Source: a virus | Strand: one strand, 5' to 3' | Virus record (IMG/VR): IMGVR_UViG_3300049846_001789 | Location: 1-51,717 of that record | Length of the DNA: 51,717 bases | In this document: one piece after another, positions 1-51,717 of the stretch | Layout: each line of letters starts with the position of its first letter | How positions within the stretch are numbered: the first letter of the stretch is position 1 | Notes under the pieces: generated by a model | Seen by the model: the letters and a program-made list of their open reading frames with translations, nothing else | Told to the model about the DNA's origin: nothing | The model's database searches: none | Translations under genes and position numbers: made by a program

Positions 1-2
1 CC

Positions 3-263
3 AACCCGACCGATGAGGTCGTGATCGCGGATGCGCCACCCACAGAGGTTCGTGAGTACGTCATCTCGGAAGAGGATCGTGAGAAGTATCCGATCACTCC
101 AACTGAGCTGGCGATCTCGCAGGGCGAAGAATCCGGGCACGATCCCTACGCAGGTGAGGAGCGTGTCGGGGATCCCAAGCCCTCAAATGACGAACACCCG
201 GCAACGAAGATTCCTTCGTTGGCGGGTGTCGGGGAGAACCGCGCAAAGAAGCGCGGGCGATGA
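3..263 (+). CDS. 3' end of an unidentified plus-strand gene (5' truncated)
   Basis: An open frame runs in from the left edge without a stop and ends at TGA 261-263, giving at least 86 residues. The visible part is acidic and polar, rich in Glu, Asp and Pro, and ends in a basic tail (AKKRGR). No domain is recognisable. It converges on the minus-strand gene ending at 265 with a single base between the two stop codons, so two transcription units meet here. A strong stem-loop lies in its last 70 bases. The true start is outside the window, and an internal GTG at 21 is not a convincing start. It could be the tail of a structural or a regulatory gene. That it is coding rests on frame continuity and composition only. 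Confidence 0.5.
   Translation, partial: NPTDEVVIADAPPTEVREYVISEEDREKYPITPTELAISQGEESGHDPYAGEERVGDPKPSNDEHPATKIPSLAGVGENRAKKRGR
194..229. repeat. Long stem-loop at a convergent gene junction
   Basis: Positions 194-209 pair with 214-229 (16 positions, one G-G mismatch) around a 4-base loop ATTC. The stem lies in the last codons of the left-edge gene, about 35 bases before its stop. No T-tract follows on either strand, so it is not a classical intrinsic terminator. It may act as a transcript barrier or a 3'-end stabiliser where the two arms converge. Confidence 0.5.
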
Positions 264-264
264 A

Positions 265-1569
265 TCAGGCAGCGACGACCCCGATAGAGGCGGTCACGAG
301 CCCGTAGTTCATCTGGATCTGCACGTTGGCCTCTTCACCGGCCGCCACACCAGCGGCAACCAGGGCGCCGTTGGTGGTGCCGATGACCATGGCCGTGTCG
401 GTCTGGCTGACGATCGACGCCACCGCACCGCCGACCGTGGCGACAGGGGGCTCGCCACCGCCGCCGTAGAGCCAGGTCTTGGGCATGGCGCCGAGCGAGC
501 CAGCGCCGATGGCCGAAGCGGTGACTAGCGCCGCCGCAGCCACGTTGCCGTTGATGGCCGCCACAAGGTTGGCGAGCGTTTCCGTGGCGCCCGCGCGCGT
601 CACGGTGATGTTGGTCCCAGAGACCGCAACACCAGCAACGCCGTTCATGACCAGCGTGAGCGTGATCAGGTTCTGGTCATTGCCCGCCTTGTTGGACGTC
701 AGGCGGAGGCGGTTGACCAGGGATCCAGCCGTGACCGGAACGTCGAGGACCGCCAGCCCCCCACCATCGCCACCTTCGAGATACCAGCGGTCGATCTGGC
801 CAGATTGCGAGGGGGTCAGGCCGCCCGGAGACGGGCCATTGCCGCCGATCATGGACTTCGTCGGCGCGATGGGCGAGCTCGCCACCAGCGCGGTCGCCGT
901 CACGAAGAGGCTCGCCACCGGATCGCCGTTCACTTGCGCGGCGATGGCCGTAGAGTTCGATGCGCCGGACGCAGGCGTAATCTTGATGTAGATCTGCCCG
1001 TCACCGTTGAAGGTGGTCGCCACCGACCCTGCACCGGAGGCCGGCTCGATGGAGAACCCGATCAGATTGCCGCTGGGGCCCTTGGCGACGGCGTCCAGGC
1101 GGAGCGCGTCGACCGCAGGGACGTAGGTGCGCGTACCGGGGTACCCGAACGTGAAGTTCGGCGACCAGGTCTGAATGATCTTGCTGGCCGCGACTCCGGC
1201 GAGCAGGTTCGTGCCGCGCAGCGTGAGGTTGGCGGGCGCAGCCAGCGAGAGCGGAACGCCTTCCACTTGGTGAACACGCGGACGATCACCAGGGACCCAC
1301 TCCATGGAGTAGGTCAGGGCAGGCTGCGTCTTGCCGGTGTTCAGGGGCACACCCGCCGGGCTCATCGCAGGAATGCGGCGTTGCGCCAGCGCATTCAGCT
1401 GGTAGCGCAGGCGCGTCCAGACGGCCCCGCTGACCTCGAAGGTCACAGGCACGCCGAACGCGAAGTTGCTGCTGCTCCACATCTGGGGCTTTGCCATGGC
1501 TTCGAGACCCAGAAGGTCCTGAATAGCCGACTGGCAGTAGGGGATCACCGTGATACGCGCGTTGCTCAT
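265..1569 (-). CDS. Virion structural protein, probably tail or baseplate
   Basis: A 434-residue protein and the last gene of the minus-strand structural arm. It is rich in Ala, Gly, Val, Thr and Ser in short beta-strand-like stretches, as in phage tail and fibre proteins. Residues about 325-385 (a TLANLVAAIN...VTASAIGAG stretch) resemble a segment inside the tail sheath encoded upstream (TAQNLVDAVN...LTASVTANGG), so the two share a structural module. No enzymatic motif was found. The ATG at 1569 is preceded by GGGAG at a good distance, and a -10-like box lies at 1615-1622. The position after the baseplate spike gene suggests a tail-tip, fibre or baseplate part. Its exact role cannot be assigned. 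Confidence 0.75.
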   Translation of the reverse strand: MSNARITVIPYCQSAIQDLLGLEAMAKPQMWSSSNFAFGVPVTFEVSGAVWTRLRYQLNALAQRRIPAMSPAGVPLNTGKTQPALTYSMEWVPGDRPRVHQVEGVPLSLAAPANLTLRGTNLLAGVAASKIIQTWSPNFTFGYPGTRTYVPAVDALRLDAVAKGPSGNLIGFSIEPASGAGSVATTFNGDGQIYIKITPASGASNSTAIAAQVNGDPVASLFVTATALVASSPIAPTKSMIGGNGPSPGGLTPSQSGQIDRWYLEGGDGGGLAVLDVPVTAGSLVNRLRLTSNKAGNDQNLITLTLVMNGVAGVAVSGTNITVTRAGATETLANLVAAINGNVAAAALVTASAIGAGSLGAMPKTWLYGGGGEPPVATVGGAVASIVSQTDTAMVIGTTNGALVAAGVAAGEEANVQIQMNYGLVTASIGVVAA

Positions 1570-1614
1570 TGACCATTACTCCCGCAGCCAACCTTCTTGG
1601 GCAGCCGCGCCACA

Positions 1615-1622
1615 AATATAGG
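1615..1622 (-). promoter_or_regulatory. Candidate phage promoter box (CCTATATT on minus strand)
   Basis: One of six CCTAYNNT boxes found in the short gaps upstream of minus-strand structural genes. It reads CCTATATT on the minus strand, 45 bases before the ATG of the 434-residue gene. No -35 element is apparent. This is a pattern-based inference only. Confidence 0.3.
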
Positions 1623-1625
1623 ACA

Positions 1626-3143
1626 TTAGCGGAGCTTAGTGCTCTCGCTTTTAGCGCCGCTGATGTTGAATGGAATCGCTGTGGCTAGCGGCGCCAGCGA
1701 AGGAGCTGGTCCCACAACTCCGACAGCCGGCGTTGGGATAGGGTGCACGTGCGAAGCGATTAGCCCGTACATCTGATTGACCTGTTGAACCACGGATTGC
1801 AGCGCCAGCTCCAGTTCTTCGAACTTTGTCGCGTGGGACACGGGATCGATTCCCAGCTGAATCTGGTCTTCAATGCCTTCCAGCTGAATAGCCCCGAGTC
1901 CTGGGTTTAGCTTGATGGCCCCGCCGCGCGTTGATACGCGGTAGTTGCCTCGATTAGTCGAAACGCTCGCCTCACCGCCGTTCGTTTTCACGGCGTGAAC
2001 CTTCCCAGGATCCAGCACTTCTACGACATGGTTGCCCCGTGTGAAGTCGTTTCTATCCCCAGAGACGATGTCCTCGCTGTTGCCTGTTACGCTTTGACGT
2101 CGTTCACGACTGATCTGGCAGTAGTAGTCTTGTCCGACGTATAGGTTGTTGTCTGAGGCGACGGTCTCCGTACGCGTACCTTCGAACGTTTCGTTTACGC
2201 TGCCGCCTACGCGCCGTTGTACTCCGCCGGACACATGTTCATCCACATGCCCGTGGAACCGCACGGGATGCGTTTGGTTATCTCCGCTGCCTGAGTGCTG
2301 GCGGAAGCCGCCGGCCGCGAACAAATCAGCTTTCCCTTGTGGGTCTACGTGGAACTTGAATACGGCTTGGCCTTCGCGATTTGTGATTTCAAACTTCAGC
2401 ATGTTGCCGGTGTGGCCTACATCAAGCTTGATGGTGTATCGCTCTTCGTCCTGACCGGTCTGCGTTAGTTGATCGGTACCGCCGCGCCAGATGAACGAAG
2501 TTTTACCGTCTTCGTTTACGACGCGAGACTCCCCCATCCACGTGACCACGCGCATGATCCCGGCCACGACCTGAACTAGATCGTTATCGCCAAACGCTTG
2601 AACCTTCGCGAGCGGCGATCCGCGCAGCTGCGCGACCTTACCGTGTAGCGCGGCAACAGAGGCACCATCCGGGCCGATGCCGACGAAGTCTCCTGGGGTA
2701 ACGTCGCGAGGCTCCCCAGGACCGCGTGCGTTTGCGCCTAGGTTGCGACCCATCAGCGGATCATCGCCTCCATGCCCCGCGACGTCTGTGACGGAGATTG
2801 GGTCTTCATCGTCGACGTCTTCAGTTTCTGGAGGGAGCACCCCGATGATGTACGGCAACCCCAAACCGAAGGTGACAGCTACAATGGTCCCATTGGGCAG
2901 CACTGCGACATCGCCTAGATGCGACCGCAAGCGCGTCATTACCATCGTACGCCCAGAGTTCAGGTGTACGCGATACATCTGGCGACGCGCGTCGCTAGAC
3001 ATAATGGTACCGCGCTCAAGAATATTGGCGGTCGAGCGGAATGGGGTATTCCCCATCGCCACGTCAGCGCTGGCCGGCGCGAGTGGGTCAAGGGATGTTG
3101 GGGTTCGAGCCGAAGGACGCGGACGACGACGAGGGTCAACCAT
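1626..3143 (-). CDS. Baseplate spike / gpV-like protein
   Basis: A 505-residue protein with the layout of a phage baseplate puncturing spike. After a Pro/Arg-rich leader comes a segment of about 70 residues resembling the gpV/VgrG OB-fold (RVHLNSGRTMVMTRLRSHLG, then LPYIIGVLPP). A long beta-repetitive middle part with many His, Asn and Gly residues (about 270-420) is typical of a needle-like beta-helix. The C-terminus has SHVHPIPTPAVG, matching the His-x-His segment seen near the ends of many baseplate spikes. It would sit at the tip of the tail tube and pierce the host envelope. The ATG at 3143 has only a weak Shine-Dalgarno sequence, and starts at 3056 or 3002 are possible because the OB-like part begins after residue 48. 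A dispersed palindrome falls inside at 1987-1999. Confidence 0.7.
   Translation of the reverse strand: MVDPRRRPRPSARTPTSLDPLAPASADVAMGNTPFRSTANILERGTIMSSDARRQMYRVHLNSGRTMVMTRLRSHLGDVAVLPNGTIVAVTFGLGLPYIIGVLPPETEDVDDEDPISVTDVAGHGGDDPLMGRNLGANARGPGEPRDVTPGDFVGIGPDGASVAALHGKVAQLRGSPLAKVQAFGDNDLVQVVAGIMRVVTWMGESRVVNEDGKTSFIWRGGTDQLTQTGQDEERYTIKLDVGHTGNMLKFEITNREGQAVFKFHVDPQGKADLFAAGGFRQHSGSGDNQTHPVRFHGHVDEHVSGGVQRRVGGSVNETFEGTRTETVASDNNLYVGQDYYCQISRERRQSVTGNSEDIVSGDRNDFTRGNHVVEVLDPGKVHAVKTNGGEASVSTNRGNYRVSTRGGAIKLNPGLGAIQLEGIEDQIQLGIDPVSHATKFEELELALQSVVQQVNQMYGLIASHVHPIPTPAVGVVGPAPSLAPLATAIPFNISGAKSESTKLR
1987..1999. promoter_or_regulatory. Dispersed palindrome TTCACGNCGTGAA, exact (centre G)
   Basis: Exact copy inside the baseplate spike gene. 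On the minus strand the site is read as codons for V-H-A-V-K. Member of the ParB/KorB-type site set described in the findings. Confidence 0.85.
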
Positions 3144-3158
3144 GACCCCAGAAGTCTA

Positions 3159-3947
3159 TCAGGTCGTGGAGGCTTCGACAGTGCCGTCGCCGAGACCGGT
3201 GTCGCCGAACGAGGCGATGTTCACGGTGTCAGCGGTTGGGAAGATGTTACCGGCCAGGCCCAGAACGGCGTCCATGGCTGGACGACCGTTCGACGAGATG
3301 CCTGCGATGGCATCGGAGGCCTGGAACGGCAGGATTCGGTCGCAGGAGCCGGAAACCTGCTCAGCGATCATGTTTTGACCAGCTTGCACCTGTGAGCCCC
3401 AGTTGCCGATCATGCAGAGCTCCAGATAGCAGCCTGCGACGAGCGTACGGCTCTTGGTGCGCATCACAGCCGCGATACCGAACGGGATGTAGTAGAGCTC
3501 CGAGTCGAGGTTCGTAAAGAACTGCGACTGCCGCGTCAACGCAGCCGGATCATCGAATAGCTCAGGGCTGAGGCCCGACACTTCTACAGCGTTGTGATAC
3601 AGCGCGCGCAAGAGGTTGCGCCCGTTCAGCATCACGCGCTGAAGGCTCCAGCTGGTCTGCGACTTCCCACGAAGGTAGAAGCTGCGGCCCGAGCCGATAC
3701 CCATGAGCGGCATCAACGAGACTTGCGTTTGCATGCTGAAGCTCTGGAAGTATCCGAGAGCTTGCAGTGTCCGAGGCGTGTTTCGCCCCGGCACGGCGAC
3801 ACCCTTACGGGCGGGTCCCGCAAGCAGCAAGGTGTCGTCTGGGTGGGCCGCGTCGTACGACGCGTTGTCGAGCATGCGCTCGACATGGTTCTGTTGGAAC
3901 TTCCAGGTTCCAAGGCCTTTGGTGACACCGATCGGGTATGCGGGCAT
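3159..3947 (-). CDS. Virion structural protein, tail region
   Basis: A 262-residue protein encoded between the small gene after the sheath and the baseplate spike. ATG at 3947 follows AGGAAAG, a good ribosome binding site. It has a mixed composition with a conserved-looking core (GRSFYLRGKS, then LNGRNLLRALYHNAVE) and a Gly/Thr-rich C-terminus. No enzymatic motif or membrane segment stands out. Position suggests a tail tube, tube-cap or baseplate component. It is longer than most tail tube proteins (about 140-180 residues), so tube identity is not claimed. Confidence that it is a real gene is high; confidence in a precise role is low. Confidence 0.75.
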   Translation of the reverse strand: MPAYPIGVTKGLGTWKFQQNHVERMLDNASYDAAHPDDTLLLAGPARKGVAVPGRNTPRTLQALGYFQSFSMQTQVSLMPLMGIGSGRSFYLRGKSQTSWSLQRVMLNGRNLLRALYHNAVEVSGLSPELFDDPAALTRQSQFFTNLDSELYYIPFGIAAVMRTKSRTLVAGCYLELCMIGNWGSQVQAGQNMIAEQVSGSCDRILPFQASDAIAGISSNGRPAMDAVLGLAGNIFPTADTVNIASFGDTGLGDGTVEASTT

Positions 3948-3964
3948 GGGTGCTTTCCTGAAGG

Positions 3965-4531
3965 TTAGTGCGATCCCGATGCTGGCGTTTGGGATTCGCG
4001 GCGCATTCGAGCAATGTCAGAGAGGGCCATCGCGGCCAACGCGGCGGCGTCCACTCCACTCGTCAGTCGTTCTTGCGGATTGGTTAGGGCCTCATGCCCC
4101 GCCATACCTGCGTAGAGGCCGTAGGCCCCCAGGTTTAAGGCTTTAGACGCTCGTGGTAGTCCCGCGTAGTCCAAGCCTTGAGACCCTAGCCAGGCGACGT
4201 ACGGTGAAGCGTGTAGCAGGGCGTGTCCAAGATCTGATCCAGTCTTGAGCTGGTAGCGCCCGAGACTTTCACGAAGTGAACCCGTCTTTTGCCCGAGCAT
4301 TCCGAGCGAAGGTCCGGCATTGGGCGACGTAACGGACTTGGACAAGTCCATGCCCGTCCGCGCCATCATGCCAGCGGTACCCGCCGCGCCGATAGGAATG
4401 CCGGCGGCGTAGCCCAAGCCGGCCTTTGCGGCAGTGGGTGCGACCTTTACTGCTCCACGAGCGAGCGCCCCCCAGAAGGCGGTCTTCTGGAAGTGCGTGC
4501 TCAGTAGATCGTCGTACAGGTAGCTCGGCAT
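3965..4531 (-). CDS. Small probable virion protein with Gly/Ala-rich core
   Basis: A 188-residue protein starting only a few bases after the sheath stop codon. After a short N-terminus carrying FQKTAFWGAL there is an Ala/Gly-rich helical stretch (about 25-60) able to associate with membranes or pack as helices, and more Ala/Gly-rich helices follow. The KTAFW element recalls the VKTASEKVAFW start of the 521-residue protein at 15617-17182, so it may belong to the same virion set. Function unknown. A one-mismatch copy of the dispersed palindrome lies at 4268-4280. Confidence 0.7.
   Translation of the reverse strand: MPSYLYDDLLSTHFQKTAFWGALARGAVKVAPTAAKAGLGYAAGIPIGAAGTAGMMARTGMDLSKSVTSPNAGPSLGMLGQKTGSLRESLGRYQLKTGSDLGHALLHASPYVAWLGSQGLDYAGLPRASKALNLGAYGLYAGMAGHEALTNPQERLTSGVDAAALAAMALSDIARMRRESQTPASGSH
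4268..4280. promoter_or_regulatory. Dispersed palindrome, one mismatch (TTCACGAAGTGAA)
   Basis: Differs from TTCACGNCGTGAA at one position (C to A). It lies inside the 188-residue gene and is read in a frame giving S-L-R-E-S rather than the common F-H-x-V-K. Confidence 0.5.
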
Positions 4532-4534
4532 GGA

Positions 4535-7500
4535 TCAGACCACCAGGTGGAAGGCGATCGTATTGAGGGGCTTCGGCACGTTGCCTCGAAAGAAGACCTC
4601 GACACGCGACGCGTCGATTTCCGACGCGGCGATGGACGTGAGCTCGCCACTGATAAGCGGCGGGCCGATTCGATCGAGCGTCCGGCCGACAAGGTTGTCG
4701 CGTCCATCTAGAACAGCCCGGCCGATGTCGTTGATCGTCGCTTGCGTGACGTTGTAGACACCGAGGAACGGCTCTAGGATGTCGAGGAAGAACTTCGAGA
4801 TGAAGTCCACGTTCTTCACCACGCTGAGCTCACCGCTCTCTAGCGTGGTGGGATCCGTCGTCAGCTGGTGAATGCAGATCGGAAGAGCATCCGGGCTCTG
4901 CTTGATCATCACGAAGAACCCACCGTCCGACAGGCGCGTCAGCTGCGGTTCGCTGAAGTACTGCTGCGAGTGCTTCAGGTCCGAGATGCCCGCGAGCCCT
5001 AGGTTGGTGAGACCGTGCTGCGAGGGCAGCCCCGCCACGGCGCCGCCTACCTGGCAGCCGATGTAGAAGCCTTCGACGTCGCCAGCGAGCGTCCGGGTGC
5101 TCGCAGAAGCGCGCGCGAGCGCACCGTTGCGAAGATCGGAAACCTGCACCACGTCCGGCCACGTGATCGTGCAGCGCTTCGACCGAACGCTCTGCGCCGA
5201 CGCGGTGAGCGCAAGCACTTGATCGTCCTTCGACAGCATGCGCTGAACGCGATAGTTGATCGCGTTGGGCAGCGAGTTGTCGAGGTAGCGATTCGGCAGG
5301 TCGCGCAGGAAGTAGTGGGGCAGTTCGTTCGCAGCCTCACCAGTGTCGTCCAGGCCGTTCGCGATGAGCAGGCGATTTTCGTTCAGGACCGAGGCGACCG
5401 TGTAGGTGAGCACACGTCCGGCGTACGGCGATCCAGCATAGTTGTTGGGGTCGATCGGAATCTCGATCTTGTCTCCAACACGCACGCCGGCAGTCAGGAA
5501 GAGCGCGGTGGTGTCTTCCAAGCGGTTGAACTGGTCGTCGTTGGCCGTAACTTGCGCAGTGCAAGCGCCAGAGACCGGCGTGATCGCCTGGTAGTTGTAC
5601 TGCTCGACCCAGCTGATGGCGCCGTTGTTCGCGTCGGGAGCGACGCCGGAGGCGTTCGCCACCTTGACGCTCGTCGCGCTGACGAACTCAGTGATCACGA
5701 ACGTGCCGTTGTTGCCGCCGCTGGCCGCGCCCGAAATGGTGAGGTAGCGCCCCACCGAGCTCGCGGTCATGCCGGTTAGACCGGTGAGGGTCACGATGCC
5801 GCCCAAGAAGGCGGTGATGTTCGCCACCGCACCGGTTTGCCCCGAGACAGGATCGGTGCCCGGCACAATCGCGTTGATGATGCTGCCGCCGTTCGCCGTC
5901 ACGCTGGCGGTAAGCAGCGTGGACACCACCGGGTGCGCGTTCACAGCGTCGACCAGGTTTTGCGCGGTGTGCGAGGTCCCGTTGACTTGAGCTACGATCG
6001 CGAAGCCCGTCACAGAAACAGTGACGTTCACGAGCCCCGGTACGATCTGGTACGAGATCGTGTAGGGACCGCCGACGGTCGTCGGCACCTTCATCGCGAA
6101 GCGAACGACGCTGGTGTTCTGGGTGACGCTTTCCTCAGAAAGCACCGAGACCTTCACCGTACCGTCGGGCGCGCGGATGAGCAGCTCGATGTCACCAGCT
6201 GGCGCAGTGGCCGTGTCGTCCCAGCGAGAGCTTCCAGGGATCAGTTCGAAAGCCGAGGGATCGGACGGGTTGGGGAAGTTCTTGCTGCTGTTTACGTGCG
6301 AAACCTTGTGAGTACCACGACGGTTTTCCCACGCGGTCACGCCCGAGGGCGTGAGACCGATCGTAACGCTGTCACCGGGCAGCACCGAGAGGACGTCAAT
6401 GGTCCCCGTGGACGCTGCCGCGACCGAGACAGTACGGCGGAGCCCCGAGTTCGCACCAGTGGGCTGCTGGGCCACGCCCGAGATAGAACCCGAGTACACG
6501 GTCGTGGTGACCGGCAGTCGAATCGACCCGATCACAATGCGGAACTTCTGCACGACGCCGTCAGTCAGGGCGCGCGTGGGGTCCGCCATCGCGTCGAATT
6601 CAGTCTTGTAGGCCGCGTGGATGTTGAGGTCCTGCGTCAGCGGCACAAAGCAGTACAGGTCACGTCGCGTGGACATCGCTTCGCGCGCATTGCTGTGTCC
6701 GGTGGCGTCGTCTGCCGATACGCCATAGCCGTAGATCGGCGCTGTTCCCGCGTTTTGCAGCGCTACGCTGATCCCCACCGCGAGCGGGTTGCGCGAGTCG
6801 ATCTTTCCAACGCCAGTGACGGTTGGAATTCCATTTACCGTCACGAGAGACGCCGACGTAAACGACTGCACGCTTTGCAGGTCTTGCCGCAGCGCCCGGT
6901 AAGCCAGGTACATCTGCGAGTAAGACAGCGTGCGCGATACAGTCGATGCAGACGGATTCGGCACTGCAACCGTCGGGACGGGCGTGATCGAGATCGAGAG
7001 CGTAACGCCGCCCTTGATCACCAGCTTATCCGTTCCGGGCTCCGGAAACGTGATGATGGTGTCGGTGGTGTCGATGAGCTCCTGAATCGGAAGCTCGCGC
7101 TCCACGCGGATCTCTGCGCCGCTTGCGGCGTAGGTCCATTGACTCGCGCCAGCACCCGAGGCGGGCAGGTTCTGCGAGATACGGAGGTACTTCTCGTTAC
7201 CGCTGGGTACGAGGCCGCTGGCGTTTGGCTCTCCAACCGAGGCGACCGTACGGATGACGGTCTGCTCGGGCGAGGCTAGCGACGATGTGAGAATGACGCG
7301 GTCGCCTGCGCGGACACCAGCGCCCACGAACCCGTCTCCGATCATGCCGACCAGCTCCAGGAGCGTCTGGTCGTTCACGTCAGTCTTGATCGATGTACCG
7401 ACCGTGGGCGTGATGCTGGCGTTGGTCGAGCACAGGACCACACGCGGAAACTTCAGGAAGACTCGAACGGAGTCGTGATCGACCCTAGAGCCCGCCGTTT

Positions 7501-7756
7501 GCGCGGGATACGCGCCTTCCAGCACCGTGACCGCGTCAGTGCCCGTTAGAGGCGGAACGTACGGTGTGACAGTGCCGTTTCCAGCCGAGCCGTCGGATTG
7601 CCCGTACGTCTGAGTCAATTGGATCGAGGTAGCGTCGTCGGGATAGTCGCGTAGGTCGTACGCGGGGCCGACAATGACGGTGTTCAGATCCGGAATGGTG
7701 GGCGTCGCTTGCGGCGCAGCGAGCTCCTGAAAGACGATGACGATTGGCCGTGCCAT
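4535..7756 (-). CDS. Tail sheath protein (long form)
   Basis: A 1073-residue protein that I read as the contractile tail sheath. The N-terminus (ARPIVIVFQE, then LNTVIVGPAYDLRDYP) is typical of sheath proteins, and the C-terminal region with IGPPLISGELTSI, an ASRVEVFF strand and an ending of hydrophobic strands matches the conserved sheath core. Ordinary sheaths have roughly 400-700 residues; the extra length lies in the middle as Gly/Thr/Val-rich beta-domains that would decorate the outside. One such segment resembles part of the 434-residue tail protein at 265-1569. ATG at 7756 follows CGGAGAA. In the 57-base upstream gap lie a CCTATCTT box (7784-7791) and an exact dispersed palindrome (7796-7808). 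The long open frame on the opposite strand is a codon-bias shadow. Confidence 0.9.
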   Translation of the reverse strand: MARPIVIVFQELAAPQATPTIPDLNTVIVGPAYDLRDYPDDATSIQLTQTYGQSDGSAGNGTVTPYVPPLTGTDAVTVLEGAYPAQTAGSRVDHDSVRVFLKFPRVVLCSTNASITPTVGTSIKTDVNDQTLLELVGMIGDGFVGAGVRAGDRVILTSSLASPEQTVIRTVASVGEPNASGLVPSGNEKYLRISQNLPASGAGASQWTYAASGAEIRVERELPIQELIDTTDTIITFPEPGTDKLVIKGGVTLSISITPVPTVAVPNPSASTVSRTLSYSQMYLAYRALRQDLQSVQSFTSASLVTVNGIPTVTGVGKIDSRNPLAVGISVALQNAGTAPIYGYGVSADDATGHSNAREAMSTRRDLYCFVPLTQDLNIHAAYKTEFDAMADPTRALTDGVVQKFRIVIGSIRLPVTTTVYSGSISGVAQQPTGANSGLRRTVSVAAASTGTIDVLSVLPGDSVTIGLTPSGVTAWENRRGTHKVSHVNSSKNFPNPSDPSAFELIPGSSRWDDTATAPAGDIELLIRAPDGTVKVSVLSEESVTQNTSVVRFAMKVPTTVGGPYTISYQIVPGLVNVTVSVTGFAIVAQVNGTSHTAQNLVDAVNAHPVVSTLLTASVTANGGSIINAIVPGTDPVSGQTGAVANITAFLGGIVTLTGLTGMTASSVGRYLTISGAASGGNNGTFVITEFVSATSVKVANASGVAPDANNGAISWVEQYNYQAITPVSGACTAQVTANDDQFNRLEDTTALFLTAGVRVGDKIEIPIDPNNYAGSPYAGRVLTYTVASVLNENRLLIANGLDDTGEAANELPHYFLRDLPNRYLDNSLPNAINYRVQRMLSKDDQVLALTASAQSVRSKRCTITWPDVVQVSDLRNGALARASASTRTLAGDVEGFYIGCQVGGAVAGLPSQHGLTNLGLAGISDLKHSQQYFSEPQLTRLSDGGFFVMIKQSPDALPICIHQLTTDPTTLESGELSVVKNVDFISKFFLDILEPFLGVYNVTQATINDIGRAVLDGRDNLVGRTLDRIGPPLISGELTSIAASEIDASRVEVFFRGNVPKPLNTIAFHLVV

Positions 7757-7783
7757 GCGGTTCTCCGGTAGGTGAGCGTCCTA

Positions 7784-7791
7784 AAGATAGG
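7784..7791 (-). promoter_or_regulatory. Candidate promoter box upstream of tail sheath (CCTATCTT)
   Basis: Reads CCTATCTT on the minus strand, 27 bases before the sheath ATG. The palindrome at 7796-7808 begins four bases upstream, where the -35 and spacer would be, so bound protein could block this promoter. Confidence 0.35.
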
Positions 7792-7795
7792 GCTC

Positions 7796-7808
7796 TTCAC
7801 GTCGTGAA
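7796..7808. promoter_or_regulatory. Dispersed palindrome, exact (centre T), in sheath promoter region
   Basis: Intergenic copy; symmetry extends to CTTCACG T CGTGAAG (7795-7809). It lies directly upstream of the candidate sheath promoter box, so it could act as an operator. Confidence 0.85.
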
Positions 7809-7813
7809 GTGGG

Positions 7814-8536
7814 TCACCGTCGGCGGCGCCCGTAGATAGTGTACTGTTCAATCGTAGGCGAGCCGTTGGAGGCGTTCGTAGATAGCGAGAGCGCGATTTC
7901 ACGTAGCTTCGGCGCGATTGGAATTTCGGTCCAAAGGTGCTTGCACGTGATTTGAAAAGTGATCGGAGTGATCCACTCTTCGATTTCGTTGGAGTTACGT
8001 CTGTAGACCTGAGTTGTGCCTAGGACCGGTGGAGTTACGTCTTGCAGCCCAAAGGCTTCACGCATCTGAGTCATCAGCGTAGTCAAATAGAACGCGACGA
8101 TCTCACCGATCGACATCGATTCACCACGGTCCTTTGAGATGCAGAGCACGCTCAGCGGCGTCGTGACGTGAATCAAGTACAGATCCTCTTGTGTTGGGAT
8201 GTCGTGTGCAGCTCGATTGCCTACGACGATCTTTGAGAAGGCCATGTCCCCACGATCAACAAAGATCGCAGGCCGATAGTCGCGCGCGTCAGGATGCTGA
8301 GCGTATTGGCTCTCAATCAAGATCTTTCGCGGCGCGTCATCAGTGTGCTCTTCATCTGATGTGGGCGTGGGATCTTGTTCCCAGTAGTACGGCAGCTTGT
8401 ACTTGTTGTCTTGACTGAATCGCAGGCGAATGGCCTCTACGTAGATCGCGATCAACGCCAAAGGCGACCCAGGAAAGACATCTGGGTGTTGTCCTTCTAG
8501 ACGCGGCGTGCCGTAGTAGGGGATGGTTTTGGCCAT
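7814..8536 (-). CDS. Probable tail terminator / neck protein
   Basis: A 240-residue protein encoded just upstream of the sheath, the usual place for tail completion and neck proteins. It has a compact mixed alpha/beta composition, a VYRRNSNEIEEWITPITFQITCKHLW segment that reads like a beta-sheet core, and a very basic end (GRRRR). No catalytic motif was found. It follows the 278-residue connector-like gene with a two-base gap, so the two are co-translated. The tail terminator role is inferred from position and general look only. Confidence 0.65.
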   Translation of the reverse strand: MAKTIPYYGTPRLEGQHPDVFPGSPLALIAIYVEAIRLRFSQDNKYKLPYYWEQDPTPTSDEEHTDDAPRKILIESQYAQHPDARDYRPAIFVDRGDMAFSKIVVGNRAAHDIPTQEDLYLIHVTTPLSVLCISKDRGESMSIGEIVAFYLTTLMTQMREAFGLQDVTPPVLGTTQVYRRNSNEIEEWITPITFQITCKHLWTEIPIAPKLREIALSLSTNASNGSPTIEQYTIYGRRRR

Positions 8537-8538
8537 TG

Positions 8539-9375
8539 TCAGAACAGGGGGTGGATCTGTGATGTATCGACAGGCAATCTATAGATGATGTGCCCGTGGT
8601 CCAAGGCTTGGGCTGAGACTACTTGGTGTACATCTTGTAGACGAATCTGTGTCTGCGTACCTTGATCGACGCGCCAGCGCGTATTGTCTTTCAAGAAGAC
8701 GATGATGTCGTCTGCCTCTAGGCTGGGGTAGTCGGGCATCCAGAACTTCACGTCGTTAGAGTCCGACTTGGCCTCTGGCGTAATCGCGCTGGCGTTCGAC
8801 GAAACGTTTCGACGCGCGTACGTCGCGAAAGGCGTCCAGTAGCCGTCTACGAGCCCTGTACCCCAGCAGCGTTTGCACGAAGACCGCACGATCTCGCGCG
8901 TCTTTTTGTCCACGCAATCGCATCGCGTACCCCAGTGCTTTCGCTTGAGCACGATGCACCGCGTGCCGTTGAACTTCAGCGTCAGTCTGAAATCGCGTAC
9001 TGACTTTCGCCAGTACTGATTCATCTTGCGGTCGTTTAGCGCGCCTTCGAAGTTGGGTCCGTTGGTGTCGATGACTTGGGCTTTGGCACCGGATGGCGAC
9101 GTCGCTACGAGCTTGTAGGCGTACTCTCGAAATTGGTTCAGCTGGTTGGGCCGAAGTACGTCTTCAGTTGTAAGCGCTTCAGGTACCTCGAAGCGATCAA
9201 TGAAGGCGTATTGATTTTGCAAGTTGGTCGCGATGACATCCCAAGGGCCTTCTCTGCCGCCTGATCGATAAAGATCAAAGACGTAAGCCCCGCTCTCATT
9301 TGCGTTCGTGAGGGTCCATTGGATGAAGAACCCATCTGGATACAACGGAGCGATATTGAGAAGTTGGGCATCCAT
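8539..9375 (-). CDS. Head-tail connector-like protein with FN3-like and zinc-ribbon parts
   Basis: A 278-residue protein. Residues about 1-110 look like a fibronectin type III or Ig-like beta-sandwich (FFIQWTLTNANESGAYVFDLYR, with YAYKLVAT near its end). Residues about 150-180 hold a DnaJ-like four-Cys cluster, C-x-C followed by C-x2-C-x-GTG, expected to bind zinc. The rest is beta-rich. It sits between head proteins and the sheath, and its ATG overlaps the TGA of the upstream gene by one base (TGATG). A neck or connector role is inferred; the domain calls come from sequence pattern alone. Confidence 0.65.
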   Translation of the reverse strand: MDAQLLNIAPLYPDGFFIQWTLTNANESGAYVFDLYRSGGREGPWDVIATNLQNQYAFIDRFEVPEALTTEDVLRPNQLNQFREYAYKLVATSPSGAKAQVIDTNGPNFEGALNDRKMNQYWRKSVRDFRLTLKFNGTRCIVLKRKHWGTRCDCVDKKTREIVRSSCKRCWGTGLVDGYWTPFATYARRNVSSNASAITPEAKSDSNDVKFWMPDYPSLEADDIIVFLKDNTRWRVDQGTQTQIRLQDVHQVVSAQALDHGHIIYRLPVDTSQIHPLF

Positions 9376-10091
9376 CAGGTTACATCCGGAATTTCAGACG
9401 GCGCATGCCCGTCCTCAATGACCTCGTGTCGAGCTCCGCGCGTAGCGTTGTTGAACGCCTGTCGAAGCGCATACGCAGCGGTTTCTTGATTTGGGTGTCT
9501 GTGAACCCGGTTCCAAGCCCGGCTCTCAGGCGGGCGTGGATCGATATGGTCTGTGGTGAACTTGTTGGACGTTGATACGTCTGCGTTAGTCTCGGGTTCG
9601 GAGCCCTGCTTCAACATCGATTCGATGTTTTGGCCGCTGGGCTTCATGTAGGGGGCTAGCACGGTCGCTAGCACGGGGCCCTTCCGGTTCGGGACGCGTT
9701 TGAACTGCGCATACCCGGCCACGCCGCCATCTTTGGCGCGCAGAGGCAGGTGGTACGCGTCCCCCGGAAGGTTCAGGGTGTCGACCGCGTGTTGCACATA
9801 ATCCACATGGCTTCGATGGAAGGGCGTGCGCTCTTCCATGCGGTCATGGGCGTGCCAGGCGCGCTTCACGGCGTGAAAGAGCCGCGCAGCGCCATTTTTC
9901 ACCACGTAAGGGCCACCTTCGGGCATAGGGATAGGTAGCCCGCCGACTGGGTTCTCCACCGCGTCCACGATTGTGGCTGCATCTAGAGCTCCCTCTTCCG
10001 GACGCGAAGGTACCAAGGCGCGCCGATGGGGATTAGCGACGCCCGCCCCTTCAATGACTCGAATTTGTTTGGCGTTGCTCTCGGGGCTCAT
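9375..10091 (-). CDS. Unidentified virion-region protein
   Basis: A 238-residue, hydrophilic protein rich in Pro, His and Arg, without a recognisable domain. It is translationally linked on both sides: its ATG overlaps the upstream stop as ATGA and its stop overlaps the next start as TGATG. The segment KNGAARLFHAVKRAWHAHDRM contains the codons that form an exact dispersed palindrome (9865-9877). Linkage to the head-tail connector genes suggests an accessory head or neck protein. Function unknown. Confidence 0.65.
   Translation of the reverse strand: MSPESNAKQIRVIEGAGVANPHRRALVPSRPEEGALDAATIVDAVENPVGGLPIPMPEGGPYVVKNGAARLFHAVKRAWHAHDRMEERTPFHRSHVDYVQHAVDTLNLPGDAYHLPLRAKDGGVAGYAQFKRVPNRKGPVLATVLAPYMKPSGQNIESMLKQGSEPETNADVSTSNKFTTDHIDPRPPESRAWNRVHRHPNQETAAYALRQAFNNATRGARHEVIEDGHAPSEIPDVT
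9865..9877. promoter_or_regulatory. Dispersed palindrome, exact (centre G)
   Basis: Inside the 238-residue gene; on the minus strand it encodes F-H-A-V-K. The 15-mer context is CTTCACGGCGTGAAA (9864-9878). Confidence 0.85.
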
Positions 10092-10486
10092 GTGGGCATT
10101 GTGAGCGTGTTGCCGGCGTTGAGCTTGTCTTCAGAGCCGCGTTGCGCCGCAGCGCCGGAGTTGTCCAGAAACGAAGGCTTGTAATCACCGGGTGAAGGCA
10201 CATTGGGCGCCTTCATTGGCCCAGCAGGCTTCAACCCAGGCAGCTTCGGTACGGTGGAAGTGGGTTTGGCGCCCAAGGTCATTGAGGCCGCCGCAGCAAT
10301 TTTGCCCAGCTCTTGGACTACATGCTGGGCGCTATTGGCGACCTTTTCAGGCAGCTTTTTGCCACGGGACGCGTCGTCCCATTCCTTGACCATGGCGGGT
10401 GTGATTCCGGCCTTGGCTGCACCAGGGGAGTGGAAGAACCGGCGCTGAGCGTCTGATACGTAGGGCACGCAGATAGGATACGTCAA
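10088..10486 (-). CDS. Small head-region protein
   Basis: A 132-residue protein. Its N-terminal part (SDAQRRFFHSPGAAKAGITP, then VKEWDDASRGKKLPEKV) resembles a short helical motif seen in many phage structural proteins. A Pro-rich, probably disordered tail follows. The longest frame starts with TTG at 10486, and a GTG at 10468 is an equally reasonable start; neither has a Shine-Dalgarno sequence. The gene begins just downstream (minus direction) of the strong terminator that ends the major capsid gene, so it probably depends on read-through or on a promoter I could not identify. Its stop overlaps the next start (ATGA). Confidence 0.6.
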   Translation of the reverse strand: MTYPICVPYVSDAQRRFFHSPGAAKAGITPAMVKEWDDASRGKKLPEKVANSAQHVVQELGKIAAAASMTLGAKPTSTVPKLPGLKPAGPMKAPNVPSPGDYKPSFLDNSGAAAQRGSEDKLNAGNTLTMPT

Positions 10487-10492
10487 AAAGCC

Positions 10493-10528
10493 AAACGGCC
10501 CGCCTGAAGTGAATCAGGCGGGCCGTTT
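10493..10528 (-). terminator. Intrinsic terminator after the major capsid gene
   Basis: Perfect 15-bp stem: 10493-10507 (AAACGGCCCGCCTGA) pairs with 10514-10528 around a six-base loop. On the minus strand the stem is followed by GGCTTTTTGAC, a U-rich exit tract. It lies between the capsid stop (10555) and the next start (10486) and should shut off most transcription coming from the capsid gene. Confidence 0.85.
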
Positions 10529-10554
10529 AGTGTTCCACTAGGGAACGTCCGCGA

Positions 10555-11475
10555 TCAATCGCGGGCCGGGAACACGATCTGCTGCATCGAGAGGCGGTTA
10601 CCGATGCCGATACCGGGGGCCTCGTAGGTGTAGAACTCGATGATGTCGGCTTCCTGCTTGATGAACAGAGTAGCGTCCTGAAGCAGGAAGAAGTTGCCGA
10701 GGAAGTTCTGCGGCGAGTACACCCAGCACTCACGCGGATCGTAGATGTCGGACTTGACCGTCGACACCACCGGAACGCCCCAGAGGTTCTCTTCGGCCTC
10801 GATGCCTTCCTTGTAGTGCTTCTCCGCGATCGAGTTACCGACGGCGGTCGCTGGGAGGTCAATGGCCTCCATGAACAGCGACTTGGTCATCAGCATCTTG
10901 CCGATCGGGCGACGGCGATCAAGCAGCGACTGGAACGCGCGCTTGAAGGCCGAGCTGCTGAACGCCGACGCGACGGTGCGTTGCGCGCCAGGGTTCAGGC
11001 CGACGAGGACCATGCACTGACGGCGCCAGTACTTGTCTTCCTGGTCCGCCATGTCCTTGACGAAGTTGTCCGCCAAGAGCTTGCGGATGTCGTTCTGGTA
11101 CGTCATCAGCTGGAACTTGGACTTGGTGGCCTTCGGCGAGAGGATCTTGCCGAAGTACACCGAGTAGCGCGGCCCACGGAACCAGTACGCCGTGGGGGTT
11201 CCCTGGAACTCGACGAAGGTAGCCACCGACTGGGGCTCCTTCTCGACGATCTTCCGGGGCTCATCGGTACGGTCATCGCGATCAATCTGATCGTCCGACA
11301 GCCCAACTGGCGGGAGGATCTCACGTACGCCGCTGGCCTGACGTACGATTTCACGGATGAAGCTTGTGCCCTCATCCTGCGCTTCCTTGGTCCTGCCGCC
11401 CTCGATGGCGTTCAGGAACGACTGGTTCAGGTAGCGCGCGCTGACCTGAGTGGTCTCCGTTGCGTAGCCGCTCAT
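10555..11475 (-). CDS. Major capsid protein (HK97-type, probable)
   Basis: A 306-residue protein that I take to be the shell-forming major capsid protein. The C-terminal half has the look of an HK97-fold P-domain and E-loop (WGVPVVSTVKSDIYDP, then FLLQDATLFIKQEADIIEFY and a beta-rich end). Context agrees: a decoration-like gene lies just upstream, a strong terminator downstream, and codon use is strongly GC3-rich as in highly expressed genes. The 306-residue length is within the range for processed HK97-type capsids. The ATG at 11475 has AGGAG about 11 bases upstream, and a CCTACCGT box lies at 11502-11509. No N-terminal scaffold-like delta domain is obvious, so scaffold functions may be in the neighbouring coiled-coil genes. 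Confidence 0.8.
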   Translation of the reverse strand: MSGYATETTQVSARYLNQSFLNAIEGGRTKEAQDEGTSFIREIVRQASGVREILPPVGLSDDQIDRDDRTDEPRKIVEKEPQSVATFVEFQGTPTAYWFRGPRYSVYFGKILSPKATKSKFQLMTYQNDIRKLLADNFVKDMADQEDKYWRRQCMVLVGLNPGAQRTVASAFSSSAFKRAFQSLLDRRRPIGKMLMTKSLFMEAIDLPATAVGNSIAEKHYKEGIEAEENLWGVPVVSTVKSDIYDPRECWVYSPQNFLGNFFLLQDATLFIKQEADIIEFYTYEAPGIGIGNRLSMQQIVFPARD

Positions 11476-11501
11476 TTTCGTTTTGCTCCTGTTGTAGCTT
11501 T

Positions 11502-11509
11502 ACGGTAGG
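11502..11509 (-). promoter_or_regulatory. Candidate promoter box upstream of major capsid gene (CCTACCGT)
   Basis: CCTACCGT on the minus strand, 26 bases before the capsid ATG and upstream of its AGGAG site. Same CCTAYNNT pattern as five other structural gene leaders. Confidence 0.35.
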
Positions 11510-11527
11510 GCCTTTTGAGAGAGCGGC

Positions 11528-12049
11528 TCAGTAGCGAGCGCCCGCGCTCTGCGGCATGAAGACGTCTAGCACGCCGTTGACGACGCCACGCGGGCCGACG
11601 TAGCCAACAATCTGCTTGTTGTCCGCCAAGACCTTGACATCAAGTGAACCGCCGTTGGCGATCAGCGGTAGGCCGGGGGTGTAGCTCGACGCGACATTGA
11701 ACTTCTCGGTGTCGAACCGCGCGCCGCCGTGGAAGCAATTGACCTGGCCCACCATCGAGCCCGAGAAGTCATCGTCGCCCGAGAAGACGACCCACATCAT
11801 GATGGAGTGCGCCGCGCTCAGGTCAGGGGACGTAGCGAGCGCCACATCGCCACTCGCCGACATGGCGACAATGTGGCCGGGCTCGATAGTACCAGGGGTC
11901 GGAGTGCCGTTGACGTCCGGAACGCCGGGTCCCGAACCCGCGATCAGGGCGTTGGCGACTTCGACCGGCTGGAACGACTCGTAGATGCCAGCCTTGGCGC
12001 CATTGATCGGGTCGCGGCCGGTCACATTGAACTTCTGGCTCAGCTTCAT
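11528..12049 (-). CDS. Capsid decoration-like protein
   Basis: A 173-residue protein encoded directly upstream of the major capsid gene, the usual place for head decoration or stabilising proteins. It is beta-rich and contains PGTIEPGHIVAMSASGDVALA, followed by a glycine-rich core. The pattern resembles small beta-tulip capsid cement proteins, but this is not a firm match. Codon use is GC3-rich like that of the capsid gene, suggesting high expression. ATG at 12049 follows GAGGAATCCC, and a CCTACTAT box lies 18 bases upstream. Alternative: another abundant structural protein. Confidence 0.7.
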   Translation of the reverse strand: MKLSQKFNVTGRDPINGAKAGIYESFQPVEVANALIAGSGPGVPDVNGTPTPGTIEPGHIVAMSASGDVALATSPDLSAAHSIMMWVVFSGDDDFSGSMVGQVNCFHGGARFDTEKFNVASSYTPGLPLIANGGSLDVKVLADNKQIVGYVGPRGVVNGVLDVFMPQSAGARY

Positions 12050-12067
12050 GGGATTCCTCTGCTCCGT

Positions 12068-12075
12068 ATAGTAGG
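12068..12075 (-). promoter_or_regulatory. Candidate promoter box upstream of decoration-like gene (CCTACTAT)
   Basis: CCTACTAT on the minus strand, 18 bases before the ATG at 12049. TACTAT is close to a bacterial -10 hexamer. No -35 element is evident. Confidence 0.35.
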
Positions 12076-12084
12076 GCGTGAACC

Positions 12085-12453
12085 TCAGCGCACATTGAGC
12101 GCGAGGATGTTTTGCGCGAACCTGTCTTCAGCGGCCTTGATAGCTGCCGCCTTTGACTTTGGGCTCTCGTCGTCAGGAGAGTGCGTGTCAGTAGCTTCGC
12201 CCAGCGGCTCAGGCCGCTGCGTGCGATTTTCAGACATCTTGGTGAGAACATCACGCAAAACGTCGTCGGCTTGTACGCGAGCGATTAGCTCGTCGTTGGG
12301 GGCTTCACCCGTCAGCTCGCGGTAGTTCTCGGCGAACTTTTGGATGGCATTGTCGGATGTATCAGCAGTGAGTTCTGCTTCTACAACAGGCATGGCCTCC
12401 CGCTCATCAGCGAGAGCGTCGAGAACCGCCGCGATCTTTTCTTTGAGGCTCAT
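12085..12453 (-). CDS. Small acidic helical head-region protein
   Basis: A 122-residue protein from ATG 12453 (SLKEKIAAVLDALADEREAM), chosen because AGGGAGTGAC precedes it and it starts two bases past the upstream stop. A longer frame to 12543 would overlap the neighbour and has no ribosome site. It is acidic, Ala/Glu-rich and predicted to be helical throughout. Placed just before the decoration and capsid genes, it could be a scaffold-like or internal head protein. No family recognised. Confidence 0.65.
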   Translation of the reverse strand: MSLKEKIAAVLDALADEREAMPVVEAELTADTSDNAIQKFAENYRELTGEAPNDELIARVQADDVLRDVLTKMSENRTQRPEPLGEATDTHSPDDESPKSKAAAIKAAEDRFAQNILALNVR

Positions 12454-12454
12454 G

Positions 12455-12859
12455 TCACTCCCTGACCAGTTCGCGAAGAAGCATAAGGCCACGGCTCGCG
12501 CGCAGTACGTGAGCGCCCTTGGCCAACAGCCGCTCATTGTCACGCACGCTGTCTACTCGAAGATGATTAGCGAGCTTGCGCAGGTTGGCGCCACGGGGGT
12601 CGTTACCCTCGGGCCGCAGCTCGGGCAGAGGGAGAGGGCCGATCTCGTTGTTAACCATGGCCGTTTTCACGACGTGAAGGACGGCGTAGGTGAGCTGAGG
12701 TTCGGGGGCGGTGCGCAGAGCAGCCGCCAGCTTTTTCAGCGGATTTTGAGGATCCGCGTGGGAGGCTGCTGTCTTGGCTGGAGCCGTAGGCGCAGCTGTA
12801 CCGTTGACCTCGTGCAAGAGGCGCTCAACGGTTTCCGCAATCGAAGGTGTTTTCGCCAT
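12455..12859 (-). CDS. Small helical virion-region protein
   Basis: A 134-residue protein beginning AKTPSIAETVERLLHEVNG. Ala/Leu-rich helices with a Pro/Ala linker; no recognised domain. Its ATG (12857-12859) overlaps the stop of the upstream 62-residue gene by one base, so the two are co-translated. The segment LTYAVLHVVKTAMVN contains the codons forming an exact dispersed palindrome (12666-12678). Confidence 0.65.
   Translation of the reverse strand: MAKTPSIAETVERLLHEVNGTAAPTAPAKTAASHADPQNPLKKLAAALRTAPEPQLTYAVLHVVKTAMVNNEIGPLPLPELRPEGNDPRGANLRKLANHLRVDSVRDNERLLAKGAHVLRASRGLMLLRELVRE
12666..12678. promoter_or_regulatory. Dispersed palindrome, exact (centre A)
   Basis: Inside the 134-residue gene; the minus-strand codons give L-H-V-V-K. 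Context TTTCACGACGTGAAG (12665-12679). Confidence 0.85.
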
Positions 12860-13047
12860 CAGCGCACCGAAGAGTGAAGGAACAAGGCCTTGTCGATGGC
12901 GGCAAGATCCGCTGCCGTCTTGACGCCGCTTTTCTGAGCTTCGAAGCGGTCCATGACCGCATCACGTAGAGGCGTAGCGAGGCGTTGATGGGCCTCCTTT
13001 CGCATCCGCGTGAACAAGGTCATCAGGTCGGCAGTGGTGGGAACCAT
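12859..13047 (-). CDS. Very small helical protein
   Basis: A 62-residue protein beginning VPTTADLMTLFTRMRKEAHQRL. Charged and entirely helix-favouring, without cysteine. Support for it being real comes from its fit between neighbours: two bases separate its start from the upstream stop, and a TGATG overlap joins it to the next gene. Role unknown; it may be a head assembly or internal virion peptide. Confidence 0.55.
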   Translation of the reverse strand: MVPTTADLMTLFTRMRKEAHQRLATPLRDAVMDRFEAQKSGVKTAADLAAIDKALFLHSSVR

Positions 13048-13049
13048 GA

Positions 13050-13619
13050 TCAGCCCCCGAGCACTTCCAGAACGGTCTGGTAGCCCGTCGCGTAGTGCTC
13101 CATGGCGGTCTTGTGGATGCCACGCACAGTAGCTTCAGCGGTCTGCTGCCAGACCTCCGCAGCCTGCTTCTCGGTCAGGTACTCGTCCTGAGGCGCCACG
13201 CCGACCATGGACGCGAGCTTCATCACGGTCCCTTGGGGGTCAGCGCGAAGCTCCGAGATGAGCTGGAGCTCACCATCGGTGATTCCCATGCTGGCGGTCT
13301 TCTCTTGCGCCAGCTGAGCAGCAGCCTGCTCGTAGGACGCGAGCTGCCGAACGTACGCGTCAGCCATCGCAGCGCCCAGCTTTTGGACGTGAGCGACCTC
13401 GCTGGCGTGTTGAGACTCGACGACAGCGGCCGCCATCTTTTCGAGGTCAGCCGTGGGCGACGCCACTTCCGCCGCCACCTTGGTGGTTTCCGCCTTCGCT
13501 AGCGCCTCATTGATCGCCTCACCGACGGCCGAAGCCTTGGCGGGAGCAGCCGCCTGCGCCGAGGCGGTCTTTGCCATGGGGCTGTTCTGGGCGTTGTTGA
13601 TCAGGGACTTGAGCTTCAT
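13050..13619 (-). CDS. Ala/Lys-rich coiled-coil protein, possible scaffold
   Basis: A 189-residue protein from ATG 13619 (KLKSLINNAQNSPMAKTAS), preceded by GAGGAATCC. The longer frame back to 13670 would intrude on the protease gene and is rejected. The protein is strongly Ala/Glu/Lys/Gln-rich, with long helices and no hydrophobic core strands, as expected of a scaffold or internal head protein. It lies between the putative protease and the capsid genes, where scaffolds are often encoded. A CCTACCCT box precedes it at 13635-13642. Confidence 0.65.
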   Translation of the reverse strand: MKLKSLINNAQNSPMAKTASAQAAAPAKASAVGEAINEALAKAETTKVAAEVASPTADLEKMAAAVVESQHASEVAHVQKLGAAMADAYVRQLASYEQAAAQLAQEKTASMGITDGELQLISELRADPQGTVMKLASMVGVAPQDEYLTEKQAAEVWQQTAEATVRGIHKTAMEHYATGYQTVLEVLGG

Positions 13620-13634
13620 GGATTCCTCGTCAGT

Positions 13635-13642
13635 AGGGTAGG
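13635..13642 (-). promoter_or_regulatory. Candidate promoter box upstream of scaffold-like gene (CCTACCCT)
   Basis: CCTACCCT on the minus strand, 15 bases before the ATG at 13619. It overlaps the end of the upstream protease gene frame (stop near 13651). Confidence 0.3.
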
Positions 13643-13650
13643 GCGTCGGG

Positions 13651-15594
13651 TTACGACAACAGTAGTGCACCGACGCGCTCGCTCAACGCGTCGAGATCGA
13701 TTTGCGGAGGCTGTAGAGGATCAGAATCGTATTCGATTCCACGCGCGAGCGCAGCTGCTTTTTCTGTATCAGGTTCTGCGCTTACGAGGAATCGGCTGAT
13801 AGCTGCTTTTGGAGCGTACGCAGCGACCTTTTGCCGAATAGCCAGCAATGGATCTGCTTGATCACCGACCCTCTCGATGACGTCGAACGCGACCTTGTCC
13901 AGGTAGGTTGGGAGGGTGAGCGCCGAAACCTTCGCGAACTCGGTGCTCCCTGGAACCAGAATACCCTGGTCAGTCAGGTACTCAGGATTTCGGAAAGGAC
14001 GCGCTAGCGCCTGACCACCTTCGTAGGTCTTCAATCCTGCCGCAATGGCCACTGGGGCCTTGATCCACCAAGGCACCTTTGGATTCAGAAGCTTGTGAAG
14101 ACCCGCCATGTATCCGGCAGACAGGATCCCCGCGCCGAATAGCTTGTGCTTCATGTTCGCGTGATGGGCCGCGCGCGCTGCGCCGCGAGTGGTCTGATAG
14201 ACGTGCCCGGTGACCGGGTCGGTCATAGTCAGCAGGTCGGTCCTGCCGGGCTCACTCGCGCGATACAGCGCTCCGGGGCCTACTGAGAGCGTGGGCAAAA
14301 CGGACGATGGCTCGTACAAAGAGTCACGTACGTAGTCCGTGAGTCCTGCGTGCTTTTCGACCCAGGCTTGCACCAGCGGGAAAAGCGCTGGATTTACATG
14401 TCGATCGTGCAGCTCGATCAAGCTGCTGGTTTTTTCCCGAATTGAGGGGTCATAGCAGCACAGCGCGTCAAAGACCGGCTGCATGGCTACCACGCGGTCC
14501 ACCAGCCAATCGGGGCTGGTCATTCCTGCGCGCTTTAGAAATAGCCTCGTAACGTCGCCCGCAGATAGCGCCGCATTCTTGGCGGCGAACGTCGACGCGA
14601 TCACGGACAATGGGTATTGGGAGAGCTTGTCTAGCTCTTCATCCTTGGCAGGCTTGCGATTCTTCGCATTTTGCCGCGCCACGTTCTTGTATTTTTGGAT
14701 GTCCTTGTTCACGCGCTCAGCGCTCACACGCCCGAGCAGTTGCTTTCGGATATCGCTGAGCTTGCGCTCGTCCGCGATCTTTTGCTCGTAGGCCTCAGCT
14801 ACTTCGCCGGCCTCGGCGCTATAGCCTTCCCACGCAGGGCCGCTATTGGCGACCTTCTTCAGCATGAACCCGGTGGGATCAGCAGGCCGGTACACGAAGC
14901 TGATGTCAAAAAAGCGCGGCGACGGGTTGTGCACGCAGACCTTTTCGCCGCTCGCGAGCACTTGCCGCATTTTCATACGCGCGTGCTCGCAATAGTCCTT
15001 ACGCGTAGGCGCGCGGTGCCCGCAAATCGAGCAAACATCCCACGGGACCTTGCAGCCCATCGATACCGCGAGGGACTCATGGTCCGCGATACGCTTTACC
15101 AACTCCGGGTCGCGGTCGTTTACGATTTCAAGCAGCAGCTCTACTCGCTGCATGCGTACGTTCCAGACGGCTTTCAGCACTGACCCCAGCGACTTCGTTG
15201 GGTCATTGTTGCGGTGGTGCTTGAAGATGCCCCCGTGCTTTTCGAATGTCTTGTAGTGGTTGGGTAGCGTCTCGGCCTCAGTAATCCAGGCCGCAGCCTC
15301 CAAACACTCTTTGTGACCGCACGAGGCTTTCTTACCTACGTTGACAGCCCGCGCCGGGAACGAGTCGCCATTGCGATTATCGTCGTACGTCTCGTACGCC
15401 CCCATTGCGTTTACTAGCACGATGGAGTGCCCCTGTTTGGGCGTTACGGTCGTAAGGTACGCGTACGCATCCGAGGAGCTATCGAAAGCCCGCTTTTCCA
15501 ATAGACGCCCACCCCGTCCATTGCTCGTAAGCACGAGTTGAACGGTGGGTTCCCCGGTCGGGAAGCGGTCTTCGAGTTGGAAGATCTTACGCAC
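13651..15594 (-). CDS. Putative head maturation protease / structural protein
   Basis: A 647-residue protein. Residues about 55-205 look like a phage head maturation protease core: hydrophobic strand, DDNRNGDSFP (71-80), a His-rich segment EKHGGIFKHHRNNDP (118-132), strands LGSVLKAVWN and RVELLLEI, and HESLAVSMGCKVPW with a candidate Ser nucleophile. Next comes a zinc-knuckle-like CSICGH...CEH. The remaining 430 residues are helical with Gly/Ala-rich stretches and may stay with the virion. Start is GTG at 15594 with a weak ribosome site. It lies upstream of the scaffold-like and capsid genes, which fits processing of head proteins. Catalytic residues are inferred, not proven; it could be a purely structural relative. 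Confidence 0.6.
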   Translation of the reverse strand: MRKIFQLEDRFPTGEPTVQLVLTSNGRGGRLLEKRAFDSSSDAYAYLTTVTPKQGHSIVLVNAMGAYETYDDNRNGDSFPARAVNVGKKASCGHKECLEAAAWITEAETLPNHYKTFEKHGGIFKHHRNNDPTKSLGSVLKAVWNVRMQRVELLLEIVNDRDPELVKRIADHESLAVSMGCKVPWDVCSICGHRAPTRKDYCEHARMKMRQVLASGEKVCVHNPSPRFFDISFVYRPADPTGFMLKKVANSGPAWEGYSAEAGEVAEAYEQKIADERKLSDIRKQLLGRVSAERVNKDIQKYKNVARQNAKNRKPAKDEELDKLSQYPLSVIASTFAAKNAALSAGDVTRLFLKRAGMTSPDWLVDRVVAMQPVFDALCCYDPSIREKTSSLIELHDRHVNPALFPLVQAWVEKHAGLTDYVRDSLYEPSSVLPTLSVGPGALYRASEPGRTDLLTMTDPVTGHVYQTTRGAARAAHHANMKHKLFGAGILSAGYMAGLHKLLNPKVPWWIKAPVAIAAGLKTYEGGQALARPFRNPEYLTDQGILVPGSTEFAKVSALTLPTYLDKVAFDVIERVGDQADPLLAIRQKVAAYAPKAAISRFLVSAEPDTEKAAALARGIEYDSDPLQPPQIDLDALSERVGALLLS

Positions 15595-15616
15595 GGCTGA
15601 AGTCTAAGCCCTATGC

Positions 15617-17182
15617 TCAGCGCTCTGCATTTTTCAGTTGCGACTTAATGGCGTGAGCATTGTCGCGAAAATACTTCAGCGAGGCCCGTTCCAATTCATT
15701 GGGTCGCATCGAGCGCACATAGGCGCCGTTCATACGTAGGCGGACCATAGGCTCGCCAAATTCGTTGACGCCCTCCACGCGATGTTGAATTTCACCATGG
15801 GGGATAGTGGCATCTACATCGATATCGTGATCCGGGTAGTAACCAGCATCGGGATCTTTTGGCCCTTTTTTTGACCCTAGTCCGAATAGCGCCAGCTTCG
15901 CTAGCTCTTTTGCGGACGCTGCCTTCTTTTGTCCGCCGCCGCCTACCGCGCCGAAACGCTGCTTGTACTTCTTCATGAACGCCTCAGCATGTTCGCTTTG
16001 CGCAAAGTGATGCTGAAGTTCCGGAGGCAGGTACGCGTGTCCCGCAGCGAAGTGCTCAGCTAGCTGATCTCGCATTTGGTCTAGCTGTTGAGCCAGCTGC
16101 GGCATTTGAACCTGCTGCGCCAGGAAGATCATGTTATCGATGGTCTTGTGCGCCTTATCGAGGCCGTCCAGAGCGCCATCGGCAATCTGCGGCTGCTCTC
16201 CGATTGCCTCGCCGCCTTGAGCAGCTGGATCAGTGCTTGGGGGTAGACCTTCGTCCCCACCTTCCAAAGACCCGGGAGGAGGCTGCGGCCCATCTGCGTT
16301 CATAGGCGGTTGACCGCCATTTTCAAGACCTTGCATGATGTCAGCCAGCTTGCTTTTCAGAGAAGCGTGCTTGGGCATCACCTTTTGGACCCGCTGCATG
16401 AAGGCCAGCCGATCCGTTGGATCAGTAAACACTGCCGACAACGCTTCCGGGAAGTGTCCGAGCCCCTGAGCAAAGTGCTCTTGCAGCTGGTCCTTCGCCG
16501 CCGCTACTGCTTGCTCGATGTCGGTATTCCCGCGTTGGGCCCCGAGGCTTTGGGCTACGTGTAGCATGGCGTCGTAGCCGCTTTGGCCACGACCTTTGCG
16601 CTTCGCGGCGTCCAGTGCTGCCTCAGCAGCATCCGTAGCCTTTCGAACTGTTTCTTTGGAGGCAAAATCGCCGTGGCTCTTCAGCATCTGTCCGCCCAGG
16701 GCGCCGATGGTAGCCCCCGGAAGCAGGCCCATCGCTGCTCCACGTAGGCGGTTGTCTTCATCCCGCCACGCACCTGCGCCTGCTCCTGTAGCCGCGCCCA
16801 GTAGGGCGCCGACCACTCGCGGATCCCTCATCGCGTTGGCCGACTTGACCATTGCCTTGAGATCTTCAATGGCGCTCTCAGCCACCCACTGCTGCATTAG
16901 CTGGGCCTCGTCTTCGGCGACTTGGCCCATAGCAGCCATTTTTTGGATGCCCTGCTCCACTACGTAGGCGCAGCCAAATGAGCTCGCAAACGCCTCCCTG
17001 ATTTCACGCGGCGCAGCGCCCATGCCGCTTTCCCACGCATCAGCCCATAGCTCGTATGCGACCTTTGTTAGGCCTACGGCCATACCTTGTGGGTCTCGGG
17101 CCGCGCGCATCTTGCACTGCTGCCAGAACGCCACCTTCTCTGAGGCGGTTTTCACGGAGTGAAAAGTCGGGAGGCGGGGCAT
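15617..17182 (-). CDS. Probable internal virion protein with glycine-zipper segment
   Basis: A 521-residue protein. The N-terminus has VKTASEKVAFWQQC and further K-x-A elements. Residues about 122-170 form a glycine-zipper-like hydrophobic stretch (VVGALLGAATGAGAGAW, then GLLPGATIGALGG) that could insert into membranes. A Pro/Gly-rich acidic linker (about 290-340) precedes a Gln-rich helix and a beta C-terminal part. The mix suits a protein carried in the head and released at infection. ATG at 17182 follows AGGAGC. A one-mismatch palindrome sits at its very start (17151-17163, codons for F7-K11). No enzyme signature. Confidence 0.65.
   Translation of the reverse strand: MPRLPTFHSVKTASEKVAFWQQCKMRAARDPQGMAVGLTKVAYELWADAWESGMGAAPREIREAFASSFGCAYVVEQGIQKMAAMGQVAEDEAQLMQQWVAESAIEDLKAMVKSANAMRDPRVVGALLGAATGAGAGAWRDEDNRLRGAAMGLLPGATIGALGGQMLKSHGDFASKETVRKATDAAEAALDAAKRKGRGQSGYDAMLHVAQSLGAQRGNTDIEQAVAAAKDQLQEHFAQGLGHFPEALSAVFTDPTDRLAFMQRVQKVMPKHASLKSKLADIMQGLENGGQPPMNADGPQPPPGSLEGGDEGLPPSTDPAAQGGEAIGEQPQIADGALDGLDKAHKTIDNMIFLAQQVQMPQLAQQLDQMRDQLAEHFAAGHAYLPPELQHHFAQSEHAEAFMKKYKQRFGAVGGGGQKKAASAKELAKLALFGLGSKKGPKDPDAGYYPDHDIDVDATIPHGEIQHRVEGVNEFGEPMVRLRMNGAYVRSMRPNELERASLKYFRDNAHAIKSQLKNAER
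17151..17163. promoter_or_regulatory. Dispersed palindrome, one mismatch (TTCACGGAGTGAA)
   Basis: Lies in the first codons of the 521-residue gene, encoding F-H-S-V-K. The 15-mer TTTCACGGAGTGAAA differs from the full consensus at one base. Confidence 0.6.
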
Positions 17183-17183
17183 C

Positions 17184-17399
17184 TCACAGCTCCTGAGCGC
17201 GGCGGTACGACGCCAGACCGTTGTAGATTGTCTGCTTGTTCGCGCGATTCGCCGCGACCTTCATAGCCAACGAGGTCGCTGCACCTTCGATGGTCTCGAT
17301 GTTGTCGACGTACTCGTTTTCGTTACGCATCACTTGAGCTGCGAGCTTAGCGTAGCCCTCGGTGCGTAGAATGCTTCGGAGGTTCTGGGAGATCAGCAC
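17184..17399 (-). CDS. Small helical protein
   Basis: A 71-residue protein (LISQNLRSILRTEGYAKLAA...) beginning with GTG at 17399, with GGAGAAGG ahead of it, which is the best start available. Helical, with no Cys and no recognised family. It fits exactly between two virion genes, with one base before the next Met codon on each side. Role unknown. Confidence 0.6.
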   Translation of the reverse strand: MLISQNLRSILRTEGYAKLAAQVMRNENEYVDNIETIEGAATSLAMKVAANRANKQTIYNGLASYRRAQEL

Positions 17400-17400
17400 G

Positions 17401-18522
17401 TTACCTTCTCCGGCTTTCGTTGTGGAACTTCTCAGTTTCAGCGAGCAGCTTCATCGTGGCGTGGTCCATTTCCCCGCCGGACATCGCCACATGCCGCATG
17501 AGATTACGTGTAGCTAGCAGGTCTTTTGCTAGGGAAGGGCTAAATCGCTTTACGGACGCGAACGCATTCCGCAGCATGTCTGGATTCTCGGTGTGAATCC
17601 TAGAGAGCATTGGATCGGAAGCCACAGCCGCGTTGAAGTTGTTTTCCCATGCGGGCTCGTCCACCATCTTTTTGCGCAGCTTGCTGTGCAGAGCGTCAAT
17701 CGGGTCGGCGACCAGCTTCTGGCTGAGCGTGTCGCCCAAGGACTTGGCCATGGCGGAGGGTACCGTCATGTACATGGCGTCGGGAGCCGCGAGCTTTTCA
17801 GCCGCGAACTTTTCATAGCTGGCCGTTACCGTCATAGACGGTAGTGGAGAGTTCAGGTCATGCCGCATGTTTGCCATGTAATCCTGCATGCGTGTGTCTT
17901 GTTCCGCTGCATTTTGCGCGCCGCGATACGCAGCATAGCCTCCAGCGCCAAGCGCAGCACCCGCAGCCACCCCCGGAGCATGTCGGCCAGCGAACTCACG
18001 AGCCCGTTGCCCGAACGATGGCGCCACAGCTGTTCCAGCGGCAGGAGCCGCAGCAGTTACAGCAGGCGCGGGCGTTGGAGCGTGCACAGTCGGTGCAGGT
18101 ACGTGACTGGGCGCCTGCGCAGGCATCGTAACGCGCGGTGCGGGCATACCCGCCACAGCTTGCTGTACTGCTGGGACCCCGCCGTGCCTGGCGTACTCCT
18201 GTGCAGCATTTTGGCGCGCGTGGTGTTGCCACTGCTCTTTGGCGTGCTGGACTCCAGTGTTGATCTCGTGCTTCAAACGCCCCAACAGGCCTGTGGCATG
18301 CGCCCCTTCAGACGCAGCCCCAATGGTCTTCAAGGCGCCATGAAAAGCTTCTTCAGGTACGTGAGCGTCGCCTGCGATGTGCTTTGCAGCGCTCAGCAAG
18401 CGTCGTTCATTGTCGGCGCTGCGCGCACCCTGAAAAAAGCCCTTAGCGGTGTCAGCGACCTGCTTCAACGAGAAGGCGTCCTTCTCCATCTCGTCGATGA
18501 TCGCGTCTAGCTCCGCACTCAT
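17401..18522 (-). CDS. Probable internal virion protein with Pro/Ala linker
   Basis: A 373-residue protein. The N-terminal third is helical and charged, the middle (about 120-165) is a Pro/Ala/Thr-rich low-complexity linker, and a short Gly/Ala hydrophobic segment follows (PGVAAGAALGAGGYAAYRG). The C-terminal part is helical and includes SYEKFAAEKLAAPDAMYM. Its ATG overlaps the upstream TGA (ATGA). The build resembles the 521- and 644-residue neighbours: helices, flexible linker, glycine-rich hydrophobic patch. Probably part of the same virion assembly. Precise role unknown. Confidence 0.65.
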   Translation of the reverse strand: MSAELDAIIDEMEKDAFSLKQVADTAKGFFQGARSADNERRLLSAAKHIAGDAHVPEEAFHGALKTIGAASEGAHATGLLGRLKHEINTGVQHAKEQWQHHARQNAAQEYARHGGVPAVQQAVAGMPAPRVTMPAQAPSHVPAPTVHAPTPAPAVTAAAPAAGTAVAPSFGQRAREFAGRHAPGVAAGAALGAGGYAAYRGAQNAAEQDTRMQDYMANMRHDLNSPLPSMTVTASYEKFAAEKLAAPDAMYMTVPSAMAKSLGDTLSQKLVADPIDALHSKLRKKMVDEPAWENNFNAAVASDPMLSRIHTENPDMLRNAFASVKRFSPSLAKDLLATRNLMRHVAMSGGEMDHATMKLLAETEKFHNESRRR

Positions 18523-19340
18523 CCCAGCACCTTCTTCCGAAGCTCAGCGAGCTTTGCCGTGGCGGCCTTTTCGGCCTGCGAAAATTGAGCGTACTCAACG
18601 CGGGCGACAGCTGCCTTTTTGAGCAGCTTTGTGTCTTCTGTCTCTTCGCCGAAGAGCTGTGCTGCCAGCTTTGTGGCCGTAGATGCGTCCAGCTCCAGTG
18701 CGGGCAGGCGCGCGTCAGCGCGTAGAGCGTTGAGCTCGAATAGGACTTCGTCTCCGTAGAGGGCGACGGCGTCCTTTTCAAACTCGTCGCGATCCCAATA
18801 CAGACGCTGACTGTGGCTCTTGATCGTAGCCATGGAGTCGTCCCATCGAATCTCAGCCCCCGCGCGCCGCGTACGTAGATCTTCTGCGACCTTGGTCCAG
18901 TGGCTGATCTGAGCTTCGATCGGGGGCTCCTTGGGTACCAGGCGATCCATCTCTTGGCGGACGTTGATGCTGGCCACCTTGGTTTGCTCCGCAGGAGCCC
19001 ACCCGCGTAGGTCACGCATCTGGTCGGAGAGGTTGGGGTACGCCGCTGAAGCTCGCTTCTCAGCGACAGGCGCCGTAGTGAAGAGCTCGCTGATCACGTT
19101 TTCAGGATCCACCGGATCAAATTCAACAATCCGATCCGGACGTCCCTTGAGGCTCGCAAACTTTTCTTCGAAGGCCTTTACGTTCACGGCACGACCAAGC
19201 CTGCGAATTTGCTCTTCGTTGAGCCCGCTCGCCTTGGCTTCTTTGATCGTGAGCGTGTGAAGGTCTCCCCCCTTTGCCAAAGCGGTCTTGGCAATGGTTT
19301 GGGCCTTTTGCTCGAATTGCTTGTTATCCCACTGCGGCAT
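18519..19340 (-). CDS. Helical coiled-coil virion-region protein
   Basis: A 273-residue, highly charged, helix-rich protein starting at ATG 19340. Contains QTIAKTALAKGGDL, SEEQ-like turns and a C-terminal coiled-coil-like run (SQAEKAATAKLAELRKKVLG). Overlaps the next gene by four bases (ATGA). A CCTACAAT box lies 12 bases upstream of the start. No catalytic motif; likely structural or assembly-related. Confidence 0.65.
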   Translation of the reverse strand: MPQWDNKQFEQKAQTIAKTALAKGGDLHTLTIKEAKASGLNEEQIRRLGRAVNVKAFEEKFASLKGRPDRIVEFDPVDPENVISELFTTAPVAEKRASAAYPNLSDQMRDLRGWAPAEQTKVASINVRQEMDRLVPKEPPIEAQISHWTKVAEDLRTRRAGAEIRWDDSMATIKSHSQRLYWDRDEFEKDAVALYGDEVLFELNALRADARLPALELDASTATKLAAQLFGEETEDTKLLKKAAVARVEYAQFSQAEKAATAKLAELRKKVLG

Positions 19341-19352
19341 GATGGCGTACCT

Positions 19353-19360
19353 ATTGTAGG
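19353..19360 (-). promoter_or_regulatory. Candidate promoter box (CCTACAAT)
   Basis: CCTACAAT on the minus strand, 12 bases before the ATG at 19340. TACAAT resembles a -10 hexamer. It overlaps the 3' end region of the preceding gene. If used, the leader would be extremely short. Confidence 0.3.
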
Positions 19361-19362
19361 AG

Positions 19363-20073
19363 TTATTCAGTTACGAGATCGTCAGGCTTGATATCAAGCT
19401 CTTCGAGCGTCTTTGTAGTCGATCGAACTTCAAGCGCGATACGTAGCTCGTTAGCTGCATCCCTGGCGTGCTGAGCTTCGCGCGAACCGTCGCCGAGCAT
19501 CTTCGCAACACGCACAGCGGATTCGCCCCACTTGAGCGCCTCTTTTGCAGTGTCTGCGGTGACACTGTAGCCCCGGTGGCTCAGGAATTTGCTCCACATG
19601 TCCGCCATGGCCCCGTGCATGACGTCTTCAGGGTCCATCCTCGGCCGCGCGCCGATCTGATAGCGACTCAGGAGCTCTTCAGCGCCGCGTTCAATGGCGA
19701 CCTCGTACACTTTTTTCAGTTCATCCGCGCATTGCACTTGTCGAACGTAACGGGCCTTCGCCAAGTTGTGCGGGAAGACATTCACGTCAAAAAAGAAGCT
19801 GACGTACGCGCGGTAGATTGGCTCCGGCATTCCTAGCGCCGCTGCGACAGACTCTGGATTAGCGCCGCTCAGCGCCAGAGCGTTGATGATGTGGCGGTAT
19901 TCTTGATCCTGATAGATGTCGTAGGCGCTCGCCAGCTCGGGCATGGCGGATTCGCCGTTCTTCACGAGGTGAAAGAAGGCGATCTCCATCGAGTCGTCGA
20001 GCGTAACTTGTTCGCCATCCTCAATAGCGGTCAAGATGCGCCGGGCGCGATAGTCGGGCGGCTGTGGAGCCAT
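19363..20073 (-). CDS. Unidentified helical protein with HTH-like segment
   Basis: A 236-residue protein from ATG 20073, eight bases past the upstream stop. A TTG at 20100 would extend it by nine residues, and neither start has a clear ribosome site. All-helical and acidic. The stretch INALALSGANPESVAAALGMPEPIYRAY reads like a helix-turn-helix (helix, tight turn, helix), as in small terminase or packaging proteins, but there is no large terminase gene beside it, so that role is only a possibility. A one-mismatch palindrome lies at 19961-19973. Confidence 0.6.
   Translation of the reverse strand: MAPQPPDYRARRILTAIEDGEQVTLDDSMEIAFFHLVKNGESAMPELASAYDIYQDQEYRHIINALALSGANPESVAAALGMPEPIYRAYVSFFFDVNVFPHNLAKARYVRQVQCADELKKVYEVAIERGAEELLSRYQIGARPRMDPEDVMHGAMADMWSKFLSHRGYSVTADTAKEALKWGESAVRVAKMLGDGSREAQHARDAANELRIALEVRSTTKTLEELDIKPDDLVTE
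19961..19973. promoter_or_regulatory. Dispersed palindrome, one mismatch (TTCACGAGGTGAA)
   Basis: Inside the 236-residue gene, encoding F-H-L-V-K on the minus strand. One base differs from the consensus (C to G). Confidence 0.55.
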
Positions 20074-20080
20074 ACGGGCA

Positions 20081-22630
20081 TCATACCGTACGAGAGCCAA
20101 CTGGGGTCATTTGATCAGAGTACTGGTTGAGCGCCAACACAGCGTCTCCTAGGCCCTTGAATACGTCCCGAACCTTTTGCTCAGTTTCCGTATACGCTTC
20201 GGCGCCGATCTGTTCCTTGATTTCGCCTTCTTGCATGTAGAACAGCAGGAGCATTCGCCCCATGTTGTCCATAGCGCGCTCGACGGTCGGCAAGTAGTTT
20301 TGAATTTGGCTGCGCGCGCCCTTCTGCTTAGCCATCGACGAGATCGCGGCCGCATCGAAGATGCCTTGATCCTGAAGGCTCGCGGCATCTTGAAGGAACG
20401 CCGGATTGATCTGCTGCTCCATCATTTCCGGTGATGGTTCTTCTTCGGCCATAACTGGCGGGGGCGGAGGAGGTTCCGGAGGCCCTGGAGGCGCTCCAGG
20501 AGGCACAACCCCGCCTCCTGGCGGCACTGGTCCCATAGCCTGCTCAGCGCCCTGCGGCGGAGCCTGTGGGGGACCTTGCGGGGCTGCCCCCTGTGGTGCG
20601 CCCTGCTGGGGAGGGGGAGCGCCCATCGGGGCAGGCGCCATTGGGGCTTGGCCCCCGAGCGATCCAGGGCCCGCCATCATGCTCGCAGCGGCAGCAGGGG
20701 CAGCGGCCATACCGCCGCCCTGATCGATCATCTGCGCGCGTTGCTGCACTTCACTGAGGATTTGAACCATTTGCTGAAGGGCCGCGATTTGACCTTGCAG
20801 CTGCTGGATCTTTTCACCAGTCGCGAGATCGAGCCCTGACGGTGGGGGCGGGGCTTGCGGGGCGTTCGGATCCATTTGCGGCGCCGGAGGCGGCGCAGGA
20901 GCATTGGGATCCAGGGACTCACCTTGCGCGCGCTTTACGCGCCAGATGTTGACAGGAATGCCCGCCCCGACTGCGCTAACGATCTCCGCAGCCGTTTTGA
21001 CGCTCAGGTTGTAGCGGTTGGCGATCTTCTCTACGGCGCGCATCGCAGGCACGGGCGTCGTAGCGTTGGCCACCATGAACTCACGCCCAGCACGCTTGAC
21101 GTGAACGCGCTCGCTACCGCGCTTTTCAAGGCGATGTTCGATCATGCGATAGATGCTGCTAGGCGCCGCTAGGATGTCGGCGTTGTTGAGCTCCTTCTTG
21201 CACTCGAACCAGCGGTAACTTCCCGCGAACATGACCGTGTCTTGGTCCTGCGGCATGATGATGGCATTGCCCTTCATCTTGCGGTTCAGGATGATCGTGT
21301 GGTGGTAGTCTCCGTGGAAGACTACGCGATCCCCCATGCTGGTGACATTGCGAGCGGAGATTGGACGCGTGGCGCGAATGTCCAGGTCAGCAGTCGAGAC
21401 GAGCACGCCTTGCTCGTTGTTTCCGGGAGCTTCTTTGGTCAGCTTCTTCATGAAGCTTTCGACCTCGGCGTGGCTGACGTCGATGACGGCTTCCGCCACC
21501 ATGTCATCCATACGGGCATAGCGCCCGTCGCTCAGAAGCACGAGAAAGTCACGTTCCAGAAGCAATCCCTTGGGCGTGTTCCGCTTGTCCCGGTAGTAGT
21601 CCATCGGAAACGTAGCTTCGTCGCTGCGACGCCGATGAATGCTCTTGCTGTTCGGGATGATGATGGCCTTTTCCACCGAACCATCTGCGAGATAGACGTT
21701 GTAGACGCCAGGCGAGGTCGGCTGCGTCAGGTGTAGATCCGTCTCAGCGTACGTGAAAATGTCGTCGGTAGATGGGCGAGGGTCTTTGACGTAGAACCCA
21801 TGTAGCCGGATCTGCTTGTACGCGAGCGCGGCCTCACCGGGAGCGAGCTCCTTCTTCAACTGCTGCACCGGCGTGGCGTTCGTCATGATGAAGACGTCCT
21901 GCTTCATCGGGACTTCCTTGCGGTGCTCTTGCGCGACCTTTTCTTGAATCGCGAGCGCGCTGGCGATCTTGTCGGCGCCGTAGAACTCGGCGTACGTCTT
22001 CGCCAGCTTCGGGCGACGAGTCAGCAGCTTCGCGAAGGCCAACTTCACACCGGGTGTGGCGTTGGCGATCATCGTAAGGAACTGCGGCTCATGGTGGGGC
22101 TCTGCCACCTTTTCTTTCCTGAGCGCCGAGACGAACGGCAGCCACGCCAAATCACTTTCGTCCGACGCATAGCTGTAGCGTCCCGTGGTGGGAGGTACCA
22201 CGAGGTTACGGATGTCCACATCCGTAGGCATGGTCTTCGGGGCTTCTACACCACTACCAAGCTGGTTGACATTGTCCTTCCCCGATTCCCGCAGCCACTC
22301 CGTCGTGAACGGATAGAATCGGTCGGAGGTTCGGGAGTAGAACATGTCCATCGGCTTGATGGCGTTGTCCGACACCACACAGGGCACGAACACGATGTCT
22401 TGTCCGTGCTGTACGATGAACGTGCCGATACCCATTCCCTCCTCGACGTTCACGTCTAGCACGCGAAACGTCAGCACGTTGGACACTAGCTCCGGTTGAG
22501 CTTTTTGGAACGCGCGATACGCGAGCTCCGAAAAGCTTTGCGTAAACATGTCCTTCTCATCCTCGGGCGCTTGGGGCATCTGGAATGCCTGCGTGCGAGG
22601 AGACTGAGACAGGGGGAATTCCATCGACAT
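20081..22630 (-). CDS. Large virion protein with Pro/Gln/Gly-rich tail region
   Basis: An 849-residue protein from ATG 22630 (SMEFPLSQSPRTQAF), which has AGGAGAG upstream; a longer frame to 22675 runs into a terminator hairpin and is rejected. Residues about 40-560 are a mixed alpha/beta globular part with several beta-rich stretches (TGRYSYASDESDLAWLPF; GDRVVFHGDYHHTIILNRK). Residues about 600-760 are low complexity, with repeated Pro, Gln, Gly and Ala runs. A helical C-terminal part of about 100 residues follows. K-x-A elements (ADKIAS, IQEKVA, VEKIAN, VKTAAE) recur. No enzyme motif recognised. It sits in the block of internal virion proteins. Confidence 0.7.
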   Translation of the reverse strand: MSMEFPLSQSPRTQAFQMPQAPEDEKDMFTQSFSELAYRAFQKAQPELVSNVLTFRVLDVNVEEGMGIGTFIVQHGQDIVFVPCVVSDNAIKPMDMFYSRTSDRFYPFTTEWLRESGKDNVNQLGSGVEAPKTMPTDVDIRNLVVPPTTGRYSYASDESDLAWLPFVSALRKEKVAEPHHEPQFLTMIANATPGVKLAFAKLLTRRPKLAKTYAEFYGADKIASALAIQEKVAQEHRKEVPMKQDVFIMTNATPVQQLKKELAPGEAALAYKQIRLHGFYVKDPRPSTDDIFTYAETDLHLTQPTSPGVYNVYLADGSVEKAIIIPNSKSIHRRRSDEATFPMDYYRDKRNTPKGLLLERDFLVLLSDGRYARMDDMVAEAVIDVSHAEVESFMKKLTKEAPGNNEQGVLVSTADLDIRATRPISARNVTSMGDRVVFHGDYHHTIILNRKMKGNAIIMPQDQDTVMFAGSYRWFECKKELNNADILAAPSSIYRMIEHRLEKRGSERVHVKRAGREFMVANATTPVPAMRAVEKIANRYNLSVKTAAEIVSAVGAGIPVNIWRVKRAQGESLDPNAPAPPPAPQMDPNAPQAPPPPSGLDLATGEKIQQLQGQIAALQQMVQILSEVQQRAQMIDQGGGMAAAPAAAASMMAGPGSLGGQAPMAPAPMGAPPPQQGAPQGAAPQGPPQAPPQGAEQAMGPVPPGGGVVPPGAPPGPPEPPPPPPVMAEEEPSPEMMEQQINPAFLQDAASLQDQGIFDAAAISSMAKQKGARSQIQNYLPTVERAMDNMGRMLLLFYMQEGEIKEQIGAEAYTETEQKVRDVFKGLGDAVLALNQYSDQMTPVGSRTV

Positions 22631-22650
22631 CGTTACTCTCCTGAAAAGAC

Positions 22651-22683
22651 GAACGCCCATGGCTAGTATAGCCACGGGCGTTC
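22651..22683 (-). terminator. Intrinsic terminator after the 644-residue gene
   Basis: Positions 22651-22664 (GAACGCCCATGGCT) pair with 22670-22683, 13 of 14 positions, around a five-base loop. On the minus strand the stem is followed by GTCTTTTCAGG. It separates the 644-residue gene from the 849-residue gene. The stem end overlaps the dispersed palindrome at 22681-22693, and the loop side carries a TATACT hexamer. Confidence 0.75.
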
Positions 22684-22693
22684 ACGGCGTGAA
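22681..22693. promoter_or_regulatory. Dispersed palindrome, exact (centre G), at a terminator
   Basis: Intergenic copy overlapping the last three bases of the terminator stem and lying about 10 bases upstream (minus direction) of a TATACT hexamer (22665-22670) that could serve the 849-residue gene. It would cover the -35 region of such a promoter. Confidence 0.85.
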
Positions 22694-22708
22694 ACTGAAG
22701 CTGGTGAA

Positions 22709-24643
22709 TCAGGCCGAACGAAGGGCCCTGATGTAGCTCAGCCGCTCGCTCGGGGGCACGCCCAACATAGCCTGAAGGTGCGCGATCTTCTCCTCCTTGG
22801 GCATGTTGGCAGGGAGCGCGCCGCCGAACTCCGCCGCGATCTTGCGGAAGCTTTGGACGTACGCCTGATCCTCGGCGTTCTTCGTTTCGTTGGACGGAAC
22901 CGTGTCCGTGGCCACTGCGTCATGCTTGGGCGCAGGCGAAACGTGCAGGATTTGTCCCTTGTTGGGCAGCTTGGTCTTGCCCACGCCGAGCAGGTACTCG
23001 TTCGTCGACCGATTCTGCTGATCCAGCTGCGCCACCTGTTCGTCCTGAGCCGCCGACTCAGGCGTGTTCTCAGCCGAGTCCGTTAGCGACCCATCCGCAG
23101 CGCGCTTGAGCTGCGCGAGCAGCGACGCGGCCTTGGACTCCCCTTCAGACTTGCTCTTGACCTTGTCGTAGAGCTTCTTGCCGCCGTAAAGCGCGGCACC
23201 CGCAGCACTGGCTCCTGCGAGGCCCTTGCCCACCGTCTTTGCAGCTCCTGCACCATACTGCTTGAGTAGGCGATTGCTGCTCGCCCTGCCGACTTCTTCG
23301 CCGACATCCTCGATAAACTTCTTTCGATTCTTCAGGGTCTTTGCGAAGTTCGAGATGTCGCTCAGGGCCGCCTGCTTGTCGCCCATGCCCTCGGGCATCC
23401 CCTCGCCGCTCTCATCCTGGGCCATCATCTGCTGAATAGCCTCCACGAGCTCCGGCGACGCGAGCTCGCCCGCCTCACCCTGGTGGTGGAGGATTTGCGC
23501 AATGATGTCGTCTGCGTCCGCAGCCGTCTTCACGGTGTCGAGTACGTGGGCCATGACTTCGAGGCCGCCTTCACCGGCCTGACCGAGGCCTCCAGCGGCG
23601 ACCTGTGCCTCCGGGCTGGGCCGAAGGCCGGGGATCTTGTTCTTGAGTCCACGGAGGAAGAGCATGGCGCGCTCCAGAGCGCCGGGATCCGCGCCGCCGA
23701 GATCCCCGGCCGCCATGTCCTCGTTGGCCTGCTTCGGGGCCTCTTCTTGGCCGGGGTGCATGTGATCGTAGAGCTTCTTGCCGCCGTAGGCCATACCTGC
23801 TGTTGTACCTAGTGCTGCGGTACCAATTCCGGCCTTTCGCCCGAGCGACCTCAAGTTGCTGAGCATTTCTTCTTGTCCGAGCTGTCGACGGAGCATTTCG
23901 CTAGCTCCCAGTTGGCCCGCTGCTTCCGCCGCAGCTTCTAGTGGGGCCCCAGAGCCTCGCATTGCGGCCCACCCAGATCGTACATTTCGAATTTCTTCGG
24001 GAATGCTCGTCACTCCCTGGATCAGGTCGCGCCCGTGCCCAGTCAGCGCTGCGCGCATGCGGGCAAGCATGCCCGCGTCATCCGCCTGCTTGTCGAGCGC
24101 CGTGAGGCTGTTGCTGATGCTCGGGCCCTTCTGCTTTTCGGGCGAGATCATCTGCTGGCCGACGACGCCCCCGTTGGGGAACTGAGTCCGCCCGACGCCA
24201 ACGAGGTACTTCTTGGTGGCGCGGTTCTGCTGGTCCAGGCGCGCAACCTGCTCGTCGGACGCAGCGGACTCGGCCGTGTTTGGGCCCACCGACGTGAGCG
24301 AGGCCTCTTCGGCGGCCTTTGTCATGCACACTTCGGCCACAATGGCGGCCCGGTCCGCAAAATCCATGGACGCCGCCTGCTTCGTGCGCAGGACAGTGGC
24401 GGCATCCGGCCGGTAGCCTTGGGCGGCCAGGTTGTCCGATGCTTGCTTGAGGGTTTGCGCGATCAAGAGCGCGCTTTCCTTCGCCAGGCCGCCTTCAGGA
24501 AGCATCTCCGGGCCGTCGAGCTGTTCTGCGATCTTGCCGCAGACCTCGAAGCCAACAGCTTCGTTGGGCCATGCGATGATCCCTTGATCGACCAGGGCAT
24601 CGTTGATCCCGGCGACCATTGCGCTCTTGTACAGGCTGCTCAT
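22709..24643 (-). CDS. Virion protein with mirror-image internal duplication
   Basis: A 644-residue Ala/Gly/Gln-rich helical protein. ATG 24643 has AAGGAG and GAGGAAA ahead. It contains two copies of each of two modules in mirrored order. Module A (about 116-159, SDEQVARLDQQNRATKKYL) is repeated near 520-562 (QDEQVAQLDQQNRSTNEYL). Module B (about 272-295, GMAYGGKKLYDHM), a glycine-rich hydrophobic helix plus a basic end, is repeated near 475-500 (GAALYGGKKLYDKV). The order is A-B-B'-A'. The hydrophobic segments may contact membranes. Placement among internal virion proteins suggests an ejected or core protein. Confidence 0.7.
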   Translation of the reverse strand: MSSLYKSAMVAGINDALVDQGIIAWPNEAVGFEVCGKIAEQLDGPEMLPEGGLAKESALLIAQTLKQASDNLAAQGYRPDAATVLRTKQAASMDFADRAAIVAEVCMTKAAEEASLTSVGPNTAESAASDEQVARLDQQNRATKKYLVGVGRTQFPNGGVVGQQMISPEKQKGPSISNSLTALDKQADDAGMLARMRAALTGHGRDLIQGVTSIPEEIRNVRSGWAAMRGSGAPLEAAAEAAGQLGASEMLRRQLGQEEMLSNLRSLGRKAGIGTAALGTTAGMAYGGKKLYDHMHPGQEEAPKQANEDMAAGDLGGADPGALERAMLFLRGLKNKIPGLRPSPEAQVAAGGLGQAGEGGLEVMAHVLDTVKTAADADDIIAQILHHQGEAGELASPELVEAIQQMMAQDESGEGMPEGMGDKQAALSDISNFAKTLKNRKKFIEDVGEEVGRASSNRLLKQYGAGAAKTVGKGLAGASAAGAALYGGKKLYDKVKSKSEGESKAASLLAQLKRAADGSLTDSAENTPESAAQDEQVAQLDQQNRSTNEYLLGVGKTKLPNKGQILHVSPAPKHDAVATDTVPSNETKNAEDQAYVQSFRKIAAEFGGALPANMPKEEKIAHLQAMLGVPPSERLSYIRALRSA

Positions 24644-24667
24644 TTTCCTCGGACTCCTTGTCAGATT

Positions 24668-25330
24668 CTAGGTCGGTGTGTCGATAGCGGCTCGGTCGCC
24701 ATAGCTGTTGAGCCCGCGAATGGCCAGCCGTCCGTGTTGAATTGGATCGTAGTGGGGAGTATACGGCGGCGTATCTTTTTGAACCAGCGTACGCGCCTTA
24801 TTTTGAAGCCAGGTTTGTAGGGGTGATCCAACTAGGCCCAAACGAGATGTAAACGGCGCGGCCATGATGCCTGTAACCGCGCTGGCCACATCTCCTTTCC
24901 GAATGTTGGGATCTTCCGTGGTCGCTGCGTGGTACAAATCCTGAACCGTTGGGGCGAGCGACAACGCTTGGAGCGCCCATTGACCTTTAGTCTCTGGTGT
25001 TTGCCAGTAAAATGATTTGACGTAGTCGGCCAATCCCTTGGGGATGCTCCCCCCGTGGCGTCGACGATAGCGCTTGAATTGGGCGTAGGCGTTTACGGGG
25101 CTACCAAATACCATGTCACGCCCGAATTCTCCCACCCATCGAGCGCCAAGCCCGAGCGTACCTAGGACGCCAGGATTTTTACGTACAGGCGCTTTGAATG
25201 TGAAGAGGCGCTTCGCGGCGCCTGGCAAATTCCAGTCAGCCTTCTTTTCTACGGCGGACGGTCTAAGCCCGTAAAAGGCTTCCGTATGTGCGGCTGCCGC
25301 TTCTTTCACGTCGTGAAACCGGTATTGCAT
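24668..25330 (-). CDS. Unidentified virion-region protein
   Basis: A 220-residue basic protein (QYRFHDVKEAAAAHTEAFYGL...). The middle has an aromatic and Arg-rich stretch (NAYAQFKRYRRRHGG), with short hydrophobic segments nearby but no firm transmembrane helix. Its ATG overlaps the stop of the beta-prime C-terminal gene by one base (TGATG), so it is co-translated with an RNA polymerase subunit. A perfect 15-bp palindrome (25304-25318) is formed by its fifth to ninth codons. It could be an RNAP-associated or virion protein. No family recognised. Confidence 0.65.
   Translation of the reverse strand: MQYRFHDVKEAAAAHTEAFYGLRPSAVEKKADWNLPGAAKRLFTFKAPVRKNPGVLGTLGLGARWVGEFGRDMVFGSPVNAYAQFKRYRRRHGGSIPKGLADYVKSFYWQTPETKGQWALQALSLAPTVQDLYHAATTEDPNIRKGDVASAVTGIMAAPFTSRLGLVGSPLQTWLQNKARTLVQKDTPPYTPHYDPIQHGRLAIRGLNSYGDRAAIDTPT
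25305..25317. promoter_or_regulatory. Dispersed palindrome, exact (centre T), full 15-mer
   Basis: Perfect TTTCACGTCGTGAAA at 25304-25318, in codons 5-9 (F-H-D-V-K) of the 220-residue gene, just after the end of the beta-prime C-terminal gene. Confidence 0.9.
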
Positions 25331-27135
25331 CAGTACGTCCCGGAAGGCCCATTCCGCAGTTCAGCGCCATAAGCGTAGGCGGGGACTGGATGCGTGCTGT
25401 GAATATCGCTCTCTTCGCCGAAGTGAGCGGCTTGTTGGATCGAGCCTTTGAGGTAGCGGTGTGACAGTCGCGCCATCCAGTCCGGTTCTAGAAGTGGATT
25501 CATCGTGAAGGGGCGCATGATGAATTCAACCTGAGGCAGCCGCTTGTTCACGAGCACCTCTTTGATGCCGTGACCCTTTAGCTCACGCGCCAGATTAGGC
25601 GTGATCGGGCTACCTACGGTGTGATGCAGCACTTCAGCCCCGAGACGTAGTCCTACCGCGTGATCTACGGGTACGCGTTCGACCTCTTTAGCGTATGCGT
25701 CGCGAAAGGCGTTGTAGTTAACCACGTCGCCCTTCAAGAACTCGGGGTGGTGCGGGTCCGCTTCCAAGAATTTGACGTGGTTAAGCTCACTCTTCGCCAG
25801 CAATTCTACGTGGCGTCGATCTAGATTGATGCCTTCGTCTTTGTAGACCTTATGCAATGCGTCCACAAAATACGCACGTCCCGCGCCGATGCCCTTTGCC
25901 GCGACCACTTTGGCGGGGTGCGGGACGCCATCAGTCAGGGCGTCTCCAGCTTCGACATGTTGGCCGACGTAGGCTTTGAGTGTCAGCTCTGGATTGGCGT
26001 ACAGCTTTTGGTCTCCTAGGTACAGGTAGTGGCCGCCTTGTGGAGCTTTTTCAATCTTGGTTACCACGCCGTCACGAGGCGCGAGTACGGCCTCGTGCTT
26101 GAATGCCTGTGGAATCTCCAAGAGTTGGCGGACGCCTTTGAGCCCTTGTGGTTCTAGCTTCTTCGCTTTGATCGTCAGAACTGCGTGTTTAGACGATAGA
26201 GCCATTTGAGTTAGCGGCTCTGCCATTGCTTGAGCGGCACGAGTACCGACGGCGGTGCCGATCTGGTGGATCTGTCCCTTTTCGTTATGGCCCTGACAGT
26301 GTTGACAAACACCGTGAGGCGCCGCGCAGGTCATCGGGGATCGCACGAGCACGTCGGTGATGTTTTTAGACTTGAGCTCTTGCACCAGCCGAGGCGTGAT
26401 CAAGGTGTTTCGCGCCAACCCGCGATCAGCTTGGCTAAACCGATCAAGAATGTGCCCGTCATCTACACGCATACGCACACCTGCTGAGGTGTTGCAGTCT
26501 GACACTGTGATGACCTTGCCGATCATGTTGTTGACCAAGACCTTGGCCATTTCGCCAGGCTCGGAGACCGACACGACGGTTGCGACGTTGTTAGCGCGCA
26601 CTTCAGGTACTGTCGTCCAATATTCTGCGGCGGTTAGGCCTTCAGAATATGAGCGGCGAATGGGAATCTTTTCGATGCCCTTTTTTGGATGCACGGCTAC
26701 GAGCGGCGAGCCGACGATCTTCATGAGCTGAGCTGGATTTCCGCGCGCACCACTGAGCGCCATGTGAGTCATCGACCCAGGGTGCGTCTTGGTGTAATCG
26801 AGCAGCTTGTTCTGTGTTTCAATGACAAGCCGCTCTCGCTCTTTAGCATCGTGCGTCTTTTCAATCTTGTCCGCCGCAGGTCGCAAGATCGTATCGCGCG
26901 CCTTGTAATCAGGCTCGATGTCGTCCAGGCCTACGCTCACGCCTTCCAGCGTTGCGATCTCATCGCCCCTGCGTTTGAGCGCGGAAATCGTTTTGACGTA
27001 AAGCTCCGGGTTGTTTTTTGCCAGATCAACAACGTGGTCATGCAGCCCCTTGTTTGTGATTGGGCCGCTGATCTTGTGCGAGTCCGGAAGGACGTCGTTG
27101 ATCAGGAAATGACCTACTGAAATTGGAGCTGGCAT
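25330..27135 (-). CDS. RNA polymerase beta-prime subunit, C-terminal part
   Basis: A 601-residue protein equivalent to the C-terminal half of bacterial beta-prime. Visible landmarks: SGARGNPAQL (128-137), matching the segment before the bridge helix; the bridge helix SEGLTAAEYW (about 163-190); the second zinc site with Cys214 and C270-x6-C277-x2-C280; and the trigger-loop region GTAVGTRAAQAMAEPLTQ with His317 at the place of the catalytic trigger-loop His. The adjacent Met-Arg pair of bacterial enzymes is replaced by Leu-Ser. It must assemble with the beta/beta-prime fusion encoded at 28649-33157. Start ATG 27135 has no strong Shine-Dalgarno. It lies within the structural operon, so packaging in the virion is possible. 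No alpha or omega gene is in the window. Confidence 0.9.
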   Translation of the reverse strand: MPAPISVGHFLINDVLPDSHKISGPITNKGLHDHVVDLAKNNPELYVKTISALKRRGDEIATLEGVSVGLDDIEPDYKARDTILRPAADKIEKTHDAKERERLVIETQNKLLDYTKTHPGSMTHMALSGARGNPAQLMKIVGSPLVAVHPKKGIEKIPIRRSYSEGLTAAEYWTTVPEVRANNVATVVSVSEPGEMAKVLVNNMIGKVITVSDCNTSAGVRMRVDDGHILDRFSQADRGLARNTLITPRLVQELKSKNITDVLVRSPMTCAAPHGVCQHCQGHNEKGQIHQIGTAVGTRAAQAMAEPLTQMALSSKHAVLTIKAKKLEPQGLKGVRQLLEIPQAFKHEAVLAPRDGVVTKIEKAPQGGHYLYLGDQKLYANPELTLKAYVGQHVEAGDALTDGVPHPAKVVAAKGIGAGRAYFVDALHKVYKDEGINLDRRHVELLAKSELNHVKFLEADPHHPEFLKGDVVNYNAFRDAYAKEVERVPVDHAVGLRLGAEVLHHTVGSPITPNLARELKGHGIKEVLVNKRLPQVEFIMRPFTMNPLLEPDWMARLSHRYLKGSIQQAAHFGEESDIHSTHPVPAYAYGAELRNGPSGTY

Positions 27136-27152
27136 GGCTGAAGCTTACTCTA

Positions 27153-27482
27153 TTAGCGCTGCTGCATCATCGGCTGCTGGGGCTGGGCCGCTTGCTGTCC
27201 TGCCCCAAAGCCGCGCCCTGCCATGTAGCCGGCACCGCCAACCGCTGCCGCAGTCGCTCCCAGTCGGCCGAGTGCTTTCGTTCCTCCGGCGTCATGGAAG
27301 CCTTGCGCGACGTTCTTGGCGCCTTGCATAAGGCCCTGACCAGCGCCGCGCGCGCCCCAACCAGATTGTAGGGCCTTGCCCACGGTCCCCATGGCTTTGG
27401 TGGCGGCTCCAATGAACGCTACCTTGTAATGCTCGGCCACTGCCCGCTGAGCCATTGCTTCCACTTCCGCACGCTTGTACAT
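27153..27482 (-). CDS. Small Gly/Ala-rich probable virion protein
   Basis: A 109-residue protein. The N-terminus (YKRAEVEAMAQRAVAEHYKVAF) is helical with K-x-A elements, the middle is a glycine-zipper-like series (GAGQGLMQGAKNVAQG, GRLGATAAAVGGAGYMAGRG), and the end is Gln/Pro/Met-rich. It may insert into or cross membranes. The TGATG overlap with the upstream gene indicates co-translation. It lies between the two RNA polymerase genes. Confidence 0.6.
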   Translation of the reverse strand: MYKRAEVEAMAQRAVAEHYKVAFIGAATKAMGTVGKALQSGWGARGAGQGLMQGAKNVAQGFHDAGGTKALGRLGATAAAVGGAGYMAGRGFGAGQQAAQPQQPMMQQR

Positions 27483-28111
27483 CAGACTCCTCCGTAGCTT
27501 TCGTTTGCGATTGCGCCGATGCGGTCAGCGGTCCATCCGGCACCGAGACCTGTCTTTGGACTCCAGACTGGCTTTTCGTCACGCATTTTTGTGGGCGGAC
27601 CCGCGCGTCGCTTTGTGTAGCCGAAATCGTCGCCTTTTACGATGCGTGTGAATTCGTCTACGTCGCTTTTTCCGCCATCAAGCAGGGCGTATTTGGCGAG
27701 AACAGCGTGGATGGCGGCCTCTTTGACATCATCGCGTCGCAAAAGGCGTTTTCCGCCGTGATAGAGGGCTGCGCTTCCAGCCACGGGAATGGTCGCCAAG
27801 CCCGCAATGTGCGCGAGGATATTAGCCCTCGTTCCTGGGTCTACATGACGATCCAGCAACGAGGCCCCCCTCTTTTTGGGATAGGCCAGTAGTTGACTAG
27901 GCTCTTTGAGGAAGCGCTGCGCCCCTTGGAGGTAGTGATTGAGAATGCTGCCTACGTCGACTGTGGTGGATCCAATCTTCTGCTCACCCGCATGTCGGGC
28001 CGCATCTTCGAATTTGCCACGCAGGTCCTTCAGACCTGGCTGCGGGTCGACAAACCAACCGCGTCGCTTCTTCTTCAAGGCGGTTTCATGTGCGCGCAGT
28101 AGAGGCGTCAT
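27482..28111 (-). CDS. Unidentified basic protein between RNAP genes
   Basis: A 209-residue protein from ATG 28111 (TPLLRAHETALKKKRRGWF), which overlaps the upstream TGA as ATGA; the longer frame to 28159 would overlap the neighbour more and is rejected. Basic N-terminus, a central hydrophobic stretch (ILAHIAGLATIPVAGSAALYHGG) that could be a membrane helix, then a polar C-terminus. Probably a virion protein. No family recognised. Confidence 0.6.
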   Translation of the reverse strand: MTPLLRAHETALKKKRRGWFVDPQPGLKDLRGKFEDAARHAGEQKIGSTTVDVGSILNHYLQGAQRFLKEPSQLLAYPKKRGASLLDRHVDPGTRANILAHIAGLATIPVAGSAALYHGGKRLLRRDDVKEAAIHAVLAKYALLDGGKSDVDEFTRIVKGDDFGYTKRRAGPPTKMRDEKPVWSPKTGLGAGWTADRIGAIANESYGGV

Positions 28112-28668
28112 TCGCAGCTCCGCAGGTAGCGCGTTAGATCGTCGGCGTGCCCTTGGCACTCAGTGGCGTAGTTTTGAGCCATACCGTTGAGCGCCACATC
28201 GTCGTCCGTTTGGCGAAACAGCTCGGACCAAAGCTCCATGGATTCCTGCTCCATGGACCGAAGCGCGCGCATCATGGCCGCCGCATCGTTCATTGGGACG
28301 CTCGGAATCGGAAGCGGCTCACAAGGCGCATCGCCTCCCATGGCCGTGATCTTTTTGTTGATCTGGTATAGCTGCGCGCGCTCTTCGTCCAAGTGCTCTT
28401 GGAAGTGCGCGAAGATGCCATCTCGAAAAAAAGCACGAAGCTGATCCCCGTAGTGAATGTACGCGAGGATCAACTGGTACTTCTTGCTGGATAGCCGCTT
28501 TAGCAGTTCACAGCAGGGCGAGCCGGATGCCTCATGTTCGAAGATGCTTCGCAGCTCGTCACCTAGAGGGCCTTCTGTTTTCACGTCGTGAATCTCGGGC
28601 ATGCCAGGCCGTTTGACGGTAGTGGCATGCAGGGCCCCCATTAGGGCGTTAGCTAGAGCTTCCTTCAT
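28108..28668 (-). CDS. Ferritin-like four-helix protein (candidate)
   Basis: A 186-residue protein. After a 50-residue leader, residues about 55-182 form four amphipathic helices with a ferritin/bacterioferritin rhythm: QLILAYIHYGDQL (helix 1), AHFQEHLDEERAQLYQINKK (helix 2), MMRALRSMEQESMELWSELF (helix 3), NYATECQGHADDLTRYL (helix 4). A loop with GGDAPCEPLPIP joins helices 2 and 3, as in ferritin-like proteins. Of the usual iron ligands, acidic residues are present in helices 2-4 and a His in helix 4, but the E-x-x-H spacing is altered and the helix 1 Glu is not clear, so iron binding is doubtful. Starts inside the end of the RNAP fusion gene (20-base overlap) with GGAGAA upstream. Confidence 0.55.
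   Translation of the reverse strand: MKEALANALMGALHATTVKRPGMPEIHDVKTEGPLGDELRSIFEHEASGSPCCELLKRLSSKKYQLILAYIHYGDQLRAFFRDGIFAHFQEHLDEERAQLYQINKKITAMGGDAPCEPLPIPSVPMNDAAAMMRALRSMEQESMELWSELFRQTDDDVALNGMAQNYATECQGHADDLTRYLRSCE
28580..28592. promoter_or_regulatory. Dispersed palindrome, exact (centre T)
   Basis: Inside the ferritin-like gene; minus-strand codons give I-H-D-V-K. Context TTTCACGTCGTGAAT (28579-28593). Confidence 0.85.
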
Positions 28669-31600
28669 GGCCGATCACATTCTCCGCTGGGCAGAAGAAT
28701 AGCGCATCTTCCGAGCTCAACGAAGACGCTTCCGGCGCCTCGTCTTGAAAGTCCGCCCGCTTTTCGTTGGCGATAGTAATTGTATCGGTGAGCTTGAGCT
28801 TACCGGAGCGCCAAGCGGCCAAGGCTTCATCCCGCGTCTGAAAATGATGAGTGGCAGCGCCCGTGTTCGCAGCTTTCGACGCCAACGTCACTCCAATGAT
28901 TGATTCGTGCTGCGGGAACGCCAGGATCTTGTTCCGTGTTTGGTCGGACATCAGCAGGTTCGACAACGTCATTCGTTTGGCGTCTTCGACGGCCCCCGGC
29001 TGGATGGGCCCGTGGATCTGCAAGGTGTCTCCGTCGAAGTCCAAGTTCATTCCCTTTTCGATAAAGGGGTTTACGCGCACAGTTTTGCCGGCAACCGGGA
29101 TAGCGTTCGCGGCGATGATGGACCAACGGTGCAGCGTCGGAGCTCGGTTGATCAGCACAGGCCGCGCCTTTGTCTCTGCCAGCATCGCCTCGCGTGCCAC
29201 AGGTGCCTTCTTGTCCACAAGTTCACGGGCCTGAAGCGCCCCATAGCCTTGACGCACTAGTCGCGCGACGATCAGCTTGTCGAACATCTGCCAGAGCATT
29301 TGCTCAGGGATGCCGACCTCGTCCATGTTGAGGTTGACGTCCGGAACCGCCGTGCCGCGTCCAGAGACGTCCTGGGTGCGGCGCATGAGCTTGCGCTGGA
29401 AGAAGCCGCCCTTGGGCGTACCGACGCCAGCGATGTTTTGAAGGAAGCCCTTCACTTCTTGCTTCTTTAGTTTTTCGTCGTCCGGATCATTGACGCCAAA
29501 TACCGCACCCACGGCGTTGAACACCATTTGGCGATGCTTGCCCAAGTCGGACTCCAGCGCCGTGTTCTTGTGCACATCATTGGTGTCGATGAGATGCCCG
29601 TATAGCTTGTTTGCGTCCGAGATCATCAGCTGAGATGGATCGCGCTTCTCAGGCAGGATGGGCCGAAACACAGGCGGAATGACCGGCACCTTCGACATGA
29701 TGTACGCGTCAGCCGGGGAGAGCTTCTCCTTTTTCAGCGCTTCCAGGTACTTGATTTGCTTGATGGTGTCGTCCAGTTCGGGCCCAGACGCCCTGGCCAT
29801 TTTCGCACGCAGATCTACGAGCTTTCGATCCAGGTCAATCTTGGCCAGCTCCTGCTTGAACCAGGCGCCGCCGTGCGATTGCAGCTTGGCGTCAAAGTCC
29901 TTCTGCGACAGCCCTAGCAGTCGACGCACTGGGTCGATAAAAACCGGATGGGGGATGGGCTCGTGCAATTCAATGTGAGCGAATAGCGTGCCCTGCGGTC
30001 CACCAGTCTTGATGGGATCAAAGAGGCCGCCTGACTCTGGGCGCAAATTCTTAGCGATCAACGTCTTCTTGTTGTCGATAGCGCCACGACTACGTTCAAG
30101 CACGCCCTTGTCAGTCATGGGCAGCAGCTTGAATTTCGACCCACGCTTGTCGACCTTGATGCCCGAGCCTTCGAGCATCGCCGTGAACTTGTTGAAAGCG
30201 AACGTCGGCTTTGGCGTAGGTAGCGGAGCACCGAGCTGAATCGCTCGCCAGAACTCATCGTTCTTTTGGCTCTTCACCGTGGCAGCTTCTTGCAGGATGT
30301 TGCGCGCGCCGTGAGCTACGAGCGCATCGTATTCCATCTTGCCGAGGCCCTTGGCGCTCTCATCGCCGCCTGTCTTCAGAGGCTGCTCGTTGACGTCATA
30401 GGGTCCGACACCGTGGCCGGCGAAGTTAGTGTCTGTGGACTTGAACAGCTTGTAGATGAACTGCCGTCCGACCAACACACCCTTGTTGTCGGGCCCAGTG
30501 ATCTTTCGCTTGGTTACTGGATCGTAGACAGTTTCCTTGTCCTTGATGTTGTGCGCCTTTAGCAGCTCCTTGGCCCACGTAACCGCGTTCTTGTCCTCGC
30601 CGTTGTCGTACAGGATGGGCTTGCCCGTCTTCTCAACCACCTTGCCGACAGCGGTTTCGATGATCTGCGCCGGATTGATGCGCGACACCACGCCAGCGCT
30701 GGTGAGGATCAGGTCGAGCGGCCGGCCCTTTTCGTCTTGGATCATTTCATGATCGGGGACGATCTTTGCCACTACGCCTTTGTTACCAAATCGGCCCGCG
30801 AGCTTGTCGCCCACGTTCATCTGCTCGTGGGTTTTCACGAGGATGGCGATCTGATTAGCGGCACGAAATACCTCGACGACTTCACCAGGGGTCCCGTGCT
30901 CCCACTGAAGCACTACTTCGCGGTACGGCTTCGTAAGCGACTTCGCGATACGGCCGAGCATCAAATCCGCGCCTTGGATTTGCGTCTTCGTCAGGCCGAC
31001 GATCAAGGGGTCTTTGGGGTCGACGCGCGACCCTGCCTTGATGACTCCAGCGTCATCGAGTTTGGCGTACTGCTGCGCGGAGTACTTGTTCCCGTAGTAG
31101 GCCTTGTGCTTTTCGCGAGATAGCTCGATGCCGGAGTTGAGCGGGTAGACCTCGCGATACATGTGCTCGCTGGTGAGCTTCTTCGCGCAGCCCTCACTAA
31201 TGACGACCGCGTCATTGGAGTTCAATCCGTGGTACGGCATGTAGCCTACGAGCAGGTTCTTCCCGAGCGCCATTACACCATTGCGCGTGAAGTTCGAGTC
31301 CGCTAGACGCTGACCTGCTTCCACTTTATCGCCGGGCTTCACCTGAATGTCGTGATGCAGGTAGGTTTTGGACGGAAAGGGGAAGTGATTCTCGTAGGGA
31401 ACCTTCACCAGCTTCGCATCGGACGCGGCGGCCGTCTTCTCGGCTTGCTTCTCCTTGTGCGGCTCGATCCAGATGTAGCCCCCTTCGATCTTCTTGACCT
31501 TACCGCTCACTGGCGCCACGGGCACGGTCATATGCCCGTAAATCGCCTCGAAGGACACGTCGCCTGGAAGGTGGCTCTTCACTTGAACGTACGGGGCTTC

Positions 31601-33157
31601 ACGCTCCAGTAGGGGGAGGGCTTGGGTGCCCATCTTGCTTCCCATGATGGCCCGGTTCCCTTGGATGTTGTGAATCATCGGGATCAGGCTTGTGGCGGGA
31701 GAGTATTGATGGGAGACGTGCGTGAGCTGGTGCGTTACCCGGGAACCAGGGACGGTCTGCACTTCCCCATTCACAAAGGCTTTGACGGCGTTGCTCTTGA
31801 GGTCTTGATTCGGGAAGGCCACGACGTAGCGCATCAAGTCGCCGGCCTTTAGAAAGACGTCCTTCCCGCTTTTCACGTCGTGAACCGGCGTGTAGAGGTT
31901 CCCCTTGTCATCCCGATGCGCCATGATGGTCGCCCGAATGTCGACCCCTGCGTGGCCGCTTTCTGGGGTGCGGATCGGGTCCAACGACCCAAAGTGCGTC
32001 GAGTGCGTCATGCGCGCGCTCAGCGGGATCGCGCGATCACTCGCGATACCGCCTTCACCGAGCGACGTGACTTTTACGGCGTGATCAAGCAGCTCGATGG
32101 GATTGATGCCACTGGGTACAGCCGTGAGCGTGGACGTAGTGACGAACTTCCGCACGGAGTCCGAGAAAGGAGCTGGCCGCAGCGCCTCACGAATGGAGGT
32201 CTTTCCAGTCAAGGCCATCTTTGCCTTGGGGGCCCAGGCGCGAGCGGTCAGGCGAATACGCTCTGCTAGGAAGTCATCCACCGAGTGGAACGTCTTGAAC
32301 GCCAGTGAATCCGTATCATCCACGGGGGTCTGGCCCTTGTGGACTGCAAGGATCTTCTTTGCGGCATCGAGCAAGGCCGTAGGTGTGACCTTGTCGTGGT
32401 CCTTCCCCAACGTGTGAGCCGTTACGTCACGATCCAACGTGGTCATGTCGTAACGCTTTTGCACCACCTGTGCTTTTGCTGTGTGCTCCAGCTTTGGATT
32501 AACCAACGCGGGATGCTCCAGCTTGGTGTATAGCTTGTTGATGGCGCTCTCAATCTGATGCCCGTGCTCAGCTTGATTGGCCTTAGCGACGCCTTCCCCA
32601 AGGTGATGCGCGATTGCGTCGTGTGTAACGCCAAGGCCACGTAGCACTGGGTACAGGGGGATGTTGCTAGCCCCGTACTGTAGGTGAAACGTACCCTTCT
32701 TTTCGTTGAACCCGAGGTCGAAGTTCTTACCTCGCCCCAAGTTGAACGTCGTACGAAGTTCACCGTTTTCCGCCCGTTCGGTGTACACACCGGGCTTACG
32801 CCGAAGCTGATTGGCGAACTGGTACTCATTGCCGTCAGCGATGACGGTGTGTCGGTCCGTCAGATACGGGATGTGGACGAGCGTGTAGTCCTTGGCCGTA
32901 TCGATGACCTTACCGTCAGCGCCTTTCAGGACAAGCGTGCCCTTTACAGCCGTTTGAAGCGAGGAGCCGCTTAGCAGCGCCCGCTTTTGCTCTTCTGAGG
33001 AGTAGTCCCGTCCGTGTACGCGTACATCGGTAACCTCAAGCGTTCGACCCTTGAGATCCAATGGGAAGACAGCATGCAGCGCCCCCGTAACTTTTTCGTG
33101 AATCTTTCCTCGAAGCGTCTCCGCATCGGTCAGCACGGAGGTTAGCGGCTGCGTCAT
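28649..33157 (-). CDS. RNA polymerase beta subunit fused to N-terminal beta-prime
   Basis: A 1502-residue protein joining two RNAP subunits. Residues 1 to about 960 are a full beta subunit: PYLTDRHTVIADGNEYQFANQL (97-118), THSTHFGSLDPIRTPESG (384-401), GDKLAGRFGNKGVVAKI (783-799), GRPLDLILTSAGVVSRINPAQ (811-831) and GLGKMEYDALVAHGARNILQ (937-956). Residues from about 1000 are beta-prime: a start resembling the N-terminal lobe, HIELHEPIPH (1061-1070), VPVIPPVFRPILP (1157-1169), NRAPTLHRW (1337-1345) and the catalytic NLDFDGD with Asp1373, 1375 and 1377. The N-terminal beta-prime zinc ribbon seems lost between GGLFDP and HIEL. It ends soon after QTRNKILAF, before the bridge helix. The frame is intact, so this is a true fusion. 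An inverted repeat adjoins the start and no Shine-Dalgarno is visible. Confidence 0.95.
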   Translation of the reverse strand: MTQPLTSVLTDAETLRGKIHEKVTGALHAVFPLDLKGRTLEVTDVRVHGRDYSSEEQKRALLSGSSLQTAVKGTLVLKGADGKVIDTAKDYTLVHIPYLTDRHTVIADGNEYQFANQLRRKPGVYTERAENGELRTTFNLGRGKNFDLGFNEKKGTFHLQYGASNIPLYPVLRGLGVTHDAIAHHLGEGVAKANQAEHGHQIESAINKLYTKLEHPALVNPKLEHTAKAQVVQKRYDMTTLDRDVTAHTLGKDHDKVTPTALLDAAKKILAVHKGQTPVDDTDSLAFKTFHSVDDFLAERIRLTARAWAPKAKMALTGKTSIREALRPAPFSDSVRKFVTTSTLTAVPSGINPIELLDHAVKVTSLGEGGIASDRAIPLSARMTHSTHFGSLDPIRTPESGHAGVDIRATIMAHRDDKGNLYTPVHDVKSGKDVFLKAGDLMRYVVAFPNQDLKSNAVKAFVNGEVQTVPGSRVTHQLTHVSHQYSPATSLIPMIHNIQGNRAIMGSKMGTQALPLLEREAPYVQVKSHLPGDVSFEAIYGHMTVPVAPVSGKVKKIEGGYIWIEPHKEKQAEKTAAASDAKLVKVPYENHFPFPSKTYLHHDIQVKPGDKVEAGQRLADSNFTRNGVMALGKNLLVGYMPYHGLNSNDAVVISEGCAKKLTSEHMYREVYPLNSGIELSREKHKAYYGNKYSAQQYAKLDDAGVIKAGSRVDPKDPLIVGLTKTQIQGADLMLGRIAKSLTKPYREVVLQWEHGTPGEVVEVFRAANQIAILVKTHEQMNVGDKLAGRFGNKGVVAKIVPDHEMIQDEKGRPLDLILTSAGVVSRINPAQIIETAVGKVVEKTGKPILYDNGEDKNAVTWAKELLKAHNIKDKETVYDPVTKRKITGPDNKGVLVGRQFIYKLFKSTDTNFAGHGVGPYDVNEQPLKTGGDESAKGLGKMEYDALVAHGARNILQEAATVKSQKNDEFWRAIQLGAPLPTPKPTFAFNKFTAMLEGSGIKVDKRGSKFKLLPMTDKGVLERSRGAIDNKKTLIAKNLRPESGGLFDPIKTGGPQGTLFAHIELHEPIPHPVFIDPVRRLLGLSQKDFDAKLQSHGGAWFKQELAKIDLDRKLVDLRAKMARASGPELDDTIKQIKYLEALKKEKLSPADAYIMSKVPVIPPVFRPILPEKRDPSQLMISDANKLYGHLIDTNDVHKNTALESDLGKHRQMVFNAVGAVFGVNDPDDEKLKKQEVKGFLQNIAGVGTPKGGFFQRKLMRRTQDVSGRGTAVPDVNLNMDEVGIPEQMLWQMFDKLIVARLVRQGYGALQARELVDKKAPVAREAMLAETKARPVLINRAPTLHRWSIIAANAIPVAGKTVRVNPFIEKGMNLDFDGDTLQIHGPIQPGAVEDAKRMTLSNLLMSDQTRNKILAFPQHESIIGVTLASKAANTGAATHHFQTRDEALAAWRSGKLKLTDTITIANEKRADFQDEAPEASSLSSEDALFFCPAENVIGHEGSSS
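31872..31884. promoter_or_regulatory. Dispersed palindrome, exact (centre T)
   Basis: Inside the RNAP fusion gene; codons for V-H-D-V-K around residues 425-429 of the beta part. Context TTTCACGTCGTGAAC (31871-31885). Confidence 0.85.
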
Positions 33158-33158
33158 G

Positions 33159-33180
33159 GTGTGCGAATTTTAGCGCACAC
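33159..33180. repeat. Inverted repeat upstream of the RNA polymerase gene
   Basis: GTGTGCG (33159-33165) and CGCACAC (33174-33180) are exact inverted copies separated by AATTTTAG. The element begins one base from the RNAP ATG (33157) and lies between it and the divergent small gene at 33210. It could be an operator or, in the minus-strand leader, a hairpin hiding the start region. The AT-rich spacer could also be part of a promoter. Confidence 0.55.
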
Positions 33181-33209
33181 ATGCGGTACAAGAAAGGTCG
33201 TGAGCAATT

Positions 33210-33458
33210 ATGCGCGCGACACACCTGGAGGTTCTGCGTGCTGATTCGATCAATGTTCAAGTTCTTGATCTTCATCGCCGGCGGGGCGCTGCTGTGATCG
33301 ACCGAGAACTACTCCTCATAGAGGAAAAGATTCGTCGTGACGAAAAAAAGGCGTGGAGCCTCTTCGACACGTACAAGACGTTCGAAGAAGAGGCCAGCGA
33401 CGAGGCCGCTGAAACGGTGTGGGAAGCCTCCGTCAACGCGCTCAGTAAAGAGCGCTGA
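33210..33458 (+). CDS. Small plus-strand gene inside the minus-strand block
   Basis: An 82-residue protein (RATHLEVLRADSINVQVLDL...) divergent from the RNAP gene and convergent with the next minus-strand gene. The second half is highly charged and helical (LIEEKIRRDEKKAWSLFDTYKTFEEEASDEA). GAAAGGTCGTGAG upstream of the ATG may act as ribosome site. Composition and the absence of a competing minus-strand gene support it. An orphan plus-strand gene next to the polymerase may be regulatory. No family recognised. A short hairpin (33438-33455) and an exact palindrome (33464-33476) lie at its end. Confidence 0.6.
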   Translation: MRATHLEVLRADSINVQVLDLHRRRGAAVIDRELLLIEEKIRRDEKKAWSLFDTYKTFEEEASDEAAETVWEASVNALSKER

Positions 33459-33463
33459 CTGAG

Positions 33464-33476
33464 TTCACGCCGTGAA
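33464..33476. promoter_or_regulatory. Dispersed palindrome, exact (centre C), between convergent genes
   Basis: Sits in the 23-base gap between the stop of the plus-strand 82-residue gene and the stop of the minus-strand 148-residue gene, a place with no promoter function to serve. This argues that the site set is not purely promoter-linked. Confidence 0.85.
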
Positions 33477-33481
33477 GAAGA

Positions 33482-33928
33482 TCACAGGGTTGGAAACCCA
33501 GGGTCTTCTTCTTTTTGGCGCCCACCCAACGGCTCACCCCACTCCACTAGCGCTTGCACTACTCCGGTCTTCAGCGTCTCTAGTGTTCGGCGAATGAGCG
33601 CCACTTCATTTGAAGCGCAACGGTTTACGAGGATGGTGTAATCGCGGTTCTCGTTGTGCGGGCAGACGTAGTCCGCCCCGTCAGGGAGCGCATCTAGGGG
33701 ATCTACGATAGTGCCGTCTTCGTCCTTTCGCGAACGGAGCTGGTGAGAGCACCGACGGCACTCTTGCCAGGGACGGAAGATGGTGAAAATGCGGCACTGA
33801 TAGTTGTACTTAGGGCGCTTCTTGCCGCCCGCAGCTTCGCGCTCAAACGGCATAGGGCTGAACCGGCTTTCGCTGCGGTCACCGGTGCCCTGAGCGGTCT
33901 CGATAAATTTGCCGAATTCGTCAGGCAT
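33482..33928 (-). CDS. Cysteine-containing protein next to the portal gene
   Basis: A 148-residue protein with about seven Cys/His in zinc-like arrangement: C followed by EC-x2-C-x-H in residues 45-65, then a CPH around 90 and a further C near 105. It starts three bases past the portal stop, suggesting co-translation. No family recognised. A zinc-binding small protein in the head morphogenesis module is the most that can be said. Confidence 0.6.
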   Translation of the reverse strand: MPDEFGKFIETAQGTGDRSESRFSPMPFEREAAGGKKRPKYNYQCRIFTIFRPWQECRRCSHQLRSRKDEDGTIVDPLDALPDGADYVCPHNENRDYTILVNRCASNEVALIRRTLETLKTGVVQALVEWGEPLGGRQKEEDPGFPTL

Positions 33929-33931
33929 GGA

Positions 33932-35650
33932 TCATCCGCCTTGCGACTGGGCCTTGGCGGCCTGCGTCTGGTCTTGTTGCATTTGCTCTAGACGTTCGCG
34001 CACAACCGATGCCATGACAAGGTCTTCGCTCTTGAGCGCGTCCATTCGCGACCGCCTCGAACCCGCGTCCAGTCCTGCAAGTTCTTGCGCAATCTGATCC
34101 GCCTGCGCAACGATCGCTTGTTGATCGTACTGCGCGCCGCCTTGTTGAGTTTGAGCCTCATTGAGCGCGCGTTGCGAGAGAGAGTTCTGCATTTTCTTCT
34201 GGGCAGCCTCAAGCTGCATTTGAGCCTTGAGTTCGGCGAGAGCGTCTTCGCCCTTCTGCTTGCGTTCATGCTCCCAGTCGATACCCAAGATCTCGCCCAT
34301 CTTCGTGTCGCTGAGCTTTCCGCCCTGCCACAGCTGGAAGTACAGCTGCTTGTTCTCGACGTCATCGATGAGCTTGAACTCAGCCAGGCGTGTAGGGATC
34401 GACGCCCATCCCAGGAACTTCGAGCACTTCTGCTCAATCCACTGGATGAGCCCGTTCAAATCTTCAATGTGCGTTTGTAGTTGGTTCTCCAACATTCGCA
34501 ACGTCACTTCACCGCGCGCTTGTCCGAGGCCGCCCGTGAGGAATTCCATAGGCACGCCCATGGACAACACGATGTTCTTCTCGGCTTCTTGTAGCTCACC
34601 GATGGTGAGCATCGCGCGCCCATCACCGCCTACGTTCTGCACTCCGATAGGCACCGGGGAAAACTGCATGCGTAGCGGATCGCGCCGGAACAGCTTGTAG
34701 TTTCGCTCTAGCTCTTGGCGCCACTGGTCCAGGTTCAGCTGCATGACGGGGTCGCCGTTGCCGCTGGCCGATTGCGGGTGGATCACGCGGAACGGAGTGA
34801 TGTGCTCCAGGGCGATAGCTTCGTTGGCTCTACGTAGAATGGCCGCGAAGAGAAAAAGCTTGATCGCGCTGGTCAACGGAGGGAAGCCCCATTGGGACTC
34901 TACGCCTGCTGGGCCGGGCACCTTGAGGTGAAAGAGCTGGCCTTCAGCGAACCGGAAGGTCTTCTTGGCCTTCATCGCCTTCAGCATCTCCATGGGCATG
35001 GTCCCCACCAGATGCTTGTTTCCCTCTTTCACCTGTTGCACGAGGCTTCGAGGGATCGTGTAGTAGTAAACGCTCTCTCCGGTGACAGGGTTGTGGTCGA
35101 TGTCGATCAGCTTTGGATCCCACCGAATCAAGTTGATCTTCGACGGATCCTTGAGCTTTTCGTCTTCAACGCGCGCCGTCACTTCCATAGCGCACTGCCG
35201 GCACTTCAGCCGGAATTCAGTATGCGCTTCCACGAACTTATAGTTGGCGACCTTGACGTCTTCCTTCGTGGCGCACTTCGGGCAGATCAGCCACCGTTTG
35301 ATTGGCTCGTACACCGAGACGAAGGCGTTGCCGTAGATGTTCTTGTCGAACGAGATCATAGACAGGAAGCCCTTCAGCTTGAGCTTCTTCTCCAGCAGGT
35401 CTTGGTGCCTGTCCTTCTCGTTCGGTGACGTCGTGTCGTACACGAACGTCGTAATCGGGTACTCGCCGAACTTCCGTACGACCCCGTAGATGTGTGCTGA
35501 GTTGTACGCGAGGTACTCAGACCACTTGAACAGGTCTTTAAGCTTGCGCGGTACAAACCCCGTCAGATAGTCAAAGACAGGGTTTGGATGGCTCGCACCA
35601 TTGAGCGCCAGTGGGTCGGTAGAAGTCCCGGGGTTGATCGAATTCATCAT
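33932..35650 (-). CDS. Portal protein with zinc-ribbon insertion
   Basis: A 572-residue protein matching phage portal organisation: an N-terminal wing, the stem/clip core (FSPVPIGVQNVGGDGRAML, then LSMGVPMEFLTGG), the region LGQARGEVTLRMLENQL, and a Gln-rich helical C-terminal crown. The portal is the ring at the capsid vertex through which DNA enters and leaves. Residues about 122-155 carry an inserted CPKC...CRQC zinc-ribbon-like element, seen in some myovirus portals. The first gene of the minus arm, it begins at ATG 35650, only 20 bases from the divergent helicase start. No clear ribosome site on this side; Met 2 at 35647 is an equal choice. Confidence 0.85.
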   Translation of the reverse strand: MMNSINPGTSTDPLALNGASHPNPVFDYLTGFVPRKLKDLFKWSEYLAYNSAHIYGVVRKFGEYPITTFVYDTTSPNEKDRHQDLLEKKLKLKGFLSMISFDKNIYGNAFVSVYEPIKRWLICPKCATKEDVKVANYKFVEAHTEFRLKCRQCAMEVTARVEDEKLKDPSKINLIRWDPKLIDIDHNPVTGESVYYYTIPRSLVQQVKEGNKHLVGTMPMEMLKAMKAKKTFRFAEGQLFHLKVPGPAGVESQWGFPPLTSAIKLFLFAAILRRANEAIALEHITPFRVIHPQSASGNGDPVMQLNLDQWRQELERNYKLFRRDPLRMQFSPVPIGVQNVGGDGRAMLTIGELQEAEKNIVLSMGVPMEFLTGGLGQARGEVTLRMLENQLQTHIEDLNGLIQWIEQKCSKFLGWASIPTRLAEFKLIDDVENKQLYFQLWQGGKLSDTKMGEILGIDWEHERKQKGEDALAELKAQMQLEAAQKKMQNSLSQRALNEAQTQQGGAQYDQQAIVAQADQIAQELAGLDAGSRRSRMDALKSEDLVMASVVRERLEQMQQDQTQAAKAQSQGG

Positions 35651-35670
35651 GGCACTCTAGGAGGTCTAAC

Positions 35671-37620
35671 GTGGTTATCGTTGGGACGCACCTGAATCTT
35701 ACGCCTGCTTTCAAAATTACGGTATCCAGCGTTTCGCCTGAACCTTGGCGACGAGTTACAGGCTCGATTCAAAGCGGTCAAGATTGGCTGTTTCCGGCGT
35801 ACTATCCGTTTGGCCTCTCGGCGTTCAAGGATCTTCGAACGCTGGCGCCGGACGCGAAATGGGACCCATCTACGCAGCCTCTCTTGGCTTCGTTGAAGCA
35901 GGCCCACGTATTGTGGACGCAGGCCAAAACCGCCTTCGAGTCCGGCGCTACGATGCCGGATGTAGGGCTTGAATTTCCAAAAGGCTTTGCGCCCTATCGC
36001 CATCAGATGATGGGGATCGTTCGGGCCCATACGTGGTGGCGCACGTTCTTTTTGTGGGAGATGGGTACAGGCAAGACCCGCACGTTGATTGACGCCTACC
36101 GGCTTTCACGTCGTGAAGACCCGTCACTCAAGCGCATGCTAGTTTTGGCTCCTCCGGTGGTTCTGCCGACATGGCGCAATGAGGTAGCTCGGTGCAGTCA
36201 GGGGGAGCTGCGTGCCATTATCTGGGACGGTACAGACGAGACGTTCCAAGATGCGCGCACAGCTGACGTAGTCATTATCTCTTACGCCCGCGCTCGGATG
36301 GAGTTTGATCCGCGTTACATCGCGGCTAACAGGCTGTTGCAGCTTGATTATCAGACCATCGTGGCTGACGAGTCACACGCGATCGGTAATTACGAGGCTG
36401 ACCAGGCGGCGGCAGCGCTCGCGCTATCCGCCAAGGCGTCGCGCAGATATCTGGCGTCAGGCACCGCTGGGGATCATCCAGGCAAGCTGTACCCGCAGTT
36501 TCGATTTTTGGCTCCGGCGTTGCTACCGCTGTCTTGGACACAATTTCAAGACCGCTACTTCGTCTTCTCGCGGTTCAAAAAGCATCAAGTGTTCGGCTAC
36601 AAGAATTTGGATGATCTGAATTCGCGAGTAGAGCAGGTAGCGACGCGAATGAAGAAGAAGGACTGCCTGGATCTTCCACCGGTGTCCTTCGTAGACGTCC
36701 CGTTTGAGCTCACGTCAGCCCAAGTTGACGAATACGACGCGTGCATCGCGCGCCTTCGGGATCGAGATCTCTATCAAAAGGTGTTGGCTGGGAAAGGCGT
36801 CTCCGTAGCGCACGGCGGAGCGCTGGTGAACAAGCTTCTACAAATCGTATCGGGCTTCATTTTGGAAGGGGCCGATCCGCTCATCTGCGACGGCTGTACG
36901 CACATGCCTAACTGCGTGGCTCAGCGCATTCAGCCGTACACCCGTAATTGTCAGCTGGTGCAGATTCGACCCAAGATAGAAGTGCGGCGCTTGCCTGGGG
37001 CGAAGAAGGGCACGCTCTCTGACTTGCTCGCCAACATTCTCAACGACGACGAGACCAATAAGGTGATCGTCTGGGGCTCGTACTTGGAGGAGCTAAACGA
37101 CATTGAGGATGTCGTAAAAGCGTTGGGCGTTGGCTATGTACGCGTCGATGGATCGACCACGTCGAAGATTGGCGAGATCAGTGCCAAGTTTCAATCTGAT
37201 CCAGATTGCCGCGTTTACATTGGTCAGGTTACGTCCGGTGTTGGTGTTACGCTGACTGCGGCCAACTACATGGTCTACTACGCGTTGACGTGGAACCTGA
37301 CGTCATACAAGCAGTCATTGGAGCGCAACAATCGCCCGGGCCAGACGCGGAAGATGGTGGTCTATCGGCTACTGTCGTCCAAGCCTGGGGCGCTGGATCA
37401 ATTTCTCGCACGCGTCCTCGAATTCAAGGATCAGGTCGCATACACGATGTTGGAGCGGGTGGCGTGCTCTTCGTGCGACCGTATGGCGAGCTGTGCCAAG
37501 GCCGAGATCCGCCCGTTTCAGAGCGGGTGTAAATACCTTGCGCAGATCGACAAACCTACTGCAACAACCGATTATCTGAACGAGAGGATTCCCAATGAAG
37601 GTAACGCTGAAGAACGATGA
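35671..37620 (+). CDS. SNF2-like DNA helicase / translocase with two Cys modules
   Basis: A 649-residue superfamily 2 ATPase, first gene of the plus arm. GTG start at 35671 follows AGGAGGT. Motifs: Walker A WEMGTGKTR (about 129-137), a LVLAPPVVLPTW motif Ia, DESH Walker B (about 232-236), ASGTAG motif III, and RNNRPGQTRK motif VI (about 551-560), in the SNF2 style (R-x-x-R-x-GQ). Unusually, two copies of the same Cys array, C-x2-C-x5-C-x11-C, occur: one inserted between the two RecA-like lobes (from about 406) and one near the C-terminus (from about 599). Each likely binds a metal. It probably acts in early DNA metabolism or transcription. A palindrome lies at 36105-36117. Confidence 0.85.
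   Translation: MVIVGTHLNLTPAFKITVSSVSPEPWRRVTGSIQSGQDWLFPAYYPFGLSAFKDLRTLAPDAKWDPSTQPLLASLKQAHVLWTQAKTAFESGATMPDVGLEFPKGFAPYRHQMMGIVRAHTWWRTFFLWEMGTGKTRTLIDAYRLSRREDPSLKRMLVLAPPVVLPTWRNEVARCSQGELRAIIWDGTDETFQDARTADVVIISYARARMEFDPRYIAANRLLQLDYQTIVADESHAIGNYEADQAAAALALSAKASRRYLASGTAGDHPGKLYPQFRFLAPALLPLSWTQFQDRYFVFSRFKKHQVFGYKNLDDLNSRVEQVATRMKKKDCLDLPPVSFVDVPFELTSAQVDEYDACIARLRDRDLYQKVLAGKGVSVAHGGALVNKLLQIVSGFILEGADPLICDGCTHMPNCVAQRIQPYTRNCQLVQIRPKIEVRRLPGAKKGTLSDLLANILNDDETNKVIVWGSYLEELNDIEDVVKALGVGYVRVDGSTTSKIGEISAKFQSDPDCRVYIGQVTSGVGVTLTAANYMVYYALTWNLTSYKQSLERNNRPGQTRKMVVYRLLSSKPGALDQFLARVLEFKDQVAYTMLERVACSSCDRMASCAKAEIRPFQSGCKYLAQIDKPTATTDYLNERIPNEGNAEER
36105..36117. promoter_or_regulatory. 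Dispersed palindrome, exact (centre T)
   Basis: Inside the helicase gene, soon after Walker A. Read in the L-S-R-R-E frame, unlike most intragenic copies on the minus arm. Confidence 0.85.
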
Positions 37621-38065
37621 AGTGCTGGAGGCGGTCCGAGCTAGCCTCGAACGCCAAGGCTTGAAGGTGCCAGACGGCACTGACCCGTTTCGAGTGTCGT
37701 ACGACGACGCAATCTCGGGGCTGACCATCGAAGTGGACGGTGTGACCGTGAGCCCTGTTACGGTTGAAACCGTACCTATGCCAAAAGCGCGTACGGTTCG
37801 GGATCGGTTCGACCCCGGCCCTCGGCCGCCTACGACGCCTTTGACTGAGCCTGACAGGGTGCTGCCGGAAGAGACTGAGACTTTTCCGACGAAGGTCCAA
37901 AACGAGCGGGGTATTCGCAGCATTGTTGCTGCGAGCAAGGAGCTTGTGTCGGGTACCAAGCCGATCAACCACGAAGCGCACTATCGGAAATACGGCCGCG
38001 AGACCGCTGTGGAAGACATCGCAGAATTCGGCAAGGACCCGACTGATTTCAAGGATGAGCTCTGA
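37595..38065 (+). CDS. Unidentified small early protein
   Basis: A 156-residue protein starting inside the end of the helicase gene (26-base overlap) with GAGAGGA upstream. The N-terminal 60 residues look like a small alpha/beta domain (KVTLKNDEVLEAVRASLERQG); the middle is Pro-rich and probably disordered; the C-terminus is charged. Its TGA overlaps the ATG of the following nuclease gene (TGATG), so the two proteins are made together. No family recognised; an accessory to the nuclease is a reasonable guess. Confidence 0.65.
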   Translation: MKVTLKNDEVLEAVRASLERQGLKVPDGTDPFRVSYDDAISGLTIEVDGVTVSPVTVETVPMPKARTVRDRFDPGPRPPTTPLTEPDRVLPEETETFPTKVQNERGIRSIVAASKELVSGTKPINHEAHYRKYGRETAVEDIAEFGKDPTDFKDEL

Positions 38066-38889
38066 TGGCGAAGCGTGCTCTACCGGTGTTGCCCGAGGGT
38101 TTTGCTGACCCCAAGCTGCCGACGGGTACGTTTTCGCATTCGCAGTACAACCGCTACAAAACGTGCCCTAAGTCCTATGAGTTCAGGTACGTTGAGCAGC
38201 GCGTTCTTCCGCCAGCTATTGCGATGTTCCGAGGTACGACGGTTCACGCTGGCGCAGAGGCCGCACATAAACACATGATTGAGGCCTCGACTGTGCCGCC
38301 ATTGGAGGCGATGAAGGCCGTAGTCGCTGACGCGTTCGAGGCAACCAAGGGCGAGGTTGTAGATTGGGAGGGGGAGACACAAGGCGCAGTCAAGGATCTT
38401 TCGATCTCGCTCTACGCCAAGTACCACAACGAGAATCTGCCAAAGCTGCGGCCCATTTCGGCAGAAGAGGGCTTTGCGCGTAAGGTGGGTACGGTACCCA
38501 TGACTGGGTTCATCGACCTAGTAGACCGCTACAGCGGCTTTGGCGTCCTATCGGACCAGGACCCACCTGTCATCGTGGATTTGAAGACCTCAAGCTCGAA
38601 GTGGACGGCGGCCGACGTAGAAAAAGACACCCAGCTCACGCTCTACTCGATTGTCTACAGTACGCCTTTCGTCCGTATCGACAACCTGGTGCCTTTGAAG
38701 GCAGGTCCTGCCTTTCACCGCTTGGAGGCCCGTCGGGATCTGCAAGCCAAGAAGATCCTCATTGAGGACCTGGAAGAAACGACTGACCTGATCAAGGCGG
38801 GAGTATTCCCGAAGACACAGATCGACAGCTGGGCTTGTTCGCAGAAATGGTGTGGTTACTGGAGTCTGTGCCGGGGCAAGGCGCGCTAG
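38065..38889 (+). CDS. RecB/Cas4-like PD-(D/E)XK nuclease (first copy)
   Basis: A 274-residue protein of the PD-(D/E)XK nuclease class. N-terminal FSHSQYNRYKTCPKSYEF (about 25-42) is the typical S-x-Y/S...CP start; the catalytic core has GFIDLVD (about 149-155) and VIVDLKTSS (about 170-178), giving the D...DxK triad, followed by QLTLYS. The C-terminus has C-x4-C-x4-C, which with the early CP Cys could hold an iron-sulfur cluster, as in Cas4 and AddB. Expected role: exonuclease in phage DNA recombination or end processing. A second, diverged gene of the same class is at 42622-43467. No Cas1/Cas2 genes are nearby, so a CRISPR role is unlikely. Confidence 0.8.
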   Translation: MAKRALPVLPEGFADPKLPTGTFSHSQYNRYKTCPKSYEFRYVEQRVLPPAIAMFRGTTVHAGAEAAHKHMIEASTVPPLEAMKAVVADAFEATKGEVVDWEGETQGAVKDLSISLYAKYHNENLPKLRPISAEEGFARKVGTVPMTGFIDLVDRYSGFGVLSDQDPPVIVDLKTSSSKWTAADVEKDTQLTLYSIVYSTPFVRIDNLVPLKAGPAFHRLEARRDLQAKKILIEDLEETTDLIKAGVFPKTQIDSWACSQKWCGYWSLCRGKAR

Positions 38890-38893
38890 CGCT

Positions 38894-38906
38894 TTCACGG
38901 CGTGAA
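38894..38906. promoter_or_regulatory. Dispersed palindrome, exact, over the parB operon promoter
   Basis: Perfect 15-mer TTTCACGGCGTGAAA (38893-38907) in the intergenic gap. It covers the place of a -35 element for the TGATACTAT extended -10 box at 38912-38920, 21 bases before the ATG of the first gene of the parB operon. Best candidate for an autoregulatory operator. Confidence 0.9.
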
Positions 38907-38911
38907 ACCCG

Positions 38912-38920
38912 TGATACTAT
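38912..38920 (+). promoter_or_regulatory. Candidate extended -10 promoter of the parB operon
   Basis: TGATACTAT has the TG-N-TAYNNT layout of an extended -10 element. Seven bases separate it from ATG 38928, so the transcript would be nearly leaderless, which fits the lack of a Shine-Dalgarno sequence. Confidence 0.45.
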
Positions 38921-38927
38921 CTGCCGC

Positions 38928-39161
38928 ATGTCCACCAAATACGGGGTTGTCACAAATCCAGAGGAAGATGCGGTAGAAGGTGATGCTCGACAAAAAGCGG
39001 GCTCATTAAATGCGTCCGCTTTACGGCGTGAAGCTACCGTGGCACAACCGAACCGATGTCCAAGGTGTCAAAGCCTGCTCGACGTAAGCGCGTTCGATCC
39101 AGCGACCTCGCAGGGGTCGCGGATGTGCCCTTGTTGCGGCAGCGCGCCGTTCGAGCGCTAA
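38928..39161 (+). CDS. Small zinc-ribbon protein, first gene of parB operon
   Basis: A 77-residue protein from ATG 38928 (STKYGVVTNPEEDAVEGDA). A longer frame from 38835 would pass through the upstream nuclease gene and is rejected. The C-terminal half has CPRC and CPCC pairs 22 residues apart, a classic four-Cys zinc ribbon. No ribosome site; a -10-like box lies seven bases upstream, so it may be leaderless. An imperfect palindrome lies inside (39020-39032). Its 3' end overlaps the next gene by 106 bases in another frame. Confidence 0.6.
   Translation: MSTKYGVVTNPEEDAVEGDARQKAGSLNASALRREATVAQPNRCPRCQSLLDVSAFDPATSQGSRMCPCCGSAPFER
39020..39032. promoter_or_regulatory. Dispersed palindrome, one mismatch (TTTACGGCGTGAA)
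   Basis: Only 126 bases from the perfect copy at 38894, inside the first gene of the parB operon; read as A-L-R-R-E. The pair could allow cooperative or looped binding at this operon. Confidence 0.55.
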
Positions 39162-39421
39162 AGCGCGACTACGCTCACGTTTTTGCAGACCCGGTACTGC
39201 ACAAACGCATTTTGAATTTCCTGTACACCTGTTACTTAGCGTCCGCCCATCCTGAGCCCCGCCTAGCGCATGAGTTCTGGAGGGCGTACCGGCACTTTGT
39301 TGAGGGTCGATCGATCCTCGACTTCCCATTCACTCTCATTGACCGCGATCATGCGGTTAATCAGCTCCGCAAGATCTTGCGGGGCGATCCTCTAAACCTG
39401 GATCTGGATGACAATGACTGA
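39056..39421 (+). CDS. Unidentified small protein, second gene of parB operon
   Basis: A 121-residue basic protein (SKVSKPARRKRVRSSDLAG...). The part from about residue 32 onward (RALKRDYAHVFADPVLHKRILNFL) looks like a folded helical domain. The ATG at 39056 lies within the zinc-ribbon gene; a GTG at 39124 would shorten the overlap. Its 3' end overlaps the parB start by 14 bases. Co-transcription with parB suggests a partner role; no ParA ATPase motif is present in it. Confidence 0.55.
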   Translation: MSKVSKPARRKRVRSSDLAGVADVPLLRQRAVRALKRDYAHVFADPVLHKRILNFLYTCYLASAHPEPRLAHEFWRAYRHFVEGRSILDFPFTLIDRDHAVNQLRKILRGDPLNLDLDDND

Positions 39422-40484
39422 CATCGACACCACCACTGAGTCCAAGACTGCCAAGACCCCCAAGACCCCCAAGAAGGGGAAGACCGCCGCGTCGCCTGCG
39501 GATTCCGGAGCCGAGACGTTCCAGTACGAGTTTCTGGAGAGCACCAGTGACACGGCCAACGTGTCGCCGAAGGACCTGATCTTCCCGCCCTTCGACAGCC
39601 GTGCTGACAGCGCCAACGTCAAGCTGGACCCGAACTTCGCGGCCGACGTGAAGGTCAACGGCGTCCTTCAGCCGCCGCTCGTTACTCCCGTGCGCGACAA
39701 GACGACGGGAAAGACCGGGCTGATGATCGTCACGGGCCGCCAGCGCGTGCGCGCGGCCATCGAGGCCAACAACGCCAAGAACAAGACCGTGCTCGTCCAC
39801 GTCAAGACCATGACGTATCAGGACGCGCTGATCTACTGCGGCGTGGAGAACATCAAGCGCAAGAGCCTGACCTTCTGGGATCTGGCCTGCTACATGCGCT
39901 CTCTTCGCGACGAAGGGGGGTTCACCCAGACCTCCATTCGTGAGCGCCTCGGCGTCTCGGACGCGATGGTCTCGCAGTACCTCGCGGTCTTCGATCTCGA
40001 CGAGCGGGTTCAGAAGCTCGTTCGCAAGGGCGACCTGGAGCCGGGCACCAACACGAAGGTGCGTGCTCTGAAGTCCGTCACGGACGGTGACGAGCAGTAC
40101 GCCATCGCACTGAAGGCTGCCGAAGGTGGCTGGACGAGCGATGACATCGCGCAGTCGGTCGCCACGCTCATGGCCAAGAAGGCCATGGCGGAGAAGGCCG
40201 CGAAGGAGCGCGAAAAGGCCCGCAAGAGCGGCGAGGGCGGAAGCACGCGCGCGGCTGCGGACGAAGAGGAAGAGGGTCCCACGTTCGACCCCAAGAGCGT
40301 GGCGCCGATCAAGAAGGCGGACCTTCACGCGCTACTGGAGGCGGTCAACGAGCGCATCCAGCGTATGCGCGCGAAGGACGACATCGATCCCGAGAAGCTC
40401 GCGTACGAGCGTGGGCGTCTGGACGGGCTCAAGCAGGCGGGCGGGCTGAAGGCGCTGCCCAAGTCCATCGCTGGCGACGAGTGA
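39408..40484 (+). CDS. ParB/KorB-family DNA-binding protein
   Basis: A 358-residue ParB-type protein. The N-terminal ParB fold has NGVLQPPLVTPV, the CTP-binding box TGRQRVRA (about 110-116, like GERRxRA) and VENIKRKSLT (about 145-154, like ENxQRxxLxP). A helix-turn-helix follows (TQTSIRERLGVSDAMVSQYLAVFDL, about 173-198). After a Lys/Glu/Ala-rich linker is a C-terminal helical part suited to dimerising. ParB proteins bind palindromic sites and act as CTP switches that slide and spread; KorB is a member that also represses promoters. No ParA is seen in the window. Codons are GC3-rich like the capsid gene, suggesting abundance. It is the obvious candidate reader of the dispersed TTCACGNCGTGAA sites, one of which covers its own operon promoter. 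Confidence 0.85.
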   Translation: MTMTDIDTTTESKTAKTPKTPKKGKTAASPADSGAETFQYEFLESTSDTANVSPKDLIFPPFDSRADSANVKLDPNFAADVKVNGVLQPPLVTPVRDKTTGKTGLMIVTGRQRVRAAIEANNAKNKTVLVHVKTMTYQDALIYCGVENIKRKSLTFWDLACYMRSLRDEGGFTQTSIRERLGVSDAMVSQYLAVFDLDERVQKLVRKGDLEPGTNTKVRALKSVTDGDEQYAIALKAAEGGWTSDDIAQSVATLMAKKAMAEKAAKEREKARKSGEGGSTRAAADEEEEGPTFDPKSVAPIKKADLHALLEAVNERIQRMRAKDDIDPEKLAYERGRLDGLKQAGGLKALPKSIAGDE

Positions 40485-40485
40485 T

Positions 40486-41304
40486 CTAAAGCACGTCATT
40501 CAGGGTGGTCACACCCTTTTCGTGCAATAGCGTCTTGAGCTTCAGCATCGCTTCGGACGCCATACGGCTAATCTGATTAGCGTTGAACAGCGAACCGTCC
40601 AGCTCGTAAAAGAACTGGACGAGCTCGTCTGCTTCCATTTCGGTCCCCCTGAGGCCGAAGTAGTAGATGAGCACTAGCCGTTCGCAGCGAGTTAGGTCGG
40701 CTTGTTCCATGTACTCGAACAGGTTGCACTCACTGTGCTGTGCAGCTTGTTCGGTGTCATCATCGGCGGGCGCATCGACATCATCCAACGTGGTGGTAGT
40801 TGGTTCGCGCATCGCCGTAGACGCTTGTGGCGCATAACTACCGAGCTGGTTTTCTTGCTTGCGCTGCTTGTTCATAGCCTTTCGTGTGTGGCTGGGAACG
40901 TGGACGATGCCCAACTTGTGCAGATGCTCCTGCATGTGGACGTCGATCCAGCTAGCGGCGTAGGTCAAAAATCGCACCTTGTATGAGAGCTCGAAGCGCT
41001 CGACGCCGCGCATCAATCCAATGTTGCCCTCGCTGATCAAGTCTTTGAGCAGCTGAGGGTCATTTGTTTTTCGATGCGCTTGCTTGATCACGAAACGCAC
41101 GTACCCGCAGGCGATCTCTTGGCCGATTCGCAAACGGTCGCGTAGCCCTTCTTCGCGATCTTTTGCTGATCGGCCAAGCTGTTCGCGTGTCTGAGCCTTC
41201 TTGTACTCCGTGAAAAGGCGTACCTCTTCTTCCTTGGTAGGCAGTTTTTGCTTGCCCACTTCGTTGAAATACAGGGCGGCCGTCGGGTCGGTGGTCGAGC
41301 TCAT
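40486..41304 (-). CDS. Sigma70-family factor
   Basis: A 272-residue protein from ATG 41304 (SSTTDPTAALYFNEVGKQKLP); the frame continues to 41754 but that part overlaps the divergent gene and is rejected. Region 1.2-like DPTAALYFNEVG...TKEEEVRLF is followed by region 2 (RFVIKQAH, DLISEGNIGLMRGVERFE, RFLTYAASWIDVHMQ) carrying the -10 recognition helix, then a short acidic linker and region 4 (about 210-265, LVLIYYFGL...NANQISRMASEAMLKLKTLL). Region 3 is reduced. It faces the opposite way to its neighbours and converges with parB, whose stop is one base from its own. A TATACT box lies about 30 bases upstream. It may serve the phage-encoded polymerase or redirect the host enzyme. Confidence 0.85.
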   Translation of the reverse strand: MSSTTDPTAALYFNEVGKQKLPTKEEEVRLFTEYKKAQTREQLGRSAKDREEGLRDRLRIGQEIACGYVRFVIKQAHRKTNDPQLLKDLISEGNIGLMRGVERFELSYKVRFLTYAASWIDVHMQEHLHKLGIVHVPSHTRKAMNKQRKQENQLGSYAPQASTAMREPTTTTLDDVDAPADDDTEQAAQHSECNLFEYMEQADLTRCERLVLIYYFGLRGTEMEADELVQFFYELDGSLFNANQISRMASEAMLKLKTLLHEKGVTTLNDVL

Positions 41305-41334
41305 TGCTTTGAGTTTACAGCCGGAAAGGCCCGC

Positions 41335-41342
41335 AGTATAAC
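41335..41342. promoter_or_regulatory. Divergent -10-like element between sigma and ssDNA-binding-like genes
   Basis: The 70-base gap holds AGTATAAC. On the minus strand it reads TATACT, 30 bases from the sigma ATG; on the plus strand it reads TATAAC, 32 bases before the ATG at 41375. Both genes may be driven from here. Confidence 0.35.
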
Positions 41343-41374
41343 CATCAGCGCACTGATGAAGTGCAGAGGACCCT

Positions 41375-42532
41375 ATGGGAAAAAACAACAAGACCAGCAA
41401 TTCTACCAGTGAAGTTTCACTCCCCAGCAGCAGCGATGCTCCCGTTCTCGACGTGATCGTGGAAGCCCCTGAAGTGACTGAGATTCCGGCCGCCACCACG
41501 GAAGCTGGAATCGTCAAGGCCGAGCGCGTTGAGCTCTCGGTGGTCAACAATGAGGCGTGGATGGAGCAGATCCCGAAGGCGATCCGCGCCCAGCTGACGT
41601 CCATGACAGCCCCCGAAGAGGGGGAGCTGGCGGCGATGGTCGAAGGCCTCCCGTCCGAGTTCCAGGCGAACTTCAACGACCTCGTGGAGCGCATGAACCC
41701 GGTCCGCGAAGGCGTTGTGTCTGCCAGGGCAGAGTTTCGGGTGCCCGAGCTCAAGCTCTATCACGGCGTGGGCGATGACGCCGCGAGGCCGCAGAGCGCT
41801 CCGGTAGGCTCGATCTACACCAGCGATGGGTCCGTCCTGGCTGCGTGGGATAAGACGCAGGCCAAGATGCTGAAGATCGGGCAGACGTTCGTGGGTACGG
41901 TCGTGGCCGTCCAGGAGACCCGGTCCTGGTGGCGGCCGCGTGACAAGAACTTTCCTCTTCCGCCCGACGTCGATCCGAACTCCAAGGCGCCCATCTGCCG
42001 CTCTCTCGATCGAGCGCGCGGCACGCGCTATGGCGCCTGCGCGGCATGCCCGCATCGGCCGTACGTGAAGGGATCGTATGAGCCCAACGGCTGCCAGAAC
42101 GATGTGCGGCTGTACATCGTCCTGCGGGATTTCACGGGCATGTACGCCATGACCGTCAAGGGCGGCAGCGTCAAGAAGGCGGTCGTTCCGATCCTGCGCA
42201 CCAAGGGCGTGCCGTGGAGCGTCTGGTTCGACTTCGGGCTGGCCGAGGAACGCAACGAGCAGGGCCGTTGGTTCTCGATGACCGCGCAGGCGCACGTCGA
42301 CGACGACCATCCTCAAGGCATTCCCACCACGCCAGAAGAGCGTAACGTCCTGAGGGCTCTGGCGCGTACGATTCTCCACGAGTCGTACAAGCCCGAGTTG
42401 GAGAAGATCTACCGTCAGCAGGAGACCTCTACGCCTCAGTCTGAAGAGATGGCGGACCTGGACGCCGTCCGCGCCTCCGCAGAAGCAGCGGCGGCCGCCG
42501 CCGCGACTGATTACAGCAAGAACAATCTGTAA
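41375..42532 (+). CDS. Zinc-binding, candidate single-stranded DNA-binding protein
   Basis: A 385-residue protein. The acidic, Ser/Thr-rich N-terminus is probably flexible. The middle has a Cys array, C-(about 12)-C-x2-C followed by GCQND, and beta strands (RLYIVLRDF, MYAMTVKGGSVKKAVVPI), resembling zinc-containing ssDNA-binding proteins of some phages. The Ala-rich C-terminal tail ends acidic, DYSKNNL. GC3-rich codons like those of parB and capsid suggest high abundance, which suits an SSB. AGAGGAC precedes ATG 41375 and a clear terminator follows. The SSB call rests on general look and position in the replication cluster; other DNA-binding roles are possible. Confidence 0.45.
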   Translation: MGKNNKTSNSTSEVSLPSSSDAPVLDVIVEAPEVTEIPAATTEAGIVKAERVELSVVNNEAWMEQIPKAIRAQLTSMTAPEEGELAAMVEGLPSEFQANFNDLVERMNPVREGVVSARAEFRVPELKLYHGVGDDAARPQSAPVGSIYTSDGSVLAAWDKTQAKMLKIGQTFVGTVVAVQETRSWWRPRDKNFPLPPDVDPNSKAPICRSLDRARGTRYGACAACPHRPYVKGSYEPNGCQNDVRLYIVLRDFTGMYAMTVKGGSVKKAVVPILRTKGVPWSVWFDFGLAEERNEQGRWFSMTAQAHVDDDHPQGIPTTPEERNVLRALARTILHESYKPELEKIYRQQETSTPQSEEMADLDAVRASAEAAAAAAATDYSKNNL

Positions 42533-42542
42533 TCGTCGGCAG

Positions 42543-42578
42543 CGACCCCCGGAGGCCTTAACGGGCTTCCGGGGGTCG
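42543..42578 (+). terminator. Intrinsic terminator after the 385-residue gene
   Basis: 15-bp stem (42543-42557 with 42564-42578, one G-T wobble) and a six-base loop, starting 11 bases after the stop codon; TTGTGTCTTTGCTTT follows. Ends the transcription unit before the second nuclease gene. Confidence 0.8.
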
Positions 42579-42598
42579 TTGTGTCTTTGCTTTGGCGT

Positions 42599-42611
42599 TT
42601 CACGGCGTGAA
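42599..42611. promoter_or_regulatory. Dispersed palindrome, exact (centre G), touching a ribosome site
   Basis: Lies between a terminator and the second nuclease gene. Its last base begins AGGAGGTT, the Shine-Dalgarno of ATG 42622, so a bound protein would sit on the leader of this gene. Confidence 0.85.
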
Positions 42612-42621
42612 GGAGGTTGGA

Positions 42622-43467
42622 ATGTTCGACGAACGTGTCTTGAAGCACGCGCCTTGGTCGATCTCAAAGGCCAATTTGCTGGATACGTGCGGCCAGCAGT
42701 ACCTCTACAAGTACGTAGAAAAGCGCAAGGAGGGGCGCAAGAGTTCGTCCTCGCGCGTGGGCGTTGTTGCGCACTCACTGCAAGAGTTGGAGCTGAAGAC
42801 CCCCGGGCAAGAGCTCACGGACAACCTGGACAAGATTGCGGAGAAGGAGGGTCTGACGACCGATGAGCGCCGGGAGCTGTTGGTCAAGCTTCCTGCCATC
42901 TTGGATTTCGGCACACGTATTCGGCGATTCAAGGCCGAGCAAGGTGTGACGCAAGAGTTCATTGAGCACCAGCTCGCCATGCGTCCTGATTTCACGAAGA
43001 CGTCATTCTTCGACAAGTCAGGGCTTCTACGCGGTTTGCTCGACCATGGAATGATCACCAAGGACAACATCATGGTGGTGATCGACCATAAGTCCGGCAA
43101 GCGCAAGAAGATCGAGGAGCACGCCACGCAGTTCTACGCTTACATGCTCCTCGTGATGGCGAACTTCAATGTTGTTGGAGTGCAGTGCGGCATCAACTAC
43201 ATCGGCGCGCCCAGTATTGACTGGTTCCCCAAGGCCAACGGGGACTCAGGCGTCTGGCTTCGCGACGACGTAGCTAAGCTTCGTGTCTGGCTCGAACACT
43301 ATTTGAACAAGTCGGCGCGCAAGCTCGCAATGATCGACGACAATACGGTTTTGCCTGAGACCGGTTGGCAGTGCGAATTTTGCGGCTTTGTCGATGCCTG
43401 CCCGGAAGGTACAGCAGCTGTAGAGGAGCGACGCGCCAAGAAGGACAAGAAGTCTCCAAACTTGTAA
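42622..43467 (+). CDS. RecB/Cas4-like PD-(D/E)XK nuclease (second copy)
   Basis: A 281-residue protein (FDERVLKHAPWSISKANLLDTC). ATG 42622 has a perfect AGGAGGTT; a TTG at 42592 in frame is rejected. It has the same plan as the nuclease at 38065: S-x-x-NLLDTC near the start, RGLLDHGM (about 137-144) and VVIDHKSGK (about 151-159) giving D...DxK, then QFYAYMLL, and a C-terminal CEFCGFVDACP. With the first Cys these could form a four-Cys iron-sulfur site. The two nucleases are diverged paralogues, perhaps acting together or on different ends. It begins a new unit after a strong terminator. Confidence 0.8.
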   Translation: MFDERVLKHAPWSISKANLLDTCGQQYLYKYVEKRKEGRKSSSSRVGVVAHSLQELELKTPGQELTDNLDKIAEKEGLTTDERRELLVKLPAILDFGTRIRRFKAEQGVTQEFIEHQLAMRPDFTKTSFFDKSGLLRGLLDHGMITKDNIMVVIDHKSGKRKKIEEHATQFYAYMLLVMANFNVVGVQCGINYIGAPSIDWFPKANGDSGVWLRDDVAKLRVWLEHYLNKSARKLAMIDDNTVLPETGWQCEFCGFVDACPEGTAAVEERRAKKDKKSPNL

Positions 43468-43488
43468 CGGTCGAAGGGGCTCTCGTAC

Positions 43489-46400
43489 ATGTCTCGTAGC
43501 AAGAAGGGCGGCCCGGCCGCTGAGATTCAAGTCGCCCAATCGTTCGGGGCGACTCTCTTCGAACGGCTACAGGTGCCCAAGCTACGTTTGCTGTTCGAGC
43601 AGCTTTTCCCTGAAAAGCGTATCGAGCAGCGCGGTGCGGGCACGTTGCAGCTGAATTGTATTTCCCCAACGCACCCGGATCACCGGCCGTCGTTGGTGGT
43701 CTATACAAATCTCAATCTGGCTATCTGCAAGTCGTGCGGCTTTCGTACGCGCAATCTGTTGGAGTTTTTGAACATTGGCTTGGGGTACAGCTACGCTGAG
43801 TCCCTAGTCAAGATCCACGAGCTCACCGGGCAGCGCCTCGTCAACGACAAGACCGCTAAGCAGCTCGATGCGCTCGACTTGCATCAACAAGCCACAAAAT
43901 TCTTCGGCATCACGTGCAACGAGTACCTGCGTTCGCTTGTGATGTACGCGCTTCAAGCGCAGCCAACGCCTGTAGAGGAAGCGCCGTACTACAACAACGC
44001 GCTTTTTCACTCCGTGAAGCCGGTCCTCGATTGGCTGTACAAAACGCGCAATCTCAATCCAGATCGAGTGCCGTACTTGCCCTACGGCGTCATGCCTTCG
44101 TCGGATCTGTTCAAGCGTATCGCGCTACAGCAGATCGATGACGAGGTTGGTAGGGCGTACGCCTCTGGCCGGGTTAGCGGGGCGCACTCAAAAGAGCGCC
44201 GAGAGCAGCTGATCGACAAGCTCATGGCGATGCACCGTGAGGTACCGGTCGAGTACATCAACGCAGTTACGTTTCATACTGGCTACTCGCCCACCGTGGC
44301 GGGTCGCATTCGCTGCCGGAAGGTCACGCGCTCTACGGGCACCGATCACAACTTTTGGGATATGCCTGGCTTTTCGGAGGTCGATCAGCTTGGCTATCTC
44401 GGCCTCTTCTTGCCGAGCGGTAACGCCCTTCGGCGCGATGATATCGACCGTACGCGCATCATCCTGGTGGAGAGTGAAATCAGCATGCTCGCGATGCAAG
44501 AGCATGTGATCGACGAGTCGATTCCTGACGTATTGGTTTTGGCGTCGTCTGGGTCGAACAACGACACGGACCTCATTTACGACGCAGGCTTCACTAACGT
44601 CGATACGCTCATGGACTACCCGGACCCGGTCCATGGTAAAGGGGAAGAGCAGACCAAGCTGAGGCTTCAAACAGCTACACGGGCCCAGGCGCGAGTCTTC
44701 GTAGGATGGACGCCCCTGCAAGGGGACCTACCGACGATCAAGGACCCAGACGAAGTCATTCAGAACCATGGTTGGAGACATCTGCGACGCTACGTCATCG
44801 ATGAAGCTGAGAAGTGGTTCATTCCTGCGGACGCGTGGGCCTCTGAGCGCGCAATCGAAGAGGGCGCGAAAGTCCCGGACAGCCAGATTTTGCAACGCCA
44901 AGCAAAGGCATGTGAGTTTGGCAAATGCGTTCGGCATCCTGCGCTTTTGGCGGCCTTTGTTACGCGGGTCTCAAGCGCGCTGAACATCCCGCAAGGCCCG
45001 CTCCGCGCCGCAATCGTTCAGCTGAAGGATGATGAAGCTGGGCTCATCGCGCGTATCGTGGAGACGTTGCGTAGCGATTTCGTGATCTTGTACAAAGATG
45101 ACACGTACCGTCAGGGTACCTTGCATCTGTTTCACAAGTCCGAGCGGCGCTACGTGACGTTGAACGTCAACGACGGTCCTGGGATCGTGTCGGCGTTGTC
45201 CAACGTGTACGGCGAGATGTATAGCTACTTCGTAGACCACATCGGCCTTCCTGTCCGCAAAGATGGGGAAGAGCTGGTCGAGTCGCGTGTTGCCATTCGC
45301 GACGGTCAGAAGTTCATCGCCGACTATCTGAAGATTGCGTTTCAAGCGATCTATCAGGGCGTGTTGACGTACGCCGAGTGCATTCCGTTGGGGTTGGGTA
45401 TCCACTATGAGCCAGACCCCGATAACGAGCGGGTTGCCATCATTCGAATCCACAATGGCAATCGGTGGTTTCGACTGACGGTAGACAGCGTCTCCGACAC
45501 GATTCAAGGCACAGAACTGGAAGGGCCCGTCGATGGCAAGTACATCTTCATGCCCGATAAGCAGCCTTGGTCTACCGCTCTGACCAGCCTCGATGCGATT
45601 CTGACTACGAATCGCGTGGAGGCCCCACGTCTTCAGGAGATCTTTCGAGACATCCAGAAGATGATTCAGGTGGGGTGGAAGTTCCAGTATCAGACGCAAG
45701 ACACAACGTTCATGGCCGCGTTGGTCTTCGTCCTCGCTGCCGGTGACGCGTTCGATACAAAGCTGATTGTCCGGCTCATCGGCGAGTCCAACTCCGGCAA
45801 ATCGACTTTGATGTCGCTGTACACGCGCGGCCAGTATCCAGTGCTTCAGCTGGTGGAGCACTCAGGGTACGGCACGAACTACACGAACGCCTCCTTGTAC
45901 TTGGAGTACGATCGTTCAGCGCTCACGATGGCGTTGGAGGAGGCCTCGTCTGACGCTGTCGTAGCGAACCATAAAACAAAGCAGCTGGAAGACATCAACG
46001 AGATGATCCGTCAGGTTGTCTTCGAGGGTGGCGCTTCCATCAAGCGGTTTGGCACCAGCGGTAAGATCACCCAGTACAACATCCGTACGAATGTGCTGAT
46101 GACCGCTGTAGGCGAGCCCCGCGACATTCAGGACGCTAACCGCAGCTACATCGTCGAGACCGTAAAGGAGGAGAGCCGTCGCGATCCTGTCATTACGATC
46201 TTGAAGCTGTTTACGCGAGAGCAGATCGCAGCGATGCGCCGGGACATCCAGCTTGGCCTGATTCGCTACCTGCCGCGATTGAGGGCGTATCAGAACGAGA
46301 TGTACCAGATGTTGAACGAGAAGCAGCTGGCGTCATTCCAAGCGCCGACTCGCTTCTTGCGCAACTTCGCGCCAATCGGAGCTGTGCTCAAGCTGATGGG

Positions 46401-46986
46401 GCTGGAAGTCGAGAGCACGCTGCAAGAGATGATCGAATCGCGCCAGTCTAGGTTGTTGGCTCAAGCGTCCAGCAGCACGAGCAACCTGGTTTACGACAAG
46501 CTGTTGCGCGCTCCGATCGTCCCATTGCCCGCAGCACGCAACGCCTTTTTGTCTGTCACCCAGTGCATCACGATGCCTAACGGCTATGAGGTGCTGAATA
46601 CGGCGGGCTTGGGGCTCACGCTTAATCCCAACAACTGGACGTTGATCGTTGATTTCGTGGCGTTGCTGTCTCCAGGTGGCGCCGCGTATCGAATGAACGA
46701 CCTGAACAAATACACCTCACATCAGTTGAAGGCGCTGCTCGACCATCATCCTGACGTGGTGCGGCCGCACCGCTATTCGGAGCTGGGGGTCGTGCCAGCG
46801 CTCGCCGCGAACAACATCACAGCCATGGAGTACGAGATCACGGTGCTGTCTGTCGGACAGGTTCGGAAGAACGTGCTCGATCGGGCGGCTCAGTACTCTG
46901 GCCCTGCGCTCACGTCTACCAAGACAGAGAACACCGGGTTCTCGCCGCTAGATACGGCCGGGGGCAGCAACGACAACAACCTCTGA
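43489..46986 (+). CDS. Primase-helicase fusion (CHC2 zinc, Toprim-like, SF3-like ATPase)
   Basis: An 1165-residue replication protein. Residues about 57-85 form a CHC2-type zinc finger as in DnaG primases (CISPTHPDHRPSLVV...CKSCGF). Residues about 323-400 look like a Toprim domain: ILVESEISMLA with its Glu, then DYPDPVHGKGEE in place of the usual D-x-D. The C-terminal half holds an ATPase with Walker A GESNSGKST (about 764-772) and LTMALEEASSD as Walker B, with TNVLMTAVGEP as a sensor segment, fitting D5/SF3-type helicases more than DnaB. It would unwind DNA and prime lagging strand synthesis beside the polymerase encoded next. AAGGGGC precedes ATG 43489. A one-mismatch palindrome lies at 44006-44018. 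Confidence 0.75.
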   Translation: MSRSKKGGPAAEIQVAQSFGATLFERLQVPKLRLLFEQLFPEKRIEQRGAGTLQLNCISPTHPDHRPSLVVYTNLNLAICKSCGFRTRNLLEFLNIGLGYSYAESLVKIHELTGQRLVNDKTAKQLDALDLHQQATKFFGITCNEYLRSLVMYALQAQPTPVEEAPYYNNALFHSVKPVLDWLYKTRNLNPDRVPYLPYGVMPSSDLFKRIALQQIDDEVGRAYASGRVSGAHSKERREQLIDKLMAMHREVPVEYINAVTFHTGYSPTVAGRIRCRKVTRSTGTDHNFWDMPGFSEVDQLGYLGLFLPSGNALRRDDIDRTRIILVESEISMLAMQEHVIDESIPDVLVLASSGSNNDTDLIYDAGFTNVDTLMDYPDPVHGKGEEQTKLRLQTATRAQARVFVGWTPLQGDLPTIKDPDEVIQNHGWRHLRRYVIDEAEKWFIPADAWASERAIEEGAKVPDSQILQRQAKACEFGKCVRHPALLAAFVTRVSSALNIPQGPLRAAIVQLKDDEAGLIARIVETLRSDFVILYKDDTYRQGTLHLFHKSERRYVTLNVNDGPGIVSALSNVYGEMYSYFVDHIGLPVRKDGEELVESRVAIRDGQKFIADYLKIAFQAIYQGVLTYAECIPLGLGIHYEPDPDNERVAIIRIHNGNRWFRLTVDSVSDTIQGTELEGPVDGKYIFMPDKQPWSTALTSLDAILTTNRVEAPRLQEIFRDIQKMIQVGWKFQYQTQDTTFMAALVFVLAAGDAFDTKLIVRLIGESNSGKSTLMSLYTRGQYPVLQLVEHSGYGTNYTNASLYLEYDRSALTMALEEASSDAVVANHKTKQLEDINEMIRQVVFEGGASIKRFGTSGKITQYNIRTNVLMTAVGEPRDIQDANRSYIVETVKEESRRDPVITILKLFTREQIAAMRRDIQLGLIRYLPRLRAYQNEMYQMLNEKQLASFQAPTRFLRNFAPIGAVLKLMGLEVESTLQEMIESRQSRLLAQASSSTSNLVYDKLLRAPIVPLPAARNAFLSVTQCITMPNGYEVLNTAGLGLTLNPNNWTLIVDFVALLSPGGAAYRMNDLNKYTSHQLKALLDHHPDVVRPHRYSELGVVPALAANNITAMEYEITVLSVGQVRKNVLDRAAQYSGPALTSTKTENTGFSPLDTAGGSNDNNL
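44006..44018. promoter_or_regulatory. Dispersed palindrome, one mismatch (TTCACTCCGTGAA)
   Basis: Inside the primase-helicase gene; plus-strand codons give F-H-S-V-K. One base differs (G to T). Confidence 0.5.
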
Positions 46987-47000
46987 CGTAAAGGGGAAGC

Positions 47001-50000
47001 ATGGCAACGATTACACTGACGGAGCCCCCAGCTCCGTTCAATTGTACTTTGTGCTCGCTGCCGCAATGGCAAGCTAAGGCTGGAGCCAGCTGCAACGACT
47101 GCCCGGCGTTCAAGGACACGCATTACCACCCTTACGATGAGGGCCCCGAAGGCGCTAATCTGATCGTGGTGGGTGACGTGCCCGCTCCGCCGCCTAGGCT
47201 GGCTCTGGTGGGCGGAACGGCGGTTCAAACCCCGCTCAGGGCGCACAACACGTTTGACGACACGGCGGGGCGCGTTGTCAAAACCGCAGTCCAACGGATT
47301 CTTTCACGGCGTGAATTCGCGCACGTTCAGGCGTATTACACCTACGCCGTTAAGTGCGCGGTTGAAAACCCTAACAAGAAGACGATCGTAGCGTGCGCGA
47401 CCAATCTGCGCGCCACTATTCATCGGATCTCAAAGCGCAGGCAAGAAGCTGGGCTGTTGGGGCCGTTGGTGGTCTTGGCGTGTGGCGTTCGGTCTTTGAA
47501 GGCGCTGGGTGTTTCTGCGACTAGTGAGGATGACGCGCTTAATCGCATCTTTGAGGATGTGGACGTGGCTGGTGTCAAAGTCACGGTAGTGTTTACGCGC
47601 TCGCTCACGGCGCAAGGGACCCAGGACGGCAAATTCAACACGTTGTTGTTTGACGTCGAGCGCGCCGCCAGGGTGGCGACGTCTACGCTGGTGAACGTAA
47701 AGCCGCGCGCAGAGATCGAAAAGGATTACGTCTATCCGAAGAGCTTGGACGAAGTCCGTAGCTTGGTGGATCACGTGATCAATTACGCCGAGGGTAACGT
47801 CGCGGCCAAGGACTGGAAGATCTCGTTCGACACCGAGACGAACACGCTGCACCCCAACTGGGATGGGACCAAGCTGCTGTCGGTCTCCTTTGCGTGGAGC
47901 GTGGGTAAGGCCGCGTCCGTCGCGCTGTGGCACCCCGGGAATGACATGTACGATCCTGCGGCGGCCTTCGAGGAGATCAAGCGCCTGCTCGGTAGTCGTA
48001 AGCCCGTCATCTGGTTCAACGGGAAGTACGACTATAAGGTCTTTTGGAAGCTTGGCTGGCCGCAGACAGACGTGGGTAATGTGTATTGGGATGGGCTGCT
48101 CGCCGAGCATGTGTTGGAGGAGGACAAGAAGAAGTTCTACTCCCTCAAGATGCTCACGAAGCAGTTCATTCCAGAGCTCGCGGGCTACGAAGACAAGTTG
48201 CAGGACATGTTGGAGGAGGACAATGAGAATACCGATGTAGAAACCCCTGTAGAAGTGGAGCAGGAGAACAAGGTTCTGAAGCTGCCCACCGCAGTAGCAA
48301 ACGCCTACAAGTTCGCTATTGAGGAGGGCGTCATCAAGAGCCCCAATTTCCAAGTGAAGACCTTGGAGAAGGCAATCGCAGCTACGTTGGGCAAAGACCC
48401 CGAGCTGGCGGATGCGTTGAAGATCTTGATCGCTGCAAAAAACGCCGGCGAGTTTCGAGCTACGCCTGAGAAGGCAAAGACGAAGAAGCCGGATACTGGA
48501 GGATTCGAGAAGATCCCACTCGATGAGCTCCTGTTCTATGGTTGCGTGGACGCCGATGCCACGCGTCGCATCGCCGTCATGCAAGTGCGACGGATGAGCG
48601 AAGAGGACGCTCGGGTTGAAAAAGCCCGAGCCGAAGTCGAGCTGATGCAAAAGCATTCGCGCGACCCACGTGACAAGCAATTTCCCGTTGACCGCCTTTG
48701 CAAGACGCCTAGGGCGCTGTTCGCTCTCGTGCAGAATGACTATCTGCCGCGTCAGAGGGAGCTGGCAAAGATCGAGTACAACGGCATGAAGGTGGACTTG
48801 AACTACCTCCAATGGGGTACTGAGTCCCTCAGCCAAACGATCGACCATACTCGCAAGCAGATCTACGAGCTTGCGGGCGGTGATGATTTCAAGTTGGGGT
48901 CATCGAAGCGCTTGGGTCAGCTGTTTTTCGGAGATGGGTATACGCACCCAGACCCGGAGCACGCTGAATCCCTAGCTAAGACCTACCCCGATTTGGTCAC
49001 GTATCGTAACGGCAAGATCAGCTACAAGCCGCAAGCTTACACAGCAAAGGGCGCCATTCAGACCAATGACTCGGTCTTGAAGGGGTTGGTGACCAAGTAC
49101 AAGTGCCCGCTGGCGAATCTGATCCTGGCGCACAAGAAGGCGGATAAAGGCAAAAACACCTTCTTCGCCAACATTGGGGCGCTCGCCACGTACTTCGGGG
49201 ATCAGAAGCTGCACGCAGGATACGGCTTGACCAGCACGTCTACTGGACGGCTCTCATCCGCTGTACGCGTAGGCGACGCGCGATTTAATGCACAGAACAT
49301 CCCGAAAGGGCTGATCGGTGCGATGAAGGATCTGCACGGCAAGCTGATTCTAAATGATGAGGGCTTGCCTGTATTCGAGGGCGTCAACTGCAAGCGGTTG
49401 TTCATTCCAGACGACCCCTCGTACGCGTTTGGTAACGCTGACGCCAAGGGCGCTGAGGTCAGCATCTACGCCGCGTATTCCAGGGACCCAGCCTTGATCG
49501 CGGCATTGAAGGACGGCCTCGACGCTCACTGCTACTTCGCCTCTGAGTGCCTCAACCCGACCCTGGTGGCTGCGGGTTTGACGGGCGAAGAGCGGCGCAT
49601 CGCCCTCGCAAAGGCCGGAATCGACGACGAGCACAGCTGGTCGTACGACGACTTTTACAAGGGCAAGGACGGCCTGCTCGCTGACAAGGCCTACGGTAAG
49701 CGGCTCAAGTCTCTACGTGACAACATCAAGCGCCTCGTCTTCGGGATGCTGTACGGCGCAGGTATCAAAAAGATCGCTGAGATTGCTGGCATCTCCTTGG
49801 AGTTTGCTAAGCAAATTCAGGCGCTGTTGTTCACGAAGTTCCCAACGATCCGTACGTTCATGGAACGAACGAAGTGGGAGCTGCGTACGTTCGGGTTGGT
49901 GGAGGCTTTTAATGGTCGGCGCCGGCGTTTTCTTATCGGCAAGGGCGCGCCTAGTGACCTGCGGGCACAGGCGGAGCGACGTGCCATCAACTTCAAGGTG

Positions 50001-50411
50001 CAGGGTACTAACTCGGACATTGTCTTGAGCGTGCTCTGCTGGATCGCCCCCATTATCGAGAACGATTTGCGCGGGCGGCTGTTGTTGACGGTACACGATT
50101 CGATTGGGTTCCAGGTCCCAAAGCAGTACGCGCATCAAGTACGCGACGTGTTTACGCAGTGCGGCACCAACCGTGTTGCGGAGGCATTTCCGTGGATGCC
50201 CGTACCATACCGTTGGGACGTGGAGCTGGGCGAGAGCTATGGGCAGGTCATGCCTGCGGAAGAGTATGTGAAGGGGCTTACATACATGCTTCCTGAGCCA
50301 GACCTTGACGGGTACACCGACGAGGAACGGATGGAGGACCTAAGAGATCCCGACGCATTTGAAATGCCCGAGCGCACGAAAGACCCAAATCAAGGAAGGA
50401 AGCGAGGATGA
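47001..50411 (+). CDS. Family A DNA polymerase with N-terminal UDG-like domain
   Basis: An 1136-residue replicative polymerase. Residues 1 to about 225 resemble family 4 uracil-DNA glycosylases: Cys15, Cys18, Cys119 and Cys132 fit the iron-sulfur ligands, with extra C31-x2-C34 and a LIVVGDVPAP strand, but the catalytic motifs are altered (no HPS), so activity is doubtful. The 3'-5' exonuclease follows: DTET (about 277), NGKYDYKVF (about 340) and YGCVDADAT (about 513), with an inserted charged segment between the last two. The polymerase has TSTGRLSS, motif A NADAKGAEV (about 812), motif B RDNIKRLVFGMLYG (about 906) and motif C TVHDS (about 1030). It starts 14 bases after the primase-helicase with AAGGGGAAGC. 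An exact palindrome lies at 47303. Confidence 0.9.
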   Translation: MATITLTEPPAPFNCTLCSLPQWQAKAGASCNDCPAFKDTHYHPYDEGPEGANLIVVGDVPAPPPRLALVGGTAVQTPLRAHNTFDDTAGRVVKTAVQRILSRREFAHVQAYYTYAVKCAVENPNKKTIVACATNLRATIHRISKRRQEAGLLGPLVVLACGVRSLKALGVSATSEDDALNRIFEDVDVAGVKVTVVFTRSLTAQGTQDGKFNTLLFDVERAARVATSTLVNVKPRAEIEKDYVYPKSLDEVRSLVDHVINYAEGNVAAKDWKISFDTETNTLHPNWDGTKLLSVSFAWSVGKAASVALWHPGNDMYDPAAAFEEIKRLLGSRKPVIWFNGKYDYKVFWKLGWPQTDVGNVYWDGLLAEHVLEEDKKKFYSLKMLTKQFIPELAGYEDKLQDMLEEDNENTDVETPVEVEQENKVLKLPTAVANAYKFAIEEGVIKSPNFQVKTLEKAIAATLGKDPELADALKILIAAKNAGEFRATPEKAKTKKPDTGGFEKIPLDELLFYGCVDADATRRIAVMQVRRMSEEDARVEKARAEVELMQKHSRDPRDKQFPVDRLCKTPRALFALVQNDYLPRQRELAKIEYNGMKVDLNYLQWGTESLSQTIDHTRKQIYELAGGDDFKLGSSKRLGQLFFGDGYTHPDPEHAESLAKTYPDLVTYRNGKISYKPQAYTAKGAIQTNDSVLKGLVTKYKCPLANLILAHKKADKGKNTFFANIGALATYFGDQKLHAGYGLTSTSTGRLSSAVRVGDARFNAQNIPKGLIGAMKDLHGKLILNDEGLPVFEGVNCKRLFIPDDPSYAFGNADAKGAEVSIYAAYSRDPALIAALKDGLDAHCYFASECLNPTLVAAGLTGEERRIALAKAGIDDEHSWSYDDFYKGKDGLLADKAYGKRLKSLRDNIKRLVFGMLYGAGIKKIAEIAGISLEFAKQIQALLFTKFPTIRTFMERTKWELRTFGLVEAFNGRRRRFLIGKGAPSDLRAQAERRAINFKVQGTNSDIVLSVLCWIAPIIENDLRGRLLLTVHDSIGFQVPKQYAHQVRDVFTQCGTNRVAEAFPWMPVPYRWDVELGESYGQVMPAEEYVKGLTYMLPEPDLDGYTDEERMEDLRDPDAFEMPERTKDPNQGRKRG
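47303..47315. promoter_or_regulatory. Dispersed palindrome, exact (centre G)
   Basis: Inside the UDG-like part of the polymerase gene, read in the L-S-R-R-E frame. Context TTTCACGGCGTGAAT (47302-47316). Confidence 0.85.
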
Positions 50412-50986
50412 GGCTTGCGCTGGTAGACGTGGAAACTACGGGATTGGATCCTAAGAAACATCGCGTATTGGAAGTCGCGATTGAAATTGTAGACGCTACG
50501 CCGAAAGGTATTCACGTCGTAAACACTCTCGAATTTCGGCACAACGTCAACCTAGCTGAGCCTTGTTGGGAGCCTGCGGCGCTGGCGGTCAACGGGTATC
50601 ACGAAGAACATCCAGATTGGAAGGGCGCGCCTAACGTACACGTGCCCGAGGATCAGGATGGGGTACGTTGGAACTGGGTCCACGTAGCGGAGCTTACCCA
50701 TACGCTACCTCTGTGCTCGCAGAACGTACCTTTTGATCGCGACTTCATGGCGGCTGAGATGGCACGCGTGGGGGTCAAGCCTACCTGGGCCCGGCGGTTC
50801 GTAGATCTCCAGAGCTTTTCGTTCATGGCCTGCCTGGAAACGGGCAGGGAGAAGTTTGCGCTTCACGATGTGTACAAGGCGCTTGGAGGCCCTGACCTTC
50901 AAGAGCACCGCGCGGTGGCCGACGTGGCCCGTGGAAAGTACCTGCTGGCGCATGCGCTTAAGCGGTATTTTCACGACGTGAAGTGA
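50408..50986 (+). CDS. DnaQ-like 3'-5' exonuclease
   Basis: A 192-residue DEDDh exonuclease. Exo I is LVDVETTGLD (about 5-14), Exo II is SQNVPFDRDFM (about 103-113) and Exo III is EHRAVADVARGKYL (about 168-181), with the H-x4-D spacing of DEDDh enzymes. It could proofread, process Okazaki ends or recycle DNA beside the polymerase, which already has its own exonuclease. Its ATG overlaps the polymerase TGA (ATGA), so the pair is co-translated. The last five codons (F-H-D-V-K) form an exact dispersed palindrome ending just before the stop, and a near match lies at 50511-50523. Confidence 0.85.
   Translation: MRLALVDVETTGLDPKKHRVLEVAIEIVDATPKGIHVVNTLEFRHNVNLAEPCWEPAALAVNGYHEEHPDWKGAPNVHVPEDQDGVRWNWVHVAELTHTLPLCSQNVPFDRDFMAAEMARVGVKPTWARRFVDLQSFSFMACLETGREKFALHDVYKALGGPDLQEHRAVADVARGKYLLAHALKRYFHDVK
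50511..50523. promoter_or_regulatory. Dispersed palindrome, one mismatch (TTCACGTCGTAAA)
   Basis: Inside the exonuclease gene, encoding I-H-V-V-N. One base differs (G to A). Weaker member of the set. Confidence 0.4.
50970..50982. promoter_or_regulatory. Dispersed palindrome, exact (centre A), at the end of the exonuclease gene
   Basis: Formed by the last codons of the exonuclease gene (F-H-D-V-K, then stop), 26 bases upstream of the first duplicated promoter element at 51009. It may influence that promoter. Confidence 0.85.
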
Positions 50987-51008
50987 CCCGAAAACAGGGG
51001 GGGGGGTA

Positions 51009-51026
51009 TTTCGGGTATAAGAGTGT
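51009..51026 (+). promoter_or_regulatory. Duplicated leaderless promoter, copy 1
   Basis: TTTCGGGTATAAGAGTGT directly before ATG 51027. TATAAG (51016-51021) acts as a -10 hexamer five bases from the ATG, so transcription would start at or next to the initiation codon. AAAACAGGGGG-type sequence with a run of ten Gs lies upstream. The same element recurs at 51268 with one base changed. Confidence 0.6.
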
Positions 51027-51200
51027 ATGGACATTAAGTCTCGGGTCGCGAAGAATATTCGCGAAGACGCCCAGGCAAAGTTCCGAGAAGCCAGCTCGTG
51101 GGGCTTCTCGGAACAAGGAATGGCACTCTACGCCGAAGCCGAAAGGCTTCTGCGTAGGGCTGCGGAGATTGAGGCAGAAATCTCCAAGCGCGACGCTTGA
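51027..51200 (+). CDS. Very small helical protein
   Basis: A 57-residue protein (DIKSRVAKNIREDAQAKFRE...), charged and helix-forming over most of its length, with an Ala/Glu/Arg-rich C-terminal half suited to a coiled coil. No Shine-Dalgarno; it begins directly after the duplicated promoter element, and a hairpin terminator starts at its stop codon. The tight promoter-gene-terminator unit supports it as a real gene. Function unknown; small phage proteins in such positions often act on host targets, but nothing here shows that. Confidence 0.6.
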   Translation: MDIKSRVAKNIREDAQAKFREASSWGFSEQGMALYAEAERLLRRAAEIEAEISKRDA

Positions 51201-51216
51201 GCTCCTTCGGGAGCTC
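51199..51216 (+). terminator. Hairpin terminator after the 57-residue gene
   Basis: GAGCTCC (51199-51205), loop TTCG, GGAGCTC (51210-51216): a perfect 7-bp stem with a stable tetraloop, overlapping the stop codon. A run of seven Ts follows after 12 bases, further than usual, so strength is uncertain. Confidence 0.55.
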
Positions 51217-51267
51217 GTGTTCGCCTTGTTTTTTTGATCAATACCCGGAGTCTAAAAACAGGGGGTG

Positions 51268-51285
51268 TTTCGGGTATAAGAATGT
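51268..51285 (+). promoter_or_regulatory. Duplicated leaderless promoter, copy 2
   Basis: TTTCGGGTATAAGAATGT directly before ATG 51286; matches copy 1 except for one base. The upstream AAAAACAGGGGG is also shared, with five Gs instead of ten. TATAAG at 51275-51280 lies five bases before the ATG. Confidence 0.6.
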
Positions 51286-51717
51286 ATGCAAGCAACGCTC
51301 GCGCAGCTCCAGACTGCGCACCGGCTTGCCAGTGCCTTCGGGCACTGGTGGGCCATCTGGACGCCGTCGCCGGTAGCCCCGACGACGGTGGAGGCGATCA
51401 ACGACTCCGCCCGCAAGGCGGAGGCCGAGGCAGATCCCTGCCTCAAGGGCGGCGTCGCCCTTACGCTCGACGCCAACGGAAGGGTGATCCACGAGACCGC
51501 TAACAAGCGGTATTCCTGGGTCGTCGCCCCCTCGGGCGACGTCACCATCACCGTCGCGTCCCCCAAGGGCGCGGCGGTGGTCATCACCGTCGTCGGTGGC
51601 CAGGTTGACGTTCGCGTCAACTTGGCCATTGCGCGGTGGCGGCACATCCAAGCAGCGTGCCTGCGCTGCTTGGAGGGGGTGGAAGCGGCGGTCGTGGCCG
51701 TCCTCCCTCCGATCTAC
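51286..51717 (+). CDS. Unidentified gene, 3' truncated at the window edge
   Basis: An open frame from ATG 51286 to the window end, 144 codons without a stop. The first 45 residues (QATLAQLQTAHRLASAFGHW...) are helical; the next part is beta-rich (DVTITVASPKGAAVVITVVGG), with two Cys near the visible end (AACLRCLEG). Codons are strongly GC3-rich as in the capsid and parB genes, so it may be highly expressed. The upstream promoter copy and lack of Shine-Dalgarno suggest a leaderless transcript. No family recognised. Confidence 0.6.
   Translation, partial: MQATLAQLQTAHRLASAFGHWWAIWTPSPVAPTTVEAINDSARKAEAEADPCLKGGVALTLDANGRVIHETANKRYSWVVAPSGDVTITVASPKGAAVVITVVGGQVDVRVNLAIARWRHIQAACLRCLEGVEAAVVAVLPPIY

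Follow-up and report, generated by a model that had tools for sequence, protein, structure and literature searches.

Dispersed 13-bp palindromes as predicted loading sites for an orphan ParB-type protein in a viral genome and its relatives

The 51,717-nucleotide stretch of viral DNA analysed here (the window) carries dispersed 13-bp palindromes, at which a ParB-type protein of the phage, a predicted CTP clamp, is probably loaded onto the DNA. Computation shows that these sites are genuine, that they are spread over the genome and conserved in the DNA itself, that they are built on one architecture of inverted half-sites with a 3-bp spacer, and that their letters change symmetrically between lineages. 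Judged from sequence, the likeliest reader of the sites is the ParB-type protein that the phage itself encodes.

Results

Palindromes in the window

An earlier sequence-only reading of the window had listed 14 exact copies of TTCACGNCGTGAA and six places with one mismatch. All of these positions were right (Table 1), and none of 100 dinucleotide shuffles gave an exact match. Five further places carry two mismatches. The conserved part of the palindrome is TTCAC-N3-GTGAA, with 18 copies in the window. In the four centre variants both arms are intact and the changes are confined to the three bases at the centre; the two near matches with one broken arm are probably not real members. Pairs of TTCAC half-sites occur 18 times at spacer 3 and at none of the other spacers tested (0-12). 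This half-site is identical to the inner five bases of a chromosomal parS half, but parS has 3 bp less between its two halves. We also considered a peptide-level cause, as most coding copies are read in the frame xHxVK. It was rejected because five sites are intergenic, the sites at 4268, 36105 and 47303 lie in another frame, and the third frame gives a stop. From their position and symmetry we also rejected the idea that all sites act as promoters or terminators.

Table 1. Palindromic sites and associated genes in window coordinates
Feature	Position	Strand	Evidence and counterpart in relative G027
Site TTCACGGCGTGAA	1987..1999	.	exact match; counterpart 106969
Site TTCACGAAGTGAA, centre variant	4268..4280	.	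one mismatch; counterpart 104697, missed by tblastx mapping
Site TTCACGTCGTGAA, intergenic	7796..7808	.	exact match; counterpart 101316
Site TTCACGGCGTGAA	9865..9877	.	exact match; counterpart 99250
Site TTCACGACGTGAA	12666..12678	.	exact match; counterpart 96471
Site TTCACGGAGTGAA, centre variant	17151..17163	.	one mismatch; counterpart 90742
Site TTCACGAGGTGAA, centre variant	19961..19973	.	one mismatch; counterpart 87481
Site TTCACGGCGTGAA, intergenic	22681..22693	.	exact match; absent from G027
Site TTCACGTCGTGAA	25305..25317	.	exact match; counterpart 81716
Site TTCACGTCGTGAA	28580..28592	.	exact match; counterpart 77702
Site TTCACGTCGTGAA within RNA polymerase fusion gene (coding strand: TTCACGACGTGAA)	31872..31884	.	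exact match
Site TTCACGCCGTGAA, intergenic	33464..33476	.	exact match; absent from G027
Site TTCACGTCGTGAA	36105..36117	.	exact match; counterpart 68744
Site TTCACGGCGTGAA, intergenic	38894..38906	.	exact match; none at that place in G027
Site TTCACGGCGTGAA, directly upstream of ATG at 42622 (start picked by eye)	42599..42611	.	exact match; counterpart 63124
Site TTCACTCCGTGAA, centre variant	44006..44018	.	one mismatch; absent from G027
Site TTCACGGCGTGAA within DNA polymerase gene	47303..47315	.	exact match; counterpart 58444
Site TTCACGACGTGAA	50970..50982	.	exact match; absent from G027
Doubtful near match TTTACGGCGTGAA, one arm broken	39020..39032	.	one mismatch
Doubtful near match TTCACGTCGTAAA, one arm broken	50511..50523	.	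one mismatch
Orphan ParB/Noc/KorB-type gene, 358 aa	39408..40484	+	Pfam, PHROG ParB-like, motifs, AF2/Foldseek
RNA polymerase beta and N-terminal beta' fusion (context)	28649..33157	-	Pfam; relatives; tree

Spacing and placement of the sites

The reported concentration of gaps, 14 of 19 between 2.0 and 3.6 kb, was reproduced; a count of 14 was not reached in any of 200,000 uniform random sets of 20 points. The 18 TTCAC-N3-GTGAA sites have a median gap of 2801 and a CV of 0.26, and no set among 50,000 random ones was equally even. When only the 14 exact sites are considered, the spacing is far less even (CV 0.55, P 0.02); their smallest gap is 1592 (P 7e-4). On the one hand, the spread and the near-regular spacing that had been claimed hold for the window and for the relatives G027, G008 and G018, with a site interval of about 2.8 kb in the window and G027 and of about 8 kb in G008. 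On the other hand, the spacing is not evener than random in G012 (P 0.54), G030 (0.27), G031 (0.30) and G034 (0.19), all P values being per genome and uncorrected for the number of genomes tested.

In a hand-made gene model, 13 of the 18 window sites lie within genes, and for some of these (1987, 31872) the distance to a start exceeds 1 kb. The five intergenic sites fall in 2.1% of the DNA (P 2.8e-5). The sites show a slight preference for gene starts (P about 0.04), with five of the 18 at most 60 bp from a start codon where 1.7 are expected (P 0.03). These two excesses speak for a KorB-like regulon, in which ParB would use the sites as operators to repress or time phage genes at a distance, and the spread would be what a whole-genome regulator needs. 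The 13-bp register, though not the letters, is also identical to that of the KorB operator, and by sliding KorB reaches promoters as far as 1.5 kb away (PMC11790492). However, most sites are genic, the spacing in the window, G027, G008 and G018 is evener than operators need, the intergenic excess may merely mirror coding constraint, and the window ParB has no Pfam KorB match. Considering both sides, we regard such a regulon as unlikely, and the word "regulon" was the weaker half of the earlier reading.

The ParB-type protein

The ParB-family gene proposed at the position in Table 1 was confirmed by PF17762 HTH_ParB (42 bits, cut-off 22.6), and its PHROG match is ParB-like. PF02195 ParB_N scores 20.7 bits in the window ParB, below the cut-off of 26.3, and 63.4 bits, above it, in the ParB of G008. 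Both ParB-CTPase motifs are present, GxxR as GRQRVR at 110 and ENxxR as ENIKR at 147; in an alignment of 11 ParBs, G110, R113 and N148 are invariant and R151 is nearly so. The C-terminal part is helical. The AF2 model, in which residues 1-32 are below pLDDT 50, gave Foldseek matches to ParB, Noc and KorB. The HTH and the modelled N-terminal CTPase fold together assign the predicted protein to the ParB/Noc/KorB superfamily.

Noc has dispersed sites (NBS), as the window has, and it carries an N-terminal membrane-binding helix. Like the window ParB, in which a motif check did not find (L/F/I)G(K/R)G(L/F/I), Noc is a ParB-fold protein without a ParA-binding motif, and some ParB-type folds are reported to bind ATP or GTP (both from PMC12704722). 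The KorB domain PF08535 gave no match in the window ParB and 16.5 bits in that of G027, below the cut-off of 22.3. According to PMC7383237, R173 of Caulobacter ParB makes contact with the outer G of parS; in an alignment comparison only, a D of the window ParB aligns with this residue, and an outer G at the parS-like position occurs in only 2 of the 14 exact sites.

A search for ParA (PF13614) in 19 records, which include 14 ParB-positive ones and may be fragments, found none. The integrase family PF00589 was found in none of 14 records, and no ParA family appeared among the PHROG matches of the 40 window ORFs scanned. The IR sites of N15 SopB are dispersed, and the palindromes could likewise form the centromere of a plasmid-prophage with several separate parS sites. 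N15 resembles the present case in having several ParB-type sites on a phage genome, namely four IR sites used by SopB (PMC7205306), but it relies on ParA-based partition of a linear plasmid-prophage. With 18-39 sites rather than four, and with the results for ParA and integrase given above, we find a plasmid-prophage centromere scarcely credible. Of the marks of ParABS, a ParA partner, a ParA-binding motif and a canonical parS core, none turned up in the searches described here.

Relatives and co-occurrence

The window probably represents part of a larger genome, that of an RNA-polymerase-encoding (mReC-type) phage. The mReC-type trait, phage-encoded beta and beta' RNA polymerase subunits, is present by Pfam, relatives and tree. 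Searches of viral_contigs with the window ParB, the DNA polymerase or the 20081-22675 protein gave no relatives, and neither did megablast of 20000-44000 in "phages". Relatives were found through the RNA polymerase fusion, and 80 of 135 were kept. ParB was searched with HTH_ParB in 48 and with a profile model in 50 of these loci, together 77 of the 80 (L047, L084 and L090 were left out), and short records are unable to show ParB absence.

HTH_ParB was found in 13 of the 48 records. The ParB of G034, with Pfam scores below the cut-offs, was matched at E 3.9e-27 by a model built without it; its match in the 50-locus search is by construction, because G034 is a row of model A2. The ParB-positive records number 15, window included, and all lie in one 36-row polymerase clade of a quick tree (SH-aLRT 100). 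In L034 (117 kb), which belongs to this clade, no ParB was found. Outside the clade, the match of G055 is weak (47 residues, E 3.9e-5) and was not counted as ParB. In a count that took in 29 of the 80 loci, the ParB-negative records of at least 85 kb (n=22) hold 0-2 copies of TTYACNNNGTRAA each. Because ParB and the sites mark one clade, finding them together amounts to little more than one event.

A clear spacer-3 family is present in 11 of the 15 ParB-positive records and lacking in four. G010 and G014 have no spacer-3 motif, and the signals of G015 (6 at spacer 3 vs 0-2 elsewhere) and G016 (1) are weak. The top palindrome of G014 was rejected as a dispersed site; it is really an end-located 16-bp tandem repeat. 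The full de novo palindrome search was run in two ParB-negative genomes (G019, Arash), and the others were tested with the TTCAC family's own pattern. The top scores of the de novo search in G028 (12.9), G031 (20.6) and G002 (19.1) all lie below the one in the control Arash (22.3), whose top scorers are T-tract and terminator-like palindromes; the motifs of these three genomes therefore rest on the spacer peak and on kinship. G028, read up to base 60,000 of 60,052, has 10 pairs at spacer 3 and up to 6 at other spacers. G018 and G008 are near copies with 16 of 16 sites in common and are not independent.

The four ParB-positive records without a clear motif would fit a reader other than ParB, some other DNA-binding protein of the phage. 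Such a protein could be present unseen, since no PHROG match was obtained for 26 of the 30 window proteins scanned from the late half and the first part of the early half. Against it, ParB keeps step with the clade and with the switches of motif, a ParB-family operator has the register seen in these sites, and a sigma factor relative is also present in Arash, which has no sites. We consider another phage reader improbable and keep the phage ParB as the likeliest one.

Motif variants and conserved places

A scan of the relatives, as the earlier reading had suggested, found the architecture kept and the letters changed, with TTTAC, TACG and TAACC half-sites. TAAC half-sites in G034 occur 16 times at spacer 3 and never at other spacers, and TTAC half-sites in G008 occur 24 times at spacer 3 and at most once elsewhere. 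Twelve of the 18 window sites recur at the homologous place in G027, where 0.13 are expected and the flanks are 58% identical. By tblastx place mapping, which covered 11 chosen pairs of nine genomes, 11 of the 18 (13 alignable) are common to the window and G027, vs 0 of 124 shifted controls. Distant pairs have hardly any common places: the window has one each with G002, G005 and G030 (for G030 against 2 of 55 in the control) and 0 of 18 with G028, and G002 has 0 of 12 with G005.

The RNA polymerase gene site reads TTCACGACGTGAA in the window and L025 and TTTACGACGTAAA in nine loci, a symmetric switch. When 40 window genes were queried and ranked by identity among those detected, ParB was lowest where the motif differs, at 23% in G034 (of 31) and at 32% in G002 (of 20, tied with one other); in G027, with the same motif, it ranks 18th of 39 at 61%. 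Other fast-evolving genes come close to this divergence (32-36% in G002, 27-29% in G034). The proposed ParB/KorB link thus gained support from the clade co-occurrence, the symmetric switch, the low identity of ParB in relatives with an altered motif, and the predicted fold.

Host chromosomes carry dispersed ParB, Noc and MatP sites, and a protein of this kind from the host (its ParB, its Noc or one resembling MatP) could read sites that the phage puts to use. Yet the motif differs among phages with polymerases 63-67% identical, and the canonical 12-bp parS core TTTCACGTGAAA has no copy in any of the 17 phage genomes or records checked. A host reader is accordingly very improbable. In a search for the host, the best full-length matches for 16 loci in bacterial assemblies were 37%, and no host was assigned.

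Discussion

We propose that a ParB dimer would bind the palindrome via its HTH, close on CTP, and then leave the site as a sliding clamp that covers the DNA towards the next site. Site intervals of 2.8-8 kb would let such clamps reach most of the genome. Because neither ParA nor an integrase was found, the job would more likely be to organise, compact or mark phage DNA during replication, much as Noc or ParB do, than to partition a plasmid, and KorB-like side effects on nearby promoters are possible. More tentatively, and with somewhat less confidence than we place in the loading sites themselves, a ParA-free ParB clamp may coat and organise the whole phage chromosome from even loading sites, and its specificity may have changed repeatedly within the clade, with the protein and dozens of sites moving together. 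This suggests that a virus may organise its genome by clamp loading at intervals without ParA.

The sequence-only reading knew of no described phage case like this, but a comparable one has been published. The cluster O mycobacteriophages (Corndog, Firecracker) have more than 30 dispersed 17-bp inverted repeats with a 3-bp spacer beside a ParB-like domain protein, lack parAB and an integrase, and are given no function for the repeats in the available part of PMC4351075. Our recount in Firecracker gave 34 copies. The cluster O repeats differ in being longer and in their letters, their spacing in Firecracker is no evener than random (CV 1.02, P 0.70), and gp94 matches ParB_N, not HTH_ParB. Dispersed palindromes with no reader assigned were already known in phages, and the new element is the comparative tie to an orphan ParB.

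KorB of RK2 is a CTP clamp of the ParB family with several scattered sites and is among the Foldseek matches of the window ParB. Its operator is the 13-bp odd palindrome TTTAGCGGCTAAA (PMC5577506), with the same register and length as TTTACGNCGTAAA and other letters. In contrast, up to 39 sites lie here on a phage genome, mostly genic and near-even in some lineages, and the Pfam KorB threshold is not reached. Chromosomal ParB-parS differs in that the present case is a virus with no ParA found. The cluster A stoperators are similar in number and length (up to about 30 dispersed 13-bp sites), and their motif distance tracks that of the cognate repressor (PMC6550527). They differ in being asymmetric, mostly in one orientation relative to transcription, and read by an immunity repressor, whereas the window site is palindromic.

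The role of orphan phage ParBs becomes testable with these genomes, in which half-sites that vary naturally (TTCAC, TTTAC, TACG, TAACC) at a fixed spacer come together with their ParBs. As a separate observation, the intergenic excess and the lean towards gene starts are also compatible with a regulatory part.

Genomic Context of the Window

In this virus record of 51,717 bases, the RNA polymerase is split at an unusual place, with beta joined to the N-terminal part of beta' and C-terminal beta' encoded apart (Table), and the same division is present in Salmonella phage Arash and Vibrio phage D69. Other products include a sigma-like factor, a DNA polymerase, a helicase, and nucleases. The polymerase fusion showed 34-35% identity over 97% with those of Arash and three Vibrio phages of 181-188 kb, and the homologues of the portal, protease-like, and capsid proteins have the same order in Arash. 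Accordingly, the window probably represents part of a larger genome from the RNA-polymerase-encoding Caudovirales (mReC; PMC7481178). At its right end (50986-51717), no assignable gene was found, and this stretch contains a ten-G run at about 51000.

Palindromic Sites in the Window and Its Relatives

The 14 exact and six one-mismatch sites of the sequence-only reading were all recovered at the right positions on rescanning, and its claim that exact copies far exceed chance held, with shuffled sequence yielding none. In a de novo inverted-repeat search of the window (half-sites of 4-6 bases, gaps of 0-10), TTCAC-3-GTGAA ranked top at half-site 5, with 18 copies vs. 0.09 expected. TTCAC/GTGAA pairs occur 18 times with a 3-bp spacer and never with spacers of 0-2 or 4-12. 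The gaps between the 18 sites showed a median of 2801 and a CV of 0.26, and equal evenness was reached in 0 of 50,000 uniform random sets. Five of the 18 are intergenic in a hand gene model with some guessed starts.

Relatives were scanned with a polymerase alignment, and 80 of 135 loci were kept. TTCACGNCGTGAA was present in two of the 39 records searched, with 23 copies in the relative G027 (130 kb) and one in a 9-kb piece; locus L025, outside those records, has one more. De novo search of other relatives gave TTTAC-N3-GTAAA, TACGNCGTA, and TAACCNGGTTA (Table).

Polymerase genes of the window and palindrome families of relative genomes
Genome	Feature	Position	Copies
Window	RNA polymerase beta + N-terminal beta' fusion	28649-33157	
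Window	Remainder of beta' (C-terminal beta', separate gene)	25330-27135	
G027	TTCAC-3-GTGAA		39
G008	TTAC-3-GTAA		24
G018	TTAC-3-GTAA		16
G012	TTAC-3-GTAA		13
G005	TTAC-3-GTAA		14
G030	TTAC-3-GTAA		12
G031	TTAC-3-GTAA		12
G028	TTAC-3-GTAA		10
G002	TACG-1-CGTA		12
G034	TAACC-1-GGTTA		14

All eleven genomes with a clear family showed a 3-bp spacer peak, which was weakest in G028 (10 vs. up to 6 elsewhere), G031 (12 vs. 5), and G002 (17 vs. 8, for TAC); in de novo scoring, none of the three exceeded the best value of Arash, the ParB-negative control. Spacing was evener than random in G027 (P 2e-5), G008 (0 of 50,000), its near copy G018 (7.6e-4), G002 (0.004), G005 (0.017), and G028 (0.045), and no evener than random in G012, G030, G031, and G034.

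Conservation of Site Positions

G027 has a site at the aligned place for 12 of the 18 window sites, at a mean flank identity of 58%, and the 3-bp center is variable across the two genomes. Had the ten fixed bases been conserved only as well as the flanks, 0.13 shared sites would be expected, and the maximum in 2 million simulations was 4. Mapping by tblastx, as an independent approach, recovered 11 of the 18 as shared, against 0 of 124 shifted positions; distant pairs have only 0-1 of the 18 in common. Six window sites have no G027 counterpart, and three of 15 sites in the collinear part are peculiar to G027. Two of these three project close to a window site missing in G027, at distances of ~0.4 and 1 kb, and one of the two falls, by alignment blocks, within an insert of the polymerase gene. 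This insert of ~1 kb in the G027 fusion gene (72859-73923, locus L107) bears its own palindrome copy and is perhaps an intein.

At the place of window site 31872, in the polymerase gene, L025 likewise has TTCACGACGTGAA, nine loci (L014, L015, L016, L018, L020, L035, L054, L068, and L069) have TTTACGACGTAAA, L019 has TTTACGATGTAAA, and the remaining loci covering the stretch have no site. Between TTCACGACGTGAA and TTTACGACGTAAA, the two arms differ in concert, and the encoded residue is H or Y. Since L014-L016 are identical there, few independent events are represented.

ParB-Type Protein as the Putative Reader

HTH_ParB was found in 13 of 48 records, and a model built without G034 detected a divergent ParB in that genome. 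All ParB-positive records fall in one 36-row clade (SH-aLRT 100) of a quick 83-row polymerase tree; in L034, a long record inside this clade, no ParB was found. A clear palindrome family is present in 11 of 15 ParB-positive records, counting the window; the signal is weak in G015 and G016, and G010 and G014 showed no family. Among ParB-negative records, 22 of at least 85 kb have 0 to 2 copies of TTYACNNNGTRAA each, as do the ParB-positive G010, G014, and G015. G014 (138 kb) lacks dispersed palindromes. Its two ends have 16-bp tandem repeats of about 5-6 copies (L134 1-90; end of L140), possibly a terminal repeat or a centromere-like cluster.

In motif-differing relatives, no detected window gene has a lower identity than ParB (32% in G002, a tie; 23% in G034), and in same-motif G027 ParB ranks 18 of 39. 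The window ParB carries the GxxR and ENxxR motifs, and its predicted model (mean pLDDT 77, 11-sequence alignment) best matches the folds of ParB, Noc, and KorB. Aligned to Caulobacter ParB with our own mapping of positions, it keeps Q162 and R204 and does not keep K171, R173, and N178. In Caulobacter, R173 contacts the outer parS G (PMC7383237), and this G is not conserved among the phage sites. Judging from co-occurrence, sequence comparison, and the predicted fold, we infer that the phage ParB is the probable reader of the dispersed palindromes.

Considering that searches for ParA (PF13614) in 19 records and for integrase (PF00589) in 14, all possibly fragments, found neither, the system is unlikely to serve partitioning in a lysogen. 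KorB, a clamp of the same family, is loaded at a 13-bp site and from there slides to promoters as far as 1.5 kb off (PMC11790492). With a loading site every 2.8-8 kb, ParB-type clamps could spread over a large part of the phage genome. Taken together, these points lead us to favor, with moderate confidence, a clamp-loading, DNA-organizing system over a promoter regulon.

Known Precedents

No paper on the ParB and dispersed-site system of the window was among the matches listed, which covered few subscription journals and no bioRxiv preprints. Orphan ParBs of phages have been surveyed as a class (PMC12704722), and the word "dispersed" is absent from that text. For cluster O mycobacteriophages, a ParB-like protein together with dispersed palindromes of N3 spacing, and without parAB, has already been described (PMC4351075); the authors were skeptical that this protein acts in genome stability and did not settle on a function for the repeats. 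In the cluster O phage Firecracker (L203, L204), our recount gave 34 copies of TGTTCGG-N3-CCGAACA, and gp94 is a ParB_N protein with no HTH_ParB match. Firecracker shares the 3-bp spacer and a ParB-like protein with the window, but its palindromes are randomly spaced.

Follow-up and report, generated by a model that had tools for sequence, protein, structure and literature searches.

A two-chain bacterial-type RNA polymerase with a fused beta/beta-prime border in a large group of tailed phages

The window, that is the whole stretch of DNA analysed here, is a virus record of 51,717 bases and represents only a fragment of its genome. By their sequences, two genes on its minus strand encode one bacterial-type two-barrel RNA polymerase (RNAP) in two chains, 1502 aa and 601 aa long. 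The features of the locus are:

28649 to 33157, minus strand: fused RNAP chain, beta plus N-terminal beta-prime, 1502 aa (frame, Pfam, phmmer)
30152 to 33157, minus strand: beta part, residues 1-1002, with the border at about 1002 (Rpb2 domains 2, 3, 6 and 7; family profile b covers residues 4-1000)
30779 to 30805, minus strand: catalytic lysines of the beta barrel (GDK785...GNK793), invariant in a 31-sequence alignment
30119 to 30160, minus strand: subunit joint, a predicted beta-hairpin (IKVDKR-GS-KFKLLP), residues 1000-1013 (AlphaFold2, relatives)
28649 to 30151, minus strand: N-terminal part of beta-prime, residues 1003-1502, including a non-conserved additional tail of ~40 residues
29027 to 29047, minus strand: NLDFDGD with catalytic Asp 1373, 1375 and 1377 of the beta-prime barrel (invariant Asp columns, 31-sequence alignment)
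27153 to 28668, minus strand: three genes between the RNAP genes (28108-28668, ferritin-like; 27482-28159; 27153-27482)
25330 to 27135, minus strand: beta-prime C-terminal part, 601 aa (Rpb1 domain 5, Rpb1_5; PDB and Foldseek beta-prime matches)
26524 to 26631, minus strand: bridge helix, predicted as a single long helix over residues 169-204 (AlphaFold2; aligns with bacterial beta-prime)
26167 to 26220, minus strand: trigger-loop region with invariant Gln310 and His317 (alignment)
33932 to 35650, minus strand: portal-like gene, a conserved neighbour, upstream on the same strand
35671 to 37620, plus strand: SNF2-type helicase, a divergent neighbour
40486 to 41754, minus strand: sigma-70-like factor with region 1.2 and region 2; the true start is probably internal

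The fused gene is an unbroken ATG frame of 1502 codons (33157-28649, minus strand). An earlier reading of this DNA, made from the sequence alone, had described one intact frame of this length with both beta and beta-prime motifs, and this is confirmed, with the frame on the minus strand: TDRHT, GNKGV, GLGKMEYDAL and NLDFDGD are all found in the chain. The profile search which that reading proposed matches both families in one chain. In Pfam, Rpb2 domains 2, 3, 6 and 7 are located at residues 120-965 and Rpb1 domains 1 and 2 at residues 1129-1397. Using phmmer against PDB, bacterial beta is matched over residues 50-1002 (best E 4e-74, ~1e-74) and bacterial beta-prime over residues ~1096-1480 of the same chain (E ~1e-36). 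A chance similarity to the two subunits is excluded by these matches, and since beta domains are followed by beta-prime domains in a single chain, the fusion does cross the subunit border, as had been claimed.

The lysines of the beta barrel and the DxDGD triad of the beta-prime barrel, hallmarks of bacterial-type two-barrel RNAPs, are present and invariant in 31 relatives. A search for a second RNAP copy returned only one Rpb2_6 match each in the window and in the phages Arash and D181.

The remainder of beta-prime is found in the 601-aa gene (27135-25330), in agreement with the earlier claim that beta-prime in the fused chain stops before the bridge helix. Rpb1 domain 5 is detected here by Pfam (E 9e-18), the PDB matches correspond to the C-terminal half of bacterial beta-prime, and bacterial beta-prime chains rank first when the model of the chain is searched with Foldseek. 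Three further hallmarks of bacterial-type RNAPs, the bridge helix, the trigger loop and the second zinc site, are all present in this chain; the His of the trigger loop is the same in all 21 relatives compared, and the zinc-2 pattern is found in most relatives. As the catalytic lysines and aspartates, the bridge helix and the trigger loop are all retained, the two chains are expected to form an active two-barrel enzyme.

The site of the cut can be located by alignment with bacteria and with relatives that carry the whole of beta and beta-prime in one piece. The end of the fused chain follows the segment FQTRDEALAAWRSGKLKLTDTITI, and the second chain begins at ISVGHFLINDVLP, matching bacterial TTVGR.... 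In the one-piece relatives, segments of the FQTRDEALAAWRSGKLKLTDTITI and ISVGHFLINDVLP types are separated by a few residues, exactly at the cut of the window, and no conserved position is lost there. Cyanobacteria and jumbo phages, too, have their beta-prime split in the region between the barrel and the bridge helix (PMC7598289), and the cut of the window falls in this same linker.

To study the joint between the subunits, AlphaFold2 models were made of residues 621-1502 of the fused chain and of the 601-aa chain, predicted apart; this prediction, which had also been proposed earlier, gives a hairpin at the joint and a long bridge helix. In the model the joint runs from the final strand of beta to the opening strand of beta-prime (block pLDDT 86-95). 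Because the hairpin is predicted to be ordered and two-stranded, the joint looks like a structural element rather than a floppy linker. The last beta segment, GSGIKV, leads through a short turn into KFKLLPMTDKGVLERSRGAIDNKK...GLFDPIKTGG, and the bacterial counterpart is the start of beta-prime, ending ...GLFCERIFGP. Directly after GLFDPIKTGG follows TLFAHIELHEPI, where bacteria instead have GLFC..FGP-[CxCx..CxxC]-MGHIELASP; past the missing zinc ribbon, TLFAHIELHEPIPHPV aligns where bacteria have MGHIELAAPVSHIW. The N-terminal zinc ribbon of beta-prime, suspected earlier to be lost, is indeed gone between GLFDPIKTGG and TLFAHIELHEPI. None of 143 scored fused phage proteins contains the ribbon (CxC...CxxC), and the pattern is seen in 12 of 15 separate-gene proteins. 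The same joint is found in one- and two-piece relatives.

How common is this layout? In a tblastn search of 50,697 phage records there are full-length matches in four isolates, Arash, D69, D148 and D181. Salmonella phage Arash has the same split, with gp206 (1525 aa) and gp216 (606 aa), and so does Vibrio phage D69, with a fused chain of 1527 aa and a separate one of 609 aa. A homing-endonuclease gene interrupts the fused gene of Vibrio phage D181, and the tblastn match suggests the same break in D148; in D181 (L010:8980-14494) two annotated RNAP pieces are left, by an intron or a split. Some matches recorded as Staphylococcus, Enterococcus, Listeria and Acinetobacter phages were rejected, being apparently bacterial contigs with ordinary separate subunits.

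Altogether there are 70 two-piece loci, the window included (~65 IMG/VR contigs), and 85 one-piece beta-beta-prime loci (~80 contigs), each of the latter with one complete chain of ~2,000-2,200 residues. These counts come from two IMG/VR scans and profile assignment, with a few duplicates between the scans; retrieval was by fused queries, and unfused close relatives may be under-sampled. For the one-piece form no isolate was found in the phage collection. When bacterial contigs were searched for the same layout, two phage-like contigs in MAGs were found, together with one bacterial separate-gene pair and otherwise ~1,030-aa single-chain two-barrel proteins. Among bacterial assemblies, those of Poribacteria, Armatimonadota, Hydrogenedentota and other MAGs (L173-L177, L179) contain single-chain two-barrel RNAP-like genes, whose proteins of ~1,020-1,135 aa have both barrel cores in one chain.

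The sequence-only reading had called the layout unusual. What stands is the anatomy, that is the fusion, the cut and the loss of the zinc ribbon; what does not stand is the idea of a single oddity, as this layout is the norm across a large and little-described group of phages. Many relatives already described with the same layout would, according to that reading, have spoken against it. Relatives are many, yet we found no published description of the fusion in these phages in the open-licence literature, to which the search was confined, so one may exist.

Some relatives show further peculiarities in the RNAP genes. In the two closest ones, at 78-81% identity (L006:8001-13979 and L005:2850-9104), there is an apparent intein in beta (RTPE|C...GN|S), after the position of residue 399 of the window protein, at the conserved RTPES site. 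Both also have a pyrophosphatase-like domain (InPase PF18823, E 1.6e-5, slightly under the curated cut-off) inserted in a beta loop near residue 575 of the window protein, at beta residues ~961-1048 in L006 and ~1153-1390 in L005, and in L005 the same loop also holds a P-loop kinase-like domain. A polymerase with its own pyrophosphatase would be notable. Inserts of LAGLIDADG type are found within the fused RNAP of two other loci, in beta (L012:8992-14580) and in the beta-prime part (L020:1069-7068). Further, three loci taken as possible split genes (L131, L135 and L143) were rejected as such, as each is one frame broken by TGA. The fused RNAP of a 205-kb phage (L131:4941-11018) contains several in-frame TGA codons, at Trp positions where compared, and that of L135 contains one, apparently at a Trp position, suggesting that TGA is read as Trp in these two phages.

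The neighbourhood of the RNAP genes is partly conserved. Upstream of the RNAP genes, and with the same orientation, there is a portal homolog in 66 of 70 two-piece and 59 of 85 one-piece loci. A search of 20 entire one-piece records recovered it in 19; in Arash the portal gene, gp204, has the same position relative to the RNAP genes. The portal homolog upstream in both forms indicates that one- and two-piece phages share a structural module. The SNF2-type helicase, upstream on the opposite strand, is found in 52 of 70 two-piece loci, and the surroundings of one-piece loci gave no match to it.

The distance between the two RNAP genes is at least 534 bp in every two-piece locus measured. The ferritin-like gene in the gap of the window (28108-28668; Ferritin PF00210 in Pfam) overlaps the end of the fused gene by ~20 bases. 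The three intervening genes recur in the gap of only 7 (the ferritin-like gene), 3 and 1 other two-piece loci; as the genes in the gap differ between loci, no single insertion explains the split. Elsewhere, positions 47001-50411 of the window encode a DNA polymerase I, the N-terminus of which gives a weak uracil-DNA-glycosylase-like match.

In addition, the window carries the sigma-70-like gene (Pfam Sigma70_r2, 3.8e-12; PHROG sigma factor, 6.8e-23). All 16 two-piece records tested have a match to sigma region 2, though one scores under the family cut-off; of the one-piece records, 7 of 19 have it. The bacterial arrangement of separate beta and beta-prime with an alpha subunit of its own is not what these phages have: the two subunits are fused, and the alpha-subunit family is found in 0 of 35 records of relatives, while the same search is positive in 13 of 14 control genomes. 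In bacteria, the alpha dimer scaffolds beta and beta-prime. As no phage alpha is detectable, we propose that the covalent tether could plausibly substitute in part for alpha in joining beta and beta-prime, which would ease assembly. Host alpha could nevertheless be recruited by the phage enzyme.

When does the enzyme act? The RNAP genes are located just downstream of the portal gene, in the structural operon. The virion mass spectrometry that had been suggested as a check is in effect already published for Arash, whose proteins are ~35% identical to those of the window, and both chains are abundant in the particles (PMC10585845): gp206 has 3516 spectra, the highest count and above that of the major capsid protein, gp216 has 1210 and the sigma factor gp10 has 467. 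The coverage column of this proteome was set aside as apparently unreliable, since two-peptide proteins are listed at 100%, and it is no proof of an uncut chain. In the accessible text the chains are labelled beta and beta-prime, and no fusion is described (PMC10585845).

The location in the structural operon and the virion proteome of Arash favour a packaged enzyme: the fused RNAP is probably a late product that enters the virion and carries out early transcription once the next cell is infected. Together with the sigma gene, we infer a polymerase that is sigma-dependent and virion-borne. It is conceivable, if rather doubtful, that the enzyme instead transcribes middle or late genes in the same cell and reaches the particle as carry-over. 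The Arash authors themselves raise carry-over for abundant enzymes in particles (PMC10585845), and the separate-gene RNAP of YerA41 is expressed early; however, genes placed in the structural operon downstream of the portal, and a fused chain that in Arash tops the major capsid protein in spectrum counts (PMC10585845), fit this poorly.

The history of the two forms was studied with two trees. FastTree was run on 147 rows, of which 136 were phages left after dereplication and 11 were separate-gene bacterial-type sequences serving as the root; the 58 two-piece phages group as a single clade (support 1.0) that lies inside the one-piece phages. With IQ-TREE on 52 rows, all 18 two-piece phages again form one clade (100), while the one-piece lineages are only softly rooted. 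By an AU test, a one-piece clade as sister to the two-piece clade is not rejected (p 0.61). This leaves the root within the phage clade weak, and the order of events therefore rests on event counting.

As the joint and the loss of the zinc ribbon are common to one- and two-piece forms, a single fusion appears ancestral to both. A fusion followed by a split needs two events, against three if the chain was re-joined, and we consider, with moderate confidence, that the fusion came first and was followed by one split. Beta and beta-prime would then already have been one protein in the ancestral phage enzyme, the last beta strand turning through a tight hairpin into the first beta-prime strand and the adjoining zinc ribbon being lost; a single later cut would have severed the long chain in the linker that leads from the beta-prime barrel to the bridge helix. 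We consider it unlikely that the two-piece form is ancestral, with beta joined to the N-terminal half of an already split beta-prime and the one-piece form produced by later re-joining. The source could perhaps be cyanobacteria-like or jumbo-phage-like, given that the cut lies in the region split there (PMC7598289), and the two clades could be sisters according to the AU test. But the third event would be an exact re-joining that retains every conserved position, from genes that are now at least 534 bp apart in all measured two-piece loci, and FastTree nests the two-piece form inside the one-piece form.

Even less probable is a post-translational cleavage of the fused chain at the joint, resulting in three ordinary chains. 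Other large myoviruses, such as SPN3US, are reported to process head-packaged proteins (PMC10052503), and a PHROG match marks one gene of the window as protease-like and involved in head maturation, but structure prediction gives the joint as a short and ordered hairpin rather than a disordered linker, and both forms have conserved it. An assembly or annotation artefact, thinkable for a metagenomic virus contig, is for practical purposes ruled out, as dozens of contigs and independent isolate genomes show the frames unbroken.

On balance we find it likely that an ancestral single-chain fusion, one later cut, a tether that replaces part of alpha and use as a virion enzyme together explain the locus. 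Layout, family, motifs, synteny, the clade and the shared joint are observed, and presence in the virion is published for a relative; from these we infer the order of events, the role of the tether and the time of action.

Among known systems, Arash (PMC10585845) shares the two-piece layout, the portal neighbour and the sigma genes, but is only ~35% identical. Vibrio phage D69 also has a fused chain and a separate beta-prime C-terminal gene, annotated as hypothetical, as in D148 and D181. The one-piece RNAPs of uncultivated tailed phages have the joint, the zinc-ribbon loss and the portal neighbour of the window, but beta-prime is uncut. The RNAPs of the mReC phages are clearly similar to bacterial beta and beta-prime but distinct from the cellular lineages, and the accessible part of that study describes them as beta and beta-prime subunits and mentions no fusion (PMC7481178). 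The mReC feature NADxDGD in the COG0086 match is NLDFDGD in the window and NADFDGD in 72 of 85 one-piece relatives; the mReC-type Gp23 capsid (PF07068) is found in 0 of 35 records of relatives and is positive in YerA41, Carin-5 and RHph_Y65. Since the filter by which mReC proteins are detected might also admit one-piece proteins, the mReC set and the one-piece fusions may overlap, and unrecognised fusions may exist in the mReC set.

The RNAPs of phiKZ-type jumbo phages (PMC7598289) also have no alpha and a beta-prime split after the catalytic barrel. However, their beta is split in two or three chains, whereas that of the window is whole and fused, and they have two paralogous enzymes without sigma, whereas the group of the window has one enzyme with sigma; the window enzyme is not of phiKZ type. 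The single-chain RNAPs of crAss-like phages (gp66) and P23-45 have both barrels in one chain and, in some, a virion role (PMC10770324), but are very divergent, while the window enzyme is plainly similar to bacterial RNAP with nearly the full architecture. With two chains and clear bacterial similarity, it also falls outside the crAss, YonO and P23-45 class of single chains far from cellular RNAP. In the RpoB-RpoC fusions of Helicobacter and Wolbachia the C-terminus of beta is joined to the N-terminus of beta-prime, as in the window; unlike the window, these are cellular and uncut, the zinc ribbon is kept and alpha is present.

The enzyme is thus a non-standard bacterial-type RNAP, with a fused border, no zinc ribbon and no alpha found, and it is widespread rather than unique. 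Whether a large lineage of tailed phages carries an alpha-less, sigma-using and virion-packaged RNAP derived from a single-chain ancestor, with the branch of the window later cut at the site used in cyanobacteria and jumbo phages, we regard as evenly balanced. The family offers a large natural set of one- and two-chain forms of the universal two-barrel RNAP, similar enough to bacterial enzymes for a comparison part by part. It could be used to test if alpha is needed solely for assembly, how sigma functions without the zinc ribbon of beta-prime, and why unrelated lineages cut beta-prime in the same region. As Arash is an isolate with a common laboratory host, the layout is directly testable.
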